Shown here in pieces: positions 1-46,267 of a stretch of DNA of 46,267 bases. The stretch is taken from NCBI RefSeq assembly GCF_014490485.1, contig NZ_JACTVA010000047.1, positions 1 to 46,267 on the forward strand. Reading direction: 5' to 3'. The position numbers were made by a program, and so were the translations under genes. The notes beneath the pieces are model-generated. The model made no database searches. It was not told the origin of the DNA and was given only the letters and a program-made list of their open reading frames with translations. The stretch comes from Teichococcus aerophilus. Lineage in GTDB: Bacteria > Pseudomonadota > Alphaproteobacteria > Acetobacterales > Acetobacteraceae. Numbering within the stretch: the first letter of the stretch is position 1; every line of letters begins with the position of its first letter.

Positions 1-1
1 C

Positions 2-2089
<2,088 letters not shown>

Positions 2090-2277
2090 TCGTACCCTCG
2101 GACGCCGGGCGGGCGCTTCGCGCCCTCGGCACCGTCGCCGGAGTGTGTGGTCGCTGAAGGCGGAATCGCCGGACGTGAGCCACACGCTCCACGGGTGGCG
2201 GGCCGCCCTCGCGGCCCCGGCCGGCACAAGCCGGCAGCGGGCTTCGCGAGGTCCTGGCACCTGATCCTATTCTCTGC

Positions 2278-2311
2278 AGCCCGGCGGGCGACCGCCGGGC
2301 TGTTGTTCTTT
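2278..2311 (+). terminator. Hairpin after infB (terminator or attenuator)
   Basis: A perfect 10-bp stem (AGCCCGGCGG / CCGCCGGGCT) with a GCGA loop spans 2278-2301 and is followed by the T-rich stretch GTTGTTCTTT. It lies in the 239-bp gap between infB and rbfA, 18 bp before the rbfA ATG. The imperfect T-tract suggests partial termination or an mRNA processing/stability structure rather than a complete stop, since rbfA probably shares the infB transcript. Confidence 0.6.
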
Positions 2312-2328
2312 GTGGAAGACCCTCATCC

Positions 2329-2775
2329 ATGGCCAAGCAACCGGCCGGCAGCGGCCCCACCCAGCGCATGCTGCGTGTCGCGGAGGAAGTGCGTCACGCA
2401 CTCTCCGCCGTCTTCACCCGTGGCGAGATGCGCGACGAGGACCTGCTGGACACCCGCGTGACGGTGACGGAGGTGCGCGCCTCCCCCGACCTGCAGCACA
2501 TGACCTGCTTCGTCAGCGGCCTCGGCCGCCGGCTGAGCAAGGAAGAGATGGACGGCCTGCGCCGCATCCAGCCCTGGCTGCGCAAGCAGGTGGCCAGTGC
2601 CGTGCGGCTGCGCCACGCGCCGGAGCTGCATTTCCAGCATGACGAGGCGCTGGAATATGCCGCGAAGATCGATACCGTGATGCGCCGGCCGGAAGTGCTG
2701 CAGGACCTGCAGGGCCGCCCGGCCAAGCCTGGCCTGCCCGCCAGTGACGCCGACCCCGAGGCCGAGACCGAATGA
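2329..2775 (+). CDS. rbfA: Ribosome-binding factor A
   Basis: RbfA is a small KH-fold protein that binds the 5' region of 16S rRNA during late 30S maturation and cold adaptation. The 148-residue product starts MAKQPAGSGPTQRMLRVAEEV, has the conserved core around VTVTEVRASPDLQHMTCFVS, and ends in an acidic tail (DADPEAETE). Length is normal to slightly long for the family. It lies between infB and the thioesterase gene, whose ATG overlaps the rbfA stop (ATGA at 2772-2775), suggesting translational coupling. Confidence 0.95.
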   Translation: MAKQPAGSGPTQRMLRVAEEVRHALSAVFTRGEMRDEDLLDTRVTVTEVRASPDLQHMTCFVSGLGRRLSKEEMDGLRRIQPWLRKQVASAVRLRHAPELHFQHDEALEYAAKIDTVMRRPEVLQDLQGRPAKPGLPASDADPEAETE

Positions 2776-3170
2776 GCAACCGCCCGCCGCCGGAAGATCC
2801 GCCGAAGGCCGACCCCGTCATCCGCACCACCGCCATGCCGGCGGATACCAACCCGGCCGGCGATATCTTCGGCGGTTGGCTGATGGGGCTGATGGACATG
2901 GCCGCCGGCAGCGCCGCCACCCGCCGCGCCCGGGGCCGCTGCGCCACCGTGGCGGTGGAGGCGATGAGCTTCCTCTCCCCGGTGCGGGTGGGCGACGAGG
3001 TCTCCTTCTACGCCACCGTGCTGACCACCGGCCGGACCTCCATGCGCATCCGCGTGGAAGCCTGGCGGCGGGAGCGGGAAGGGGACCACATGAACCGCGT
3101 GACCGATGCGGTGTTCACCTTCGTGGCGCTGGACCAGACCGGGCGCCCACGCCCGGTGCCGGCGGCCTGA
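2772..3170 (+). CDS. Acyl-CoA thioesterase, YciA-like hotdog family
   Basis: This is a predicted cytoplasmic acyl-CoA hydrolase of the YciA/BACH hotdog type, which releases free CoA from acyl-CoAs. The 132-residue product has the family signature MPADTNPAGDIFGGWLMGLM near residues 18-38, followed by TVAVEAMSFLSPVRVGDEV and a C-terminal strand (DAVFTFVALD). The start overlaps the rbfA stop by 4 bp, so it is built into the ribosome-maturation operon, which is unusual; most bacteria have nothing, or only translation genes, between rbfA and truB. The preferred acyl chain cannot be read from the sequence. The 146 bp between it and truB contain no recognisable gene. Confidence 0.88.
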   Translation: MSNRPPPEDPPKADPVIRTTAMPADTNPAGDIFGGWLMGLMDMAAGSAATRRARGRCATVAVEAMSFLSPVRVGDEVSFYATVLTTGRTSMRIRVEAWRREREGDHMNRVTDAVFTFVALDQTGRPRPVPAA

Positions 3171-3316
3171 GCGGCGCCTTCGCGTCAATGCGCTGGACGC
3201 CTTCGCGCCAAGGCGTAGGCGCCTCGGCGCGCCACCGCTGCTTCGAGCCGGGACGCTTCAGCCCAAGCGCCCCGGCTGCACGCCCTGACTGAAACGACTG
3301 ACTGGAACTCGCAAAG

Positions 3317-4318
3317 ATGCCTCGCCCGCACCGCAAGCCACGCGGACTCCCGCTCGATGGCTGGCTGATCGTCGATAAGCCCTCCGGCATGGGCTCCACG
3401 GATGTGGTGAACAAGCTGAAGCGCGCCTTCAACGCCCAGAAGGTCGGGCATGGCGGGACGCTGGACCCGCTGGCCACCGGCGTGTTGCCCATCGCCTTCG
3501 GCGCCGCCACCAAGACCGTGCCCTACGTCATGGACGGCACCAAGACCTACCGCTTCACGCTGAAGTTCGGCGATGAGCGGGATACGGACGACGCGGATGG
3601 CAAGACCATCGCGACCTCCGATGTGCGCCCGACGGATGACGAGATCCGCGCGGCGCTGCCCGCCTTCATCGGCGACATCATGCAGATCCCGCCGATCTAT
3701 TCCGCCATCAAGGTGAATGGCGAGCGCGCCTACGACATGGCGCGCGAAGGCCAGCTGGTCGAGCTCGCCCCCCGCCCGGCACGGGTGGACAAGTTCGAGC
3801 TGGAGTCGCGCCCGGACGTGGACACCGCCATCTTCACCGTGCAGTCCGGCAAGGGCGTCTATATGCGCTCCCTCGCCCGCGATATCGCCCGCGCGGTGGG
3901 CAGCGTGGGGCATATTGCCACGTTGCGCCGCATGCGGGTCGGTCCCTTCCTGGAAGCGGCGGCGATTCCGCTGGACAAACTGCTTCCGACGGAGGATACC
4001 CCGCCTCCTTCCCCGGACCTCCTGCTCCCCGTAACGACCGCGCTGGCCGACATCCCGGCACTGGCCCTAACGGACGCAGAGGCTGCCCGCCTATCCTTCG
4101 GCCAGACCATCTCCCTGGTCGAACTGATGGGGCGGATCCCGGACGACGCCAACCCCGCAGGGGGCCTGGTGCGCGCGATGGCGGGGGGGCGCCTGAAGGG
4201 CCTGGCCAGGCTGGAGGACGGACTTGTCCGCCCCGAACGCTGGCTTGGCCCGGGTGAGACGACATTTGTCGCACCGCCGCCCGTGGGCGCGGATGACGAC
4301 ACAGAACTGAAAGGCTGA
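3317..4318 (+). CDS. truB: tRNA pseudouridine-55 synthase
   Basis: TruB isomerises U55 to pseudouridine in the T-loop of tRNAs. The 333-residue protein opens with a basic stretch and [17 protein letters not shown], then has the catalytic motif [10 protein letters not shown] with nucleophile Asp50, and the KTYRF motif with Tyr78. [11 protein letters not shown] and [12 protein letters not shown] complete the core. A C-terminal extension rich in Pro and Ala precedes a PUA-like end ([21 protein letters not shown]). The ATG at 3317 is the natural start for the family. rpsO begins 5 bp after its stop. Confidence 0.97.
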
Positions 4319-4323
4319 AGCCG

Positions 4324-4596
4324 ATGTCGATGTTGACCGCTGAGCGTCGCGCCGAAATCATCAAGGAATACGCGACGAAGGAAGGCGATACGGGTAGCCC
4401 GGAAGTGCAGGTCGCCCTGCTGTCCGAGCGCATCTCCTCGCTGACCGAGCACCTGAAGGCCCACCCGAAGGACTTCCACAGCCGCCGTGGCCTGCTGGTC
4501 CTGGTCGGCCAGCGTCGTGGCCTGCTCGACTACACCAAGAAGAAGAGCCAGACCCGCTACGAGAGCCTGATCGGCCGCCTCGGCCTGCGCCGCTAA
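4324..4596 (+). CDS. rpsO: 30S ribosomal protein S15
   Basis: S15 binds the 16S rRNA central domain and nucleates platform assembly. The 90-residue product ([20 protein letters not shown] ... [20 protein letters not shown]) is full length and highly conserved. It lies 5 bp after truB and ends the block with a canonical intrinsic terminator at 4622-4655. In most proteobacteria pnp follows rpsO; here the next feature is an interspersed repeat and then a convergent ornithine-cyclodeaminase-like gene, so the usual rpsO-pnp pair is broken. Confidence 0.98.
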
Positions 4597-4621
4597 ACAG
4601 CGCTTCAGCCCGAACGATATG

Positions 4622-4655
4622 AACGCCGGTCTCCGCAAGGAGGCCGGCGTTTTTC
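4622..4655 (+). terminator. Intrinsic terminator of the infB-rpsO operon
   Basis: Arms AACGCCGG and CCGGCGTT with inner CTCC/GGAG and a GCAA loop form a strong hairpin that runs directly into a T-run (4650-4654). It lies 25 bp after the rpsO stop. It is an ordinary terminator unrelated to the repeat family that begins 31 bp further on. Confidence 0.88.
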
Positions 4656-4685
4656 GTTTGGGGGCGGCCGGTTCAGGGAAGCGAA

Positions 4686-4926
4686 GGCCGGGGAAGGAAT
4701 TCCCCGGGCCCCTTCTTTTTTTCTGCGAGTTTGGTGTGGCGCTTCAGGAATAGGAGCTGGCGCTGCTTGATGATTTTAATAATGGGCCACGCGGACTGAA
4801 CCCCAGTCGCCGGAGGTCTAGGACCTCCGGCGCACCCAGCCGTATCTCAGGCGCACCCCCTCTGCAGCCGCGCCCGCAAAACTCGAAAAAAGAAAAGATG
4901 GGGTCCGGGGAATTCCTTCCCCGGCC
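4686..4926. repeat. Interspersed terminator-like repeat, copy 1 (type A, forward)
   Basis: Full-length 241-bp copy. The left end GGCCGGGGAAGGAATTCC continues to a CCGGGGAA/TTCCCCGG hairpin with GGAA loop, then CCCCTTC and seven Ts, then CTGCGAGTTT. The right end is the inverted counterpart, ending CCTTCCCCGGCC. A central hairpin at 4808-4832 has arms CGCCGGAGGTC/GACCTCCGGCG around TAG. The copy lies between convergent rpsO and the cyclodeaminase-like gene, ending 6 bp from the latter's stop codon. The rest of this 336-bp gap holds only the rpsO terminator. Confidence 0.93.
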
Positions 4927-4932
4927 ATCCCG

Positions 4933-5874
4933 TCACCCCGCCCCCTCGCTCTCATAGGCCAGCACAGCCGCCGCGAGGTCTTCCCCCGCCCAGCCGACCG
5001 ACTTGAACAGGGTCACGTCCCCGGCGTTGGTGCGGCCGGGATGCGTGCCGCGGCAGAGGTCGAACAGGTCGGCCTGGATGTGGTTGGCGTCGATGCTGCC
5101 ATCGGCGATGGCTTGCACGACGTCGCCGGCCTCGGCCAGGGCGCCGGGGCGGGTATCGACGAACAGGCGGGCGCGGCGCACCAGGGCGGAGTCGCTTTCG
5201 CGCATGTCGGGCCGGAAGGCGCCGATCAGGTCCACATGCGTGCCGGGGGCGATGCTGGCGCCGGCCAGCAGCGGCGTGGTGGAGAGGGTGGCGGCGGAGA
5301 TGATGTCGGCCCCCGCCGGGTCGGGCGTGGCCACGGCGCGGGCGGGCAGGCCGGCGGCCGCCAGGCTGGCGGCCAGCTTTGCTGCGCTCTCCGCACGGCG
5401 GGACCAGATGCGGATGTCGCGCAGGCCGAAGCGGGCGGCATAGGCCTCGGCCAGGGCGTGGGCCACCTTGCCGCTGCCCAGCAGCAGCAGGGTCTGGCTG
5501 TCCGGCCGCGCCAGGTAGCCGGCGGCCAGCACGCTGGCGGCGGCGGTGCGGCGGTCGGTCAGTGTGCCGCCATCCAGGATGCAGAGCGGCTGGCCGCTTT
5601 CACCGTCCGACAGCAGGTAGACCGAGTGCACCGCCTGCAGGCCGGGCTGCTTCGCGTTGGCGGGATTCACGTGGACGATCTTGACCCCGGTGAAGCGGTG
5701 CGCCTGCCAGGCCGGCATCAGCAGCAGGGAGCCTTCGGCTGCCTCTTTTTGCGGCAAAGGGTGCCGGTGGCGCAGCGGGGCCTCGCAGCCGGTGCGGAAC
5801 ATCTCCCGCAACGCCTCCAGCAGGGCGGGCCAGGGCAGGCGGGCGGTGGTTTCGGTCTTGTCCAGCATCCGCAT
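4933..5874 (-). CDS. Ornithine cyclodeaminase / mu-crystallin family protein
   Basis: Members are NAD(P)-dependent enzymes that deaminate ornithine to proline or reduce cyclic imines such as delta1-pyrroline-2-carboxylate; the exact substrate is not readable here. With the ATG at 5874 the protein has 313 residues, the normal length. It shows the substrate-side motif HRFTGVKIVHVNPANAKQPG, ILDGGTLTDRRTAAAS, and a Rossmann dinucleotide motif LLLLGSGKVAHALAEAY. The C-terminus has GDVTLFKSVGWAGEDLAAA, typical of the family. The frame stays open upstream but those residues (Cys/Pro-rich, encoded by a C-run) look untranslated. It is divergent from the amino-acid ABC operon, suggesting a role in amino-acid catabolism. 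Confidence 0.85.
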   Translation of the reverse strand: MRMLDKTETTARLPWPALLEALREMFRTGCEAPLRHRHPLPQKEAAEGSLLLMPAWQAHRFTGVKIVHVNPANAKQPGLQAVHSVYLLSDGESGQPLCILDGGTLTDRRTAAASVLAAGYLARPDSQTLLLLGSGKVAHALAEAYAARFGLRDIRIWSRRAESAAKLAASLAAAGLPARAVATPDPAGADIISAATLSTTPLLAGASIAPGTHVDLIGAFRPDMRESDSALVRRARLFVDTRPGALAEAGDVVQAIADGSIDANHIQADLFDLCRGTHPGRTNAGDVTLFKSVGWAGEDLAAAVLAYESEGAG

Positions 5875-6132
5875 GAAGGGTGGGCATCTCCGCCGTGGGG
5901 TGGGCCGCATTTTGCTGGGCGGGGGGGGGCAGGGGCAACAGCTGGCAAGAAGTTTGCTTATGGAGTGAAACCATGCTTCTCGCGGAGTGAGACGGCATGG
6001 CACCATTGCGTCTTTCTCATGGCAGCATTACGCCTGGGAAGATCGGCGACGCTCGCCGGTCCGTGCGTCGAATAAATGCCCGTCGTCCCCCTGAGGCGCG
6101 GTCGGGCCGAGTGGATTTGGGAGAGAGTGACG

Positions 6133-7197
6133 ATGAAGCCGACACGGCTTGCTACACTGCGCGCCACCACCATCCGGGCCCTTGGCGCGGTTGCCCTCGT
6201 CACGGCCGCGGCCATGCCCGCCCTGGCGCAGCAGGCGGCGCCGGCGTCCGGCGCCGATACGCTGGGTGCGATTCGCGCCCGCGGCGCGCTGATCTGCGGC
6301 GTGAACACCGGCCTGGCGGGCTTTGCCCAGCCGAACAGCCAGGGTGCCTGGCAGGGCTTCGACGTCGATTATTGCCGCGCCGTCGCGGTGGCTATTTTCA
6401 ATGACCCGACCAAGGTGCGCTACGTGCCGCTGACGGCGCAGAACCGCTTCACGGCGCTGCAGTCCGGCGAAGTGGACATGGCCGCGCGCAACACGACCGT
6501 GACGCTGTCCCGCGACACGTCGCTGGGCTTCGATTTCCCGGCCATCAACTTCTATGACGGCCAGGGCTTCATGGTGAAGGCCAGCCTGGGCGTGAAGTCG
6601 GCCAAGGAGCTGAACGGCGCCACCATCTGCGTCCAGCCCGGCACGACGACCGAGCAGAACCTGACCGACTGGGCCCGCGCCAACAGCATCCAGTTCACCC
6701 CGGTGGTGATCGAGCGCGTCGAGGAAGTCGTCGGCGCCTATGCCGCCGGCCGCTGCGATGCCTACACCACGGACGTGTCCGGCCTGGCCGCCACCCGCTC
6801 TGCCCAGCCGAACCCGGCGGACCACGTGATCCTGCCGGAAGTGATCAGCAAGGAGCCGCTGGGCCCGTTCGTCCGCCAGGGTGACCCGCGCTTCGCCGAC
6901 ATCGTGCGCTGGACCCACAACGCACTGCTGACGGCCGAGGAGCTGAACATCACCACGGCGAACGTGGACCAGGCCGTGGCCGGCGATGCCCGCCCCGAAG
7001 CGCAGCGCCTGCTGGGCAAGAACGGCGGCCTCGGCCAGATGCTGGGCCTGGACAACGCCTGGGCTGCCAACATCGTCAAGAAGATCGGCAACTACGGCGA
7101 GATCTTCGAGCGCAACCTGGCACCGATCGGCATCCAGCGCGGCCCGAACGCCCAGTGGACGAATGGCGGCCTGCAGTTCTCTCCGCCGTTCCGTTGA
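6133..7197 (+). CDS. aapJ: General L-amino-acid ABC transporter, periplasmic binding protein
   Basis: This is the AapJ/BztA-type solute-binding protein of a broad-specificity L-amino-acid importer. The start at 6133 follows a GGAGAG ribosome-binding site; the protein has 354 residues. The N-terminus is a classical Sec signal (KPTRLATLRATTIRAL, hydrophobic core, AMPALA|QQ). The mature part has IRARGALICGVNTGLAGFAQ, GFDVDYCRAVAVAIF and NTTVTLSRDT, characteristic of this subfamily. It is first in an aapJQMP operon, 83 bp ahead of aapQ, and is separated from the divergent cyclodeaminase-like gene by 258 bp that must contain both promoters; I could not place a convincing -35/-10 pair. Confidence 0.95.
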   Translation: MKPTRLATLRATTIRALGAVALVTAAAMPALAQQAAPASGADTLGAIRARGALICGVNTGLAGFAQPNSQGAWQGFDVDYCRAVAVAIFNDPTKVRYVPLTAQNRFTALQSGEVDMAARNTTVTLSRDTSLGFDFPAINFYDGQGFMVKASLGVKSAKELNGATICVQPGTTTEQNLTDWARANSIQFTPVVIERVEEVVGAYAAGRCDAYTTDVSGLAATRSAQPNPADHVILPEVISKEPLGPFVRQGDPRFADIVRWTHNALLTAEELNITTANVDQAVAGDARPEAQRLLGKNGGLGQMLGLDNAWAANIVKKIGNYGEIFERNLAPIGIQRGPNAQWTNGGLQFSPPFR

Positions 7198-7280
7198 TCT
7201 GACTCCGGTGGCCGGGCGGTTGCCCGGCCACCGTCCCCGCCCGCTCGCGGCGGACATTTGCAATGACGAGAGGCTCCCCG

Positions 7281-8483
7281 ATGTCCGACACGGCCGCTGA
7301 CCCCCGATTGCTTCGCGCACCACCCAAACGCGGGTTGCGCCTCTCATGGGCGGATGAGCGGTTCCGCGCCATCATCTGGCAGGTGCTGATCGTCGGCGTC
7401 GTGGCAGGGGTCATCTGGTGGCTGGTGGGCAACACCCGGCACAACCTGGAAGTGCGCCGCATCGCTACCGGCTTCGGCTTCCTCACGCGCGAGGCGGGGC
7501 TGCCCATCGCCGAATCGCTGGTGCCCTACACACCTGCCAGCACCTATGCGCGGGCGTTGCTGGTCGGCGTGCTGAACACGCTGAAGGTCGCCGTCATCGG
7601 CGTGGTGCTGGCGACCGTGCTGGGCACGTTGATCGGCATCGCGCGCCTCTCCAAGAACTGGCTGCTCTCCCGCATCGCGGCCACCTACATCGAAGTCATC
7701 CGTGACCTGCCGCTGCTGCTGCAGCTGCTGTTCTGGTACACGCTGATGCAGACGCTTCCCGGGCCGCGCCAGGCGATGCACCCGGTCGAAGGCGTCTTCC
7801 TCTCCAACCGCGGCCTGCGCCTGCCCTGGATCCAGTGGGAGGACGCGCACAGCTTCGCGCTGCTCGGCATGGTTGTCGGCATCATCGCGGCGGTCGTGTA
7901 TGGCCGCTCCGCCCGCGCCAAGCAGATGCAGGATGGCCAGCCGCGCAAGATCTGGCCCGCGGCGGTCGGGCTGATCGTCGGCCTGCCGCTGGTGATCTGG
8001 GCCGCCTGGGGCGCACCGTTCCAGGGCGACATCCCGGCGCTGCGCGGCTTCAACTTCCAGGGCGGCATGAGCATCTCGCCCGAGTATTTCGCCCTGCTGG
8101 CCGGCCTCGTCACCTACACCGCCGGCTTCATCGCCGAGATCGTCCGCGCCGGCATCCAGGCGGTGCCGGGCGGGCAGTGGGAGGCGTCCGAGGCGCTGGG
8201 CCTGCAGCGCGGCAAGATCATGCGGCTGGTGGTGCTGCCGCAGGCGCTGCGGGTGATCATCCCGCCAATGACCAGCCAGTACCTGAACCTGACCAAGAAT
8301 TCCTCCCTGGCCGTCGCCATCGGCTACCAGGATATCGTCTCGATCGCCAACACCACGCTGAACCAGACCGGCCAGGCCATCGAGGGCATCGCCATCATCA
8401 TGGGCGTGTACCTGACCATCAGCCTATCGATCAGCCTGTTCATGAACTGGTATAATTCGCGCATCGCGCTGGTGGAGCGTTGA
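7281..8483 (+). CDS. aapQ: General L-amino-acid ABC transporter permease AapQ
   Basis: Inner-membrane permease subunit. The ATG at 7281 is preceded by GAGAGG at a good distance; an ATG six codons upstream (7263) is also in frame. The 400-residue length matches AapQ. It has an N-terminal membrane segment (IIWQVLIVGVVAGVIWWLVG), a large periplasmic segment, and the HisM/GlnP-type permease domain (ALLVGVLNTLKVAVIGVVLA onwards). The EAA loop for contact with the ATPase is near GGQWEASEALGLQRGKIMRL. It sits between aapJ and aapM. Confidence 0.93.
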   Translation: MSDTAADPRLLRAPPKRGLRLSWADERFRAIIWQVLIVGVVAGVIWWLVGNTRHNLEVRRIATGFGFLTREAGLPIAESLVPYTPASTYARALLVGVLNTLKVAVIGVVLATVLGTLIGIARLSKNWLLSRIAATYIEVIRDLPLLLQLLFWYTLMQTLPGPRQAMHPVEGVFLSNRGLRLPWIQWEDAHSFALLGMVVGIIAAVVYGRSARAKQMQDGQPRKIWPAAVGLIVGLPLVIWAAWGAPFQGDIPALRGFNFQGGMSISPEYFALLAGLVTYTAGFIAEIVRAGIQAVPGGQWEASEALGLQRGKIMRLVVLPQALRVIIPPMTSQYLNLTKNSSLAVAIGYQDIVSIANTTLNQTGQAIEGIAIIMGVYLTISLSISLFMNWYNSRIALVER

Positions 8484-8546
8484 TCATGGCCCGCCTTCAA
8501 ACCCCTGGGCGCCTTCCGCGCACCGCGCCGGTGGAGTGCTGACCCG

Positions 8547-9689
8547 ATGAGCGACGCCACCCTCCACGCCCCCGCCGTTTCGGCGGACACCCCCTCCCGC
8601 CGCCCGCCCATCACCGTGGTGGGGCCGGTGGCCTGGGCAAGGGCCAGCCTGTTCTCCTCCTGGCTGTCCACCGCCGTCACGCTGGCGCTGGCCTATCTGC
8701 TGGCCCGCTGGATTATCGGCTTCGTCGACTGGGCGTTCATCAACGCCATCTGGTCCGTGCCGGTGAACGCGCAGGGTGCGCAGACCCAGGCCTGCCGTGC
8801 CCTGCAGGGCGCCGGCGCCTGCTGGGCCGTGATCACCGAGAAGCACCGGTTCATTCTTTTCGGCACCTACCCCTACGATGAGCACTGGCGGCCGCTGGTC
8901 TGCGTGTTCCTGTTCATCGGGCTTTACATCGTCTCGGCGATGCGGCGCTTCTGGCGGAAGGAGCTGGCGCTGATCTGGGCCGGCGTGCTGTTCCTCATCG
9001 GCTTCCTGATGTGGGGCGGCGCGCTGGGCATGCCCTATGTGCCGCAGGAGCGCTGGGGCGGTCTGGTCATCACCCTGATCCTGTCCACCTTCGGCATCGC
9101 CTTCGCCTTCCCGCTGGCCGTCCTCGTCGCCCTCGGCCGCCGGTCCAGGATGCCGGCGATCAAGATGCTCTGCGTCGTGTACGTGGAGCTGATCCGCGGC
9201 GTGCCGCTGATCTCCCTGCTGTTCATGGCCAGCGTCATGTTCCCGCTGTTCCTCCCGGAAGGCATGAACATCGACAAGCTGCTGCGCGCGCAGGTGGCCA
9301 TCATCCTGTTCGCCGCCGCCTACCTGGCGGAAGTGGTGCGCGGCGGCCTGCAGGCGCTCTCCCGCGGGCAGTACGAGGCGGCGGACGCGCTTGGCCTCTC
9401 CTATTGGCAGAAGACGCTGTTCATCATCCTGCCGCAGGCGCTGCGGCTGGTCATCCCGCCGCTGGTGAACACCTTCATCGGCATGTTCAAGGATACGTCG
9501 CTGGTGCTGATCATCGGCATCTTCGACTTGCTGACCGCGGGCAAGACCGCCATCGTCGAGCCCGCCTGGCAGGGCTTCGGCATCGAGGTCTATGTCTTCG
9601 TCGGCATCATCTACTTCATCTTCTGCTTCGCCATGTCCCGCTACAGCCAGGGACTGGAGCGTGGCCTGAACCAGCACCGGGTGCGCTGA
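8547..9689 (+). CDS. aapM: General L-amino-acid ABC transporter permease AapM
   Basis: Second permease subunit of the Aap importer, 380 residues, typical length. Several membrane segments are evident (for example [17 protein letters not shown] and [17 protein letters not shown]). The C-terminal permease domain carries the EAA-type loop [19 protein letters not shown] and [20 protein letters not shown]. The long insertion between the first segments, with two Cys ([16 protein letters not shown]), is as expected for AapM. It starts 63 bp after aapQ; aapP begins 40 bp after its stop. Confidence 0.93.
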
Positions 9690-9729
9690 TGCCCACCCCC
9701 ATCAACCGCACCGCCAAGGAAGCGTCCCG

Positions 9730-10518
<789 letters not shown>

Positions 10519-10612
10519 CCGGCGGGAAGGGGCGGGGCGGGTTCCGCCTTGCCCCTGGCGCTGGCTTGGCCATCGGCTCCTGCCCCGGGGGCGATGTCCG
10601 GAGGTTGGAGAA

Positions 10613-10854
10613 GGCCGGGGAAGGAATTCCCCGGACCCCTTCTTTCTTTCTGCGAGTTTGGTGTGGCGCTGCGGGACTGAGAGCGGGCGCTTCTTGATGA
10701 TTTTATCAATGGGCACGCGGGCTGAATCCGCAGTCGCCGGAGGTCCAGGACCTCCGGCGCACCCAACCGTCTCTTAGACCCGCCCTCTCAACGGCCCACT
10801 CGGCAAAAACTCGGAAAAAGAAAAGAAGGGCCCCGGGGAATTCCTTCCCCGGCC
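10613..10854. repeat. Interspersed terminator-like repeat, copy 2 (type A, forward)
   Basis: Full-length 242-bp copy in the 469-bp gap between co-directional aapP and kup. Both ends carry the GGCCGGGGAAGGAATTCC hairpin; the left T-tract is CTTCTTTCTTTCTGCGAG. The central palindrome at 10735-10759 has 12-bp arms (CGCCGGAGGTCC / GGACCTCCGGCG) around a single A. No other gene or clear signal was found in the gap. Confidence 0.93.
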
Positions 10855-10987
10855 TTAGACCCCACCCGACGGCCGGCCCGGGGGGAGCCGGCCCTTGCAT
10901 GGCAACCCCCCGAACCCCTATGCGTTGCGGCTGCACCAAACCAGCACGGCCGTGTCCTCCATTTCCTCATCTCCTGACGCCCGCCCG

Positions 10988-12832
10988 ATGACGCCTGCGC
11001 TGGTTCTCGGCGTCCTGGGCGTTGTCTTCGGCGATATCGGCACCAGCCCGCTTTATGCGCTGCGTGCCTCCCTGCTGCACTTCTCGGCCGATGGGCTGGA
11101 GCGGTGGGAGATCCTCGGCGTCCTCAGCCTGATCTTCTGGTCGCTAATCCTGGTGGTGACGGTGAAATACGTCCTGCTGGTGCTGCGCGCGGATAACCGG
11201 GGGGAGGGCGGCATCCTGGCGCTGATGGCCCTGGCCCAGCGCGTGGCGCGGTCCGACCGTTCCCGCCGCTTCGTCGCCATCGTCGGCGTCATCGGCGCGG
11301 CGCTGTTCTTCGGGGATGGCATCATCACCCCGGCGGTCTCGGTGCTCTCGGCGGTGGAGGGGCTGAAGATCGTCTCCCCCGCCTTCGACGGCGCGGTCAT
11401 CCCGATTTCCCTGGCCATCCTGGTGGCGCTGTTCCTGGTGCAGCATCGCGGCACGCACGGGCTGGGGCGCATCTTCGGCCCCATCACGGCGGTATGGTTC
11501 GCCAGCCTCGGCATCCTCGGCCTCATCGAGGTGATCAAGGAGCCGGAGGTGCTGGCGGCGCTCAGCCCGCACCATGCCATCACCTTCTGCGCCACCTACA
11601 AGCTGGCGGCCTTCATCGCGCTCGGCTCCGTCGTGCTGGCGGTGACGGGGGCGGAGGCGCTGTATGCCGACATGGGCCATTTCGGCGCCAGGCCCATCCG
11701 CTTCGCCTGGCTGTGGTTCGTGCTGCCGTCCCTGACGCTGAACTACCTGGGCCAGGGCGCGCTGCTGCTGAGCGACCAGCATGCGCTGGAGAACCCGTTC
11801 TACCTGTTGGCGCCGGACTGGCTGCGGCTGCCGCTGGTGGTGCTGGCGACGCTGGCCACCATCATCGCCAGCCAGGCGATGATCTCGGGCGCCTTCTCCA
11901 TCGGCCGGCAATGCGTGCAGATGGGCTTCATGCCCCGCCTGGTCGTGCACCATACGAGCGAGACGGAGGAGGGGCAGATCTACATGCCGCAGATCAACTA
12001 CGCCCTGCTGGCCGGCGTGGTGATCCTGGTGCTCTCCTTCCACGATTCGGACAGCCTGGCCGCCGCCTACGGTATCGCGGTGACGGGCACCTTCCTCTGC
12101 ACCTCCATCCTGGCCGGGCTGGTGCTGCGGCGGCGCTTCAACTGGCCGGTGCTGGGCGTGGTGGCGGTGATGGTGCCGCTGTTCCTGCTGGACCTCAGCT
12201 TCTTCATCTCCAACGTCCTGAAGGTGCCGGATGGCGGCTGGGTGCCGCTGGTCCTCGGCGCACTGCTCTGCGTGATGATGATGACGTGGCGCCGGGGCCG
12301 GGACCTGTTGTTCGACCGCTTCCGGCAGGACAGCCTGCCGCTGAAGTCCTTCCTGGCCCGCCTGCCGCAGTCCCGTACCATCCGCGTGCCGGGCATCGCC
12401 GTGTTCATGACCGGCCAGGCCGACTACCTGCCCAATGCGCTGCTGCACAACCTGAAGCACAACAAGGTGCTGCATGAGCGGGTGCTGTTCGTCACCGTCA
12501 TCAACGAGGACGTGCCCCAGGCGCAGGAGCGGCGGGAAGTGACGGAGATGGCGCCGGGTATCCACCGCGTCATCCTGCGCTACGGCTTCCAGGAGAGCCC
12601 GAACATCCCGCGGGAGCTGGAGGCGCTGCGCGAGTACGGCGTCGATTTCGAGGCGATGCAGGCCAGCTACTTCCTGGGGCGGGAGACGCTGGTGGCCGCC
12701 GCCGTGCCCAAGCTGCCGCGCTGGCAGCAGGCGCTGTTCTCGGTGATGAGCCGCAATGCCGTGCCCGCCACCGAGTTCTTCCGCATCCCGAGCGACCGCG
12801 TGGTCGAGCTCGGCGTGCGCGTGGCCATCTGA
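10988..12832 (+). CDS. kup: Kup-type low-affinity potassium transporter
   Basis: Kup (TrkD) is an inner-membrane K+:H+ symporter. From the ATG at 10988 the product has 614 residues, near the usual 620-630. It opens with the diagnostic [17 protein letters not shown], continues with about 12 membrane segments including [17 protein letters not shown] and [15 protein letters not shown], and ends with a soluble C-terminal domain from about residue 450. The start is uncertain: an in-frame GTG at 10952 would add 12 residues and give a more usual short cytosolic N-terminus; neither start has a clear Shine-Dalgarno sequence. The first glycosyltransferase follows after 9 bp. Confidence 0.94.
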
Positions 12833-12841
12833 GCCGCGCCG

Positions 12842-13993
12842 TTGCGGGTCCTGCTCTGGTACTGGGGGCGGCGGGGCGGCGGGGCGCAATTCGCGCTGTG
12901 CCTGGCCCGTGGGCTGATGGAGCGGCCGGATGTCTCCCTGGCGCTGTCCGTCTCGCGCGAGGGGGATCTGGTCCGCGAGTTCCAGGCGCTGGGCGTGCCG
13001 TGCGACAGCGTGCCCACCTACCGCAATGCGCTGGGCTTCGCGCTGGGCTTCGCGCGGGTGCGCGGCCTGGCGCGGCGGCTGCGGCGGCAGGCGCAGCTGT
13101 TCGGCGCCGATGTCGTGCTCTCCGCCATGCCGCATCTGTGGACGCCGCTGGTGGCGCCGGCCCTGCGGCGCGCCGGCATTCCCTTCGTGCCGATCCTGCA
13201 TGACGGCCTGCCGCATCCCGGCGACCCCGCCATCGCCTGGCACTGGCGGCTGCGGCGGGAACTGGCGGCGGCACGTGGAGCGGTAACACTCTCCGCCGCC
13301 GTGGAGGATGTCATCCGCGCACAGGCACCCGGGCTGCCGCTGTTCCGCCTGCCACTCGGCGCGCATCTGCCGGGGGAAGCGCCAAGGGGCGCGCTGTCGG
13401 GCACGGCCGTCAGCCACGACTTCCTCTTCTTCGGCCGCATCCGGGCCTATAAGGGCCTGGACCTGCTGCGGGACGCCTTCGCGCAACTCCGCCAAACGCA
13501 TCCCGCCGCCACGCTGCGGGTGGTGGGGGAGGGCGATATCGAGGCCGCCGCCCCCGGCCTCTCGGCGCTGCCGGGCGTGACGGTGGAGCCGCGCTGGGTG
13601 GCGGATGATGCCATTCCCGCCTTGGTTGCCTCCGCCCGCGCCGTGGTGCTGCCCTACCGGGAGGCCAGCCAGTCCGGCGTGCTCCCGATCGCCCTGGCCT
13701 GTGGCGTGCCGGTGGTGGCGACGCCGGTGGGCGGCCTGGCCGAGCAGTTGCGGGATGGCGAGACCGGCCTGCTGGCCGCCGCCCCCACCGCCGGGGCGCT
13801 GGCCGCTGCCATGGCGCGGCTGCTGGAGGACAAGGCGCTGTATGCCAGCCTGGCCGAGGGCGCCCGCCGCCACGGTGCCGAGCTGATGGATTGGGGCGCC
13901 CAGGCCCAGACGCTGCTGGACGGCATCCGCCCCTGGGTGCGGCCGGGCTCCGGCGCCAAGGTCGCCACCAGCGGCACCGGGGCAAGCGCGTGA
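12842..13993 (+). CDS. Glycosyltransferase, GT4-like
   Basis: Predicted nucleotide-sugar-dependent glycosyltransferase of the GT-B fold, 383 residues. The start is TTG at 12842, 9 bp after kup; it gives the usual first beta-strand and glycine loop (RVLLWYWGRRGGGAQFALCL). The C-terminal half shows the GT4 pattern: FFGRIRAYKGLDLLRDAF, LRVVGEGD, and the donor-binding segment VLPYREASQSGVLPIALACG with GVPVVATPVGG. Its stop overlaps the next glycosyltransferase start. With the downstream gmd-rmd pair it probably acts in surface polysaccharide or glycan assembly; the acceptor is unknown. Confidence 0.87.
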   Translation: MRVLLWYWGRRGGGAQFALCLARGLMERPDVSLALSVSREGDLVREFQALGVPCDSVPTYRNALGFALGFARVRGLARRLRRQAQLFGADVVLSAMPHLWTPLVAPALRRAGIPFVPILHDGLPHPGDPAIAWHWRLRRELAAARGAVTLSAAVEDVIRAQAPGLPLFRLPLGAHLPGEAPRGALSGTAVSHDFLFFGRIRAYKGLDLLRDAFAQLRQTHPAATLRVVGEGDIEAAAPGLSALPGVTVEPRWVADDAIPALVASARAVVLPYREASQSGVLPIALACGVPVVATPVGGLAEQLRDGETGLLAAAPTAGALAAAMARLLEDKALYASLAEGARRHGAELMDWGAQAQTLLDGIRPWVRPGSGAKVATSGTGASA

Positions 13994-15183
13994 TCCGCCG
14001 CCTGTGGGCGCTGCTGCCGCGCCGGCTGCGGCGGGAAGCACTGTTTGGCGCCATGGCCGCGCTGGCGCCGCGGATCGACCGGCCGGAGCCGGATGGGGAT
14101 TGGCGGCATGGCGGTAGCCTGACCGTCGCCGGCTATTTCAGCGCCGCCACCGGGCTGGGCGCCGCCACCCGCCGCCTGGCCGCCGGGATGCGGGAGAGCG
14201 GGCTGCAGCCGCTGGAGGTGGACCTGACCGGCCCGCTGCGCCAGCGCACCGGCCCCGAGGGCGCCCGCCCGCCCGTGCCGGTGCCGGCGGGGCCCGGCAC
14301 GCTGCTGGTGCATGTGAACGGCTTCATGCTGCCTTGGGCGCTGAAGGTGCTGGGCAAGCGCGCCGTGCGTGGCAAGCGCGTCATCGCCGTATGGAACTGG
14401 GAGCTGCCGGTGCTGCCGGCGGACTGGCACCGTGGCTTCGCCTGCTGCCATGAGATCTGGGTCGGCGCCGAGTTCGTCGCCCAGGCCTGCCGTGCCGCCC
14501 CTGGCTGCCCGCCGGTGCGGGTGGTGCCCTATCCGATTCTGCCGCGCCCCGAACCCTCGGCGCTGTCCCGTGCCGATTTCGGCCTGCCGGCGGAAGCTTT
14601 CGTCACGCTCGCGCTGTTCGACGCCACCTCCTCCCTGGCGCGGAAGAACCCGCTGGGCGCGATCGCGGCGCACCATGCCGCCTTCGGCGACCGGGCAGAC
14701 CGCATCCTGGTGATCAAGACGCATGCCACGGCGGATGCCGGCCCGGGCTGGGCGGAGGTGGCGCGTGCCGCCGCCGCGCATCCCAATATCCGCATCATGG
14801 AGCAGCATCTGCCCCGCGCCGGGCTGTGGGCGCTGGTGGCGGCGGCGGATTGCATGCTCTCCCTCCACCGGTCCGAGGGCTATGGCTTCGCCATTGCCGA
14901 GGCGATGGCGCTGGGACGTGCCGTCATCGCCACCGGCTGGTCCGGCAATATGGACTTCATGACAGGTCCGGGAGCCTTTATGGTGCCCTACCGGCTGGTG
15001 CCGGCGCATGACCCGCAGGAGATCTACGACATCCCCGGCGCTTCCTGGGCTGAGCCGGACATCGCGGCGGCGGCTAGCCTGCTGCAGGCCCTGGCGGAGC
15101 GGCCCTTCCACCCGGCCCCCGTTTCCATACCGATTCCGGATTACGAAGCGCTGCTGTCCGACAGGCCCAAAGGCGGAGCCTGA
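13990..15183 (+). CDS. Glycosyltransferase, GT1/GT4-like
   Basis: Second GT-B glycosyltransferase, 397 residues from a GTG at 13990 that overlaps the upstream stop (GTGA). Recognisable parts are GGSLTVAGYFSAATGLGAAT (acceptor-side loop), VIAVWNWELPVLPADW, FDATSSLARKNPLGAI and the donor-binding motif SLHRSEGYGFAIAEAMALG followed by GRAVIATGWSGNMDFM. This resembles glycosyltransferases that extend rhamnose- or mannose-containing surface glycans, consistent with gmd and rmd just downstream. The 105-bp gap to gmd contains a TTGACA at 15186-15191 but no matching -10, so a separate gmd promoter is unproven. Confidence 0.85.
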   Translation: MIRRLWALLPRRLRREALFGAMAALAPRIDRPEPDGDWRHGGSLTVAGYFSAATGLGAATRRLAAGMRESGLQPLEVDLTGPLRQRTGPEGARPPVPVPAGPGTLLVHVNGFMLPWALKVLGKRAVRGKRVIAVWNWELPVLPADWHRGFACCHEIWVGAEFVAQACRAAPGCPPVRVVPYPILPRPEPSALSRADFGLPAEAFVTLALFDATSSLARKNPLGAIAAHHAAFGDRADRILVIKTHATADAGPGWAEVARAAAAHPNIRIMEQHLPRAGLWALVAAADCMLSLHRSEGYGFAIAEAMALGRAVIATGWSGNMDFMTGPGAFMVPYRLVPAHDPQEIYDIPGASWAEPDIAAAASLLQALAERPFHPAPVSIPIPDYEALLSDRPKGGA

Positions 15184-15270
15184 GCTTGACAGCGAGGCGG
15201 CAACTGAAACAGAGCCAAGGCGCGAAACTGGCCCTCCTGCGGCCTAACCGCTAGACAACAGACCTTATGA

Positions 15271-16280
<1,010 letters not shown>

Positions 16281-16281
<1 letters not shown>

Positions 16282-17264
16282 TGGCGACCGGCATGCCGCA
16301 GAAGATCCTTGTCACGGGGGCAGCCGGCTTCGTCGGCCGCCACCTGATGTCGCGGCTGCGGCATGCCTTCCCCCGCGCCACGCTGGTGGCGGCCGAGCGG
16401 GACGGCGCCCCGCGCTGCCCAGTGGCCGACCTCCACCTGTCCATGGACCTGGAGCAACCGGCCAGCCTGGATGCCCTGGTGGCCGAGGCGATGCCCGATG
16501 CCATCGTGCACCTGGCGGCGCAGGCCGCCGTCGGTGCCGCCTTCGCCGACCCGGTGCATACCTGGCGGGTGAACCTGCTGGGCACGCTGGCGCTGGCCGA
16601 CAGCGTGCTGAAGCGGGCGCCCCAGGCGACCTTCCTGTTCGTCTCCTCCGCCGAGACCTACGGGCTCAGCTTCCGCGACATCGACGCGGCGCTGGACGAG
16701 AACGCGCCGATGCGCCCGGGCAACCCCTACGCCGCCAGCAAGGCCGCCTGCGACATCGCGCTCGGCGAGATGGCGCTGCGGGGGCTGCGCTGCGTGCGGA
16801 TGCGCCCGTCCAACCACACTGGCACCGGGCAGAGCGACAGCTTCGTCGTGCCCGCCTTCGCGCACCAGATCGCGCGCATCGAGGTCGGGTTGCAGGAACC
16901 GGTGATGCGCGTCGGTGCCCTGGACCGGTGGCGGGACTTCCTGGATGTGCGCGACGTCTGCGATGCCTACGTGCTGGCCCTGAAGGCGGCGCCGGAGCTG
17001 CCGGTGGCCAGCGTGTTCAACATCGCCTCCGGTCAGCCGCGCCGCATCGGCGATATCCTGGACGCGCTGCTCAGCCGTAGCGATACGCAGGTCAAGGTGG
17101 TGGAAGACGCCGGCCGCCTGCGCCCCACCGACGTCATGCGGACGCTGGGCAATGCCAGCTTGGCACGCCAGCACTTGAATTGGAGCGCCACGGTGCCGTG
17201 GGACGAAACCCTGGACACGGTGTTGGCCGATTGGCGGGCACGCGTGCGGGCCGAGGCGGCGTAG
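16281..17264 (+). CDS. rmd: GDP-6-deoxy-D-mannose reductase (GDP-D-rhamnose synthesis)
   Basis: Predicted to reduce the Gmd product to GDP-D-rhamnose. The 327-residue SDR protein has KILVTGAAGFVGRHLMSRL, FVSSAETYG, catalytic Tyr150/Lys154 (NPYAASKAAC), and the Rmd-like signature RPSNHTGTGQSDSFVVPAFA followed by HQIARIEVG. This separates it from GDP-fucose synthase, whose active-site and C-terminal motifs differ. It overlaps gmd by one base. A repeat copy starts 36 bp after the stop. Confidence 0.87.
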
Positions 17265-17300
17265 GGTCCACGCCCGGCGGCTCGATTGGGTTGGAGGGAA

Positions 17301-17542
17301 GGCCGGGGAAGGAATTCCCCGGACCCCATCTTTTCTTTTTTCGAGTTGTTGCCGGCGGGGCCGTTGATAGGTCTGGCTTGAGATACGGCTGGGTGCGCCG
17401 GAGGTCCTGAACCTCCGGCGACTGACAGTTCAGCCCGCGTGGCCCATTTTTAAAATCATCAATCGGCGTCCGCTCTCAGTCCTACAGCCTGACGCCAAAC
17501 GCGCAGAAAAAAGATGGGGTCCGGGGAATTCCTTCCCCGGCC
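17301..17542. repeat. Interspersed terminator-like repeat, copy 3 (type A, reverse)
   Basis: Full-length 242-bp copy in the 323-bp convergent gap between rmd and the CreA-like gene, inverted relative to copy 1. The end hairpins are intact and followed inward by CATCTTTTCTTTTTTCGAG on the left and its inverted equivalent on the right. The central hairpin at 17396-17420 has arms CGCCGGAGGT/ACCTCCGGCG; one arm base has changed compared with other copies. Confidence 0.92.
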
Positions 17543-17587
17543 CTTTTCTTTTCTTCCTGCCCCTGACAACGCAACGCATCGCTTCGT

Positions 17588-18064
17588 TCAGCGGCCTGCC
17601 GGAACGTCGATCGGCACGGCGGTGACGCTGTTGAAGGGCGAGCCGTCGATGATCTTGGTGCTGGTGATCAGATAGACCAGCACGCGCTTTTCCATGTCGA
17701 CGATGCGAGTGACCGTCAGGGCCTTGAACAGGGCTGAGGAGGACTGGCGGAATACGGATTCGGTCTGCGGCACGCCGGCCGGCAGGGCCACCGGGCCAGT
17801 GGCGCGGCAGGCGAGGCTGAAGCGCGAGGGGTCCTCCGCCAGGCCGACCCAGCCGGAGAGGCCGCCGGTATCGGCGCGGGAGACGTAGCAGGAGACGTTG
17901 GGCACCCTGGGGTCGTCGTAGCGTTCCACCACCACCTTGTCGTTCGGGCCGACCATGCGGAAGGTGGTGCTGACCTCGCCCACGCGGGTCTGGGCCCAGA
18001 CGGGGGCGATGGCCAGGGCCGGGGCGAGCAGGGCGGCCGCGAGCAGGCCGTGGACGATACGCAT
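17588..18064 (-). CDS. CreA family secreted protein
   Basis: CreA-like proteins are small exported proteins of unknown function. The start at 18064 (after GGAGAGAAG) gives 158 residues, the usual family length. The N-terminus is a signal peptide (RIVHGLLAAALLAPALA, cleavage near VWAQ|T). The mature protein has GEVSTTFRMVGPNDKVVVER, DDPRVPNVSCYVSRADTGG and SVFRQSSSALFKALTVTRIV, all CreA-like, with two cysteines that could form a disulfide. An in-frame extension upstream lacks family character. It is convergent with rmd. Confidence 0.87.
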   Translation of the reverse strand: MRIVHGLLAAALLAPALAIAPVWAQTRVGEVSTTFRMVGPNDKVVVERYDDPRVPNVSCYVSRADTGGLSGWVGLAEDPSRFSLACRATGPVALPAGVPQTESVFRQSSSALFKALTVTRIVDMEKRVLVYLITSTKIIDGSPFNSVTAVPIDVPAGR

Positions 18065-18195
18065 GGTGGCTTCTCTCCGCTGGGGCCGTGGGACGGTTTG
18101 CGGCCGGGTGGACATCATCCGGCCGGGTGGCAGGCAAACGGGACAACGCCCGGGAACGGTGCAGGTATCAGGCAGCATGGGCCTGGGCGTTGCAT

Positions 18196-18253
18196 GGGGA
18201 TCAGGATGACGCGGGTGGTGGCTTCGCCGGGCCCGCTTCATCCGGATCGTCCC
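18196..18253. other. Long imperfect hairpin between LysE-type and CreA-like genes
   Basis: GGGGATCAGGATG (18196-18208) pairs with CATCCGGATC plus CCCC (18239-18253), with an inner GCGGG/CCCGC stem. It lies 56 bp beyond the stop of the LysE-type gene on the minus strand and 132 bp upstream of the CreA-like start. It has no T-tract, so it may be a transcript end or stability structure rather than an intrinsic terminator. The rest of this 245-bp gap shows nothing clear. Confidence 0.45.
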
Positions 18254-18309
18254 CTGATAGATGGGGTGCCGCGACGCTTCAGTCAGGCCCTCGGCCTCGG
18301 CGTTTTGCT

Positions 18310-18942
18310 TCAGCTGCGCGCCAGCAGGCCCGGCACGGACTGGGCCAGGGCGTGCAGGCCGAAGCCGACGAAGATGAGGCCGGAGGCACGGACGATCGAG
18401 GCCTCATGCCGGCGGTACAGGCGCCGCATCGGCGCCAGCCCGGTCAACGCCACCAGGATGCCGTAGGCCAGGAAGGACCCCAGCACCGCCGCCGCCACCA
18501 GAACCGGCAGCAGGCCCCAATGCAAGGCGGCGGATTGGGCGGAGAGCAGGGCGGTGAAGGTGGCGACCGCCACCGGGTAGCCCTTGGGGTTGGTAATGCC
18601 GAAGGCCAGGCCGCGCAGCAGGGGACGGCTGGGCGTGACCAGCGGCGCATCGGCGCCGGCGGGCCGGGCGCGCAGCGCGGCGAAGCCCAGCCACAGCAGG
18701 TAGAAGCCGCAGAGCAGCCCCAGCACATCGAATACCAGCGTGCCGATGCTCTGCGCACCGATGATGGCCGCTAGCGCCAACGCTGCCCACACGGCGTCCC
18801 CCGCCAACAACCCGGTGACGAAGCGTGTGGCGGCGCCGCGCCCCTGGCCGGCGGAAATACCCATCAGCGCCAGCACCGCCGGCCCGGGCGAGATGCCGTA
18901 GATGAAGCCGGCGAGGGCGGCGGCGGCCAGGAGGGAAAGCAT
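18310..18942 (-). CDS. LysE/RhtB family amino-acid exporter
   Basis: Predicted inner-membrane exporter for amino acids or related metabolites; 210 residues from the ATG at 18942, normal for the family. The N-terminus LAAAALAGFIYGISPGPAVL carries the family's G-SPGP motif, followed by about six membrane segments (for example FDVLGLLCGFYLLWLGFAAL) and the central GLAFGITNPKGYP motif. The frame continues upstream through repeat copy 4, but those residues are repeat-encoded and should not be included. Exported substrate is unknown. Confidence 0.87.
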   Translation of the reverse strand: MLSLLAAAALAGFIYGISPGPAVLALMGISAGQGRGAATRFVTGLLAGDAVWAALALAAIIGAQSIGTLVFDVLGLLCGFYLLWLGFAALRARPAGADAPLVTPSRPLLRGLAFGITNPKGYPVAVATFTALLSAQSAALHWGLLPVLVAAAVLGSFLAYGILVALTGLAPMRRLYRRHEASIVRASGLIFVGFGLHALAQSVPGLLARS

Positions 18943-19001
18943 CGGGGGCGTTCCGGAGAGGGTCAGCGTCTTGCCCAGCACTTGTGGCGGGGCGGGGAGA
19001 A

Positions 19002-19221
19002 GGCCGGGGAAGGAATTTCCCGGACCCCATCCTTTTTGTTCGAGTTTGGCGTCTGGCTGGGAGGCAGGGCTCAGATGATTTTGGTGAAGTTGCAACGTGG
19101 CTCCGCTGGAAGCCTTGGACCTGCGGCGCATCCTGGATGACGCCGAGCGCAACCGCCTGCCTCCACACCACGAGCTCGAAAAAAGAAGATGGGGGGCCCG
19201 GGGGAATTCCTTCCCCCGGCC
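19002..19221. repeat. Interspersed terminator-like repeat, copy 4 (type A, degenerate)
   Basis: A 220-bp copy in the 300-bp gap between the M20 peptidase stop and the LysE-type start. The terminal hairpins are conserved (left GGCCGGGGAAGGAATTTCC, right AATTCCTTCCCCCGGCC) with T-rich tracts inside, but the interior is diverged and the central hairpin is reduced to GGACCTGCGGCGCA-like remnants. It ends 21 bp from the peptidase stop, in terminator position for it. Confidence 0.85.
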
Positions 19222-19242
19222 TTGCTTCCCACCCGGCCCGCC

Positions 19243-20637
19243 TCACCCCCGGTGCGGCGCCTTCTCCCCAAGGTCCCAGAACAGGCCTGCCATGATGGCC
19301 AGGCCCTCGCGCATCACCGGTACCAGCACATGCTCGTCCGGTGCGTGCTGGGAACAGGCGGCATAGGAATGCGGCACCCATAGCGTCGGCAGGCCGAGGA
19401 TATCGGCGAAGACGTGGTTGGGCAGGCTACCGCCGATATTGGGCAGGATGGCCGGCGGTGCCCCCAGCGTCTGCGTCACCGATGCGACGGCCCAGCGCAC
19501 CCAGGGCGAATCCGGGTCCAGCCGCGTGGCGGGCGCCGGCTCCCGGTCGCTGTCAACGATCCGCACCATGTCGAAGCCATGCGCGTCCAGATGCGCGCGG
19601 ATGGCGGGGACGATCGCCTTCTCATCCGTGCCGGCGACGTGGCGCAACTGCACCGTGGCCTTGGCGACGGAGGGCACGGCGTTCATTGGCGCCTCCGGGT
19701 CCCCGGCACCCATGGCCAGCACTTCCAGCGTGTTCCAGCCGAACAGGCGCTCGGCCGGGGTCAGGCCCTCGGCGCCCCAGTCGGCATCGATGGCCGGGTC
19801 GGTCTCGCCGCCGCCAACAGTCAGGCCGGCGATGGCGGCGCGGACGCTGTTGGGCATCGGCGGCGGCAACAGGCCTTCCACCTTCAGTCGGCCCTGGCCG
19901 TCCACCATGCTGGCAATGGCATTGGCCATCACCGTGCCGGGGTTGCGGATGACGCCGCCCCAGTTGCCGGAATGGTAGGCACGCTCCCGCGCCTTGTACT
20001 CCAGCCCGACATTGAAGGCGCCGCGCGAGCCAAGGAAGATCGTCGCCCGGTCCGCACTCAGGCGCGGGCCGTCGGAGGCGATCAGCACATCCGCCTTCAG
20101 CTCCGCCGCATGCTGCTGGCAAATGGCGGCAAGGCCGGGGGAGCCGGATTCCTCGCCCATCTCCAGCAGGATCTTGGCGTTGAAGCCCAGCCTGCCGCCG
20201 CGTGTGTGCAGCACCTGGGTCAGCGCCGCCAGGTTGACGCCGTGCTGGCCCTTGTTGTCCGCGGTGCCGCGGCCGTACCAGCGCTCGCCTTCCTGCGTGA
20301 TGGTCCAGGGCGCCAGGCCCTCGCGCCATGCAGCATCCTGCCCATGCACCACGTCCCCATGCCCGTAGATCAGCACGGTCGGCAGCGCCGGGTCCTCGAT
20401 GCGCTGGGCGATCAGGAACGGACCGCGATTGGGCACGCTGTTGGGCACGATCTCGGTGGTGAAGCCGATGGCGTGCAGGGCCGGCTGCATCTCCTCCACC
20501 AGATAGCGGTCCAGCTCACCCGCGCTGGCGGGGTTCTGGCTCTCGGTGCGGAAGCCGACGCGGCGCGACAGCTCCTCCAGGAAGGCCCCGGTGTCGATCA
20601 GGGCGGTCGAGGCCTGGATGGCAGCGTCACGGCTCAT
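19243..20637 (-). CDS. M20 family metallopeptidase
   Basis: Predicted zinc-dependent dipeptidase or amidohydrolase of the M20/ArgE/DapE/CPG2 group, cytoplasmic, 464 residues from the ATG at 20637 (a GTG two codons upstream is possible). Metal and catalytic residues are visible: His93 and Asp95 in YGHGDVVHG, Asp127 in GRGTADNKGQ, the Glu162-Glu163 pair in MGEESGSPG, Asp near IASDGPR, and the C-terminal His in WVPHSYAACSQHAPDEH. The dimerisation domain lies between. Substrate cannot be assigned from the neighbours. Confidence 0.9.
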   Translation of the reverse strand: MSRDAAIQASTALIDTGAFLEELSRRVGFRTESQNPASAGELDRYLVEEMQPALHAIGFTTEIVPNSVPNRGPFLIAQRIEDPALPTVLIYGHGDVVHGQDAAWREGLAPWTITQEGERWYGRGTADNKGQHGVNLAALTQVLHTRGGRLGFNAKILLEMGEESGSPGLAAICQQHAAELKADVLIASDGPRLSADRATIFLGSRGAFNVGLEYKARERAYHSGNWGGVIRNPGTVMANAIASMVDGQGRLKVEGLLPPPMPNSVRAAIAGLTVGGGETDPAIDADWGAEGLTPAERLFGWNTLEVLAMGAGDPEAPMNAVPSVAKATVQLRHVAGTDEKAIVPAIRAHLDAHGFDMVRIVDSDREPAPATRLDPDSPWVRWAVASVTQTLGAPPAILPNIGGSLPNHVFADILGLPTLWVPHSYAACSQHAPDEHVLVPVMREGLAIMAGLFWDLGEKAPHRG

Positions 20638-20750
20638 CTGCACGGTGCTCCGGTTTGAATGCGTGGCTTCGTGTCTAGAAGACGGGCCTTAGTGTGGGAA
20701 GGGCACGGGGGTGGTCCGTGTGGTTCCTGATGGTGCCGCGGGGGCCAGGA

Positions 20751-20802
20751 GGGGCGCTGCCCCTCCCGGGCCCTCCCCGCCGGGGTGACCGGGTCACCCC
20801 GG
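20751..20802 (+). repeat. GC-rich double-hairpin repeat, unit 1 (type D)
   Basis: Two adjacent dyads: GGGGCGCTGCCCC (20751-20763) and an 11-bp-arm palindrome CCGGGGTGACC / GGTCACCCCGG (20780-20802), followed by ACCCCGTCGTGAGTCTTTGG. It lies upstream of the M20 gene and matches the unit at 44048-44095, with paired changes in the stem (CCGGGG/CCCCGG here, CTGGGG/CCCCAG there). It forms an inverted pair with the unit at 21498-21543. Confidence 0.75.
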
Positions 20803-20905
20803 ACCCCGTCGTGAGTCTTTGGTGAGCCCTTGCGTTTGCAGGGTGGCCGTCAGCGGTTGGAATGTCGGGGGAATTTATGAGATTCCGGATCAGTGAGTTA
20901 AGGCC

Positions 20906-21212
20906 GATCGACATTCGACGGGGGAGAGAAGGTCAGGGGAATGAATTCCCCTGAAGCCCCATCTTTTTTCTGTCAGTTGGCGTGGGGCTTCAGGACTGGC
21001 GGGGGCGGTCATGAGCAGGAACGTAAGTCGTCCGGGCTGAACGATCCGCCTCCGGCTGTCACGAACCTTCGGTGTAAATCCGATCTGGCCCATAATGGCC
21101 GGCGCCCCCACATGCACACCCGAAAGACTCGCAGAAAAAAGAAGGATCAAACCCATAGGGTTTGATGGGGAATTCTTTCCCCTGCCTTCGTGCCCGAGGC
21201 TGAATGTCGATC
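20906..21212. repeat. Interspersed terminator-like repeat, copy 5 (type B)
   Basis: Core 20931-21186 with ends GGTCAGGGGAATGAATTCCC and TTCTTTCCCCTGCC plus inward T-tracts. A perfect 11-bp inverted repeat outside the core, GATCGACATTC (20906-20916) and GAATGTCGATC (21202-21212), marks a wider element. Next to the right end hairpin sits a unique hairpin, ATCAAACCC-ATA-GGGTTTGAT (21146-21166), immediately followed on the minus strand by CCTTC and a T-run. The interior shares an alignable segment with copy 11. It lies in the 913-bp gap between the M20 and MFS genes. Confidence 0.85.
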
Positions 21213-21497
21213 TGTCCTAGCGAACCGAGGTGCTGGGGACAGCGCAACAGGCGGGCAGAAAAATCATAAAGACGCCTTCGAGAAGCAAGAGATTTTGAAT
21301 AACAATCTCTGCCACCTCTCAAGCACGCCAACGCCAGATTCGCCAGAGGCTGCTCCAGCTCCGGCGTAAGCATGCAGAACACGCAGCCCAAACTCCACAT
21401 AATCAGTCACGCTGCAGAAACGCCGCAACAGAGCGATTCCAGCCGCCCACGACCGGCGCCAAGCCCATTAAGGGGCGCCGAAAACTGGAAGCGGGGT
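21213..21497. other. AT-richer intergenic stretch, no supported gene
   Basis: About 280 bp of noticeably lower GC than the surroundings (for example AAAAATCATAAAGACG and GATTTTGAATAACAATC). A minus-strand open frame covers part of it but runs into repeat copy 5 and shows no family features, so I do not call a gene. The segment is enclosed by the inverted GC-rich hairpin units at 20751-20802 and 21498-21543. Confidence 0.5.
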
Positions 21498-21543
21498 CCG
21501 GGGTGGACTTTCCACCCCGGCGGGGCCTGGGGCAGAGCCCCAG
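21498..21543 (-). repeat. GC-rich double-hairpin repeat, unit 2 (type C)
   Basis: CCGGGGTGGA-CTT-TCCACCCCGG (21498-21520) and CTGGGG-CAGAG-CCCCAG (21527-21543). On the minus strand it begins 7 bp after the MFS stop codon, so it is the first structure that transcript meets; no T-tract follows, so any terminator role is uncertain. It is nearly identical to the unit at 44486-44540 and inverted relative to 20751-20802. Confidence 0.78.
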
Positions 21544-21550
21544 TCTTCAT

Positions 21551-22804
21551 TCACTCAGCCGGAGCAGCGTTCCAGAGTTCCGGCCGCAGTTCCTCCTGGC
21601 GATCCGGGAAGAACAGCGCGCAGGCCAGCGTCACCGCCGAGAAGCCGGAGAGTACCAGCAGCGTCGCGGCGAGGTTACCCGTCGCCTCATGCAGCAGGCC
21701 GACGATGGGCGCCGCGACGGCGGCGCCGAGGAAGCCGATGAAGAAGCGCAGCGAGTACAGCTTCACCCGCAGGGCGGGGGCGATGTAGCGGGCGGTCATC
21801 GTCTCGTTCACCGTCACCTGCCCGAAGATGGAGGCGGCGAGCGCAGCGGCCAGCGGCAGCACCAGCGGCCCCTGCACGAAGGACAGCGCCAGCATCAGCG
21901 GCAGTTGCGCCATGGCCAGCGGCAGGAAGACGCGGCGCAGCGTCAGCTTGTCGATCATCCGCCCCACGGTGAACTGCGTCAGCCCGCCGCACAGCGTCGC
22001 GGCGAAGGCCAGGGCGCCGATGACGGGCAGTAGGTCCGGCGAGGTCGCCAAGCGTTCCTGCATCAGCTTCGGCAGCAGCAGGGTGAAGGCGTTGAACACC
22101 AGGCCGGAGACGGCGGCGATGGCCAGCAGCACCACCACGGCGCGGCGCACCACGGCGGGCGGGATGGTGGGGAAGGGCTTGGCCGGGCCGCGGCCGGCAT
22201 TCATGTCCACCGGCTTTTCCCGCGCATAGGCCAGGCCGACCAGCACGCAGAGGATGCCGGGTACGATGAAGGCCCAGCGCCAGCCCAGGCTCTGCGCCAG
22301 GAACGCGGTGGCGACGGGGGCGGTGGCGACGCCGAGATTGCCGAACACGCCGTTGAGCCCGACGGCACGGCCCACCTTCTCGCCCGCCGCTTCCACCAGC
22401 ATGGCGGTGCCGATCGGGTGGTAGATGGCGGCGAAGGCGCCCATCGCCGCCAGCGCCGCCGCCAGCCAGAAGGGAGATGCCGTGAAGCCGGCCGCGGCCA
22501 TGAAGAAGCCGGTGCCGAGGAAGAAGACCAGCATCATCCGCTGGCGGCCGAACTTCGCCGCGAACCAGCCCATCGGCAGTGCGCCGACGCCGTAGATGAC
22601 GAACATGGCGGTGCCGAGCGCCATGATCGGCCCGTACTCGCTGCCGAAGAGCTGGTGGTCCTGCTGCAGCATGCCGAGCACGGCGGTGGCCAGGATCAGC
22701 AGGCAGTAGTGGGTGGCGGTGTGCGCGGCGTTGATGAAGGCGATCTGCCGCTTGGCAGCGGGCGAGTGGTCCATGGCAAGGCGATCCTGGCGTTTCGTTG
22801 CCAT
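21551..22804 (-). CDS. MFS transporter
   Basis: Predicted 12-helix major facilitator, 417 residues from the ATG at 22804. Helices include YCLLILATAVLGMLQQ and FWLAAALAAMGAFAAIYHPI, and the loop between helices 2 and 3 contains the MFS motif A-like GWFAAKFGRQRMML. The YHPIGTAMLVE segment recalls fosmidomycin-resistance-type transporters, but substrate is unproven. It is divergent from an AraC-type regulator with only 40 bp between start codons, which suggests that the regulator controls it. Confidence 0.88.
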   Translation of the reverse strand: MATKRQDRLAMDHSPAAKRQIAFINAAHTATHYCLLILATAVLGMLQQDHQLFGSEYGPIMALGTAMFVIYGVGALPMGWFAAKFGRQRMMLVFFLGTGFFMAAAGFTASPFWLAAALAAMGAFAAIYHPIGTAMLVEAAGEKVGRAVGLNGVFGNLGVATAPVATAFLAQSLGWRWAFIVPGILCVLVGLAYAREKPVDMNAGRGPAKPFPTIPPAVVRRAVVVLLAIAAVSGLVFNAFTLLLPKLMQERLATSPDLLPVIGALAFAATLCGGLTQFTVGRMIDKLTLRRVFLPLAMAQLPLMLALSFVQGPLVLPLAAALAASIFGQVTVNETMTARYIAPALRVKLYSLRFFIGFLGAAVAAPIVGLLHEATGNLAATLLVLSGFSAVTLACALFFPDRQEELRPELWNAAPAE

Positions 22805-22844
22805 GGAGGATAGGCTTGGCGGCTTAGCGACGTCCGGACAAATT

Positions 22845-23648
22845 ATGTCGCCAGACCGCCATCCTTCGCTGCCCTCCCTGCCCGTGCAGGCCGAGCTGGT
22901 GAACCGCCCCCTGGCCGCCTTCGCCCAGGACTACCTGGACGGCATGGCCACCGGCGCGCACAGCCACAGCCGCGCCCAACTCCTCTACGCCACCAGCGGC
23001 GTCATGCGCATCCTGGCCGCCGGCGCGTTGCACGTTGTGCCCACCGGCCGTGCCCTGTGGGTGCCGGCGGGGCTGTTGCACGAAGTGACCATGCAGGGCG
23101 CCGTGGCCATGCGCGCGCTGTTCCTGCGTGCGGACGTCACCGGCTCCGGCCCCGCCGGGGTGACGGTGATGGCGGTCTCCCCCTTGTTGCGGGAGCTGGT
23201 GCTGGCGGCCTGCAGCGGCCCGCTGGAATGGGACGAGAGCGGCCGCGGCGGCCACCTGGCGGCGTTGATCCTGGACGAGATCGCCTGCGCGCCCACCCTG
23301 CCGCTGGGCGTGCCGCAGCCGCGTGACCCGCGTCTGGTGCGCCTAGCCCAGGCCATGCGCGCCGACCCCGCCCGGGACCGGACGCTGGAAGACTGGGCGG
23401 AGGAAGTCGGCGCCAGCCCGCGCACCCTGACCCGACGCTTCCGGGAGGAAACCGGGCTGGGCTTCGCCGTATGGCGGCAACAGACGCGCCTGGCCGAGGC
23501 CGCCGCCCTGTTGGCCCAGGGCATGACGCCTGCCCGGGCGGCGGCGGCCGTGGGCTACGCCAGCGCCTCGGCCTTCGGGGCCGCCTGGCGCGCGGCCTTC
23601 GGCGGCACGCCTGCGCGGATGGGGCGGGATGACGGGCGCTTTGCCTGA
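22845..23648 (+). CDS. AraC family transcriptional regulator
   Basis: 267 residues from the ATG at 22845. The N-terminal half is a cupin-like sensor (GAHSHSRAQLLYATSGVMRI, VPTGRALWVPAGLLHEV); the C-terminal half is the AraC DNA-binding domain with two helix-turn-helix motifs (LEDWAEEVGASPRTLTRRFR and GMTPARAAAAVGYASASAFG). The frame is open further upstream, overlapping the divergent MFS gene, but those residues do not fit the family. Likely regulates the adjacent transporter and itself from the 40-bp divergent gap; the effector is unknown. Confidence 0.9.
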   Translation: MSPDRHPSLPSLPVQAELVNRPLAAFAQDYLDGMATGAHSHSRAQLLYATSGVMRILAAGALHVVPTGRALWVPAGLLHEVTMQGAVAMRALFLRADVTGSGPAGVTVMAVSPLLRELVLAACSGPLEWDESGRGGHLAALILDEIACAPTLPLGVPQPRDPRLVRLAQAMRADPARDRTLEDWAEEVGASPRTLTRRFREETGLGFAVWRQQTRLAEAAALLAQGMTPARAAAAVGYASASAFGAAWRAAFGGTPARMGRDDGRFA

Positions 23649-23686
23649 GGGGTGCGGCCGTTCCTTCGGATGATGGATTCGGAGAA

Positions 23687-23906
23687 GGCCGGGGAAGGAA
23701 TTCCCCGGGCCCCATCTTTTTCTGCGAGTTTTCCGGGTGTGGCGATGCGGCGTTGGCCGTTCAGGCCAAGGGCGGGCTGACGCCGGAGGCTGATGGTCAA
23801 GTCTGGTGGCCCGTGAGCTTTCTCACGGCCACACCTGTCGGCCCCGAAGCCCCATGCCAACTGACAGGAAAGAGATTGGGCTTCAGGGGGAATTCTTTCC
23901 CTGACC
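23687..23906. repeat. Interspersed terminator-like repeat, copy 6 (hybrid A/B)
   Basis: A 220-bp copy whose left end is type A (GGCCGGGGAAGGAATTCC, then CCCCATCTTTTTCTGCGAG) and whose right end is type B (GGGCTTCAGGGGGAATTCTT, ending TTTCCCTGACC). The right flank carries GAATGTCAATC, close to the outer box of copy 5. The interior contains GCCGGAGGCTGATGG rather than the type A central hairpin. It begins 38 bp after the AraC stop; the remainder of the 375-bp gap before arfB has no gene. Confidence 0.85.
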
Positions 23907-24023
23907 TTCCCTTCCCACCCTGATTCGAATGTCAATCAGCCGCCGTGCAATACATGGGAATTGCGTGCCTGGCGGCATGATCGGGCGGCGCTTTGGCCGC
24001 CGGCGTGCTATGCGGGGCGCGTC

Positions 24024-24449
24024 ATGGCCCGCATTCCCGTCACCCGCCGCATCAGCATCGACGAATCCGAAGTGTCGGAGAGCTTCGTGCGGTCTTCCGG
24101 CGCCGGTGGGCAGAACATCCAGAAGGTGGAAACGGCGGTCCAGCTACGCTTCGACGCCGCCAACTCTCCCAGCCTGCCGGACGGCGTGCGGGAACGGCTG
24201 CTGCGCATGGCGGGGCACCGGGCGACCCTGGCCGGTGAGGTCATCATCATCGCCCAACGCCACCGCACCCAGCTGCGGAATCGCGAAGATGCCCTGGAAC
24301 GCCTGCTGGACCTGATCCGCGCCGCCGCCGCGCCACCCCCGCCCGAACGCCGCCCCACCAAGCCGACCCGCGCCTCGAAGGAACGCCGGCTGGATGGCAA
24401 AGCCCGCCGGTCCCGCACCAAGAACCTCCGCTCGGGGCCTACGGACTGA
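24024..24449 (+). CDS. arfB: Alternative ribosome-rescue factor ArfB (YaeJ) family
   Basis: ArfB hydrolyses peptidyl-tRNA on ribosomes stalled without a stop codon. The ATG at 24024 gives 141 residues, typical. The release-factor domain carries the catalytic GGQ at residues 28-30 within FVRSSGAGGQNIQKVETAVQ, and the C-terminus is a basic tail (TKPTRASKERRLDGKARRSR) that in this family enters the empty mRNA channel. It lacks a codon-recognition domain, as expected. The frame extends upstream but without family similarity. Confidence 0.92.
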   Translation: MARIPVTRRISIDESEVSESFVRSSGAGGQNIQKVETAVQLRFDAANSPSLPDGVRERLLRMAGHRATLAGEVIIIAQRHRTQLRNREDALERLLDLIRAAAAPPPPERRPTKPTRASKERRLDGKARRSRTKNLRSGPTD

Positions 24450-24478
24450 GGCTGCCGGGCGTTGTGGGATAGGGTGAA

Positions 24479-24714
24479 GGCTGGGGAAGGAATTCCCCAG
24501 GCCCCTTCTTTTTTCTTCGAGTTTGACGAAACGCTGCAGGACTGAGAGCGGGCGCTTCTGATGATTTGAATAATGGCCCAACAGGGCTGAACCGTCAGTC
24601 ACCGGAGGTCCGAGACCTCCGGCGCACCCAGCCGGTTCTCAGACCCGACTCGTCAACAGCCACGCCCGAAAACTCGAAAAAAGAGAAGGGGTCCGGGGAA
24701 TTCTTTCCCCGGCC
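24479..24714. repeat. Interspersed terminator-like repeat, copy 7 (type A, forward)
   Basis: Full-length 236-bp copy filling the 293-bp convergent gap between arfB and the tungstate-binding gene, 29 bp from one stop and 28 bp from the other. The left hairpin has a compensated change (CTGGGGAA / TTCCCCAG instead of CCGGGGAA / TTCCCCGG). The central hairpin CCGGAGGTC-CGA-GACCTCCGG spans 24602-24622. Confidence 0.93.
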
Positions 24715-24742
24715 TTCTTTTCCATGATCCAGAGTTCCGACC

Positions 24743-25579
24743 TCAGCCGTTCGGATCGTTCGCGTTCGGGAAGAACAGTTGCTCGCCGTCGATCTGATAG
24801 GCGGCGATGGCGTCTTGCCCGGGCTTGGAGACCAGCCAGTCGATGAAGGCCTGGCCGTCGGCGGCTTTCACGTGCGGGTGGCGGGCCGGGTTCACCAGCA
24901 TGACGCCGTACTGGTTGAACAGGCGGGTGTCGCCTTCGGTCAGGATGCGCAGATCCCGGCGGTTGCGGAAGCTGAGCCAGGTGCCGCGGTCGCTGAGCAG
25001 GTAGGCGTCGGAGGCCGCGGCGGTGTTCAGGGCCGGGCCCATGCCCTGGCCGATCTCGCGGTACCAGTGGCCGCGCCCGCTGGCGGGGTCGATGCCGGCC
25101 AGTTGCCACAGGCGCAGTTCGGCCGCGTGGGTGCCGGAGCGGTCACCGCGCGAGATGAAAGGCGCCTGCTTCTGCGCCACGGCGCGCAGGGCCGCGACGA
25201 CGTCGTTGCCGCGCGTGCCGGCCAGGTCGGTGGCGGGGCCGACGAGGATGAAGTCGTTGTACATCACCGGGTAGCGGCGGCTGGCGAAGCCCTGCTCGAT
25301 GAAGGTCTGCTCGGCCGCGCGGTCATGGACGAAGACGACATCGGCATCGCCGCGCCGGCCGACATCCAGCGCCTGGCCAGTGCCCAGCGCGACGACGCGG
25401 ACCTGGATGCCGGTGGCGCGGGTGAAGGCGGGCAGGATGTGGCCGAACAGGCCGGATTGCTCGGTGGAGGTGGTGGAGGCGACGGTGATGCTGCGGTCCT
25501 GCGCCTGGCTGGCCAGCGGCGCGGCGAGCAGGGAGAGCGCCACCAGGGCGGCGGAGAGAAGTGGGCGTCTGCGGGCCAT
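24743..25579 (-). CDS. Tungstate-binding protein TupA-like (orphan substrate-binding protein)
   Basis: Predicted periplasmic oxyanion-binding protein of a tungstate (TupABC) importer, 278 residues from the ATG at 25579, preceded by AAGGA. A signal peptide (RRRPLLSAALVALSLLAAPL, cleavage near SQAQ|D) precedes the TupA-type N-terminus ITVASTTSTEQSGLFGHILP. Further TupA-like segments are VVFVHDRAAEQTFIEQGF, MYNDFILVGPATD and FISRGDRSGTHAAELRLW. No permease or ATPase gene is next to it within this window; upstream is tsaB in divergent orientation and downstream is convergent arfB. Tungstate rather than molybdate is inferred from the family. Confidence 0.85.
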   Translation of the reverse strand: MARRRPLLSAALVALSLLAAPLASQAQDRSITVASTTSTEQSGLFGHILPAFTRATGIQVRVVALGTGQALDVGRRGDADVVFVHDRAAEQTFIEQGFASRRYPVMYNDFILVGPATDLAGTRGNDVVAALRAVAQKQAPFISRGDRSGTHAAELRLWQLAGIDPASGRGHWYREIGQGMGPALNTAAASDAYLLSDRGTWLSFRNRRDLRILTEGDTRLFNQYGVMLVNPARHPHVKAADGQAFIDWLVSKPGQDAIAAYQIDGEQLFFPNANDPNG

Positions 25580-26094
25580 GGCGGGTCCTTCGGAAGAGGT
25601 GTGAGCGGCAGGGAGCCAATATGGCCGCAGGAAGCCCCAGCGATGGATTGGGGTCCAGTCCTTTTGGCCCGCAGGCCCGGCCGGGCGGTGTGGAGGCGGT
25701 GGGTCGGGCCGGGATTGTGGTGCGGAACGGCGTTCGTGCAGCGCGACGGCGGGTGCCGATTTCGCGCTGTTGAAACGCTGCAGCAGTCGAAGCCTGACTG
25801 GCGATGCCGGAACGGCAGCGTCCCGTGCATGCACCGCTTTCCTGAAACGCCTTCGCTGGGAACGTGGTTCCTCGGCACACGCTATCCAGCCCACCTGCCG
25901 ATCAAACGCCGCTGCCGAATAACGATGTGAAAATAAACAGGTAAGGTTGCGTCTCGCTCTTCGCTGAGGTGACCTGAAAGCCGGGTTTCCAAAGACCTCT
26001 GGCCTGTGGCGGGAGGGCTCGAGAGGAGCAGCGACTCTCTCGACCCCAGCGGGGCATGATGGACTCGGCGCCGGGCTCGGCCTATGGCCGCCGC
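25580..26094. other. 515-bp divergent gap between tupA-like gene and tsaB
   Basis: Must contain promoters for both genes. The only clear structure is a hairpin TCGAGAG / CTCTCGA at 26019-26043, about 50 bp before the tsaB start. An AT-richer patch lies at about 25915-25945. I see no open frame with family features, no interspersed repeat and no riboswitch I recognise. An ATG at 26056 is in frame with tsaB and would shorten the gap. Confidence 0.5.
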
Positions 26095-26763
26095 ATGCGA
26101 ATTCTGGCGGTGGATGGCGCCCTTGCGAGGGCCTCGGCGGCGGTTTGGGCGGATGGGCAGGTGCTGGCACGTGCCGCGGTCGATGGCGCGCGGGGCCAGC
26201 CCACCGTGTTGCCCGGCCTGGCGCAGCAGGTGCTGCGGGAGGCCGGGGTGGCGGCCACCGGGCTGGATGCGGTGGCGGCAGTGGTGGGGCCGGGTGGCTT
26301 CACCGGGCTGCGCGCCGCCCTGGCCCTGGCGCAGGGGCTGGCGCTGGCGCTGGGCTGCCCCGCCATCGGCGTGACGAGCGGGGAGGCTTTGGCGGCCGGC
26401 TTGCCGGCGGCACGGCGGGCCACGCGGCCGGTGTGGACTGCGATCGACAGCCGGCGCGGCCGGGTGTTGCTGGAATGCTTCGCGCCGGGTGCCGACGCGG
26501 CGCTGGGTCCGCCCGTTTCCTTGGCGCTGGAGGACCTGCCGGATTGCGATGCGCCGCCGCTGCTGGCGGGCGATGCGGCGGAGCTGGTGCAGGCGGCGCT
26601 GGCCGCGCGCGGCGTGGCGGCGGAACTGAGCGGCCATACGTTGCCGGATGCCGCCGACGTGGCGGCGGTGGCGGCGCTGCGGCTGGCCGGGCGCCTGCCA
26701 CCGCTGGCGGCGCTGCCGCTGTATGTGGAGCCGCCGGCCGTGCGCATGCCCGGGCAAGGCTAG
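26095..26763 (+). CDS. tsaB: tRNA N6-threonylcarbamoyladenosine biosynthesis protein TsaB
   Basis: TsaB partners TsaD and TsaE in making t6A37 in ANN-decoding tRNAs. From the ATG at 26095 it has 222 residues and begins with the usual MRILAVDGALARASAAVW. The dimerisation motif VAAVVGPGGFTGLRAALALA is conserved. In-frame ATGs at 26056 and 26059 would add 12-13 residues without family similarity. rimI starts 8 bp after the stop, a common pairing. Confidence 0.9.
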   Translation: MRILAVDGALARASAAVWADGQVLARAAVDGARGQPTVLPGLAQQVLREAGVAATGLDAVAAVVGPGGFTGLRAALALAQGLALALGCPAIGVTSGEALAAGLPAARRATRPVWTAIDSRRGRVLLECFAPGADAALGPPVSLALEDLPDCDAPPLLAGDAAELVQAALAARGVAAELSGHTLPDAADVAAVAALRLAGRLPPLAALPLYVEPPAVRMPGQG

Positions 26764-26771
26764 GCCGCGCC

Positions 26772-27209
26772 ATGATGCCGCCGCGCCCGCTTCTGCCGGC
26801 CGATATGCCGGGGATGGCCGCGTTGCACGCCGCGGCCTTCCCGCCGGCGGAGGCCTGGGACGCCGATGCGCTGTCGCTGATGCTGGGGCTGGAAGGCGGC
26901 TACGGCTTCGTGGTGGAGAATACCGGCTTCATCCTTGCCCGTGCCGTGGCGGGGGAGGCGGAGGTGCTGACCCTGGCGGTGGCCCCCGCCGCGCGGCGGG
27001 CCGGCACTGGTCGGGCTTTGCTGGCGGCGGCGCTGGACGGCGCCAGCACGCGCGGCGCCCATACCATGTTCCTGGAAGTATCAAGGAACAATACCGGCGC
27101 GACGTCGCTGTATCTGTCGGCGGGCTTTACGGAAGTCGGCCTGCGGCGCCGTTACTATAGCGATGGCTCCGACGCGCTGGTGCTCAGGCGGGACCTTTCC
27201 GCAGGCTGA
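26772..27209 (+). CDS. rimI: Ribosomal-protein-alanine N-acetyltransferase RimI
   Basis: GNAT acetyltransferase, 145 residues, of the RimI type that acetylates the N-terminal alanine of ribosomal protein S18 in E. coli. The acetyl-CoA site is AVAPAARRAGTGRALLAAAL, and FLEVSRNNTGATSLYLSAGF with a following RRRYYSDGSDALVL is the classic RimI C-terminus. It sits 8 bp after tsaB. Its 3' end overlaps the convergent tusA-like gene by 26 bp, with no room for a terminator between them. Confidence 0.9.
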   Translation: MMPPRPLLPADMPGMAALHAAAFPPAEAWDADALSLMLGLEGGYGFVVENTGFILARAVAGEAEVLTLAVAPAARRAGTGRALLAAALDGASTRGAHTMFLEVSRNNTGATSLYLSAGFTEVGLRRRYYSDGSDALVLRRDLSAG

Positions 27210-27444
27210 GCCGGGCGAGGCCCCCTTCCAGTTCCACCAGTTCCAGTACCACGTGGCCTTGTTCCGTGGCCGTGCGGGGCACGTTGCGCCGTGGTTCCTC
27301 GCCTTTCATCAGCACTTGCAGGACTTGGCCGGGCCGCATGCGGTCCAGCGCCAGGCGGGTGCGGACAAAGGTCATCGGGCAAGTCTCGGCGGTGATATCG
27401 AGGTGGCGGTCCACCGTTTCGTCCATGCGTTGTTCTTGGGACAT
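27184..27444 (-). CDS. TusA/SirA-like sulfurtransferase
   Basis: Small sulfur-carrier protein of the TusA family, 86 residues from the ATG at 27444. The active-site motif is ITAETCPMTFVRTRLALDRM with persulfide cysteine Cys22 followed by Pro, and the C-terminal strand pattern (GEEPRRNVPRTATEQGHVVL) fits. TusA proteins pass sulfur to tRNA thiolation, molybdenum-cofactor or other pathways; which applies here is not shown. It is convergent with and overlaps rimI, and divergent from mucR. Confidence 0.87.
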   Translation of the reverse strand: MSQEQRMDETVDRHLDITAETCPMTFVRTRLALDRMRPGQVLQVLMKGEEPRRNVPRTATEQGHVVLELVELEGGLARLSLRKGPA

Positions 27445-27462
27445 CCTGTAATCCGCCGAGAA

Positions 27463-27474
27463 TTATTCAAATAA
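27463..27474. promoter_or_regulatory. AT-rich dyad in the tusA/mucR divergent gap
   Basis: TTATT-CA-AATAA is a 5-bp-arm inverted repeat in an AT-rich patch of an otherwise GC-rich 141-bp gap. MucR/Ros proteins are known to bind AT-rich DNA and often repress their own gene, so this is a candidate autoregulatory site; the assignment is inference. Confidence 0.35.
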
Positions 27475-27585
27475 CGGGTTGAACGCTGTTGCGAAATGGC
27501 GCTGGAAGAAGATATGTTGCGTTAAGCACGGCTGGGCAAGTCGCCATCGTGTGCAGAAATGACGATCTTATGAAAAGGCACCAGG

Positions 27586-28026
27586 ATGGCCGAAGAACAG
27601 GGTGGGCGTGAACTGCTGGAACTGACGGCCCAGATCGTGGCCGCGCATGTTTCGAACAATTCCGTCGCGCTCCCGGATGTGCCTTCGTTGATCGAGCAGG
27701 TGCACCGCACGCTGTCCGGCCTCGGCAACGCGCCCGCGGCGCCGGCCCCGGTGGCGGAGCGTCCGCAGCCCGCCGTGCCGGTGAAAAAATCCGTGACCGA
27801 CGAGTATCTGGTCTGCCTGGAGGACGGCAAGAAGCTGAAAATGCTGAAGCGCCACCTCAAGACCGCCTACGACATGACGCCGGAGCAGTACCGGGAGCGT
27901 TGGGGCCTGCCGTCGGATTACCCGATGGTGGCGCCGAACTACGCCAAGCACCGCTCCTCCCTCGCCAAGAAGATCGGCCTGGGCACCAAGCCGCGCATCG
28001 GCCGCCAGCGCCGCAGCGCCGCCTGA
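27586..28026 (+). CDS. mucR: MucR/Ros family transcriptional regulator
   Basis: Zinc-finger-like regulator that in alphaproteobacteria controls exopolysaccharide, motility and cell-cycle genes. 146 residues: an N-terminal helical oligomerisation region (LLELTAQIVAAHVSNNSVAL, DVPSLIEQVHRTLSGLG), an Ala/Pro linker, and the DNA-binding domain VTDEYLVCLEDGKKLKMLKR through RERWGLPSDYPMVAPNYAKH. The first cysteine of the Ros CxxC pair is Tyr here (YLVC), so zinc coordination may be altered, as in several MucR proteins. The start is supported by AAAAGG upstream. Confidence 0.93.
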   Translation: MAEEQGGRELLELTAQIVAAHVSNNSVALPDVPSLIEQVHRTLSGLGNAPAAPAPVAERPQPAVPVKKSVTDEYLVCLEDGKKLKMLKRHLKTAYDMTPEQYRERWGLPSDYPMVAPNYAKHRSSLAKKIGLGTKPRIGRQRRSAA

Positions 28027-28079
28027 AGGCGGACCACCCGGCCGCCCCGCCCCGCGGGGAGGGTGGCCGGGGCCGTTCG

Positions 28080-28109
28080 CCTTGCCTTTGAGGAATTAAG
28101 ATGGCAAGG
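28080..28109. promoter_or_regulatory. Inverted repeat upstream of fur
   Basis: CCTTGCC and GGCAAGG form a perfect 7-bp dyad separated by 16 AT-richer bases (TTTGAGGAATTAAGAT). It lies between mucR and the fur-like gene, 72 bp before the chosen fur start. It could be an operator or a transcript hairpin; no promoter boxes are certain. Confidence 0.3.
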
Positions 28110-28181
28110 GCGGGTGGCAGAGACCCGCCGCCGCGCGGGGCCCGGTCCGGTCCCGGCGCAGGAGAGCTACCGACAAGACGC

Positions 28182-28760
28182 ATGGATACCCGCTCAGCAA
28201 CTTCTCGACCTGCCCCGGCCGCCCCGGCGGCCACCGACCAGGCCCGGCCCGACCCCATGCGGATCGAGCGCCTGTGCATCGAACGCGGGCTGAAGATGAC
28301 CGGCCAGCGCCGGTTGATCGCGCGCGTGCTGTCCGAAGCCGTCGACCACCCGGATGTCGAGGAACTGTACCGCCGCGCGCTGGCGCTCGATGCCCGCGTC
28401 TCCATCGCCACCGTGTACCGCACCGTGCGGCTGCTGGAGGAGAAGGGGATCCTGGAGCGCCATGATTTCGGCGGCGGCCGCGCGCGCTACGAGGCCACCG
28501 ACCACGGCCACCACTACCACCTGATCGACATCGATACCGGCAAGGTCATCGAGTTCTCGGACGAGCAGCATGAGCAGCTGGCGACGCTGATCGCCGCCCG
28601 GCTTGGCTTCAAGCTGATCGGCCACCGGCTGGAGCTGTTCGGCCGGCGCCAGCCCGACGAAGCCGCCCAGCCCGCGCGCGGGCGCGGCCGCCGCCCCAAG
28701 GGGGACACCGCGCCGAAGGGCGAGGCCAGCAACGATAGCGGGGGCGGAGAGACCGCATGA
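28182..28760 (+). CDS. fur: Fur family metal-responsive regulator (Fur/Mur type)
   Basis: Winged-helix repressor of iron- or manganese-responsive genes, 192 residues from the ATG at 28182 (an ATG at 28257 is a shorter alternative). The DNA-binding part is CIERGLKMTGQRRLIARVLS to VSIATVYRTVRLLEEKGILE; the metal site region is ATDHGHHYHLIDIDTGKVIE. The CxxC structural-zinc motifs of enterobacterial Fur are absent, as in alphaproteobacterial Fur/Mur proteins, so the metal could be iron or manganese. The C-terminus has an unusual Arg/Lys/Pro-rich extension (about 30 residues). The stop overlaps the next start (ATGA). Confidence 0.88.
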   Translation: MDTRSATSRPAPAAPAATDQARPDPMRIERLCIERGLKMTGQRRLIARVLSEAVDHPDVEELYRRALALDARVSIATVYRTVRLLEEKGILERHDFGGGRARYEATDHGHHYHLIDIDTGKVIEFSDEQHEQLATLIAARLGFKLIGHRLELFGRRQPDEAAQPARGRGRRPKGDTAPKGEASNDSGGGETA

Positions 28761-29557
28761 TCGATCCGGATGCCGGCTTCGGCGAACTCCGGGCCGGCAA
28801 TCTGGGGGTTCGCATCGCCATCTCCGCCGAGGAGATCGATGCGGCGCAGGCGCTGCGTTACCGGATCTTCTACGGTGAGATGGGCGCGCATGCGGATGAC
28901 GTCACCGCGGCCTCGCTCCGCGACAGCGACGCGTTCGACCCGGTCGCCGACCACCTGCTGGTGCTGGACCACAATCTGGGCGAAGGCGCTTCCGCCGTCG
29001 TCGGCACCTACCGGCTGATCCGCCGCCAGGCCGCCGCCAAGGTCGGCGGCTTCTATTCCGCCAGCGAGTACGACGTCTCGCCCCTCGTCTCCCGCCCCGG
29101 GCCGGTGCTGGAACTCGGGCGCTCCTGCGTCGATTCGCAGTATCGCGGCCGGCCGACCATGCAGCTTCTGTGGGGCGGCATCGCCGCCTACGTCGCCAAG
29201 CACAACATCGAGGTCATGTTCGGCTGCGCCAGCCTGCCCGGCGTGGACCCGGATGCGCTGGCCGTGCCGCTGACCTACCTCTACGCCGACCACCTGGCCC
29301 CGGCAGAGCTGCGCCCGCGCGCGGTGCCGGAGCGCTTCGTGGACATGAACCGGATGGACCCGGCGCTGATCGACCGCCGCGCCGCCCTGGCCGACCTGCC
29401 ACCGCTGATCAAAGGCTACCTCCGCCTCGGCGGCTTCGTCGGCGATGGTGCGGTGATCGACCCGCAATTCAACACCACCGATGTCTGCGTGGTGGTGATG
29501 ACGGACCGCGTGACGGACAAGTACTTCCGGCATTTCGAGCGCCAGAAAGCGGCCTGA
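28757..29557 (+). CDS. OlsB-like N-acyltransferase (ornithine-lipid synthesis)
   Basis: GNAT-fold acyltransferase of the OlsB/hemolysin-like group; OlsB transfers a 3-hydroxyacyl chain from ACP to ornithine, the first step of ornithine-lipid synthesis. The 266-residue product has ALRYRIFYGEMGAHADDVTA, VVGTYRLIRRQAA, LELGRSCVDSQYRGRPTMQL and a C-terminal KGYLRLGGFVGDGAVIDPQF, all typical. It overlaps fur by 4 bp, suggesting co-expression. An OlsA-like gene follows, but with repeat copy 8 between them. Confidence 0.85.
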   Translation: MIDPDAGFGELRAGNLGVRIAISAEEIDAAQALRYRIFYGEMGAHADDVTAASLRDSDAFDPVADHLLVLDHNLGEGASAVVGTYRLIRRQAAAKVGGFYSASEYDVSPLVSRPGPVLELGRSCVDSQYRGRPTMQLLWGGIAAYVAKHNIEVMFGCASLPGVDPDALAVPLTYLYADHLAPAELRPRAVPERFVDMNRMDPALIDRRAALADLPPLIKGYLRLGGFVGDGAVIDPQFNTTDVCVVVMTDRVTDKYFRHFERQKAA

Positions 29558-29590
29558 GGGGCCATCCGCCGGGCGGGGGACAGGAAGGAA

Positions 29591-29831
29591 GGCCGGGGAA
29601 GGAATTGCCCGAGCCCTTCTTTTTTTCTGCGAGTTTGGGATGGCGCTGCAGGACTGAGAGCGGACGCTTCGAGATGATTTTAGTCATGGGCCACCAGGGC
29701 TGAACCCTTAGTCGCCGGAGGTCCCAGACCTCCGGCGCATCCAGCTGTCCCTCAGGCCCGCCCTCTCAACGGCCCGCCCGGCAAAACTCGAAAAAAGAAA
29801 AGAAGGGGCCCGGGGAATTCTTTCCCCGGCC
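29591..29831. repeat. Interspersed terminator-like repeat, copy 8 (type A, forward)
   Basis: Full-length 241-bp copy in the 388-bp gap between the OlsB-like and OlsA-like genes, 33 bp after the upstream stop. The left hairpin has lost one pair (AATTGCCCGAG in place of AATTCCCCGGG). The central hairpin at 29713-29737 has loop CCA. After it the gap holds only a short tandem duplication (29861-29892). Confidence 0.92.
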
Positions 29832-29860
29832 TTCCCCCCGGCATCCGGAACGCCAGCACT

Positions 29861-29892
29861 GGTGCTGTTCATGCCCCGGTGCTGTTCATGCC
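29861..29892 (+). repeat. Short tandem duplication (15-bp unit)
   Basis: GGTGCTGTTCATGCC occurs at 29861-29875 and again at 29878-29892, a 17-bp period, just upstream of the acyltransferase start at 29946. Probably replication slippage; it creates two extra ATGs ahead of the chosen start. Confidence 0.7.
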
Positions 29893-29945
29893 GATGTCGC
29901 AGGGGCGTCATTGTGGTGTCGCGCTGGCTCCGGTATCGCTGTGGC

Positions 29946-30827
29946 ATGACGGTTTCCGCCAGCACGACGCCTGCAGCCACCCCGGATGGTCGCCGCGCGG
30001 CCTTGGTTTCCCTGGCGCCGGATACGCGGCCGCTGACCACGGGGGGCGTGCTGCGCGCGGTGTCCCGGCTGGTGCTGGCGGTCATGTGGACCTTGCCGTC
30101 CATTCCGCTGCAGGCGGCGCTGGTGGCGTTGCCGGGGCAGGGCAATGTGGCGTTCGGCGCGTTCTACCACCGGGTGCTGTGCCGCATCCTGGGCGTGAAG
30201 GTCCGGGTGGTGGGGCAGGCGGCACAGGGATCGAAGGTGCTGTTCCTGTCCAATCATTCCTCCTGGCTGGATATTCCGGTGCTGGGCGGCGTGCTGGGTG
30301 CGCCGTTTGTCTCCAAGGCGGATGTCGGCGAATGGCCGGTGGTCGGGTTGATCGCCCGGCTGGGCCGCACCGTCTTCGTCAGCCGCACGCGCGGCCGGAC
30401 GGGGGAGGAAGCGGCCGGGATGCGGGAGCGGCTGGCGGCGGGGGACAGTCTGGTGCTGTTCCCGGAAGGCACCAGCAGCGATGGCGGGCGGGTCCTGCCG
30501 TTCCGGTCCGCCTTCCTGGGCGTGGCGGAGATGGCCAAGCTGGTGCAGCCGGTCTCCGTTGTCTACGACCGGCTGGGTGGCCTGCCGGTGGCGCGGCGGG
30601 ACCGGGCGCATTTCGCCTGGTTCGGGGACATGGATATCGGCAGCCATTTCTGGCGCCTGGCCCGGCGGTCCGGTGGGGGCGTGACGGTGCTGTTGCATGA
30701 GCCGGTGGACCCGCACGCCTTCCCCAACCGCAAGGTGCTGACCCAGGCGGTGGAGCGCGTGGTGGCGGAGGGTGCGGCAACGCTGCGGCAGAACCGGCCG
30801 GGGCGCCCGCTCTCGGCGCTGGGTTGA
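29946..30827 (+). CDS. 1-acyl-glycerol-3-phosphate acyltransferase family (PlsC/OlsA-like)
   Basis: Membrane-associated acyltransferase, 293 residues from the ATG at 29946. The catalytic HX4D motif is in FLSNHSSWLDIPVLGG, the acceptor-binding motif is LVLFPEGTSSDGGRVLPF, and an N-terminal hydrophobic segment (LVLAVMWTLPSIPLQAALVA) anchors it. PlsC makes phosphatidate; OlsA acylates lyso-ornithine lipid. The OlsB-like neighbour upstream favours OlsA, but sequence alone does not decide. The 220-bp gap to miaB has no gene I support. Confidence 0.85.
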   Translation: MTVSASTTPAATPDGRRAALVSLAPDTRPLTTGGVLRAVSRLVLAVMWTLPSIPLQAALVALPGQGNVAFGAFYHRVLCRILGVKVRVVGQAAQGSKVLFLSNHSSWLDIPVLGGVLGAPFVSKADVGEWPVVGLIARLGRTVFVSRTRGRTGEEAAGMRERLAAGDSLVLFPEGTSSDGGRVLPFRSAFLGVAEMAKLVQPVSVVYDRLGGLPVARRDRAHFAWFGDMDIGSHFWRLARRSGGGVTVLLHEPVDPHAFPNRKVLTQAVERVVAEGAATLRQNRPGRPLSALG

Positions 30828-31047
30828 GGTTTCGATGCCGGTTTGGCTTGACCCGGCGCCTTGCGATCCACAACTCTGATAGGCATGGACCGACCGGAAT
30901 CGAGCAACGGGCGGCGGTCTTCCGGGGCAGGCTTCGCTTGACCTCGGCCACCGCGCGCCGCACATCGGCCCCCGCCGCCGCCCGGAACCCGGGTGGCCCC
31001 GGCGCAGGGATGCCGCCGGGCCTCGCCGCGCCAGGGTATTTCAGGTC

Positions 31048-32424
31048 ATGACCAGTGTTTCCGTGCCGCCCCGCAAGCGGCTCTACATCCGCACCTTCGG
31101 CTGCCAGATGAATGTCTATGACAGCGGCCGCATGGCGGATGTCCTGGCGCCGCTCGGCTACGGCCCGGTGGAGACGCCGGAGGAAGCCGACATGGTCATC
31201 CTCAACACCTGCCATATCCGGGAGAAGGCGGCGGAGAAGGTGTTCTCCGACCTCGGCCGGCTGCGGGTGATGAAGGAAGCGAAGGCGGAGCAGGGGCAGC
31301 AGATGGTGCTGGCCGTCGCCGGCTGCGTGGCGCAGGCGGAGGGCAAGGAGATCGTCACCCGCGCGCCGTGGGTGGACATCGTGCTGGGCCCGCAGACCTA
31401 CCACCGGCTGCCGGAGATGGTGGCGCGCGCCGCCCGGGCCGCCGGGGCGCAGATCGATACCGACTTCCCGGTCGAGACGAAGTTCGACCTTCTGCCGGCC
31501 CCGCAGGCCAGCCAGGGGCCGATCGCCTTCCTCACCATCCAGGAGGGCTGCGACAAGTTCTGCTCCTTCTGCGTGGTGCCCTACACGCGGGGCGCCGAGT
31601 TCTCCCGCCCCGTGGCAGCGATCATGGCCGAGGCGAAGGCGCTGGTGGCGGGCGGCGCGCGGGAGATCGCGCTGCTCGGCCAGAACGTGAATGCCTGGCA
31701 TGGCGAGGCGCCGGACGGCTCCACCTGGGGCCTGACGCGCCTGCTCTATGCGCTGGCCGAGCTCGAGAACCTGCCGCGCATCCGCTACACCACCAGCCAT
31801 CCGCGCGACATGGATGCCGGGCTGATCCGCGCCCATGGCGAGATCCCGCAACTGATGCCGTTCCTGCACCTGCCGGTGCAAAGCGGTTCCGACCGGGTGC
31901 TGGAGGCGATGAACCGCGGCCACAAGGCCGACATGTTCATCCGCATCTGCGATGAGCTGAGGGAAGCGCGGCCGGACATGGCGCTCTCCTCCGACTTCAT
32001 CGTCGGCCATCCGGGCGAGAAGCCGGAAGACCACGCGGCCACCATGACGCTGGTGGAGCGGGTGGGCTTCGCCCTGGCCTATTCCTTCAAATACTCGCAG
32101 CGGCCGGGTACGCCCGCCGCCGGCCAGCCCTTCCAGGTGGCAGAGGCCATCAAGGATGAGCGGTTGCAGGAGTTGCAGGCGCTGCTGCGCATCCAGCAGG
32201 ACGCCTTCAATGAATCCTGCGTCGGCCAGGAATGCGAGGTGCTGTTCACCGGCCCGGGGCGCCACCCCGGCCAGGTGATGGGGCGCACGCCCTGGCTGCA
32301 GCCGGTCCATGCCCTGGGCCCGGCCTCGCTGATCGGCGGCACCGCGCGCGTGCGCGTGGCGGTCCGATTCCCCAACTCGCTCTCCGCCACCTTGCTGGAT
32401 CAGAAGGAGCTTGCCTGCGCTTGA
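31048..32424 (+). CDS. miaB: tRNA-2-methylthio-N6-dimethylallyladenosine synthase
   Basis: Radical-SAM methylthiotransferase that modifies i6A37 of tRNAs. 458 residues. The N-terminal UPF0004 domain has the auxiliary-cluster cysteines Cys19, Cys55 and Cys93 ([24 protein letters not shown]); the radical-SAM cluster is Cys168, Cys172 and Cys175 ([16 protein letters not shown]). A TRAM domain ends the protein. It leads the miaB-phoH-ybeY-corC-lnt order common in alphaproteobacteria. Confidence 0.97.
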
Positions 32425-32504
32425 CCGTACCCCGCTCCGCCGCCCCGATCGCGCTCCGCGCCAATCCCCGCAGCATGACCCATGGCACCATGGAAAGGCC
32501 GTTG

Positions 32505-33569
32505 ATGGCTGACACCGTTTCCGCCGCCCGCACCGTCACGCTGCAATTCGATGACAATGCGCTGCTGCCGCTCCTCTACGGGGAGCATGACCGGCACCTG
32601 GCGCAGATCGAGCAGCGTGCCGGGGTCCGGCTGGCCAGCCGGGGTAACCGGCTGACCATCACCGGCTCGGCCGAGGCCGCGGGAATAGCGGAGGCGGCGC
32701 TGCGGGCACTGTGGAAGCGGCTGGAGCGTGGGGACGTGGTGGCGATCGCGGAGGTCGAGGCCTCGCTGCGGCTGGCCGAGGGCGCGGTGCGCCAGGCGGC
32801 GCTGGCCGAGGCGCCGGAGCCGCGGCTGCCGCTATCCGACCTGCCGGCCATCCGCACCCGCAAGGGCGCCATCGGGCCGCGCAGCGTCGCGCAGTCCGGC
32901 TACATGGACCTGCTGGCGAAGCACGAGATGGTCTTCGGCATCGGCCCCGCCGGCACCGGCAAGACCTACCTGGCGGTGGCGCAAGGCGTGGCGCTGCTGA
33001 TGGCCGGGCGGGTGGACCGCATCGTCCTCTCCCGCCCGGCGGTGGAAGCGGGGGAACGGCTGGGCTTCCTGCCCGGCGACATGAAGGAGAAGGTCGACCC
33101 CTATCTCCGTCCCCTCTACGACGCGCTGCACGACATGATGCCGGCCGAGCAGGTGCAGCGGCGCATCGTCAGCGGCGAGATCGAGATCGCGCCCCTGGCC
33201 TTCATGCGCGGCCGTACCCTGGCGCATTGCTTCGCGATTCTTGATGAGGCGCAGAACACCACGCCGGCCCAGATCAAGATGTTCCTGACCCGGATGGGCG
33301 AGGGGACGCGGATGGTCATCACCGGCGACCCGAGCCAGGTGGACCTGCCGCCTGGGCAGAAATCCGGCCTGGTGGAGGCGCTGTCCGTGCTGGATGGCGT
33401 GCAGGGAATCGGCATCACGCGCTTCGCGGAGCAGGACGTGGTGCGGCATCCGCTGGTAGGCCGCATCGTCGCCGCGTATAACCGCGCCGATGAGCAGGCA
33501 GCGGCCGGACGTTCCGGGCGCGTCGTGCGCCGTGGCGGCGATGGTCCGCCCCGGCAGGAAGGGGAATGA
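32505..33569 (+). CDS. PhoH-like ATPase
   Basis: Cytoplasmic P-loop protein of the PhoH/YbeZ group, linked to RNA metabolism alongside YbeY. The ATG at 32505 is chosen because GGAAAGG lies six bases upstream; ATGs at 32475 and 32490 are also in frame. The 354-residue product has Walker A GIGPAGTGKTYLAVAQG (about residues 145-161), VDRIVLSRPAVEAGERLGFL, and Walker B-like AILDEAQNTTPAQIKMFL. The N-terminal part has a KH-like region. It overlaps ybeY by 4 bp. Confidence 0.94.
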   Translation: MADTVSAARTVTLQFDDNALLPLLYGEHDRHLAQIEQRAGVRLASRGNRLTITGSAEAAGIAEAALRALWKRLERGDVVAIAEVEASLRLAEGAVRQAALAEAPEPRLPLSDLPAIRTRKGAIGPRSVAQSGYMDLLAKHEMVFGIGPAGTGKTYLAVAQGVALLMAGRVDRIVLSRPAVEAGERLGFLPGDMKEKVDPYLRPLYDALHDMMPAEQVQRRIVSGEIEIAPLAFMRGRTLAHCFAILDEAQNTTPAQIKMFLTRMGEGTRMVITGDPSQVDLPPGQKSGLVEALSVLDGVQGIGITRFAEQDVVRHPLVGRIVAAYNRADEQAAAGRSGRVVRRGGDGPPRQEGE

Positions 33570-34084
33570 TGGAACCGGGAAGTAGACCGCCCGGCCGCAA
33601 CGTCGCGGCCGGGCTTCCTGAAGAGGCGGGACCCGAGATCGAGGTCATCGTCGCGGACCCAGGCTGGCGCGCGGCCGTGCCCAGGGTCGAGGATATGGCG
33701 CGCCGCGCCGCGCGCGCCGCATGGGCGGAGGCCGGGGGGGATTCCTTCGGGGCCTTCACCGTGCTGCTGGCCGACGACGTCGCGGTGAAGCGGCTGAACA
33801 CGGACCACCGCGGCAAGGTCAAGCCCACCAACGTGCTGTCCTTCCCTGGCGAAATGCCGGGGCACCTGGGCGACATCGCCCTGGCGCTGGGCGTGGTGCG
33901 GCGGGAAGCGCGGGCGGCCAAGCGCCGCGTCGCCACCCACTTGGCGCACCTAGTGGCGCATGGCACGCTGCACCTGGCCGGCCATGACCACATCCAGGCC
34001 GGCGAGGCCCGGCGCATGGAGCAGGCGGAGGCGCGCATCATGCGCCGCCTGAACCTGCCCAACCCCTGGCGGGGCCTGACATGA
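33566..34084 (+). CDS. ybeY: Endoribonuclease YbeY (rRNA maturation)
   Basis: Zinc-dependent endoribonuclease required for 16S rRNA 3' maturation and 70S quality control. 172 residues; the metal motif HX3HX5H is His132, His136 and His142 in AHGTLHLAGHDHIQAGEA. KVKPTNVLSFPGEMPGHLGD is the other conserved segment. Both ends overlap neighbours by ATGA (33566 with phoH, 34081 with corC), so this is a tightly coupled operon. Confidence 0.96.
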   Translation: MMEPGSRPPGRNVAAGLPEEAGPEIEVIVADPGWRAAVPRVEDMARRAARAAWAEAGGDSFGAFTVLLADDVAVKRLNTDHRGKVKPTNVLSFPGEMPGHLGDIALALGVVRREARAAKRRVATHLAHLVAHGTLHLAGHDHIQAGEARRMEQAEARIMRRLNLPNPWRGLT

Positions 34085-34977
34085 GCGGTACCGAACCCCG
34101 GGATGGCCTGCTGTGGCGGCTGCAAGGCCTGCTGCGCAAGAAGAGCGCGGACAGCGTGCGCGGCCAGATGGAAGCGCTGGTCGAAGGCCGCGAGTATCAT
34201 GGCGGCGACAACGACGCGCTCACTTCCCCGGAGCTGGACGCGCAGGAACGCGCGCTGTTGACCAACGTGCTGAAGCTGCGCGGCAAGACCGCCGCCGATG
34301 TCATGGTGCCCCGCGCCGACATCGTGGCGATGCCGGAGGACCTGACCCTGGAACAGGCTATCCGCCTGATCCAGCGCGAGGGCCACAGCCGCTTCCCCGT
34401 ATACCGGGAGCAGTTGGACGAAGTGGTCGGTATGGTCCACATCAAGGACGTCTTCGCGAGTGTGGGCCGGGAGGCGCCATTCAGCATGGCGGCCGTGCTT
34501 AGGCGCCCGCTCTTCGTCGTGCCCTCCATCCCGGTGCTGGACCTGCTGCTGCAGATGCGGCAGGCCCGCATGCACCTGGCGCTGGTGGTGGACGAATACG
34601 GCGGCATCGACGGCCTCGTCACCATCGAGGACCTGGTCGAGACCATCGTCGGCGACATCAGCGACGAGCATGACGAAGACCGCCCGCCGCAGATCGTCGA
34701 GCGGCCGGACGGGCTGATCGACCTGGATGCTCGGACACCGATCGAACTCTTCGAAACCCGCCTCGGCACCGTGCTGACGGAGGATGAGCGGGACCAGGAT
34801 ATCGACACCGTCGGTGGCCTGGTCTTCACCCTGGCCGGCCGCGTGCCTGCCAAGGGCGAACTGGTCTCCCACTCCTCCGGCCTGGAATTCCGCGTGCTGG
34901 ACGCCGACCCGCGCCGGATTCGCCGGCTGCGCGTGCGACGGCCGGGGATCGCGGTGGCCAAGGCGGCGGCGGAGTAG
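34081..34977 (+). CDS. corC: CBS-domain hemolysin-type protein (CorC/TlyC family)
   Basis: Cytoplasmic protein with paired CBS domains and a C-terminal CorC_HlyC domain, 298 residues; family members are linked to Mg2+/Co2+ efflux. CBS 1 starts at TAADVMVPRADIVAMPEDLT and CBS 2 at RRPLFVVPSIPVLDLLLQMR; VVDEYGGIDGLVTIEDLVET is the hallmark linker. CorC_HlyC ends with DIDTVGGLVFTLAGRVPAKG. No membrane domain, so it is the short TlyC type. A repeat copy begins 35 bp after the stop. Confidence 0.92.
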   Translation: MSGTEPRDGLLWRLQGLLRKKSADSVRGQMEALVEGREYHGGDNDALTSPELDAQERALLTNVLKLRGKTAADVMVPRADIVAMPEDLTLEQAIRLIQREGHSRFPVYREQLDEVVGMVHIKDVFASVGREAPFSMAAVLRRPLFVVPSIPVLDLLLQMRQARMHLALVVDEYGGIDGLVTIEDLVETIVGDISDEHDEDRPPQIVERPDGLIDLDARTPIELFETRLGTVLTEDERDQDIDTVGGLVFTLAGRVPAKGELVSHSSGLEFRVLDADPRRIRRLRVRRPGIAVAKAAAE

Positions 34978-35012
34978 CGGCGCTGCTGGCGGTGTCGCTG
35001 GTTTGAGGAGAA

Positions 35013-35256
35013 GGCCGGGGAAGGAATTCCCCGGGCCCCTTCTTTTCTTTTTTCGAGTTTTGCCGGTGTGGCTATTGGTGCGTGGGTCTGGTTTGAGACC
35101 CAGCCGGGCGCGCCGGAGGTCTGGGACCTCCGGCGACTGAGGGTTCAGCCCTCACGGCCCATATTGAATATCATCAAACAGCGTCTTGCTTCAGCTCGCG
35201 GTGCGACGCCGAACTCGCAGAAGAAAGAAGGGGTCTGGGGAATTCTTTCCCCAGCC
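35013..35256. repeat. Interspersed terminator-like repeat, copy 9 (type A, reverse)
   Basis: Full-length 244-bp copy in the 373-bp gap between co-directional corC and lnt, inverted relative to copy 1. Right end is CTGGGGAATTCTTTCCCCAG, a compensated change like that in copy 7. Central hairpin CGCCGGAGGTC-TGG-GACCTCCGGCG at 35111-35135. Its position would separate lnt transcription from the miaB-corC operon unless lnt has its own promoter in the 94 bp that follow. Confidence 0.93.
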
Positions 35257-35350
35257 TTAACCTTCCCCAGGCTGCCGGCCTCCCCCCTTGCCCCAACCGG
35301 CTCCCCATCCCATCAAGTCCATCCAACACGCATCTCGGAACCTGCTTCAC

Positions 35351-36880
35351 GTGACATGGAATGTCTTGCCGGCGCTGCGGCGCCTGACTGGCCGGCGTGC
35401 GGTTTTCGCGGCGTTCGGGCTGGGGGTGCTGGCGGCGCTGGCGCTGCCGCCGGTGCATGCGGTGCCGGTGCTGTTGCTGGCCATCCCGGGGTTGCTGGCC
35501 TTGCTGGACGGGGCGGGCAGCTGGAAGCGGGCGGGGGTGCTGGGCATGGCCTGGGGCATGGGCCACCATGTTGCCGGCCTGTACTGGATCAGCCACGCGT
35601 TGCTGACGGACCCGTGGCGTTGGGGCTGGCTGGTGCCGGTCGCGGTGCCGGGGCTGGCGGTGCCGCTGGCGGCGTATATCGCGCTGGCGGCCATCGTCGC
35701 CTGGTTCGCCCGGCCGGGCTGGCCGCGCTGGCTGGCGCTGGCGGCGGCCTGGGTGCTGATGGAGCTGTTGCGCGGCTTCCTGTTCACCGGCTTCCCCTGG
35801 AACCTGACCGGCAGCGTCTGGGCGTTCGATGCGCTGCCGCTGCAGGCGGCGGCGCTGGTGGGCGTGCACGGCCTGTCCCTGCTGACGATGCTGCTGGCGG
35901 GGCTGCCGGCGCTGGGGCGGCGGGCCGTGGCAGGGGGCGCGGTGGCGCTGCTGGCGTTAGGTGGCTTCGGCGCCTGGCGGCTGGCGCAGCCGGAGCCGGC
36001 GCCCACTGGGGTGAACCTGCTGTTGGTGCAGGGCAACGTGCAGCAGGAGGCCAAGTGGCGGGAGGAGATGCGCTGGCCGATCTTCCGCCGCTACCTGGAC
36101 CTGACGCGGGAGGGCGTGGCACGGGCGCCGGCAGGCGGCACGCTGGCGGTGATCTGGCCGGAGACCGCCAGCCCCTTCCTGCTGCCGAACGATGCCGATG
36201 CCCGCCGCTTCGCCGCCGAGGTGCTGCCGCCCGGCGGGGTGCTGCTGGCCGGTTCCGTGCGGGCCCAGTTCGGCGCGGACCGGCAGTTGAGCGCGGTGTT
36301 CAACAGCCTTTCCGCCATCGGGCAGGATGGGGCGTTGCTGGGCGCTTATGACAAGTCGCACCTGGTGCCATTCGGTGAATACATGCCGCTGCGCGGCCTG
36401 ATCCCGATTCGGGTGGTGCAGGGGGGAATGGATTTCTCCGCCGGGCCGGGCGCGGTGGCGATGACGGTGCCGGGCCTGCCGAGCTTCAGTCCGTTGATCT
36501 GCTACGAAGTGATCTTCCCCGGCGCGGTAGTGCCCGCGGAGCGGCCGCAATGGCTGCTGAACGTGACCAACGATGCCTGGTTCGGCTTCTCGGCCGGGCC
36601 GTTCCAGCATCTGGCGGCCGCGCGGTTGCGCGCGGTGGAGGAAGGGCTACCCCTGGCACGCGCAGCGCAAACCGGTGTTTCCGCGGTGTTTGACGCACAC
36701 GGCAGGGTTGTAACGCGAATCGGCCTGGGCGAGATGGGCAGTGCCCTGGCGCCTTTGCCGGCCGCGCTGACGCCGACTTTGTTTGCCCGCCTTGGGTTGG
36801 CGATACCGGGTGGCGCGGCAGGGTTGATTTTACTGGCGCTGATGCTGGCCGGTTGTATGCAGCGCAACAGAACCACCTGA
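35351..36880 (+). CDS. lnt: Apolipoprotein N-acyltransferase
   Basis: Lnt adds the third acyl chain to lipoproteins at the outer face of the inner membrane. The GTG at 35351 gives 509 residues, close to E. coli Lnt (512). About six N-terminal membrane helices precede the nitrilase-like domain; the triad is Glu271 (IWPETASPF), Lys335 (YDKSHLVPFGEY) and Cys384 (LICYEVIFPG). A C-terminal helix (GGAAGLILLALMLAG) ends the protein. A TTG at 35288 is an unlikely alternative start. Confidence 0.95.
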   Translation: MTWNVLPALRRLTGRRAVFAAFGLGVLAALALPPVHAVPVLLLAIPGLLALLDGAGSWKRAGVLGMAWGMGHHVAGLYWISHALLTDPWRWGWLVPVAVPGLAVPLAAYIALAAIVAWFARPGWPRWLALAAAWVLMELLRGFLFTGFPWNLTGSVWAFDALPLQAAALVGVHGLSLLTMLLAGLPALGRRAVAGGAVALLALGGFGAWRLAQPEPAPTGVNLLLVQGNVQQEAKWREEMRWPIFRRYLDLTREGVARAPAGGTLAVIWPETASPFLLPNDADARRFAAEVLPPGGVLLAGSVRAQFGADRQLSAVFNSLSAIGQDGALLGAYDKSHLVPFGEYMPLRGLIPIRVVQGGMDFSAGPGAVAMTVPGLPSFSPLICYEVIFPGAVVPAERPQWLLNVTNDAWFGFSAGPFQHLAAARLRAVEEGLPLARAAQTGVSAVFDAHGRVVTRIGLGEMGSALAPLPAALTPTLFARLGLAIPGGAAGLILLALMLAGCMQRNRTT

Positions 36881-36888
36881 AAGACCAT

Positions 36889-36943
36889 CTCTTTATTGAG
36901 AATTCTCGAAAGAGTTGACGCAATCTTTCGCTCTCCCTAAGAA
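36889..36943 (+). promoter_or_regulatory. Promoter with overlapping dyad upstream of the XRE gene
   Basis: TTGACG (36915-36920), a 17-bp spacer and TAAGAA (36938-36943) resemble a sigma-70 promoter. Directly upstream lies a dyad: CTCTTT (36889-36894) and AAAGAG (36909-36914) enclosing the perfect palindrome GAGAATTCTC (36898-36907). It is the natural candidate operator, possibly for autoregulation by the downstream XRE protein; alternatively the dyad marks the lnt transcript end. Confidence 0.55.
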
Positions 36944-37011
36944 GTGGTTGCATGCGAGGGGCGGGGTACACCGCTCATCCCGCCAGCGCATTGTACGGAA
37001 AGGTAAAGACG

Positions 37012-37473
37012 ATGGCCCAGGCCGAGGTCGCTGACCGGGCGGAGAAGGAACACCGCTCCAGCCCCATCGACACGCATGTCGGCAGCAGGGTTCGCCTGCG
37101 CCGCACGCTGCTGGGGATGAGCCAGGAAAAGCTCGGCGAGGCGCTGGGTCTGACCTTCCAACAGGTGCAGAAATACGAGCGTGGCGTGAACCGCATCGGC
37201 GCCAGCCGGCTGTTCGACCTCTCCCGCGTGCTGGATGTGCCGATCGGCTTTTTCTTCGACGACATGCCGGGGGCCACGGGCAGCAGCGCCACCACCAGCA
37301 TGCTGCGCGCCCGCATGGGCGGCGGCTTCGCCGAGCAGCAGGAAGGCTTCGAGGACGACGCGCTGCACAAGCGGGAGACGCTGGAGCTGGTGCGCGCCTA
37401 TTACCGCATCAACGAGCCTGCCGTGCGCAAGCGCGTCTTCGACCTGATCAAGAGCCTCGCGCCCGTCGACTGA
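37012..37473 (+). CDS. XRE family HTH transcriptional regulator
   Basis: 153 residues from the ATG at 37012, after GGAAAGG. The helix-turn-helix is VGSRVRLRRTLLGMSQEKLG followed by EALGLTFQQVQKYERGVNRI, then ASRLFDLSRVLDVPIGFFFD; the C-terminal part is helical. This is the small HTH regulator widely found next to lnt in alphaproteobacteria; there it normally precedes metK, which is absent here. Regulated genes are unknown. An in-frame ATG at 36952 would add 20 residues upstream of the ribosome-binding site. Confidence 0.88.
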   Translation: MAQAEVADRAEKEHRSSPIDTHVGSRVRLRRTLLGMSQEKLGEALGLTFQQVQKYERGVNRIGASRLFDLSRVLDVPIGFFFDDMPGATGSSATTSMLRARMGGGFAEQQEGFEDDALHKRETLELVRAYYRINEPAVRKRVFDLIKSLAPVD

Positions 37474-37888
37474 GACGGGCTGCACGGTTTGGGCGGGAGA
37501 TCCATCCCGCCTGGCCGGCGGCGCGTTCCGGGCGAGGCACTCCCTTGATTGAAATCCGGCTTCAGCCATGTGCCCGGGCCGACCTTTTATGCCCAGGCAT
37601 GTTGGCGGCCAATGTGCCGCCAGCCGGCCAGCGCTAACTCGCGCGGACGCAAAATCCCGGCGCACCGGCTGCCGCCAGAGCAACCGGATAATCCAAGAGA
37701 TTGTTTTTAAAAGCCTGCTGGGCTGGTTGCGGCGCCTCTATCCCGCGCCGGCTTGTCAGCGGTTCGGCCCGATGTCCGCGCATCCGGCCTGCGGTGCCTC
37801 CGTGCCGCACGTAAAATTCCACCACGCCTTACCAGCCTCTCCGCCCTCATTCTGCGGCGGCGATACTCGGCTGACCCTTTCCACACCA
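37474..37888. other. Intergenic stretch after the XRE gene
   Basis: About 415 bp with no supported gene. It starts with a 7-bp-arm hairpin GGCGGGA / TCCCGCC (37492-37511) with no T-tract. The remainder shows no strong signal; in many relatives metK begins here. Confidence 0.5.
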
Positions 37889-37931
37889 AGACTCGCAGAA
37901 AAAGATGGGGTCGGGGAATGCCTTCCCTGGC
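37889..37931. repeat. Interspersed terminator-like repeat, copy 12 (right-end fragment)
   Basis: Only the right end is recognisable: AGACTCGCAGAAAAAGATGG followed by GGTCGGGGAATGCCTTCCCTGG. The hairpin arms are weakened by changes and no left partner is visible in the preceding 400 bp. It lies 102 bp before the hemW start. Confidence 0.7.
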
Positions 37932-38033
37932 GCTCCCTTCTCCACACGCTCGCGTCCCCAGCGGCAGGCGAATAGGTGGGGGGCCCGCACGGGCGCTCGA
38001 CTTCCCGCCCATGCATGCGCATATCGCGCCGAG

Positions 38034-39206
38034 ATGACCGAACCGCTCGCCCTCTACGTCCACTGGCCGTTCTGCGCGGCCAAGTGCCCGTATTGCGATT
38101 TCAACAGCCATGTGCGGGAACAGGTGGATGCCGCCCGCTACGGCGCCGCGCTGCGGCAGGAGCTGGCGCGGGAGGCGGCGCGGATCGAGGCTGACGCGCC
38201 TGGAATCCGCCGCCCGCTGGCTTCCATCTTTTTCGGCGGTGGCACGCCCAGCCTGATGCCGCCGCAGGTGGTGGCGGACATCATCGCCGACGCGTCCCGC
38301 CTGTTCGACCCGACGCCCGATATCGAGATCACGCTGGAGGCCAACCCGACCAGCGTGGAGGCGGCGAAGCTGGCGGAGTTCCGCGCCGCCGGCGTCAACC
38401 GCGCCAGCCTGGGCGTGCAGGCATTGGACAACACGGCGCTGGGCTTCCTGGGCCGCAAGCATGATGCCGGCCAGGCCATCGCGGCGCTTGAGGCCGCGCG
38501 GGGGTTGTTCCCGCGCCTGTCCTTCGACCTGATTTATGCCCGCCCCGGCCAGCAGCAGGATGCCTGGCGCGCTGAGCTGCGGCAGGCGCTGGCGCTGGCG
38601 GCGGACCATCTCTCGCTCTACCAGCTGACCATCGAGCCCGGGACGCGCTTCGCCACCGAGCATGCCCGCGGCGCCTTCGCGCTGCCGGAGGATGACGATG
38701 CGGCGGCGCTGTACTTCGCCACGGGCGAGGAAGCGGCGCGCTTCGGCCTGCAGCCCTACGAGGTTTCCAACTACGCCAAGCCGGGGGCGGAGAGCCGGCA
38801 CAACCTGGCCTACTGGCGGTATGGCGATTACATCGGCATCGGCGCGGGCGCGCACCAGCGGCTGATGCTGGGCGGCGAGCTGCGCGCCGCCCGCCGGCAT
38901 CGTGGCCCGGAAGCCTGGCTGGCGCGGGTGGAAACCGATGGCCACGCGGTGACCCACGAGGAGAGCCTGGCCGCGATGGACCGTGCGCGCGAAGCGCTGC
39001 TGATGGGGCTTCGCCTGGCCGAGGGCATCGACCCCGCCCGCTTGCAGCGCCGCACCGGCGTGACGCTGGCTGAGGCACTGGACCCCGCCATGCTGACCGC
39101 CTGCCTGGATGAGGGCTACCTGGAATGGCAGCCGGACGGGCGGCTGGTGGCCACCTGGGAAGGCCGCATCCGGTTGGATCTGATGTTGCCGGCACTTCTG
39201 CGCTGA
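38034..39206 (+). CDS. hemW: Radical SAM heme chaperone HemW
   Basis: HemW (formerly HemN-like) binds heme and delivers it to target proteins. 390 residues from the ATG at 38034. The radical-SAM cluster is Cys14, Cys18 and Cys21 (WPFCAAKCPYCDFNSH), followed by SIFFGGGTPSLMPPQ. It lacks the fourth cysteine that marks true HemN coproporphyrinogen dehydrogenase (CxxxCxxC followed by D rather than xC). The frame runs upstream through repeat fragment 12, but only the ATG at 38034 fits the family N-terminus. Confidence 0.93.
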   Translation: MTEPLALYVHWPFCAAKCPYCDFNSHVREQVDAARYGAALRQELAREAARIEADAPGIRRPLASIFFGGGTPSLMPPQVVADIIADASRLFDPTPDIEITLEANPTSVEAAKLAEFRAAGVNRASLGVQALDNTALGFLGRKHDAGQAIAALEAARGLFPRLSFDLIYARPGQQQDAWRAELRQALALAADHLSLYQLTIEPGTRFATEHARGAFALPEDDDAAALYFATGEEAARFGLQPYEVSNYAKPGAESRHNLAYWRYGDYIGIGAGAHQRLMLGGELRAARRHRGPEAWLARVETDGHAVTHEESLAAMDRAREALLMGLRLAEGIDPARLQRRTGVTLAEALDPAMLTACLDEGYLEWQPDGRLVATWEGRIRLDLMLPALLR

Positions 39207-39222
39207 ACGAGGCGGCCTGGGT

Positions 39223-39375
39223 CGAGGGAATGCTGCCTCCCTCGAGCTCCCCCGACAGGGGTGCGATCCCTGCACCCGCGATTCACTGGGGCGCCGCACG
39301 ACAGGACGGGTTTCCGAAGGCCTCAGCCTTTGGAAAGTTTGAAAGGGGCACCGCCCTTCTTAAGGCCCCGACCCT
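39223..39375. repeat. Cluster of hairpins downstream of hemW
   Basis: At least three dyads in 150 bp: CGAGGGA / TCCCTCG (39223-39244), CAGGG / CCCTG close behind, and CCGAAGGC-CTCA-GCCTTTGG (39314-39333), then GGGGCACCGCCC. The first begins 16 bp after the hemW stop. They resemble, but do not match, the GC-rich hairpin units at 20751 and 44048. No gene is supported in the 373-bp gap up to 39579. Confidence 0.5.
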
Positions 39376-39579
39376 GGGAATATCTCAGCCAAGGTTCTTC
39401 CTGTGCCGGGAGTGAATGCCGATGCCAGCACCGCTGACAGGATGCTGCGAAGTGGCGGTAAGGCCTTGGCTGCGTTGCGTCCTGCCTGGCTTTGCCTGAT
39501 GCCGCGACAATCGGATTGTTACGGCAACCGATGGCCGTGTCGCGTTGTTAACCGGCGCAGACCGTCAGGATCTCCGACA

Positions 39580-39804
39580 ATGCGCAATCTTGCCCTGTTA
39601 GGTTTGGCACTCTGCCTCAGCGTCCCTGTTGTGGCGACTGAAGCGTTCCGGTTCAGCCTGCTGCCGGACGATGATGGCGTCGAGACCGTGCTGGCTCAGC
39701 ACCTGGAGCGCGGCATCGCCTGCGACGGTGCCTCGGCGATGAGCCTGCAGGACGTTGCGCGCCACGTCACCCCGCAAGGCCAGGCGCCCGTCGGCTGTCC
39801 CTGA
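39580..39804 (+). CDS. Small secreted protein of unknown function
   Basis: 74-residue open frame from the ATG at 39580. The first 20 residues form a good Sec signal (RNLALLGLALCLSVPVVA, cleavage near ATEA). The mature part of about 54 residues contains two cysteines (IACDG and the penultimate VGCP) that could pair. I recognise no family. Support is the signal peptide, the codon pattern and its position; the ribosome-binding site is weak. Repeat copy 11 begins 76 bp after its stop, as for other real genes in the window. Confidence 0.55.
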   Translation: MRNLALLGLALCLSVPVVATEAFRFSLLPDDDGVETVLAQHLERGIACDGASAMSLQDVARHVTPQGQAPVGCP

Positions 39805-39880
39805 TGCGTGACGGCTGCCGGGTGGTTCGGCCGGGGGCGTGACCCGGGCGGGCGGCATTCGGTTCAGGGTAGGAGGAAAA

Positions 39881-40224
39881 GGTCAGGGGAAAGAATTCCC
39901 CTGCGTAAACGTATACGTTTACGCCTTTTTTCCCTTAGTGGACGTAGGGCTTCAAAGCCGGCCTGTGCGGCGATGGGAGCAGATGCCTTCACGGACCATG
40001 GCCCATGAGTCTATCTGTGCGCGTGACTCAGGCTTTTCAGCGCTTCCAATTCAAGCCGTCACACGCTGGCAGGATGGTAGGCCGTCCGGGCCGAAGCATC
40101 AGCCTCCGGTGGTCGTGGATTCCTGCGTAACCCCAGCCCGGGCCCGAAACGGCTGACGCCGCCACAGCCACACCCAGAAGACTCACAGAAAAAAGATGGG
40201 TCCGGGGAAATTCCTTCCCCGGCC
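39881..40224. repeat. Interspersed terminator-like repeat, copy 11 (hybrid B/A, long)
   Basis: 344-bp copy with a type B left end (GGTCAGGGGAAAGAATTCCC) and a type A right end (AAATTCCTTCCCCGGCC). Between the left hairpin and its T-run (39926-39931) is the perfect 20-bp palindrome CGTAAACGTATACGTTTACG (39904-39923). Outer boxes GGCATT (39854-39859) and AATGCC (40242-40247) flank it, as in copy 5. It occupies the 487-bp convergent gap between the small secreted protein and the glycosyltransferase. Confidence 0.85.
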
Positions 40225-40291
40225 TTTCTTACCCAAGTCCAAATGCCGGTCTGCCCTGGAAGGCGAGAGCGGGCCGGGCGCTGCCCAGCGT

Positions 40292-41416
40292 TCATCCCTG
40301 GCGCGGCAGGCGTGCCCGAAACTCGCGGCCGCCGGCGATGCTGGACCGCAGCTCCCGCACCGTCTGGCGGCCGACATACAGGGTGTAGATCTCCTCGCTC
40401 TCCGGCAGGCGGTCCAGCAGCAGGCGGAACAGGTCGTCCACATCCTCCCGCCGCAGCAGGCGGTCCGGGTTGAAGTTACGTGCGGCGAACTGCGCCATGT
40501 GGCGGTCCAGATGCTCGCTGCGGAAGGTGGTGAAGCGCTGCTGCTGCTCGGCCAGGATGGCGGCGCTGCGGCCCGGCGCCAGGGGCGGCAGGGTCAGGTC
40601 GGTCCGTTCCACCAGCAGAGTGCGGTGGTAGCCCATGCGCTGGAAATGCGCCTCGCTGAAGGAAGCACCCTGTTCGCCGATGTAGCGGGCGAAGCAGGCA
40701 TCGGTCATCACCCGCACGATGCCATTGGCCGCCGCCGCCAGGGCCTTCAGCGCATCTTGCGACGTGACGTCGCACGCCATGCCGTGCCGCTGCAGGAAGC
40801 GGAAGATTTCCACGTCGTTGCGGCGCGGGTAGTCCATGCTGCGCAGGATCTCGAAATACGGCGCCAGCCAGGCGTCGATGCGCTGCCAGGCCTGTCGCCG
40901 CAGGCCGAAGCCCCAGTGGTGTTCCATGCTGACCAGCTCCAGCGGCCGGTCCAGATCGGGGCGCGAACGGTGCTGGCCGTAGACGGCGAAGTAACCGACC
41001 TCGGGAAGCTGCGCGGTTGCCTCCCGCAGCCGTTCCATCATCAGCAGGTAGGCAGGGCCGAGTTCCAGGTCGTCCTCGAAGAAGTAGCCGAGATCGGTCT
41101 TCATCGTCTCGAACACCAGCGTCTCGCCGCGCCGGATGTTGAAGGCGATGCCGAGATTCTCCTCGCTGCGCAGCACCCGGCCGGTCGGGAAACTCTCGCG
41201 GAACACCTCCACGCTCTCCGCCAGCCGGGCCTCCTCCGCGTAGCGCACGCCGGAATGGCGGGAGACGGCACCATCCTGCACCAGGATGATGCGGCGCTCG
41301 TCCAACTCCACACCCTGCTGCGCCTTCAACGATTGGCAAAGGCGGCGCAGGTAATGCGGACGATCGAAGGAGAAGATGACGATCGGAGTTTCGATCGCGC
41401 GCAGCGTCTCGGCCAT
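40292..41416 (-). CDS. Glycosyltransferase-like protein (GT-A type)
   Basis: 374-residue predicted cytoplasmic glycosyltransferase. The N-terminus PIVIFSFDRPHYLRRLCQSL and QDGAVSR resemble the nucleotide-sugar-binding beta-strand region; the acidic cluster Glu114-Asp115-Asp116 in YFFEDDLELGPAYL is a plausible metal-binding DXD equivalent. GYFAVYGQH and HHWGFGLRRQAWQRID lie near the expected acceptor loop. The last 45 residues (DLFRLLLDRLPESEEIYTLY then VRELRSSIAGGREF) look like a short helical module attached to various glycan enzymes. It is not linked to other glycan genes here. Donor and acceptor are unknown. Confidence 0.75.
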   Translation of the reverse strand: MAETLRAIETPIVIFSFDRPHYLRRLCQSLKAQQGVELDERRIILVQDGAVSRHSGVRYAEEARLAESVEVFRESFPTGRVLRSEENLGIAFNIRRGETLVFETMKTDLGYFFEDDLELGPAYLLMMERLREATAQLPEVGYFAVYGQHRSRPDLDRPLELVSMEHHWGFGLRRQAWQRIDAWLAPYFEILRSMDYPRRNDVEIFRFLQRHGMACDVTSQDALKALAAAANGIVRVMTDACFARYIGEQGASFSEAHFQRMGYHRTLLVERTDLTLPPLAPGRSAAILAEQQQRFTTFRSEHLDRHMAQFAARNFNPDRLLRREDVDDLFRLLLDRLPESEEIYTLYVGRQTVRELRSSIAGGREFRARLPRQG

Positions 41417-41542
41417 GCCTGCGGGGCTCCTCGGCGTGCTGTCACCCGGCTCCGTGCCTAAGGGGTGTCGTTGGCGATGACAAGCGGGTGAGGCGAGGTC
41501 GGGAGGGATCGTTCCGGGGGGGCTTGATGAGAAGGGAAGGAA

Positions 41543-41783
41543 GGCCGGGGAAGGAATTCCCCGGGCCCCTTCTTTTCTTTTTCGAGTTTATGCGGGGTGT
41601 GGCTGTTGATGAGTTGGTCCTGGGACCCGGCTGGGTGCGCCGGAGGTCTAGGACCTCCGGCGACTGAGGGTTCAGCCCGCGTGGCCCATTTTAAATATCA
41701 TCAGAAGCGTCCGCTTTGGTCCTGCAGCGCTTTGCCAAACTCGCAGAAAAGAAGAAGAGGTCCGGGGAATTCTTTCCCCGGCC
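41543..41783. repeat. Interspersed terminator-like repeat, copy 10 (type A, reverse)
   Basis: Full-length 241-bp copy in the 389-bp gap between the rsmI stop (22 bp away) and the glycosyltransferase start on the minus strand. Inverted relative to copy 1. Left T-tract CTTCTTTTCTTTTTCGAG; central hairpin CGCCGGAGGTC-TAG-GACCTCCGGCG at 41638-41662. Nothing else is evident in the gap. Confidence 0.93.
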
Positions 41784-41805
41784 TTCTCTTCTCTAACCTC
41801 TCCCC

Positions 41806-42789
41806 TCAATCCTCCGAGCGGAGTTCGAGCGCCCGGGCGTAGACCTGCTTGCGGGGCAGCCCAGTGGCGGTGGCGACCAGGGCGGCGGCGTCGCGCAGGC
41901 TTTCGCCGGCGGCAAGGGCGGCGCGGAGGCGGGCGTCGAGGGTCAGTTCCGCCTCGGCGGTGTTTTCCTCGGCTTCGGGTGGGCCGACCACCAGGGCGAT
42001 TTCGCCGCGGGGCGCGTGCTCGGCGTAGTAGGCGGCCAACTCGGGCAGGGGGGCGCGGCGGATTTCCTCGAAGCGCTTGGTCAGTTCGCGTGTCACGGCG
42101 GCGGGGCGGGGGCCGAAGGCTTCGGCGAGGGCGGCGAGGGTCTCCGCCAGACGGTGCGGGGCCTCATAGAAGATGAGGGTGGCGGAGAGGCCGGCGCGCT
42201 CGGCGGCGCGGAGCCTGGCGAGTTCCGCGGCGCGGGCGGCGGCGCGGGCGGGCAGGAAGCCGTGGAACAGGAAGGGGTGCGGCGGCAGGCCGGAGAGGGT
42301 GAGGGCCATTACCGCCGCGTTGGGCCCGGGCACGGCGGAAATGGTGACGCCGGCGGCGATGGCGGCGCGGACCAGGCGGAAGCCCGGGTCGCTCATCAAC
42401 GGTGTGCCTGCATCCGAAACCAGAGCCAGGCGTTCACCGCGGGCGATGCGCGCCAGAATGCGTGGGGTGGCCTGATCCTCGTTGTGATCGTGCAGCGGGA
42501 CCAGGGGCGCCGAAACGCCATGACGGGCCAGCATCGGCGCGGTTACTCTGGTATCCTCGCACAGGATCGCGTCGGCCGCCTTCAGGGTGGCGACGGCGCG
42601 GGACGAGAGGTCGCCAAGGTTGCCGATCGGCGTCGAGACCAGGATAAGTCCTGGGGCATGGCCTGGGGCGCGTTCGCCCGGGGTTGTCGTCAGCGTATCA
42701 TGGCCGGGCTCCCCGGCCGGTGGAGGGGAGGTTTCCGTTGCAGTTTCCGAGGTTGCTGGCTGGTCCTGTCGAGGTTCGTCCGTCTGCAC
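41806..42789 (-). CDS. rsmI: 16S rRNA (cytidine-1402-2'-O)-methyltransferase
   Basis: RsmI 2'-O-methylates C1402 of 16S rRNA. The start is GTG at 42789, chosen because AAGGAA lies six bases upstream (42796-42801); this gives 327 residues. A Thr/Pro-rich leader of about 45 residues precedes the tetrapyrrole-methylase fold: GLILVSTPIGNLGDLSSRAV, CEDTRVTAPMLARHGV, LVSDAGTPLMSDPGFRLVRA and VPGPNAAVMALTLSGLP. The C-terminal domain ends with GLPRKQVYARALELRSED. It is divergent from the LpoA-like gene, as yraL and yraM are in E. coli. Confidence 0.94.
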   Translation of the reverse strand: MQTDEPRQDQPATSETATETSPPPAGEPGHDTLTTTPGERAPGHAPGLILVSTPIGNLGDLSSRAVATLKAADAILCEDTRVTAPMLARHGVSAPLVPLHDHNEDQATPRILARIARGERLALVSDAGTPLMSDPGFRLVRAAIAAGVTISAVPGPNAAVMALTLSGLPPHPFLFHGFLPARAAARAAELARLRAAERAGLSATLIFYEAPHRLAETLAALAEAFGPRPAAVTRELTKRFEEIRRAPLPELAAYYAEHAPRGEIALVVGPPEAEENTAEAELTLDARLRAALAAGESLRDAAALVATATGLPRKQVYARALELRSED

Positions 42790-42851
42790 GCGCTGTTCCT
42801 TCGGCAAGGACCCACGGAGCGCACACCCCGGGGGCTGGGAAGCCAAGGGGA

Positions 42852-44021
42852 TTGCGGCGGGCCGCCCTGGCACTGGGTGCCCTTGTGGCGCTGTCGGCCT
42901 GTGCGCCGCAAGCCTCGGGTCCTGTCTTCAGTGGTGGTGTGGCGCCGGCACCGGGCGGCGGCCTGCCGCCGGGGCCGCCGCCGCGTACCAAGGTGGCGCT
43001 GCTGCTGCCGCTGACCGGCAGCAATGCGGCGCTGGGCCAGGCCATGCTGAACGCCGCCCAGCTGGCGCTGTTCGAACAGGGGGCGCCGGGCTTCGAATTC
43101 GTGCCGCGTGATACCGGCGGTACCTCCCAGGGTGCGGCGGAAGCGGCCCGCTCGGCCATCGCCGGCGGGGCGCGGGTGCTGGTGGGGCCGCTGACCTCGG
43201 CCGAGACCTCGGCGGCGGCGGTGCCGGCGCGGGCGGCCTCGGTGCCGATGCTGCCCTTTACCAACGACTCCAATCAGGCGACGCCGCTGGTCTGGCCGCT
43301 GGGCATCACCCCGGCGCAGCAGATGCGCCGGCTGGTGGCGGCGGCCAATGCGCAGGGCGCCACGCGCTTCGCCCTGGCGGCACCGTCCGGTGCCTTCGGG
43401 CGGCAGTTGGCGGCCGGGCTGCAATCGGCGGCCAAGGATCTGGGCCTGCCGGCGCCGCTGATGCTGAGCTACCCCGCCGCCGCCGCGCCCGCCCTGGCGG
43501 CGCGCGACGTGGCCGCGCAACTGCAGCCGGGCGAGGGCGGTGCGCCGCGCGCGGACGTGCTGATCCTCTCCGAGGCCGGGACGCGGGCGCGCGAGTTCGC
43601 GGCCGGGCTGGTGGCCGGCGGAGTAGCGGTGCCGCCGATGAAGCTGGCCGGTACCTCGCTCTGGGCGCAGGACACGACGCTGGCGCAGGAAGCGGCGCTG
43701 AACGGCGCCTGGTTCCCTGGCGGCGACCCCAATGCGCGCGCGCAGTTCGAAAGCCGCTTCCAGGCGGCATTCGGGGAACGTCCGTCCCGCGTGGTGGGCG
43801 TGGCCTACGATGCGGCCGCCATTGCCGCGCGGGCCATCCGCGGCCAGCCGGATGCGGTGCCGCCGATGCCGGTGGGCGAGATGATCCTGGGTGCCGATGG
43901 TGCCTTCCGCCTGGGGCCGAATGGCGAGGTGCAGCGGGCCCTGGCGGTGTTCGCGTTGACACCGGGGATCGATGGCCAGGTGGTTCAGCCGGCGGAACTG
44001 CCGGGGACCGCGGCGTTCTGA
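42852..44021 (+). CDS. Penicillin-binding protein activator / LppC-like lipoprotein
   Basis: Predicted lipoprotein with a periplasmic-binding-protein fold related to LpoA (LppC), which activates PBP1A in E. coli. The TTG at 42852 gives 389 residues with a compact lipoprotein signal ending LVALSAC (modified Cys at residue 17). A TTG at 42738 has a stronger ribosome-binding site (GGAGGGGAGG) but would put 54 residues before that cysteine and overlap rsmI. The body has VALLLPLTGSNAALGQAMLN, ARVLVGPLTSAETSAAAVPA and VVGVAYDAAAIAARAI, typical of the family. Divergent rsmI supports the assignment. Confidence 0.85.
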   Translation: MRRAALALGALVALSACAPQASGPVFSGGVAPAPGGGLPPGPPPRTKVALLLPLTGSNAALGQAMLNAAQLALFEQGAPGFEFVPRDTGGTSQGAAEAARSAIAGGARVLVGPLTSAETSAAAVPARAASVPMLPFTNDSNQATPLVWPLGITPAQQMRRLVAAANAQGATRFALAAPSGAFGRQLAAGLQSAAKDLGLPAPLMLSYPAAAAPALAARDVAAQLQPGEGGAPRADVLILSEAGTRAREFAAGLVAGGVAVPPMKLAGTSLWAQDTTLAQEAALNGAWFPGGDPNARAQFESRFQAAFGERPSRVVGVAYDAAAIAARAIRGQPDAVPPMPVGEMILGADGAFRLGPNGEVQRALAVFALTPGIDGQVVQPAELPGTAAF

Positions 44022-44047
44022 AGCCCTTGGGCTTTTGGCTTCGGCCA

Positions 44048-44095
44048 GGGGGCGCTGCCCCCTGGACCCCCGCTGGGGTGACAGGGTCACCCCAG
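44048..44095 (+). repeat. GC-rich double-hairpin repeat, unit 3 (type D)
   Basis: GGGGGCGCTGCCCCC (44048-44062) and CTGGGGTGAC-AGG-GTCACCCCAG (44073-44095), followed by ACCCCGCCGTGAGTTTTGG. It begins 26 bp after the LpoA-like stop and could serve as its transcript end. It matches unit 1 at 20751 including the trailing GTGAGT box. Confidence 0.77.
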
Positions 44096-44485
44096 ACCCC
44101 GCCGTGAGTTTTGGCGCTGCGGGTGGCGTTTGCGTTTTCTTGTTATGATCGGACCCTGGGGGCTTGGCTGGTTAGTTGAGGCCATGCGTTGCGGGTTGCG
44201 TAGCGCTCATGGCTTCCTGATTCCAATTGGCCGATATGGCCTGGCTTACTCGGGCTATGCGGGGGGCGCTGACTTATGCTCCAAGTTCCACGGCTCTCGG
44301 CGCACCGTACTGCTTTTACCGGCCGGAATTATTGAAATAAATCTGATTTAAAATTTCTTATATTCTATGATGTATGCCTGTAAATGGCATCGATTATTGC
44401 GGTCAGTATCCCTTCATCTGCCCTGTTTATTGCGTGGCCATAAGTGCGGCTGCTGGTGATCCTTCCCGGCAACTCGCAGCGGGGT
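44096..44485. other. AT-richer intergenic stretch, no supported gene
   Basis: About 390 bp of much lower GC than the genes around it, with AATTATTGAAATAAATCTG and TTTAAAATTTCTTATATTC. A 73-codon frame starting with TTG at 44130 has no family features or ribosome-binding site and is not called. The stretch is bounded by inverted GC-rich hairpin units, like the one at 21213-21497. Confidence 0.5.
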
Positions 44486-44540
44486 CCGGGGTGGACTTTC
44501 CACCCCGGCGGGAGGGCCCAGGGAGGGCAGAGCCCTCCTT
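44486..44540 (-). repeat. GC-rich double-hairpin repeat, unit 4 (type C)
   Basis: CCGGGGTGGA-CTT-TCCACCCCGG (44486-44508) followed by a GGGAGGGC/GCCCTCC hairpin. The first hairpin is identical to that of unit 2 at 21498, over 22 kb away. It lies 150-200 bp before the histidine-kinase start and is inverted relative to unit 3. Confidence 0.77.
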
Positions 44541-44687
44541 GGCCAACCTCCCCGGGAACGCCTCGCACCCACAACGAGCCGTTCCCCCGACTGTCATGAA
44601 AGAAACACGCGCTGCCAAGGCCTTGGCGGTTCCCTGCCGGGCTGGCCGCCGTATTGTTGCAGGCTTGGTGAAGAGAGTGGTTCCTTT

Positions 44688-46094
44688 ATGACGGAACAGG
44701 TTGCGGCACCCATCTCCTTGGGGCGGCTGGCGAGTTCGGCGGCGTTGATCGGCTGGGTGCCGGTGGCGATGTTCCTGGCCTTGGGCGTGGGGCGGTGGCT
44801 GGACCCGGCTTTGGCGCTGCTGGGGGCAGGCGTCACCGTGCTGGGCGCCTGGCTGGTGGCCTGGATCTGGCTGAGCAACCTGGCACGGCTGGCGACGGTG
44901 CTGCGCCGGGCGTCGGAGGGGCATGGGGAGGCGCTGGCCTCGCCCGGACCGCCGATGCTGCCGGCCATGCGGGACGTGGCCGAGGCGACCGCCCGGCTGG
45001 CCCGCAGCCTGGATGAGCGCAGTGCCCTGGTGGGCCGGCTGCGCCGCGCCGACGCGGCCATCCTGGAGAACCTGCCCGACCCGTTGTTCGTGCTGGCGGA
45101 GGACCGGACGCCGCTGCGCGCCAACCGGGCGGCGCGGCTGCTGTTTGGCGTGCCGGTGGCAGATATGCGGCCGCTGGCAGGCGACACCGGTGCGTTGCTG
45201 CGCCACCCGGCGCTGGCAGGGGCGGTGGATCGCGCGTTGCTGGAGGGCTCGGTCCAGGCAGTGGATATCGTGCTGCCGGTACCGGTCTCGCGGGAGTTGG
45301 CGGCACAGGTGATTCCGCTGGACCCGCCGCTGCTGGATGGTGGCCGGCTGGTGGTGCAGTTGATAGACCGGACGCGGGAGCGGGCGGTGGAGCGGATGCG
45401 GGCCGATTTCGTCGCCAATGCCAGCCATGAGCTGAGGACGCCGCTGGCCAGCCTGATCGGCTTCATCGAGACGCTGCGTGGCCCGGCGGAGGATGACGCC
45501 GATGCCCGCAGGCGCTTCCTGGGCATCATGGCCGAACAGTCGGAGCGGATGCGCCGCTTGATCGACGATCTGCTGGGCCTGTCCCGCATCGAGCTGACGG
45601 AGCACCAGGCACCGACCGGCCAGGTGCTGCTGGCAGAGCTGGCGCGTTCGGAGGCGGAGGCGATGGTGCCGATCCTGGCCCGGCGCTCGGTGCATCTGGA
45701 TCTGGCGCTGGATGACGCTGCGCTGGCCACGCCGGCCGATGGGGAGCAACTGGCGCAGGTGCTGCGCAACCTGCTGGAGAACGCCATCCGCCATGGGCGG
45801 GAGGGCGGCACGGTGCGGCTGGTGGTGCGCCAGATGAAGGGGGACCGGCCGGGCGCGGTGATGGAGATCACCGACGATGGCCCGGGCATTGCGCGCGAAC
45901 ATATCCCGCGGCTGACGGAGCGCTTCTATAGGGTGGACAAGGGCCGTTCACGCGGCGCTGGCGGCACCGGGCTGGGCCTGGCGATCGTGAAGCACATCAT
46001 CAACCGGCACCGCGGGCAGCTGGTGATCGAGAGTGAGGAGGGGCATGGCGCGACCTTCCGGGTGTGGCTGCCATCGGCCGTCGGAGCAGGATGA
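44688..46094 (+). CDS. phoR: PhoR-type sensor histidine kinase
   Basis: Membrane sensor kinase, 468 residues. Two N-terminal membrane segments (LIGWVPVAMFLALGVG and ALLGAGVTVLGAWLVAWIWL) with almost no periplasmic loop, as in PhoR; then a PAS-like domain (AILENLPDPLFVLAEDRTPL). The HisKA box is DFVANASHELRTPLASLIGF with phospho-acceptor His247; the ATPase has N-box NLLENAIRHG, DDGPGI and GTGLGLAIVKHI. Phosphate sensing is inferred from the family; the usual pst-phoU-phoB genes would lie beyond the window edge. Only a weak hairpin (GCAG...CTGC before a T-run near 46118) follows its stop. Confidence 0.87.
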   Translation: MTEQVAAPISLGRLASSAALIGWVPVAMFLALGVGRWLDPALALLGAGVTVLGAWLVAWIWLSNLARLATVLRRASEGHGEALASPGPPMLPAMRDVAEATARLARSLDERSALVGRLRRADAAILENLPDPLFVLAEDRTPLRANRAARLLFGVPVADMRPLAGDTGALLRHPALAGAVDRALLEGSVQAVDIVLPVPVSRELAAQVIPLDPPLLDGGRLVVQLIDRTRERAVERMRADFVANASHELRTPLASLIGFIETLRGPAEDDADARRRFLGIMAEQSERMRRLIDDLLGLSRIELTEHQAPTGQVLLAELARSEAEAMVPILARRSVHLDLALDDAALATPADGEQLAQVLRNLLENAIRHGREGGTVRLVVRQMKGDRPGAVMEITDDGPGIAREHIPRLTERFYRVDKGRSRGAGGTGLGLAIVKHIINRHRGQLVIESEEGHGATFRVWLPSAVGAG

Positions 46095-46267
46095 GGGGCA
46101 GTTTCAGCGGCGCTGCATTTTTTCTGCGAAAGCCGGTTGACGGTGTTGGGATGGTTGGGTAGAAACCGCCCCCCACCGCAAGGGCAACTGAGTGGCCGGG
46201 AAGTAAAGACTGAGGCGCTGCTAAATAAAGCTAAAATACTGGTTGACACTGAGGTGGTGGTCCGGTA

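Follow-up and report, generated by a model that had tools for sequence, protein, structure and literature searches.

Results

Copies in the window

The window (the whole 46,267-nt stretch of DNA that was analysed), from a Pseudoroseomonas-like alphaproteobacterium, carries a dispersed element recognised by its end hairpin. A first-pass annotation had listed 12 interspersed copies, and the hairpin is present at every one of these sites. The core pattern GGGGAANNAATTCCCC, allowing up to two mismatches, has 41 matches in the window, many sites being counted twice, once per strand; 100 shuffles of the window gave a mean of 0.34 matches and a maximum of 3. Eleven of the 12 sites are complete inward-facing pairs. 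Ends of a related family, F2, lie among them. The features are:

4684-4928, no strand assigned: complete paired unit, convergent, after the S15 gene (4330-4596, + strand) and the ornithine-cyclodeaminase-like gene (4933-5874, - strand)
10611-10856, no strand assigned: complete paired unit, tandem, 92 nt past the stop at 10518
17299-17544, no strand assigned: complete paired unit, convergent, 34 and 43 nt to the flanking stops
19000-19223, no strand assigned: complete paired unit, tandem, 19 nt past the stop of the gene at 19243-20637 (- strand)
20781-20800, + strand: F2 left-end hairpin, GGGGTGAC...GTCACCCC
20906-21212, no strand assigned: subfamily B unit, an inner AAGG-CCTT unit (20930-21188) plus an outer inverted repeat, GATCGACATTCG
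21478-21524, - strand: F2 right end, GGGGTGGACTTTCCACCCC
23685-23908, no strand assigned: complete paired unit, tandem, 36 nt past the stop at 23648
24477-24716, no strand assigned: complete paired unit, convergent, 27 and 26 nt to the stops of an RF-1-domain gene and a PBP-like gene
29589-29833, no strand assigned: complete paired unit, tandem, 31 nt past the stop at 29557
35011-35258, no strand assigned: complete paired unit, tandem, 33 nt past the stop at 34977
37889-37934, - strand: single right-hand end without a left partner, end-profile score 34 bits
39880-40226, no strand assigned: long paired unit (347 bp) with an additional palindrome, GCGTAAACG-TATA-CGTTTACGC, ahead of the left U-tract
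41541-41785, no strand assigned: complete paired unit, tandem, 20 nt past the stop of the gene at 41806-42396 (- strand)
44073-44512, no strand assigned: F2 unit with both ends (44073-44095 and 44466-44512)

The dimensions given in the first-pass annotation hold for most copies. Measured from AAGG to CCTT, 10 of the 11 pairs span 224-259 bp, close to the ~240 bp described, but one is 347 bp long and the copy at 37889 is a single end. Terminal inverted repeats of about 45 bp are a good description of seven pairs, whose left and right ends are 76-90% identical over 41-48 nt; in the other four the ends align over just 12-35 nt (89-100%). The paired units occupy 2,769 bp, or 6.0% of the window, as had been estimated. 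By our own gene calls, the distance from stop codon to stop-facing end, previously put at mostly 20-95 bp, is 4-92 nt for 14 of the 15 such ends of window pairs and 362 nt for the other.

Two units are more elaborate. The outer repeat of the 20906 unit has its arms at 20906-20919 and 21199-21212, its right end holds an additional hairpin (ATCAAACCC-TAT-GGGTTTGAT) ahead of the U-tract, and F2 ends flank it on both sides. The 39880 unit has the outer repeat on both sides, with three mismatches. These extra-hairpin variants retain a hairpin ahead of the U-tract. Subfamily B flanks show no clear target duplication, though there is a hint of a TA/CTAG target; IS630-type elements favour CTAG. We rejected the idea that the main copies are decayed subfamily B, as the other ends carry no residual outer motif. 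The surrounding boxes of the F2 ends are common to both families, but the next 14 nt hold 4.9 T on average in F2 and 9.5 in the main family, and density in the genome is 13 per Mb compared with 209 per Mb. The U-tract marks the expanded family off from F2.

Family anatomy in the genome

The end hairpin, CCGGGGAA-NGAA-TTCCCCGG closed by AAGG/CCTT, occurs 679 times in the genome (reversed control, 0) and 0-106 times in each of 16 congeners. The 1.596 Mb that we read (28% of the genome) contain 467 ends. Of these, 408 form 204 inward pairs and 59 are unpaired; extrapolated, this amounts to roughly 720 paired copies per genome. Pairs have a median length of 244 bp and only three exceed 480 bp (496, 510 and 755 bp). 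Eighty-five copies can be aligned across a shared 245-bp sequence, core included, with the core in one orientation in 42 and in the other in 43; in the main subfamily the interior is conserved across the 245 bp. Near-identical recent copies, sought for their exact junctions, were not found: the most similar pair aligning over at least 180 bp is 91% identical. No known RNA family in Rfam matched at the gathering threshold. We set aside a phage or plasmid origin, having found no phage match and a single plasmid match of 42 nt, in Pseudoroseomonas cervicalis.

The ends resemble intrinsic terminators

Read on the incoming strand, most ends present a purine tract, a strong hairpin and a U-tract, in that order. 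The hairpin arms covary: among 120 aligned ends, 96.1% of cells are paired (90.0% in shuffles) and 51 cells have changed on both sides (9.7 in shuffles). Column frequencies show the U-tract to be conserved together with the hairpin. Copy by copy, the purines of the flank and the U-tract of the same end do not covary (338 ends). A strict hairpin plus U-tract test is passed by 332 of 467 ends; among three-prime flanks of element-free convergent genes 6 of 154 pass, and among five-prime control flanks 2 of 376. The earlier suggestion that a transcript meets a hairpin and U-tract from either side thus holds for most ends; termination itself is predicted from these features. When 20 window ends were folded, five proved extreme for their composition (z -3.6 to -4.1) and 15 did not (z -0.3 to -1.9), which counts against this reading.

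Gene ends with room number 910 in the 1.6 Mb examined, and the first strict terminator lies in the element at 205 and elsewhere at 35. The element is the source of most strict terminators there (205 of 240). In stretches from nine congeners (186 gene ends) the split is 8 and 8; the elsewhere-rate equals that of the genome under study (p=1.0) and the element-rate differs (p=2e-10). Within the 1.6 Mb, most of the gene-end stop signals that this test recognises seem to come from a repeat resembling jumping DNA. The element at 4684 follows an ordinary terminator (4621-4652) and would be redundant on that strand.

Copies lie between genes, above all convergent ones

None of the 467 ends lies within a gene by our own gene calls. 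The 204 pairs comprise 95 in convergent, 95 in tandem and 11 in divergent gaps and three at stretch edges, a distribution that differs from free intergenic length (p=3e-33). An equal spread over genes and promoters, which would have counted against a terminator, is thus not what this 28% of the genome contains. Counted by gap, the element is found in 109 of the 199 convergent gaps, in 111 of the 895 tandem and in 13 of the 202 divergent ones. Gaps with 0-60 nt free are occupied in 40 of 61 convergent, 6 of 234 tandem (p=1e-27 for these two) and 0 of 6 divergent cases; with 100-200 nt free the counts are 23 of 52, 29 of 150 and 3 of 67. Convergent occupancy is 13 of 20 at 0-25 nt free and 7 of 18 at >400 nt. 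Tandem units are closer to the stop in 84 of 95 cases.

Stop-facing ends are not better preserved

Among copies found by their core, the better-kept end faces a stop in 25 and a start in 26 of 51 (p=0.76). Lost ends number 8 of 163 facing stops and 1 of 65 facing starts (p=0.45), a lean, if any, towards stops, and 106 of 115 such copies retain both ends. Copies found by their ends gave a slight stop-facing advantage (58 versus 37, p=0.02), which may be ascertainment; they gave none in hairpin energy or T-tract (p=0.18 and 0.33). We rejected stronger preservation of stop-facing ends because the weak signal disappears with core-found copies. Starts and stops are faced about equally often by unpaired tandem ends (15 versus 12), and divergent-gap copies are no less intact than the rest. 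This equality argues against strong copy-by-copy maintenance.

Presence is lineage-specific

At six of the 12 window sites, relatives offer 24 readable orthologous gaps, all without a copy. The 10611 copy is absent from all seven gaps read out of eight, the other being a 5.3-kb gap in G006; the 17299 copy is absent from G001, G002, G006, G007 and G013; the 19000 and 20906 copies are each absent from three of three; and the 23685 copy is absent from the sole gap found (G006). The element's presence is lineage-specific. G006 and G007 have copies behind the same genes as the window copies at 24477 (the left gene's ortholog, in G006) and 19000, yet these are different copies, and by rough estimate chance alone would yield one such coincidence. 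Orthologous gaps in G001 include just five convergent gaps with a copy and five without, too few for comparison. Other species also have single ends, apparently as plain gene-end terminators; two loci (L171 and L185) show, by eye, a single end at the same place in two species.

Mobilisation

As first reported, there are no direct target duplications: none in 121 pairs and none in 204. A palindromic insertion target was considered and rejected; joined flanks fold only 1.8 sd and pair only 1.2 sd better than with shuffled partners. RAYT mobilisation by a gene of this genome was also rejected, as the genome has no Y1 transposase (PF01797, RAYT-type) and none of the 29 retrieved Y1 loci from the family carries these ends. 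One of 11 congeners has a weak 55-aa PF01797 match, at a locus (L052) without such an end. Four frames of the longest pair (755 bp) lack a Pfam match, no unpaired inward ends lie 1-6 kb apart in the 1.6 Mb, and two inward-facing outer motifs separated by 4 kb proved to belong to two separate units. In the 28% of the genome read we found no mobilising enzyme, autonomous copy or parent insertion sequence.

Discussion

We propose, with a probability of about 0.6, that this is a non-autonomous dispersed element of ~245 bp whose two ends are inward-facing intrinsic terminators and which is kept at convergent gene ends for that use. Polymerase arriving from either neighbouring gene would transcribe the purine-rich tract, then the hairpin, then the U-rich tract, and is predicted to stop inside the element whichever side it entered from. 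Because the terminators face inwards at both ends, one copy would insulate two converging genes or end one tandem unit. The ends probably terminate in vivo. Given the lack of target duplications and of a Y1 transposase, the element was presumably copied by an enzyme not found here, and convergent gene ends may retain their copies because stopping transcription from both sides is useful there, copies elsewhere being lost. Anatomy and distribution fit the dispersed bidirectional terminator suggested in the first-pass annotation; the equal preservation of stop-facing and start-facing ends weighs against it.

That equality is what a purely selfish REPIN- or MITE-like element would show, its hairpins serving as sites for a lost or unseen transposase, its likeness to terminators incidental and its survival behind stop codons due to harm done by insertions elsewhere. 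Most core-found copies are two-ended, divergent-gap copies are just as intact, and REPs are reported to be placed similarly, beside the 3' ends of convergent ORFs (PMC3733652), so placement of this kind is not unique to terminators. We nevertheless consider this account unlikely. Occupancy does not rise with space, and insertion and purging alone would not produce such occupancy unless insertion were targeted or spacers were later deleted; hairpin and U-tract are conserved together, and the U-tract distinguishes the expanded family from F2; and the genome lacks a Y1 transposase. Still less probable is that the hairpins do not terminate and mainly stabilise RNA 3' ends, a role proposed for REPs, by blocking 3' exonucleases once termination has occurred upstream or through Rho. 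Stable hairpins do lie at 3' ends, and Rho may do most of the work since other strict intrinsic terminators are so few (35 of 910 gene ends), but stabilisation has no need of the conserved inward U-tract behind most hairpins. Convergence of ordinary host terminators on a shared sequence, to which the single ends of other species (L171, L185) lend some colour, is hardly credible given 85 copies alignable over 245 bp including the core, a core in either orientation, and relatives whose orthologous gaps lack copies.

Returning to the element as a kept bidirectional terminator, its history can be sketched tentatively. An element of transposable type may have acquired a U-tract in each inverted end and so turned into a mobile, bidirectional terminator, and a burst in one Pseudoroseomonas lineage may have newly equipped about one-fifth of the examined gene ends (205 of 910) with an intrinsic terminator, selection or targeting filling most short convergent gaps and termination being rewired genome-wide. 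If true, this would be a mobile element that pays its way. If the ends terminate, a dispersed element supplies most of the recognisable intrinsic terminators of a bacterial genome, in a symmetrical design suited to converging genes. Whether hairpin repeats at 3' ends are kept because they are harmless or because they stop transcription collisions then becomes a testable question: congeners, with 0 to ~100 hairpins, can serve as natural controls, and a single genome offers equally sized convergent gaps that have or lack a copy for comparison.

How does the element compare with known systems? MITEs are likewise short, non-coding and intergenic with terminal inverted repeats, and a review (PMC10969869), citing SPRITE, deems terminator function conceivable for them. 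Unlike a MITE, our element has 204 pairs without target duplication; no parent insertion sequence came to light in the 28% of the genome read. DNA uptake sequence terminators of Neisseria and Pasteurellaceae similarly make one stereotyped repeat a large share of intrinsic terminators, but there short uptake words pair into one hairpin (PMC1852404); here a long unit carries two hairpins, its copies sharing a core and being lineage-specific. REPINs, or REP doublets, are inverted hairpin pairs round a spacer in hundreds of copies, mostly extragenic and beside gene 3' ends (PMC3116915, PMC3733652), and our 204 inward pairs have this arrangement. Their GTAG or CGTC tag is replaced by AAGG at the hairpin foot, no RAYT gene flanked by the repeat occurs in the genome, and the inward U-tracts and conserved 245-bp interior of the main subfamily set the element apart. 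The pneumococcal SPRITE is also an interspersed hairpin with a U-rich tract, concentrated near 3' ends and between convergent genes, and co-option as terminators has been proposed for it. It is one 18-bp duplex with one ~48% U tract and 30 tabulated copies; the present element shares its placement but has two facing predicted terminators per 245-bp unit, an extrapolated ~720 copies and an unrelated GC-rich alphaproteobacterial host. A search of the open-licence PMC literature returned no paired terminator-ended element like it. The kind of element is already known; what stand out are its scale, its symmetry and its occupancy of convergent gene ends.

Results

The element is a dispersed repeat of about 245 bp, each end of which forms a hairpin with an AAGG/CCTT foot, followed inward by a U-tract and a GAGTTT box. 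The first-pass annotation had read twelve repeats in the window as paired inward terminators. A hairpin is present at all twelve places and eleven hold complete inward-facing pairs; the remaining one, at 37889, is one right-hand end. Both strands of the window together give 41 matches to the hairpin core (at most two mismatches), against a mean of 0.34 and a maximum of 3 in dinucleotide shuffles.

The source genome (5.66 Mb, 140 contigs, the window being contig 83) contains 679 hairpins and the reversed control none. Sixteen congeners contain 0 to 106, and outside the genus the hairpin is present in 2 of 41 genomes searched (4 and 1). A single plasmid match (Pseudoroseomonas cervicalis, 42 nt) was found, and the longer end pattern recurs in at least 25 stretches of named genomes (Pseudoroseomonas species, Roseomonas isolates, Acetobacteraceae bacterium AT-5844 and Plastoroseomonas arctica). 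An end-profile search of 1.596 Mb of the source genome (28%; a non-random sample, its contigs having topped the hit lists) returned 467 ends. Of these, 59 are unpaired and the rest form 204 inward pairs, two ends being joined when separated by 60-1000 bp. Extrapolation to the whole genome gives about 724 pairs, or 3.4% of its DNA.

Median pair length is 244 bp (n=204; range 128-755; 220-260 bp in 135). From 116 pairs of 232-256 bp we kept 85 for a consensus, 31 not being orientable by their core, the interior of the element. The consensus is 245 bp long, with 92-94% conservation in the outer 30 bases, 84% in the core and a palindrome, CGCCGGAGGTCC..GGACCTCCGGCG, in the middle. The best pair of copies is 91% identical, so the copies are old.

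Outside AAGG, the flanks read on the incoming strand are purine-rich on both sides (90% at the first base, fading across 14 bases; 121 pairs), adding about 4 kcal/mol to the fold relative to random genomic flanks. Among 338 ends that begin exactly with AAGG, flanks re-dealt between copies fold equally well, and there is therefore no per-copy covariation of the flank. For the eight hairpin pairs of 120 ends, drawn at random from 466 lying inside one fetched stretch, standard pairs reach 96.1% versus 90.0% in shuffles, and 51 cells are changed on both sides versus 9.7. Most double-changed cells belong to the basal pair of the core stem, and the count of further pair types says less (13 versus 11.6, reached by 77 of 500 shuffles). 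Matched arm changes could alternatively come from quasi-palindrome correction during replication. In variants carrying an inserted second hairpin, a hairpin still precedes the U-tract.

Element ends are rich in predicted terminators. Under strict criteria (a fold of -12 kcal/mol or better that is paired at its end, then at least 6 T in 8), 332 of 467 element ends qualify, compared with 6 of the 154 three-prime flanks at element-free convergent genes and 2 of 376 five-prime flanks. We used this threshold alone because two laxer ones raise the controls to 33/376 and 52/376. Across 910 gene ends with room in the source genome, the first strict terminator lies in an element at 205 and elsewhere at 35; across 186 gene ends in stretches of nine congeners, it lies in an element at 8 and elsewhere at 8. 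The non-element rate is equal (35/705 versus 8/178, p=1.0) and the element's share differs (p=2e-10). This pattern suggests that terminators were gained, not replaced. At 4621-4652, about 30 nt ahead of the element at 4684, an ordinary intrinsic terminator lies directly 3' of the ribosomal protein S15 gene.

Genes were called with a simple codon-usage caller (1,320 genes), which missed some, so contexts carry some error: 95 of the 204 pairs are convergent (two stops face the gap), 95 tandem (one stop, one start), 11 divergent (two starts) and 3 at edges. By these calls none lies inside a gene, counting overlaps of at least half. Unpaired ends included, elements occupy convergent gaps in 109/199 cases, tandem gaps in 111/895 and divergent gaps in 13/202. 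Their position is uniform within convergent gaps and skewed toward the stop in tandem gaps.

Occupancy by free gap length (gap after subtracting the element)
0-25 nt: convergent 13/20, tandem 0/147
25-60 nt: convergent 27/41, tandem 6/87
100-200 nt: convergent 23/52, tandem 29/150, divergent 3/67
>400 nt: convergent 7/18, tandem 19/70, divergent 5/37

The high occupancy of the smallest convergent gaps is contrary to what space-proportional insertion with purging predicts; it requires selection, targeting, or later loss of leftover spacer by deletion. Few orthologous gaps are comparable in the congener G001. Relative to their G001 orthologues, tandem gaps of the source genome have a median of 94 nt of extra free spacer with a copy (n=21) and only 5.5 nt without (n=84).

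If termination kept each end, stop-facing ends should be better preserved than start-facing ends. In the 95 end-found tandem copies, profile score slightly favours the stop-facing end (58 versus 37, p=0.02); fold energy and T-tract do not differ between the two. Core-found copies show no difference (stop- versus start-facing end better kept, 25 versus 26 of 51, p=0.76). Both ends are present in 106 of 115 such copies, missing ends being 8/163 facing stops and 1/65 facing starts (p=0.45), and unpaired tandem ends face starts in 15 cases and stops in 12. These comparisons argue against strong maintenance of individual ends.

A related hairpin family, F2 (GGGGTGGAAAGTCCACCCC), shares CCCCGGACCCC before the hairpin and GAGTTT after it. 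The 14 bases that follow contain 4.9 T in F2 (34 ends) versus 9.5 in the element family (241 ends), and F2 shows no expansion in the source genome (13 versus 209 hairpins per Mb). By this comparison, the expanded family may have gained its U-tract. Nearly all F2 hairpins found are intergenic (22/23: 9 convergent, 13 tandem, 0 divergent). Two places in the window hold F2 units or ends; subfamily B denotes element copies with an outer inverted repeat.

20720-21560: subfamily B unit (20906-21212) between inward F2 ends (20781-20800 and 21478-21524)
44073-44512: full F2 unit that carries a second outer palindrome, GGGGGCGCTGCCCCC

The first looks like a nested insertion of subfamily B within F2 ends; its left flank terminates in TTA and its right opens with TAG. 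The interior of the second is AT-rich and does not resemble that of the window's other F2 pair (by eye). In G001 (stretches L061-L063 and L225-L244), two ends combine the AGAAGG/GAAAGG foot of the element family with an F2 hairpin and are possible intermediates.

AT-5844 has the same core and an element of about 245 bp. Pairs of 94-152 bp that lack a core match are frequent in other Pseudoroseomonas and Roseomonas genomes, which also contain some pairs of 183-253 bp and, in some cases, single ends resembling plain gene-end terminators. Such an end lies at the same place (by eye) in Pseudoroseomonas deserti (L171) and Roseomonas sp. 18066 (L185). The constant part across genomes is the ends, more than the core. 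Downstream of an RF-1-domain gene shared by the source genome and the congener G006, both carry a copy at a distance of about 25 nt (24477-24716 in the window; L072:2915-3167 in G006), but among matches to the G006 copy the window one comes only 114th.

Discussion

Is the element mobile? Six of the 12 window sites have relatives in which both flanks align, and 24 readable gaps at these sites lack the copy (two more, of 21 kb and 5.3 kb, went unread). The other 6 sites have no such relative. The 4684 site holds an F2 unit in G002 and a lone end of the element family in G011. Target duplications, already reported absent, are found in none of 121 and none of 204 pairs. The subfamily B outer repeat, CTRGGRCNGATCGACATTCGGC (consensus of 34 ends), occurs within three mismatches on both sides of 16 of 218 pairs and on at least one side of 47. 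Subfamily B flanks point to a TA or CTAG target, as is typical of IS630 elements. That the remaining copies are decayed subfamily B is ruled out: their ends carry no residue of the outer motif. The source genome has no Y1 transposase domain; 24 of 200 family genomes have one, and none of 29 Y1 loci from family genomes carries element ends.

What the sequence supports in the earlier reading, a dispersed bidirectional terminator, is a dispersed unit with two inward predicted intrinsic terminators positioned after genes. Among known systems, the element differs from a MITE in having no target duplication. It is built like a REPIN, yet has no REPIN tag, and the source genome lacks the Y1 transposase of REPINs. 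In function, it would work like SPRITE and uptake-sequence terminators.
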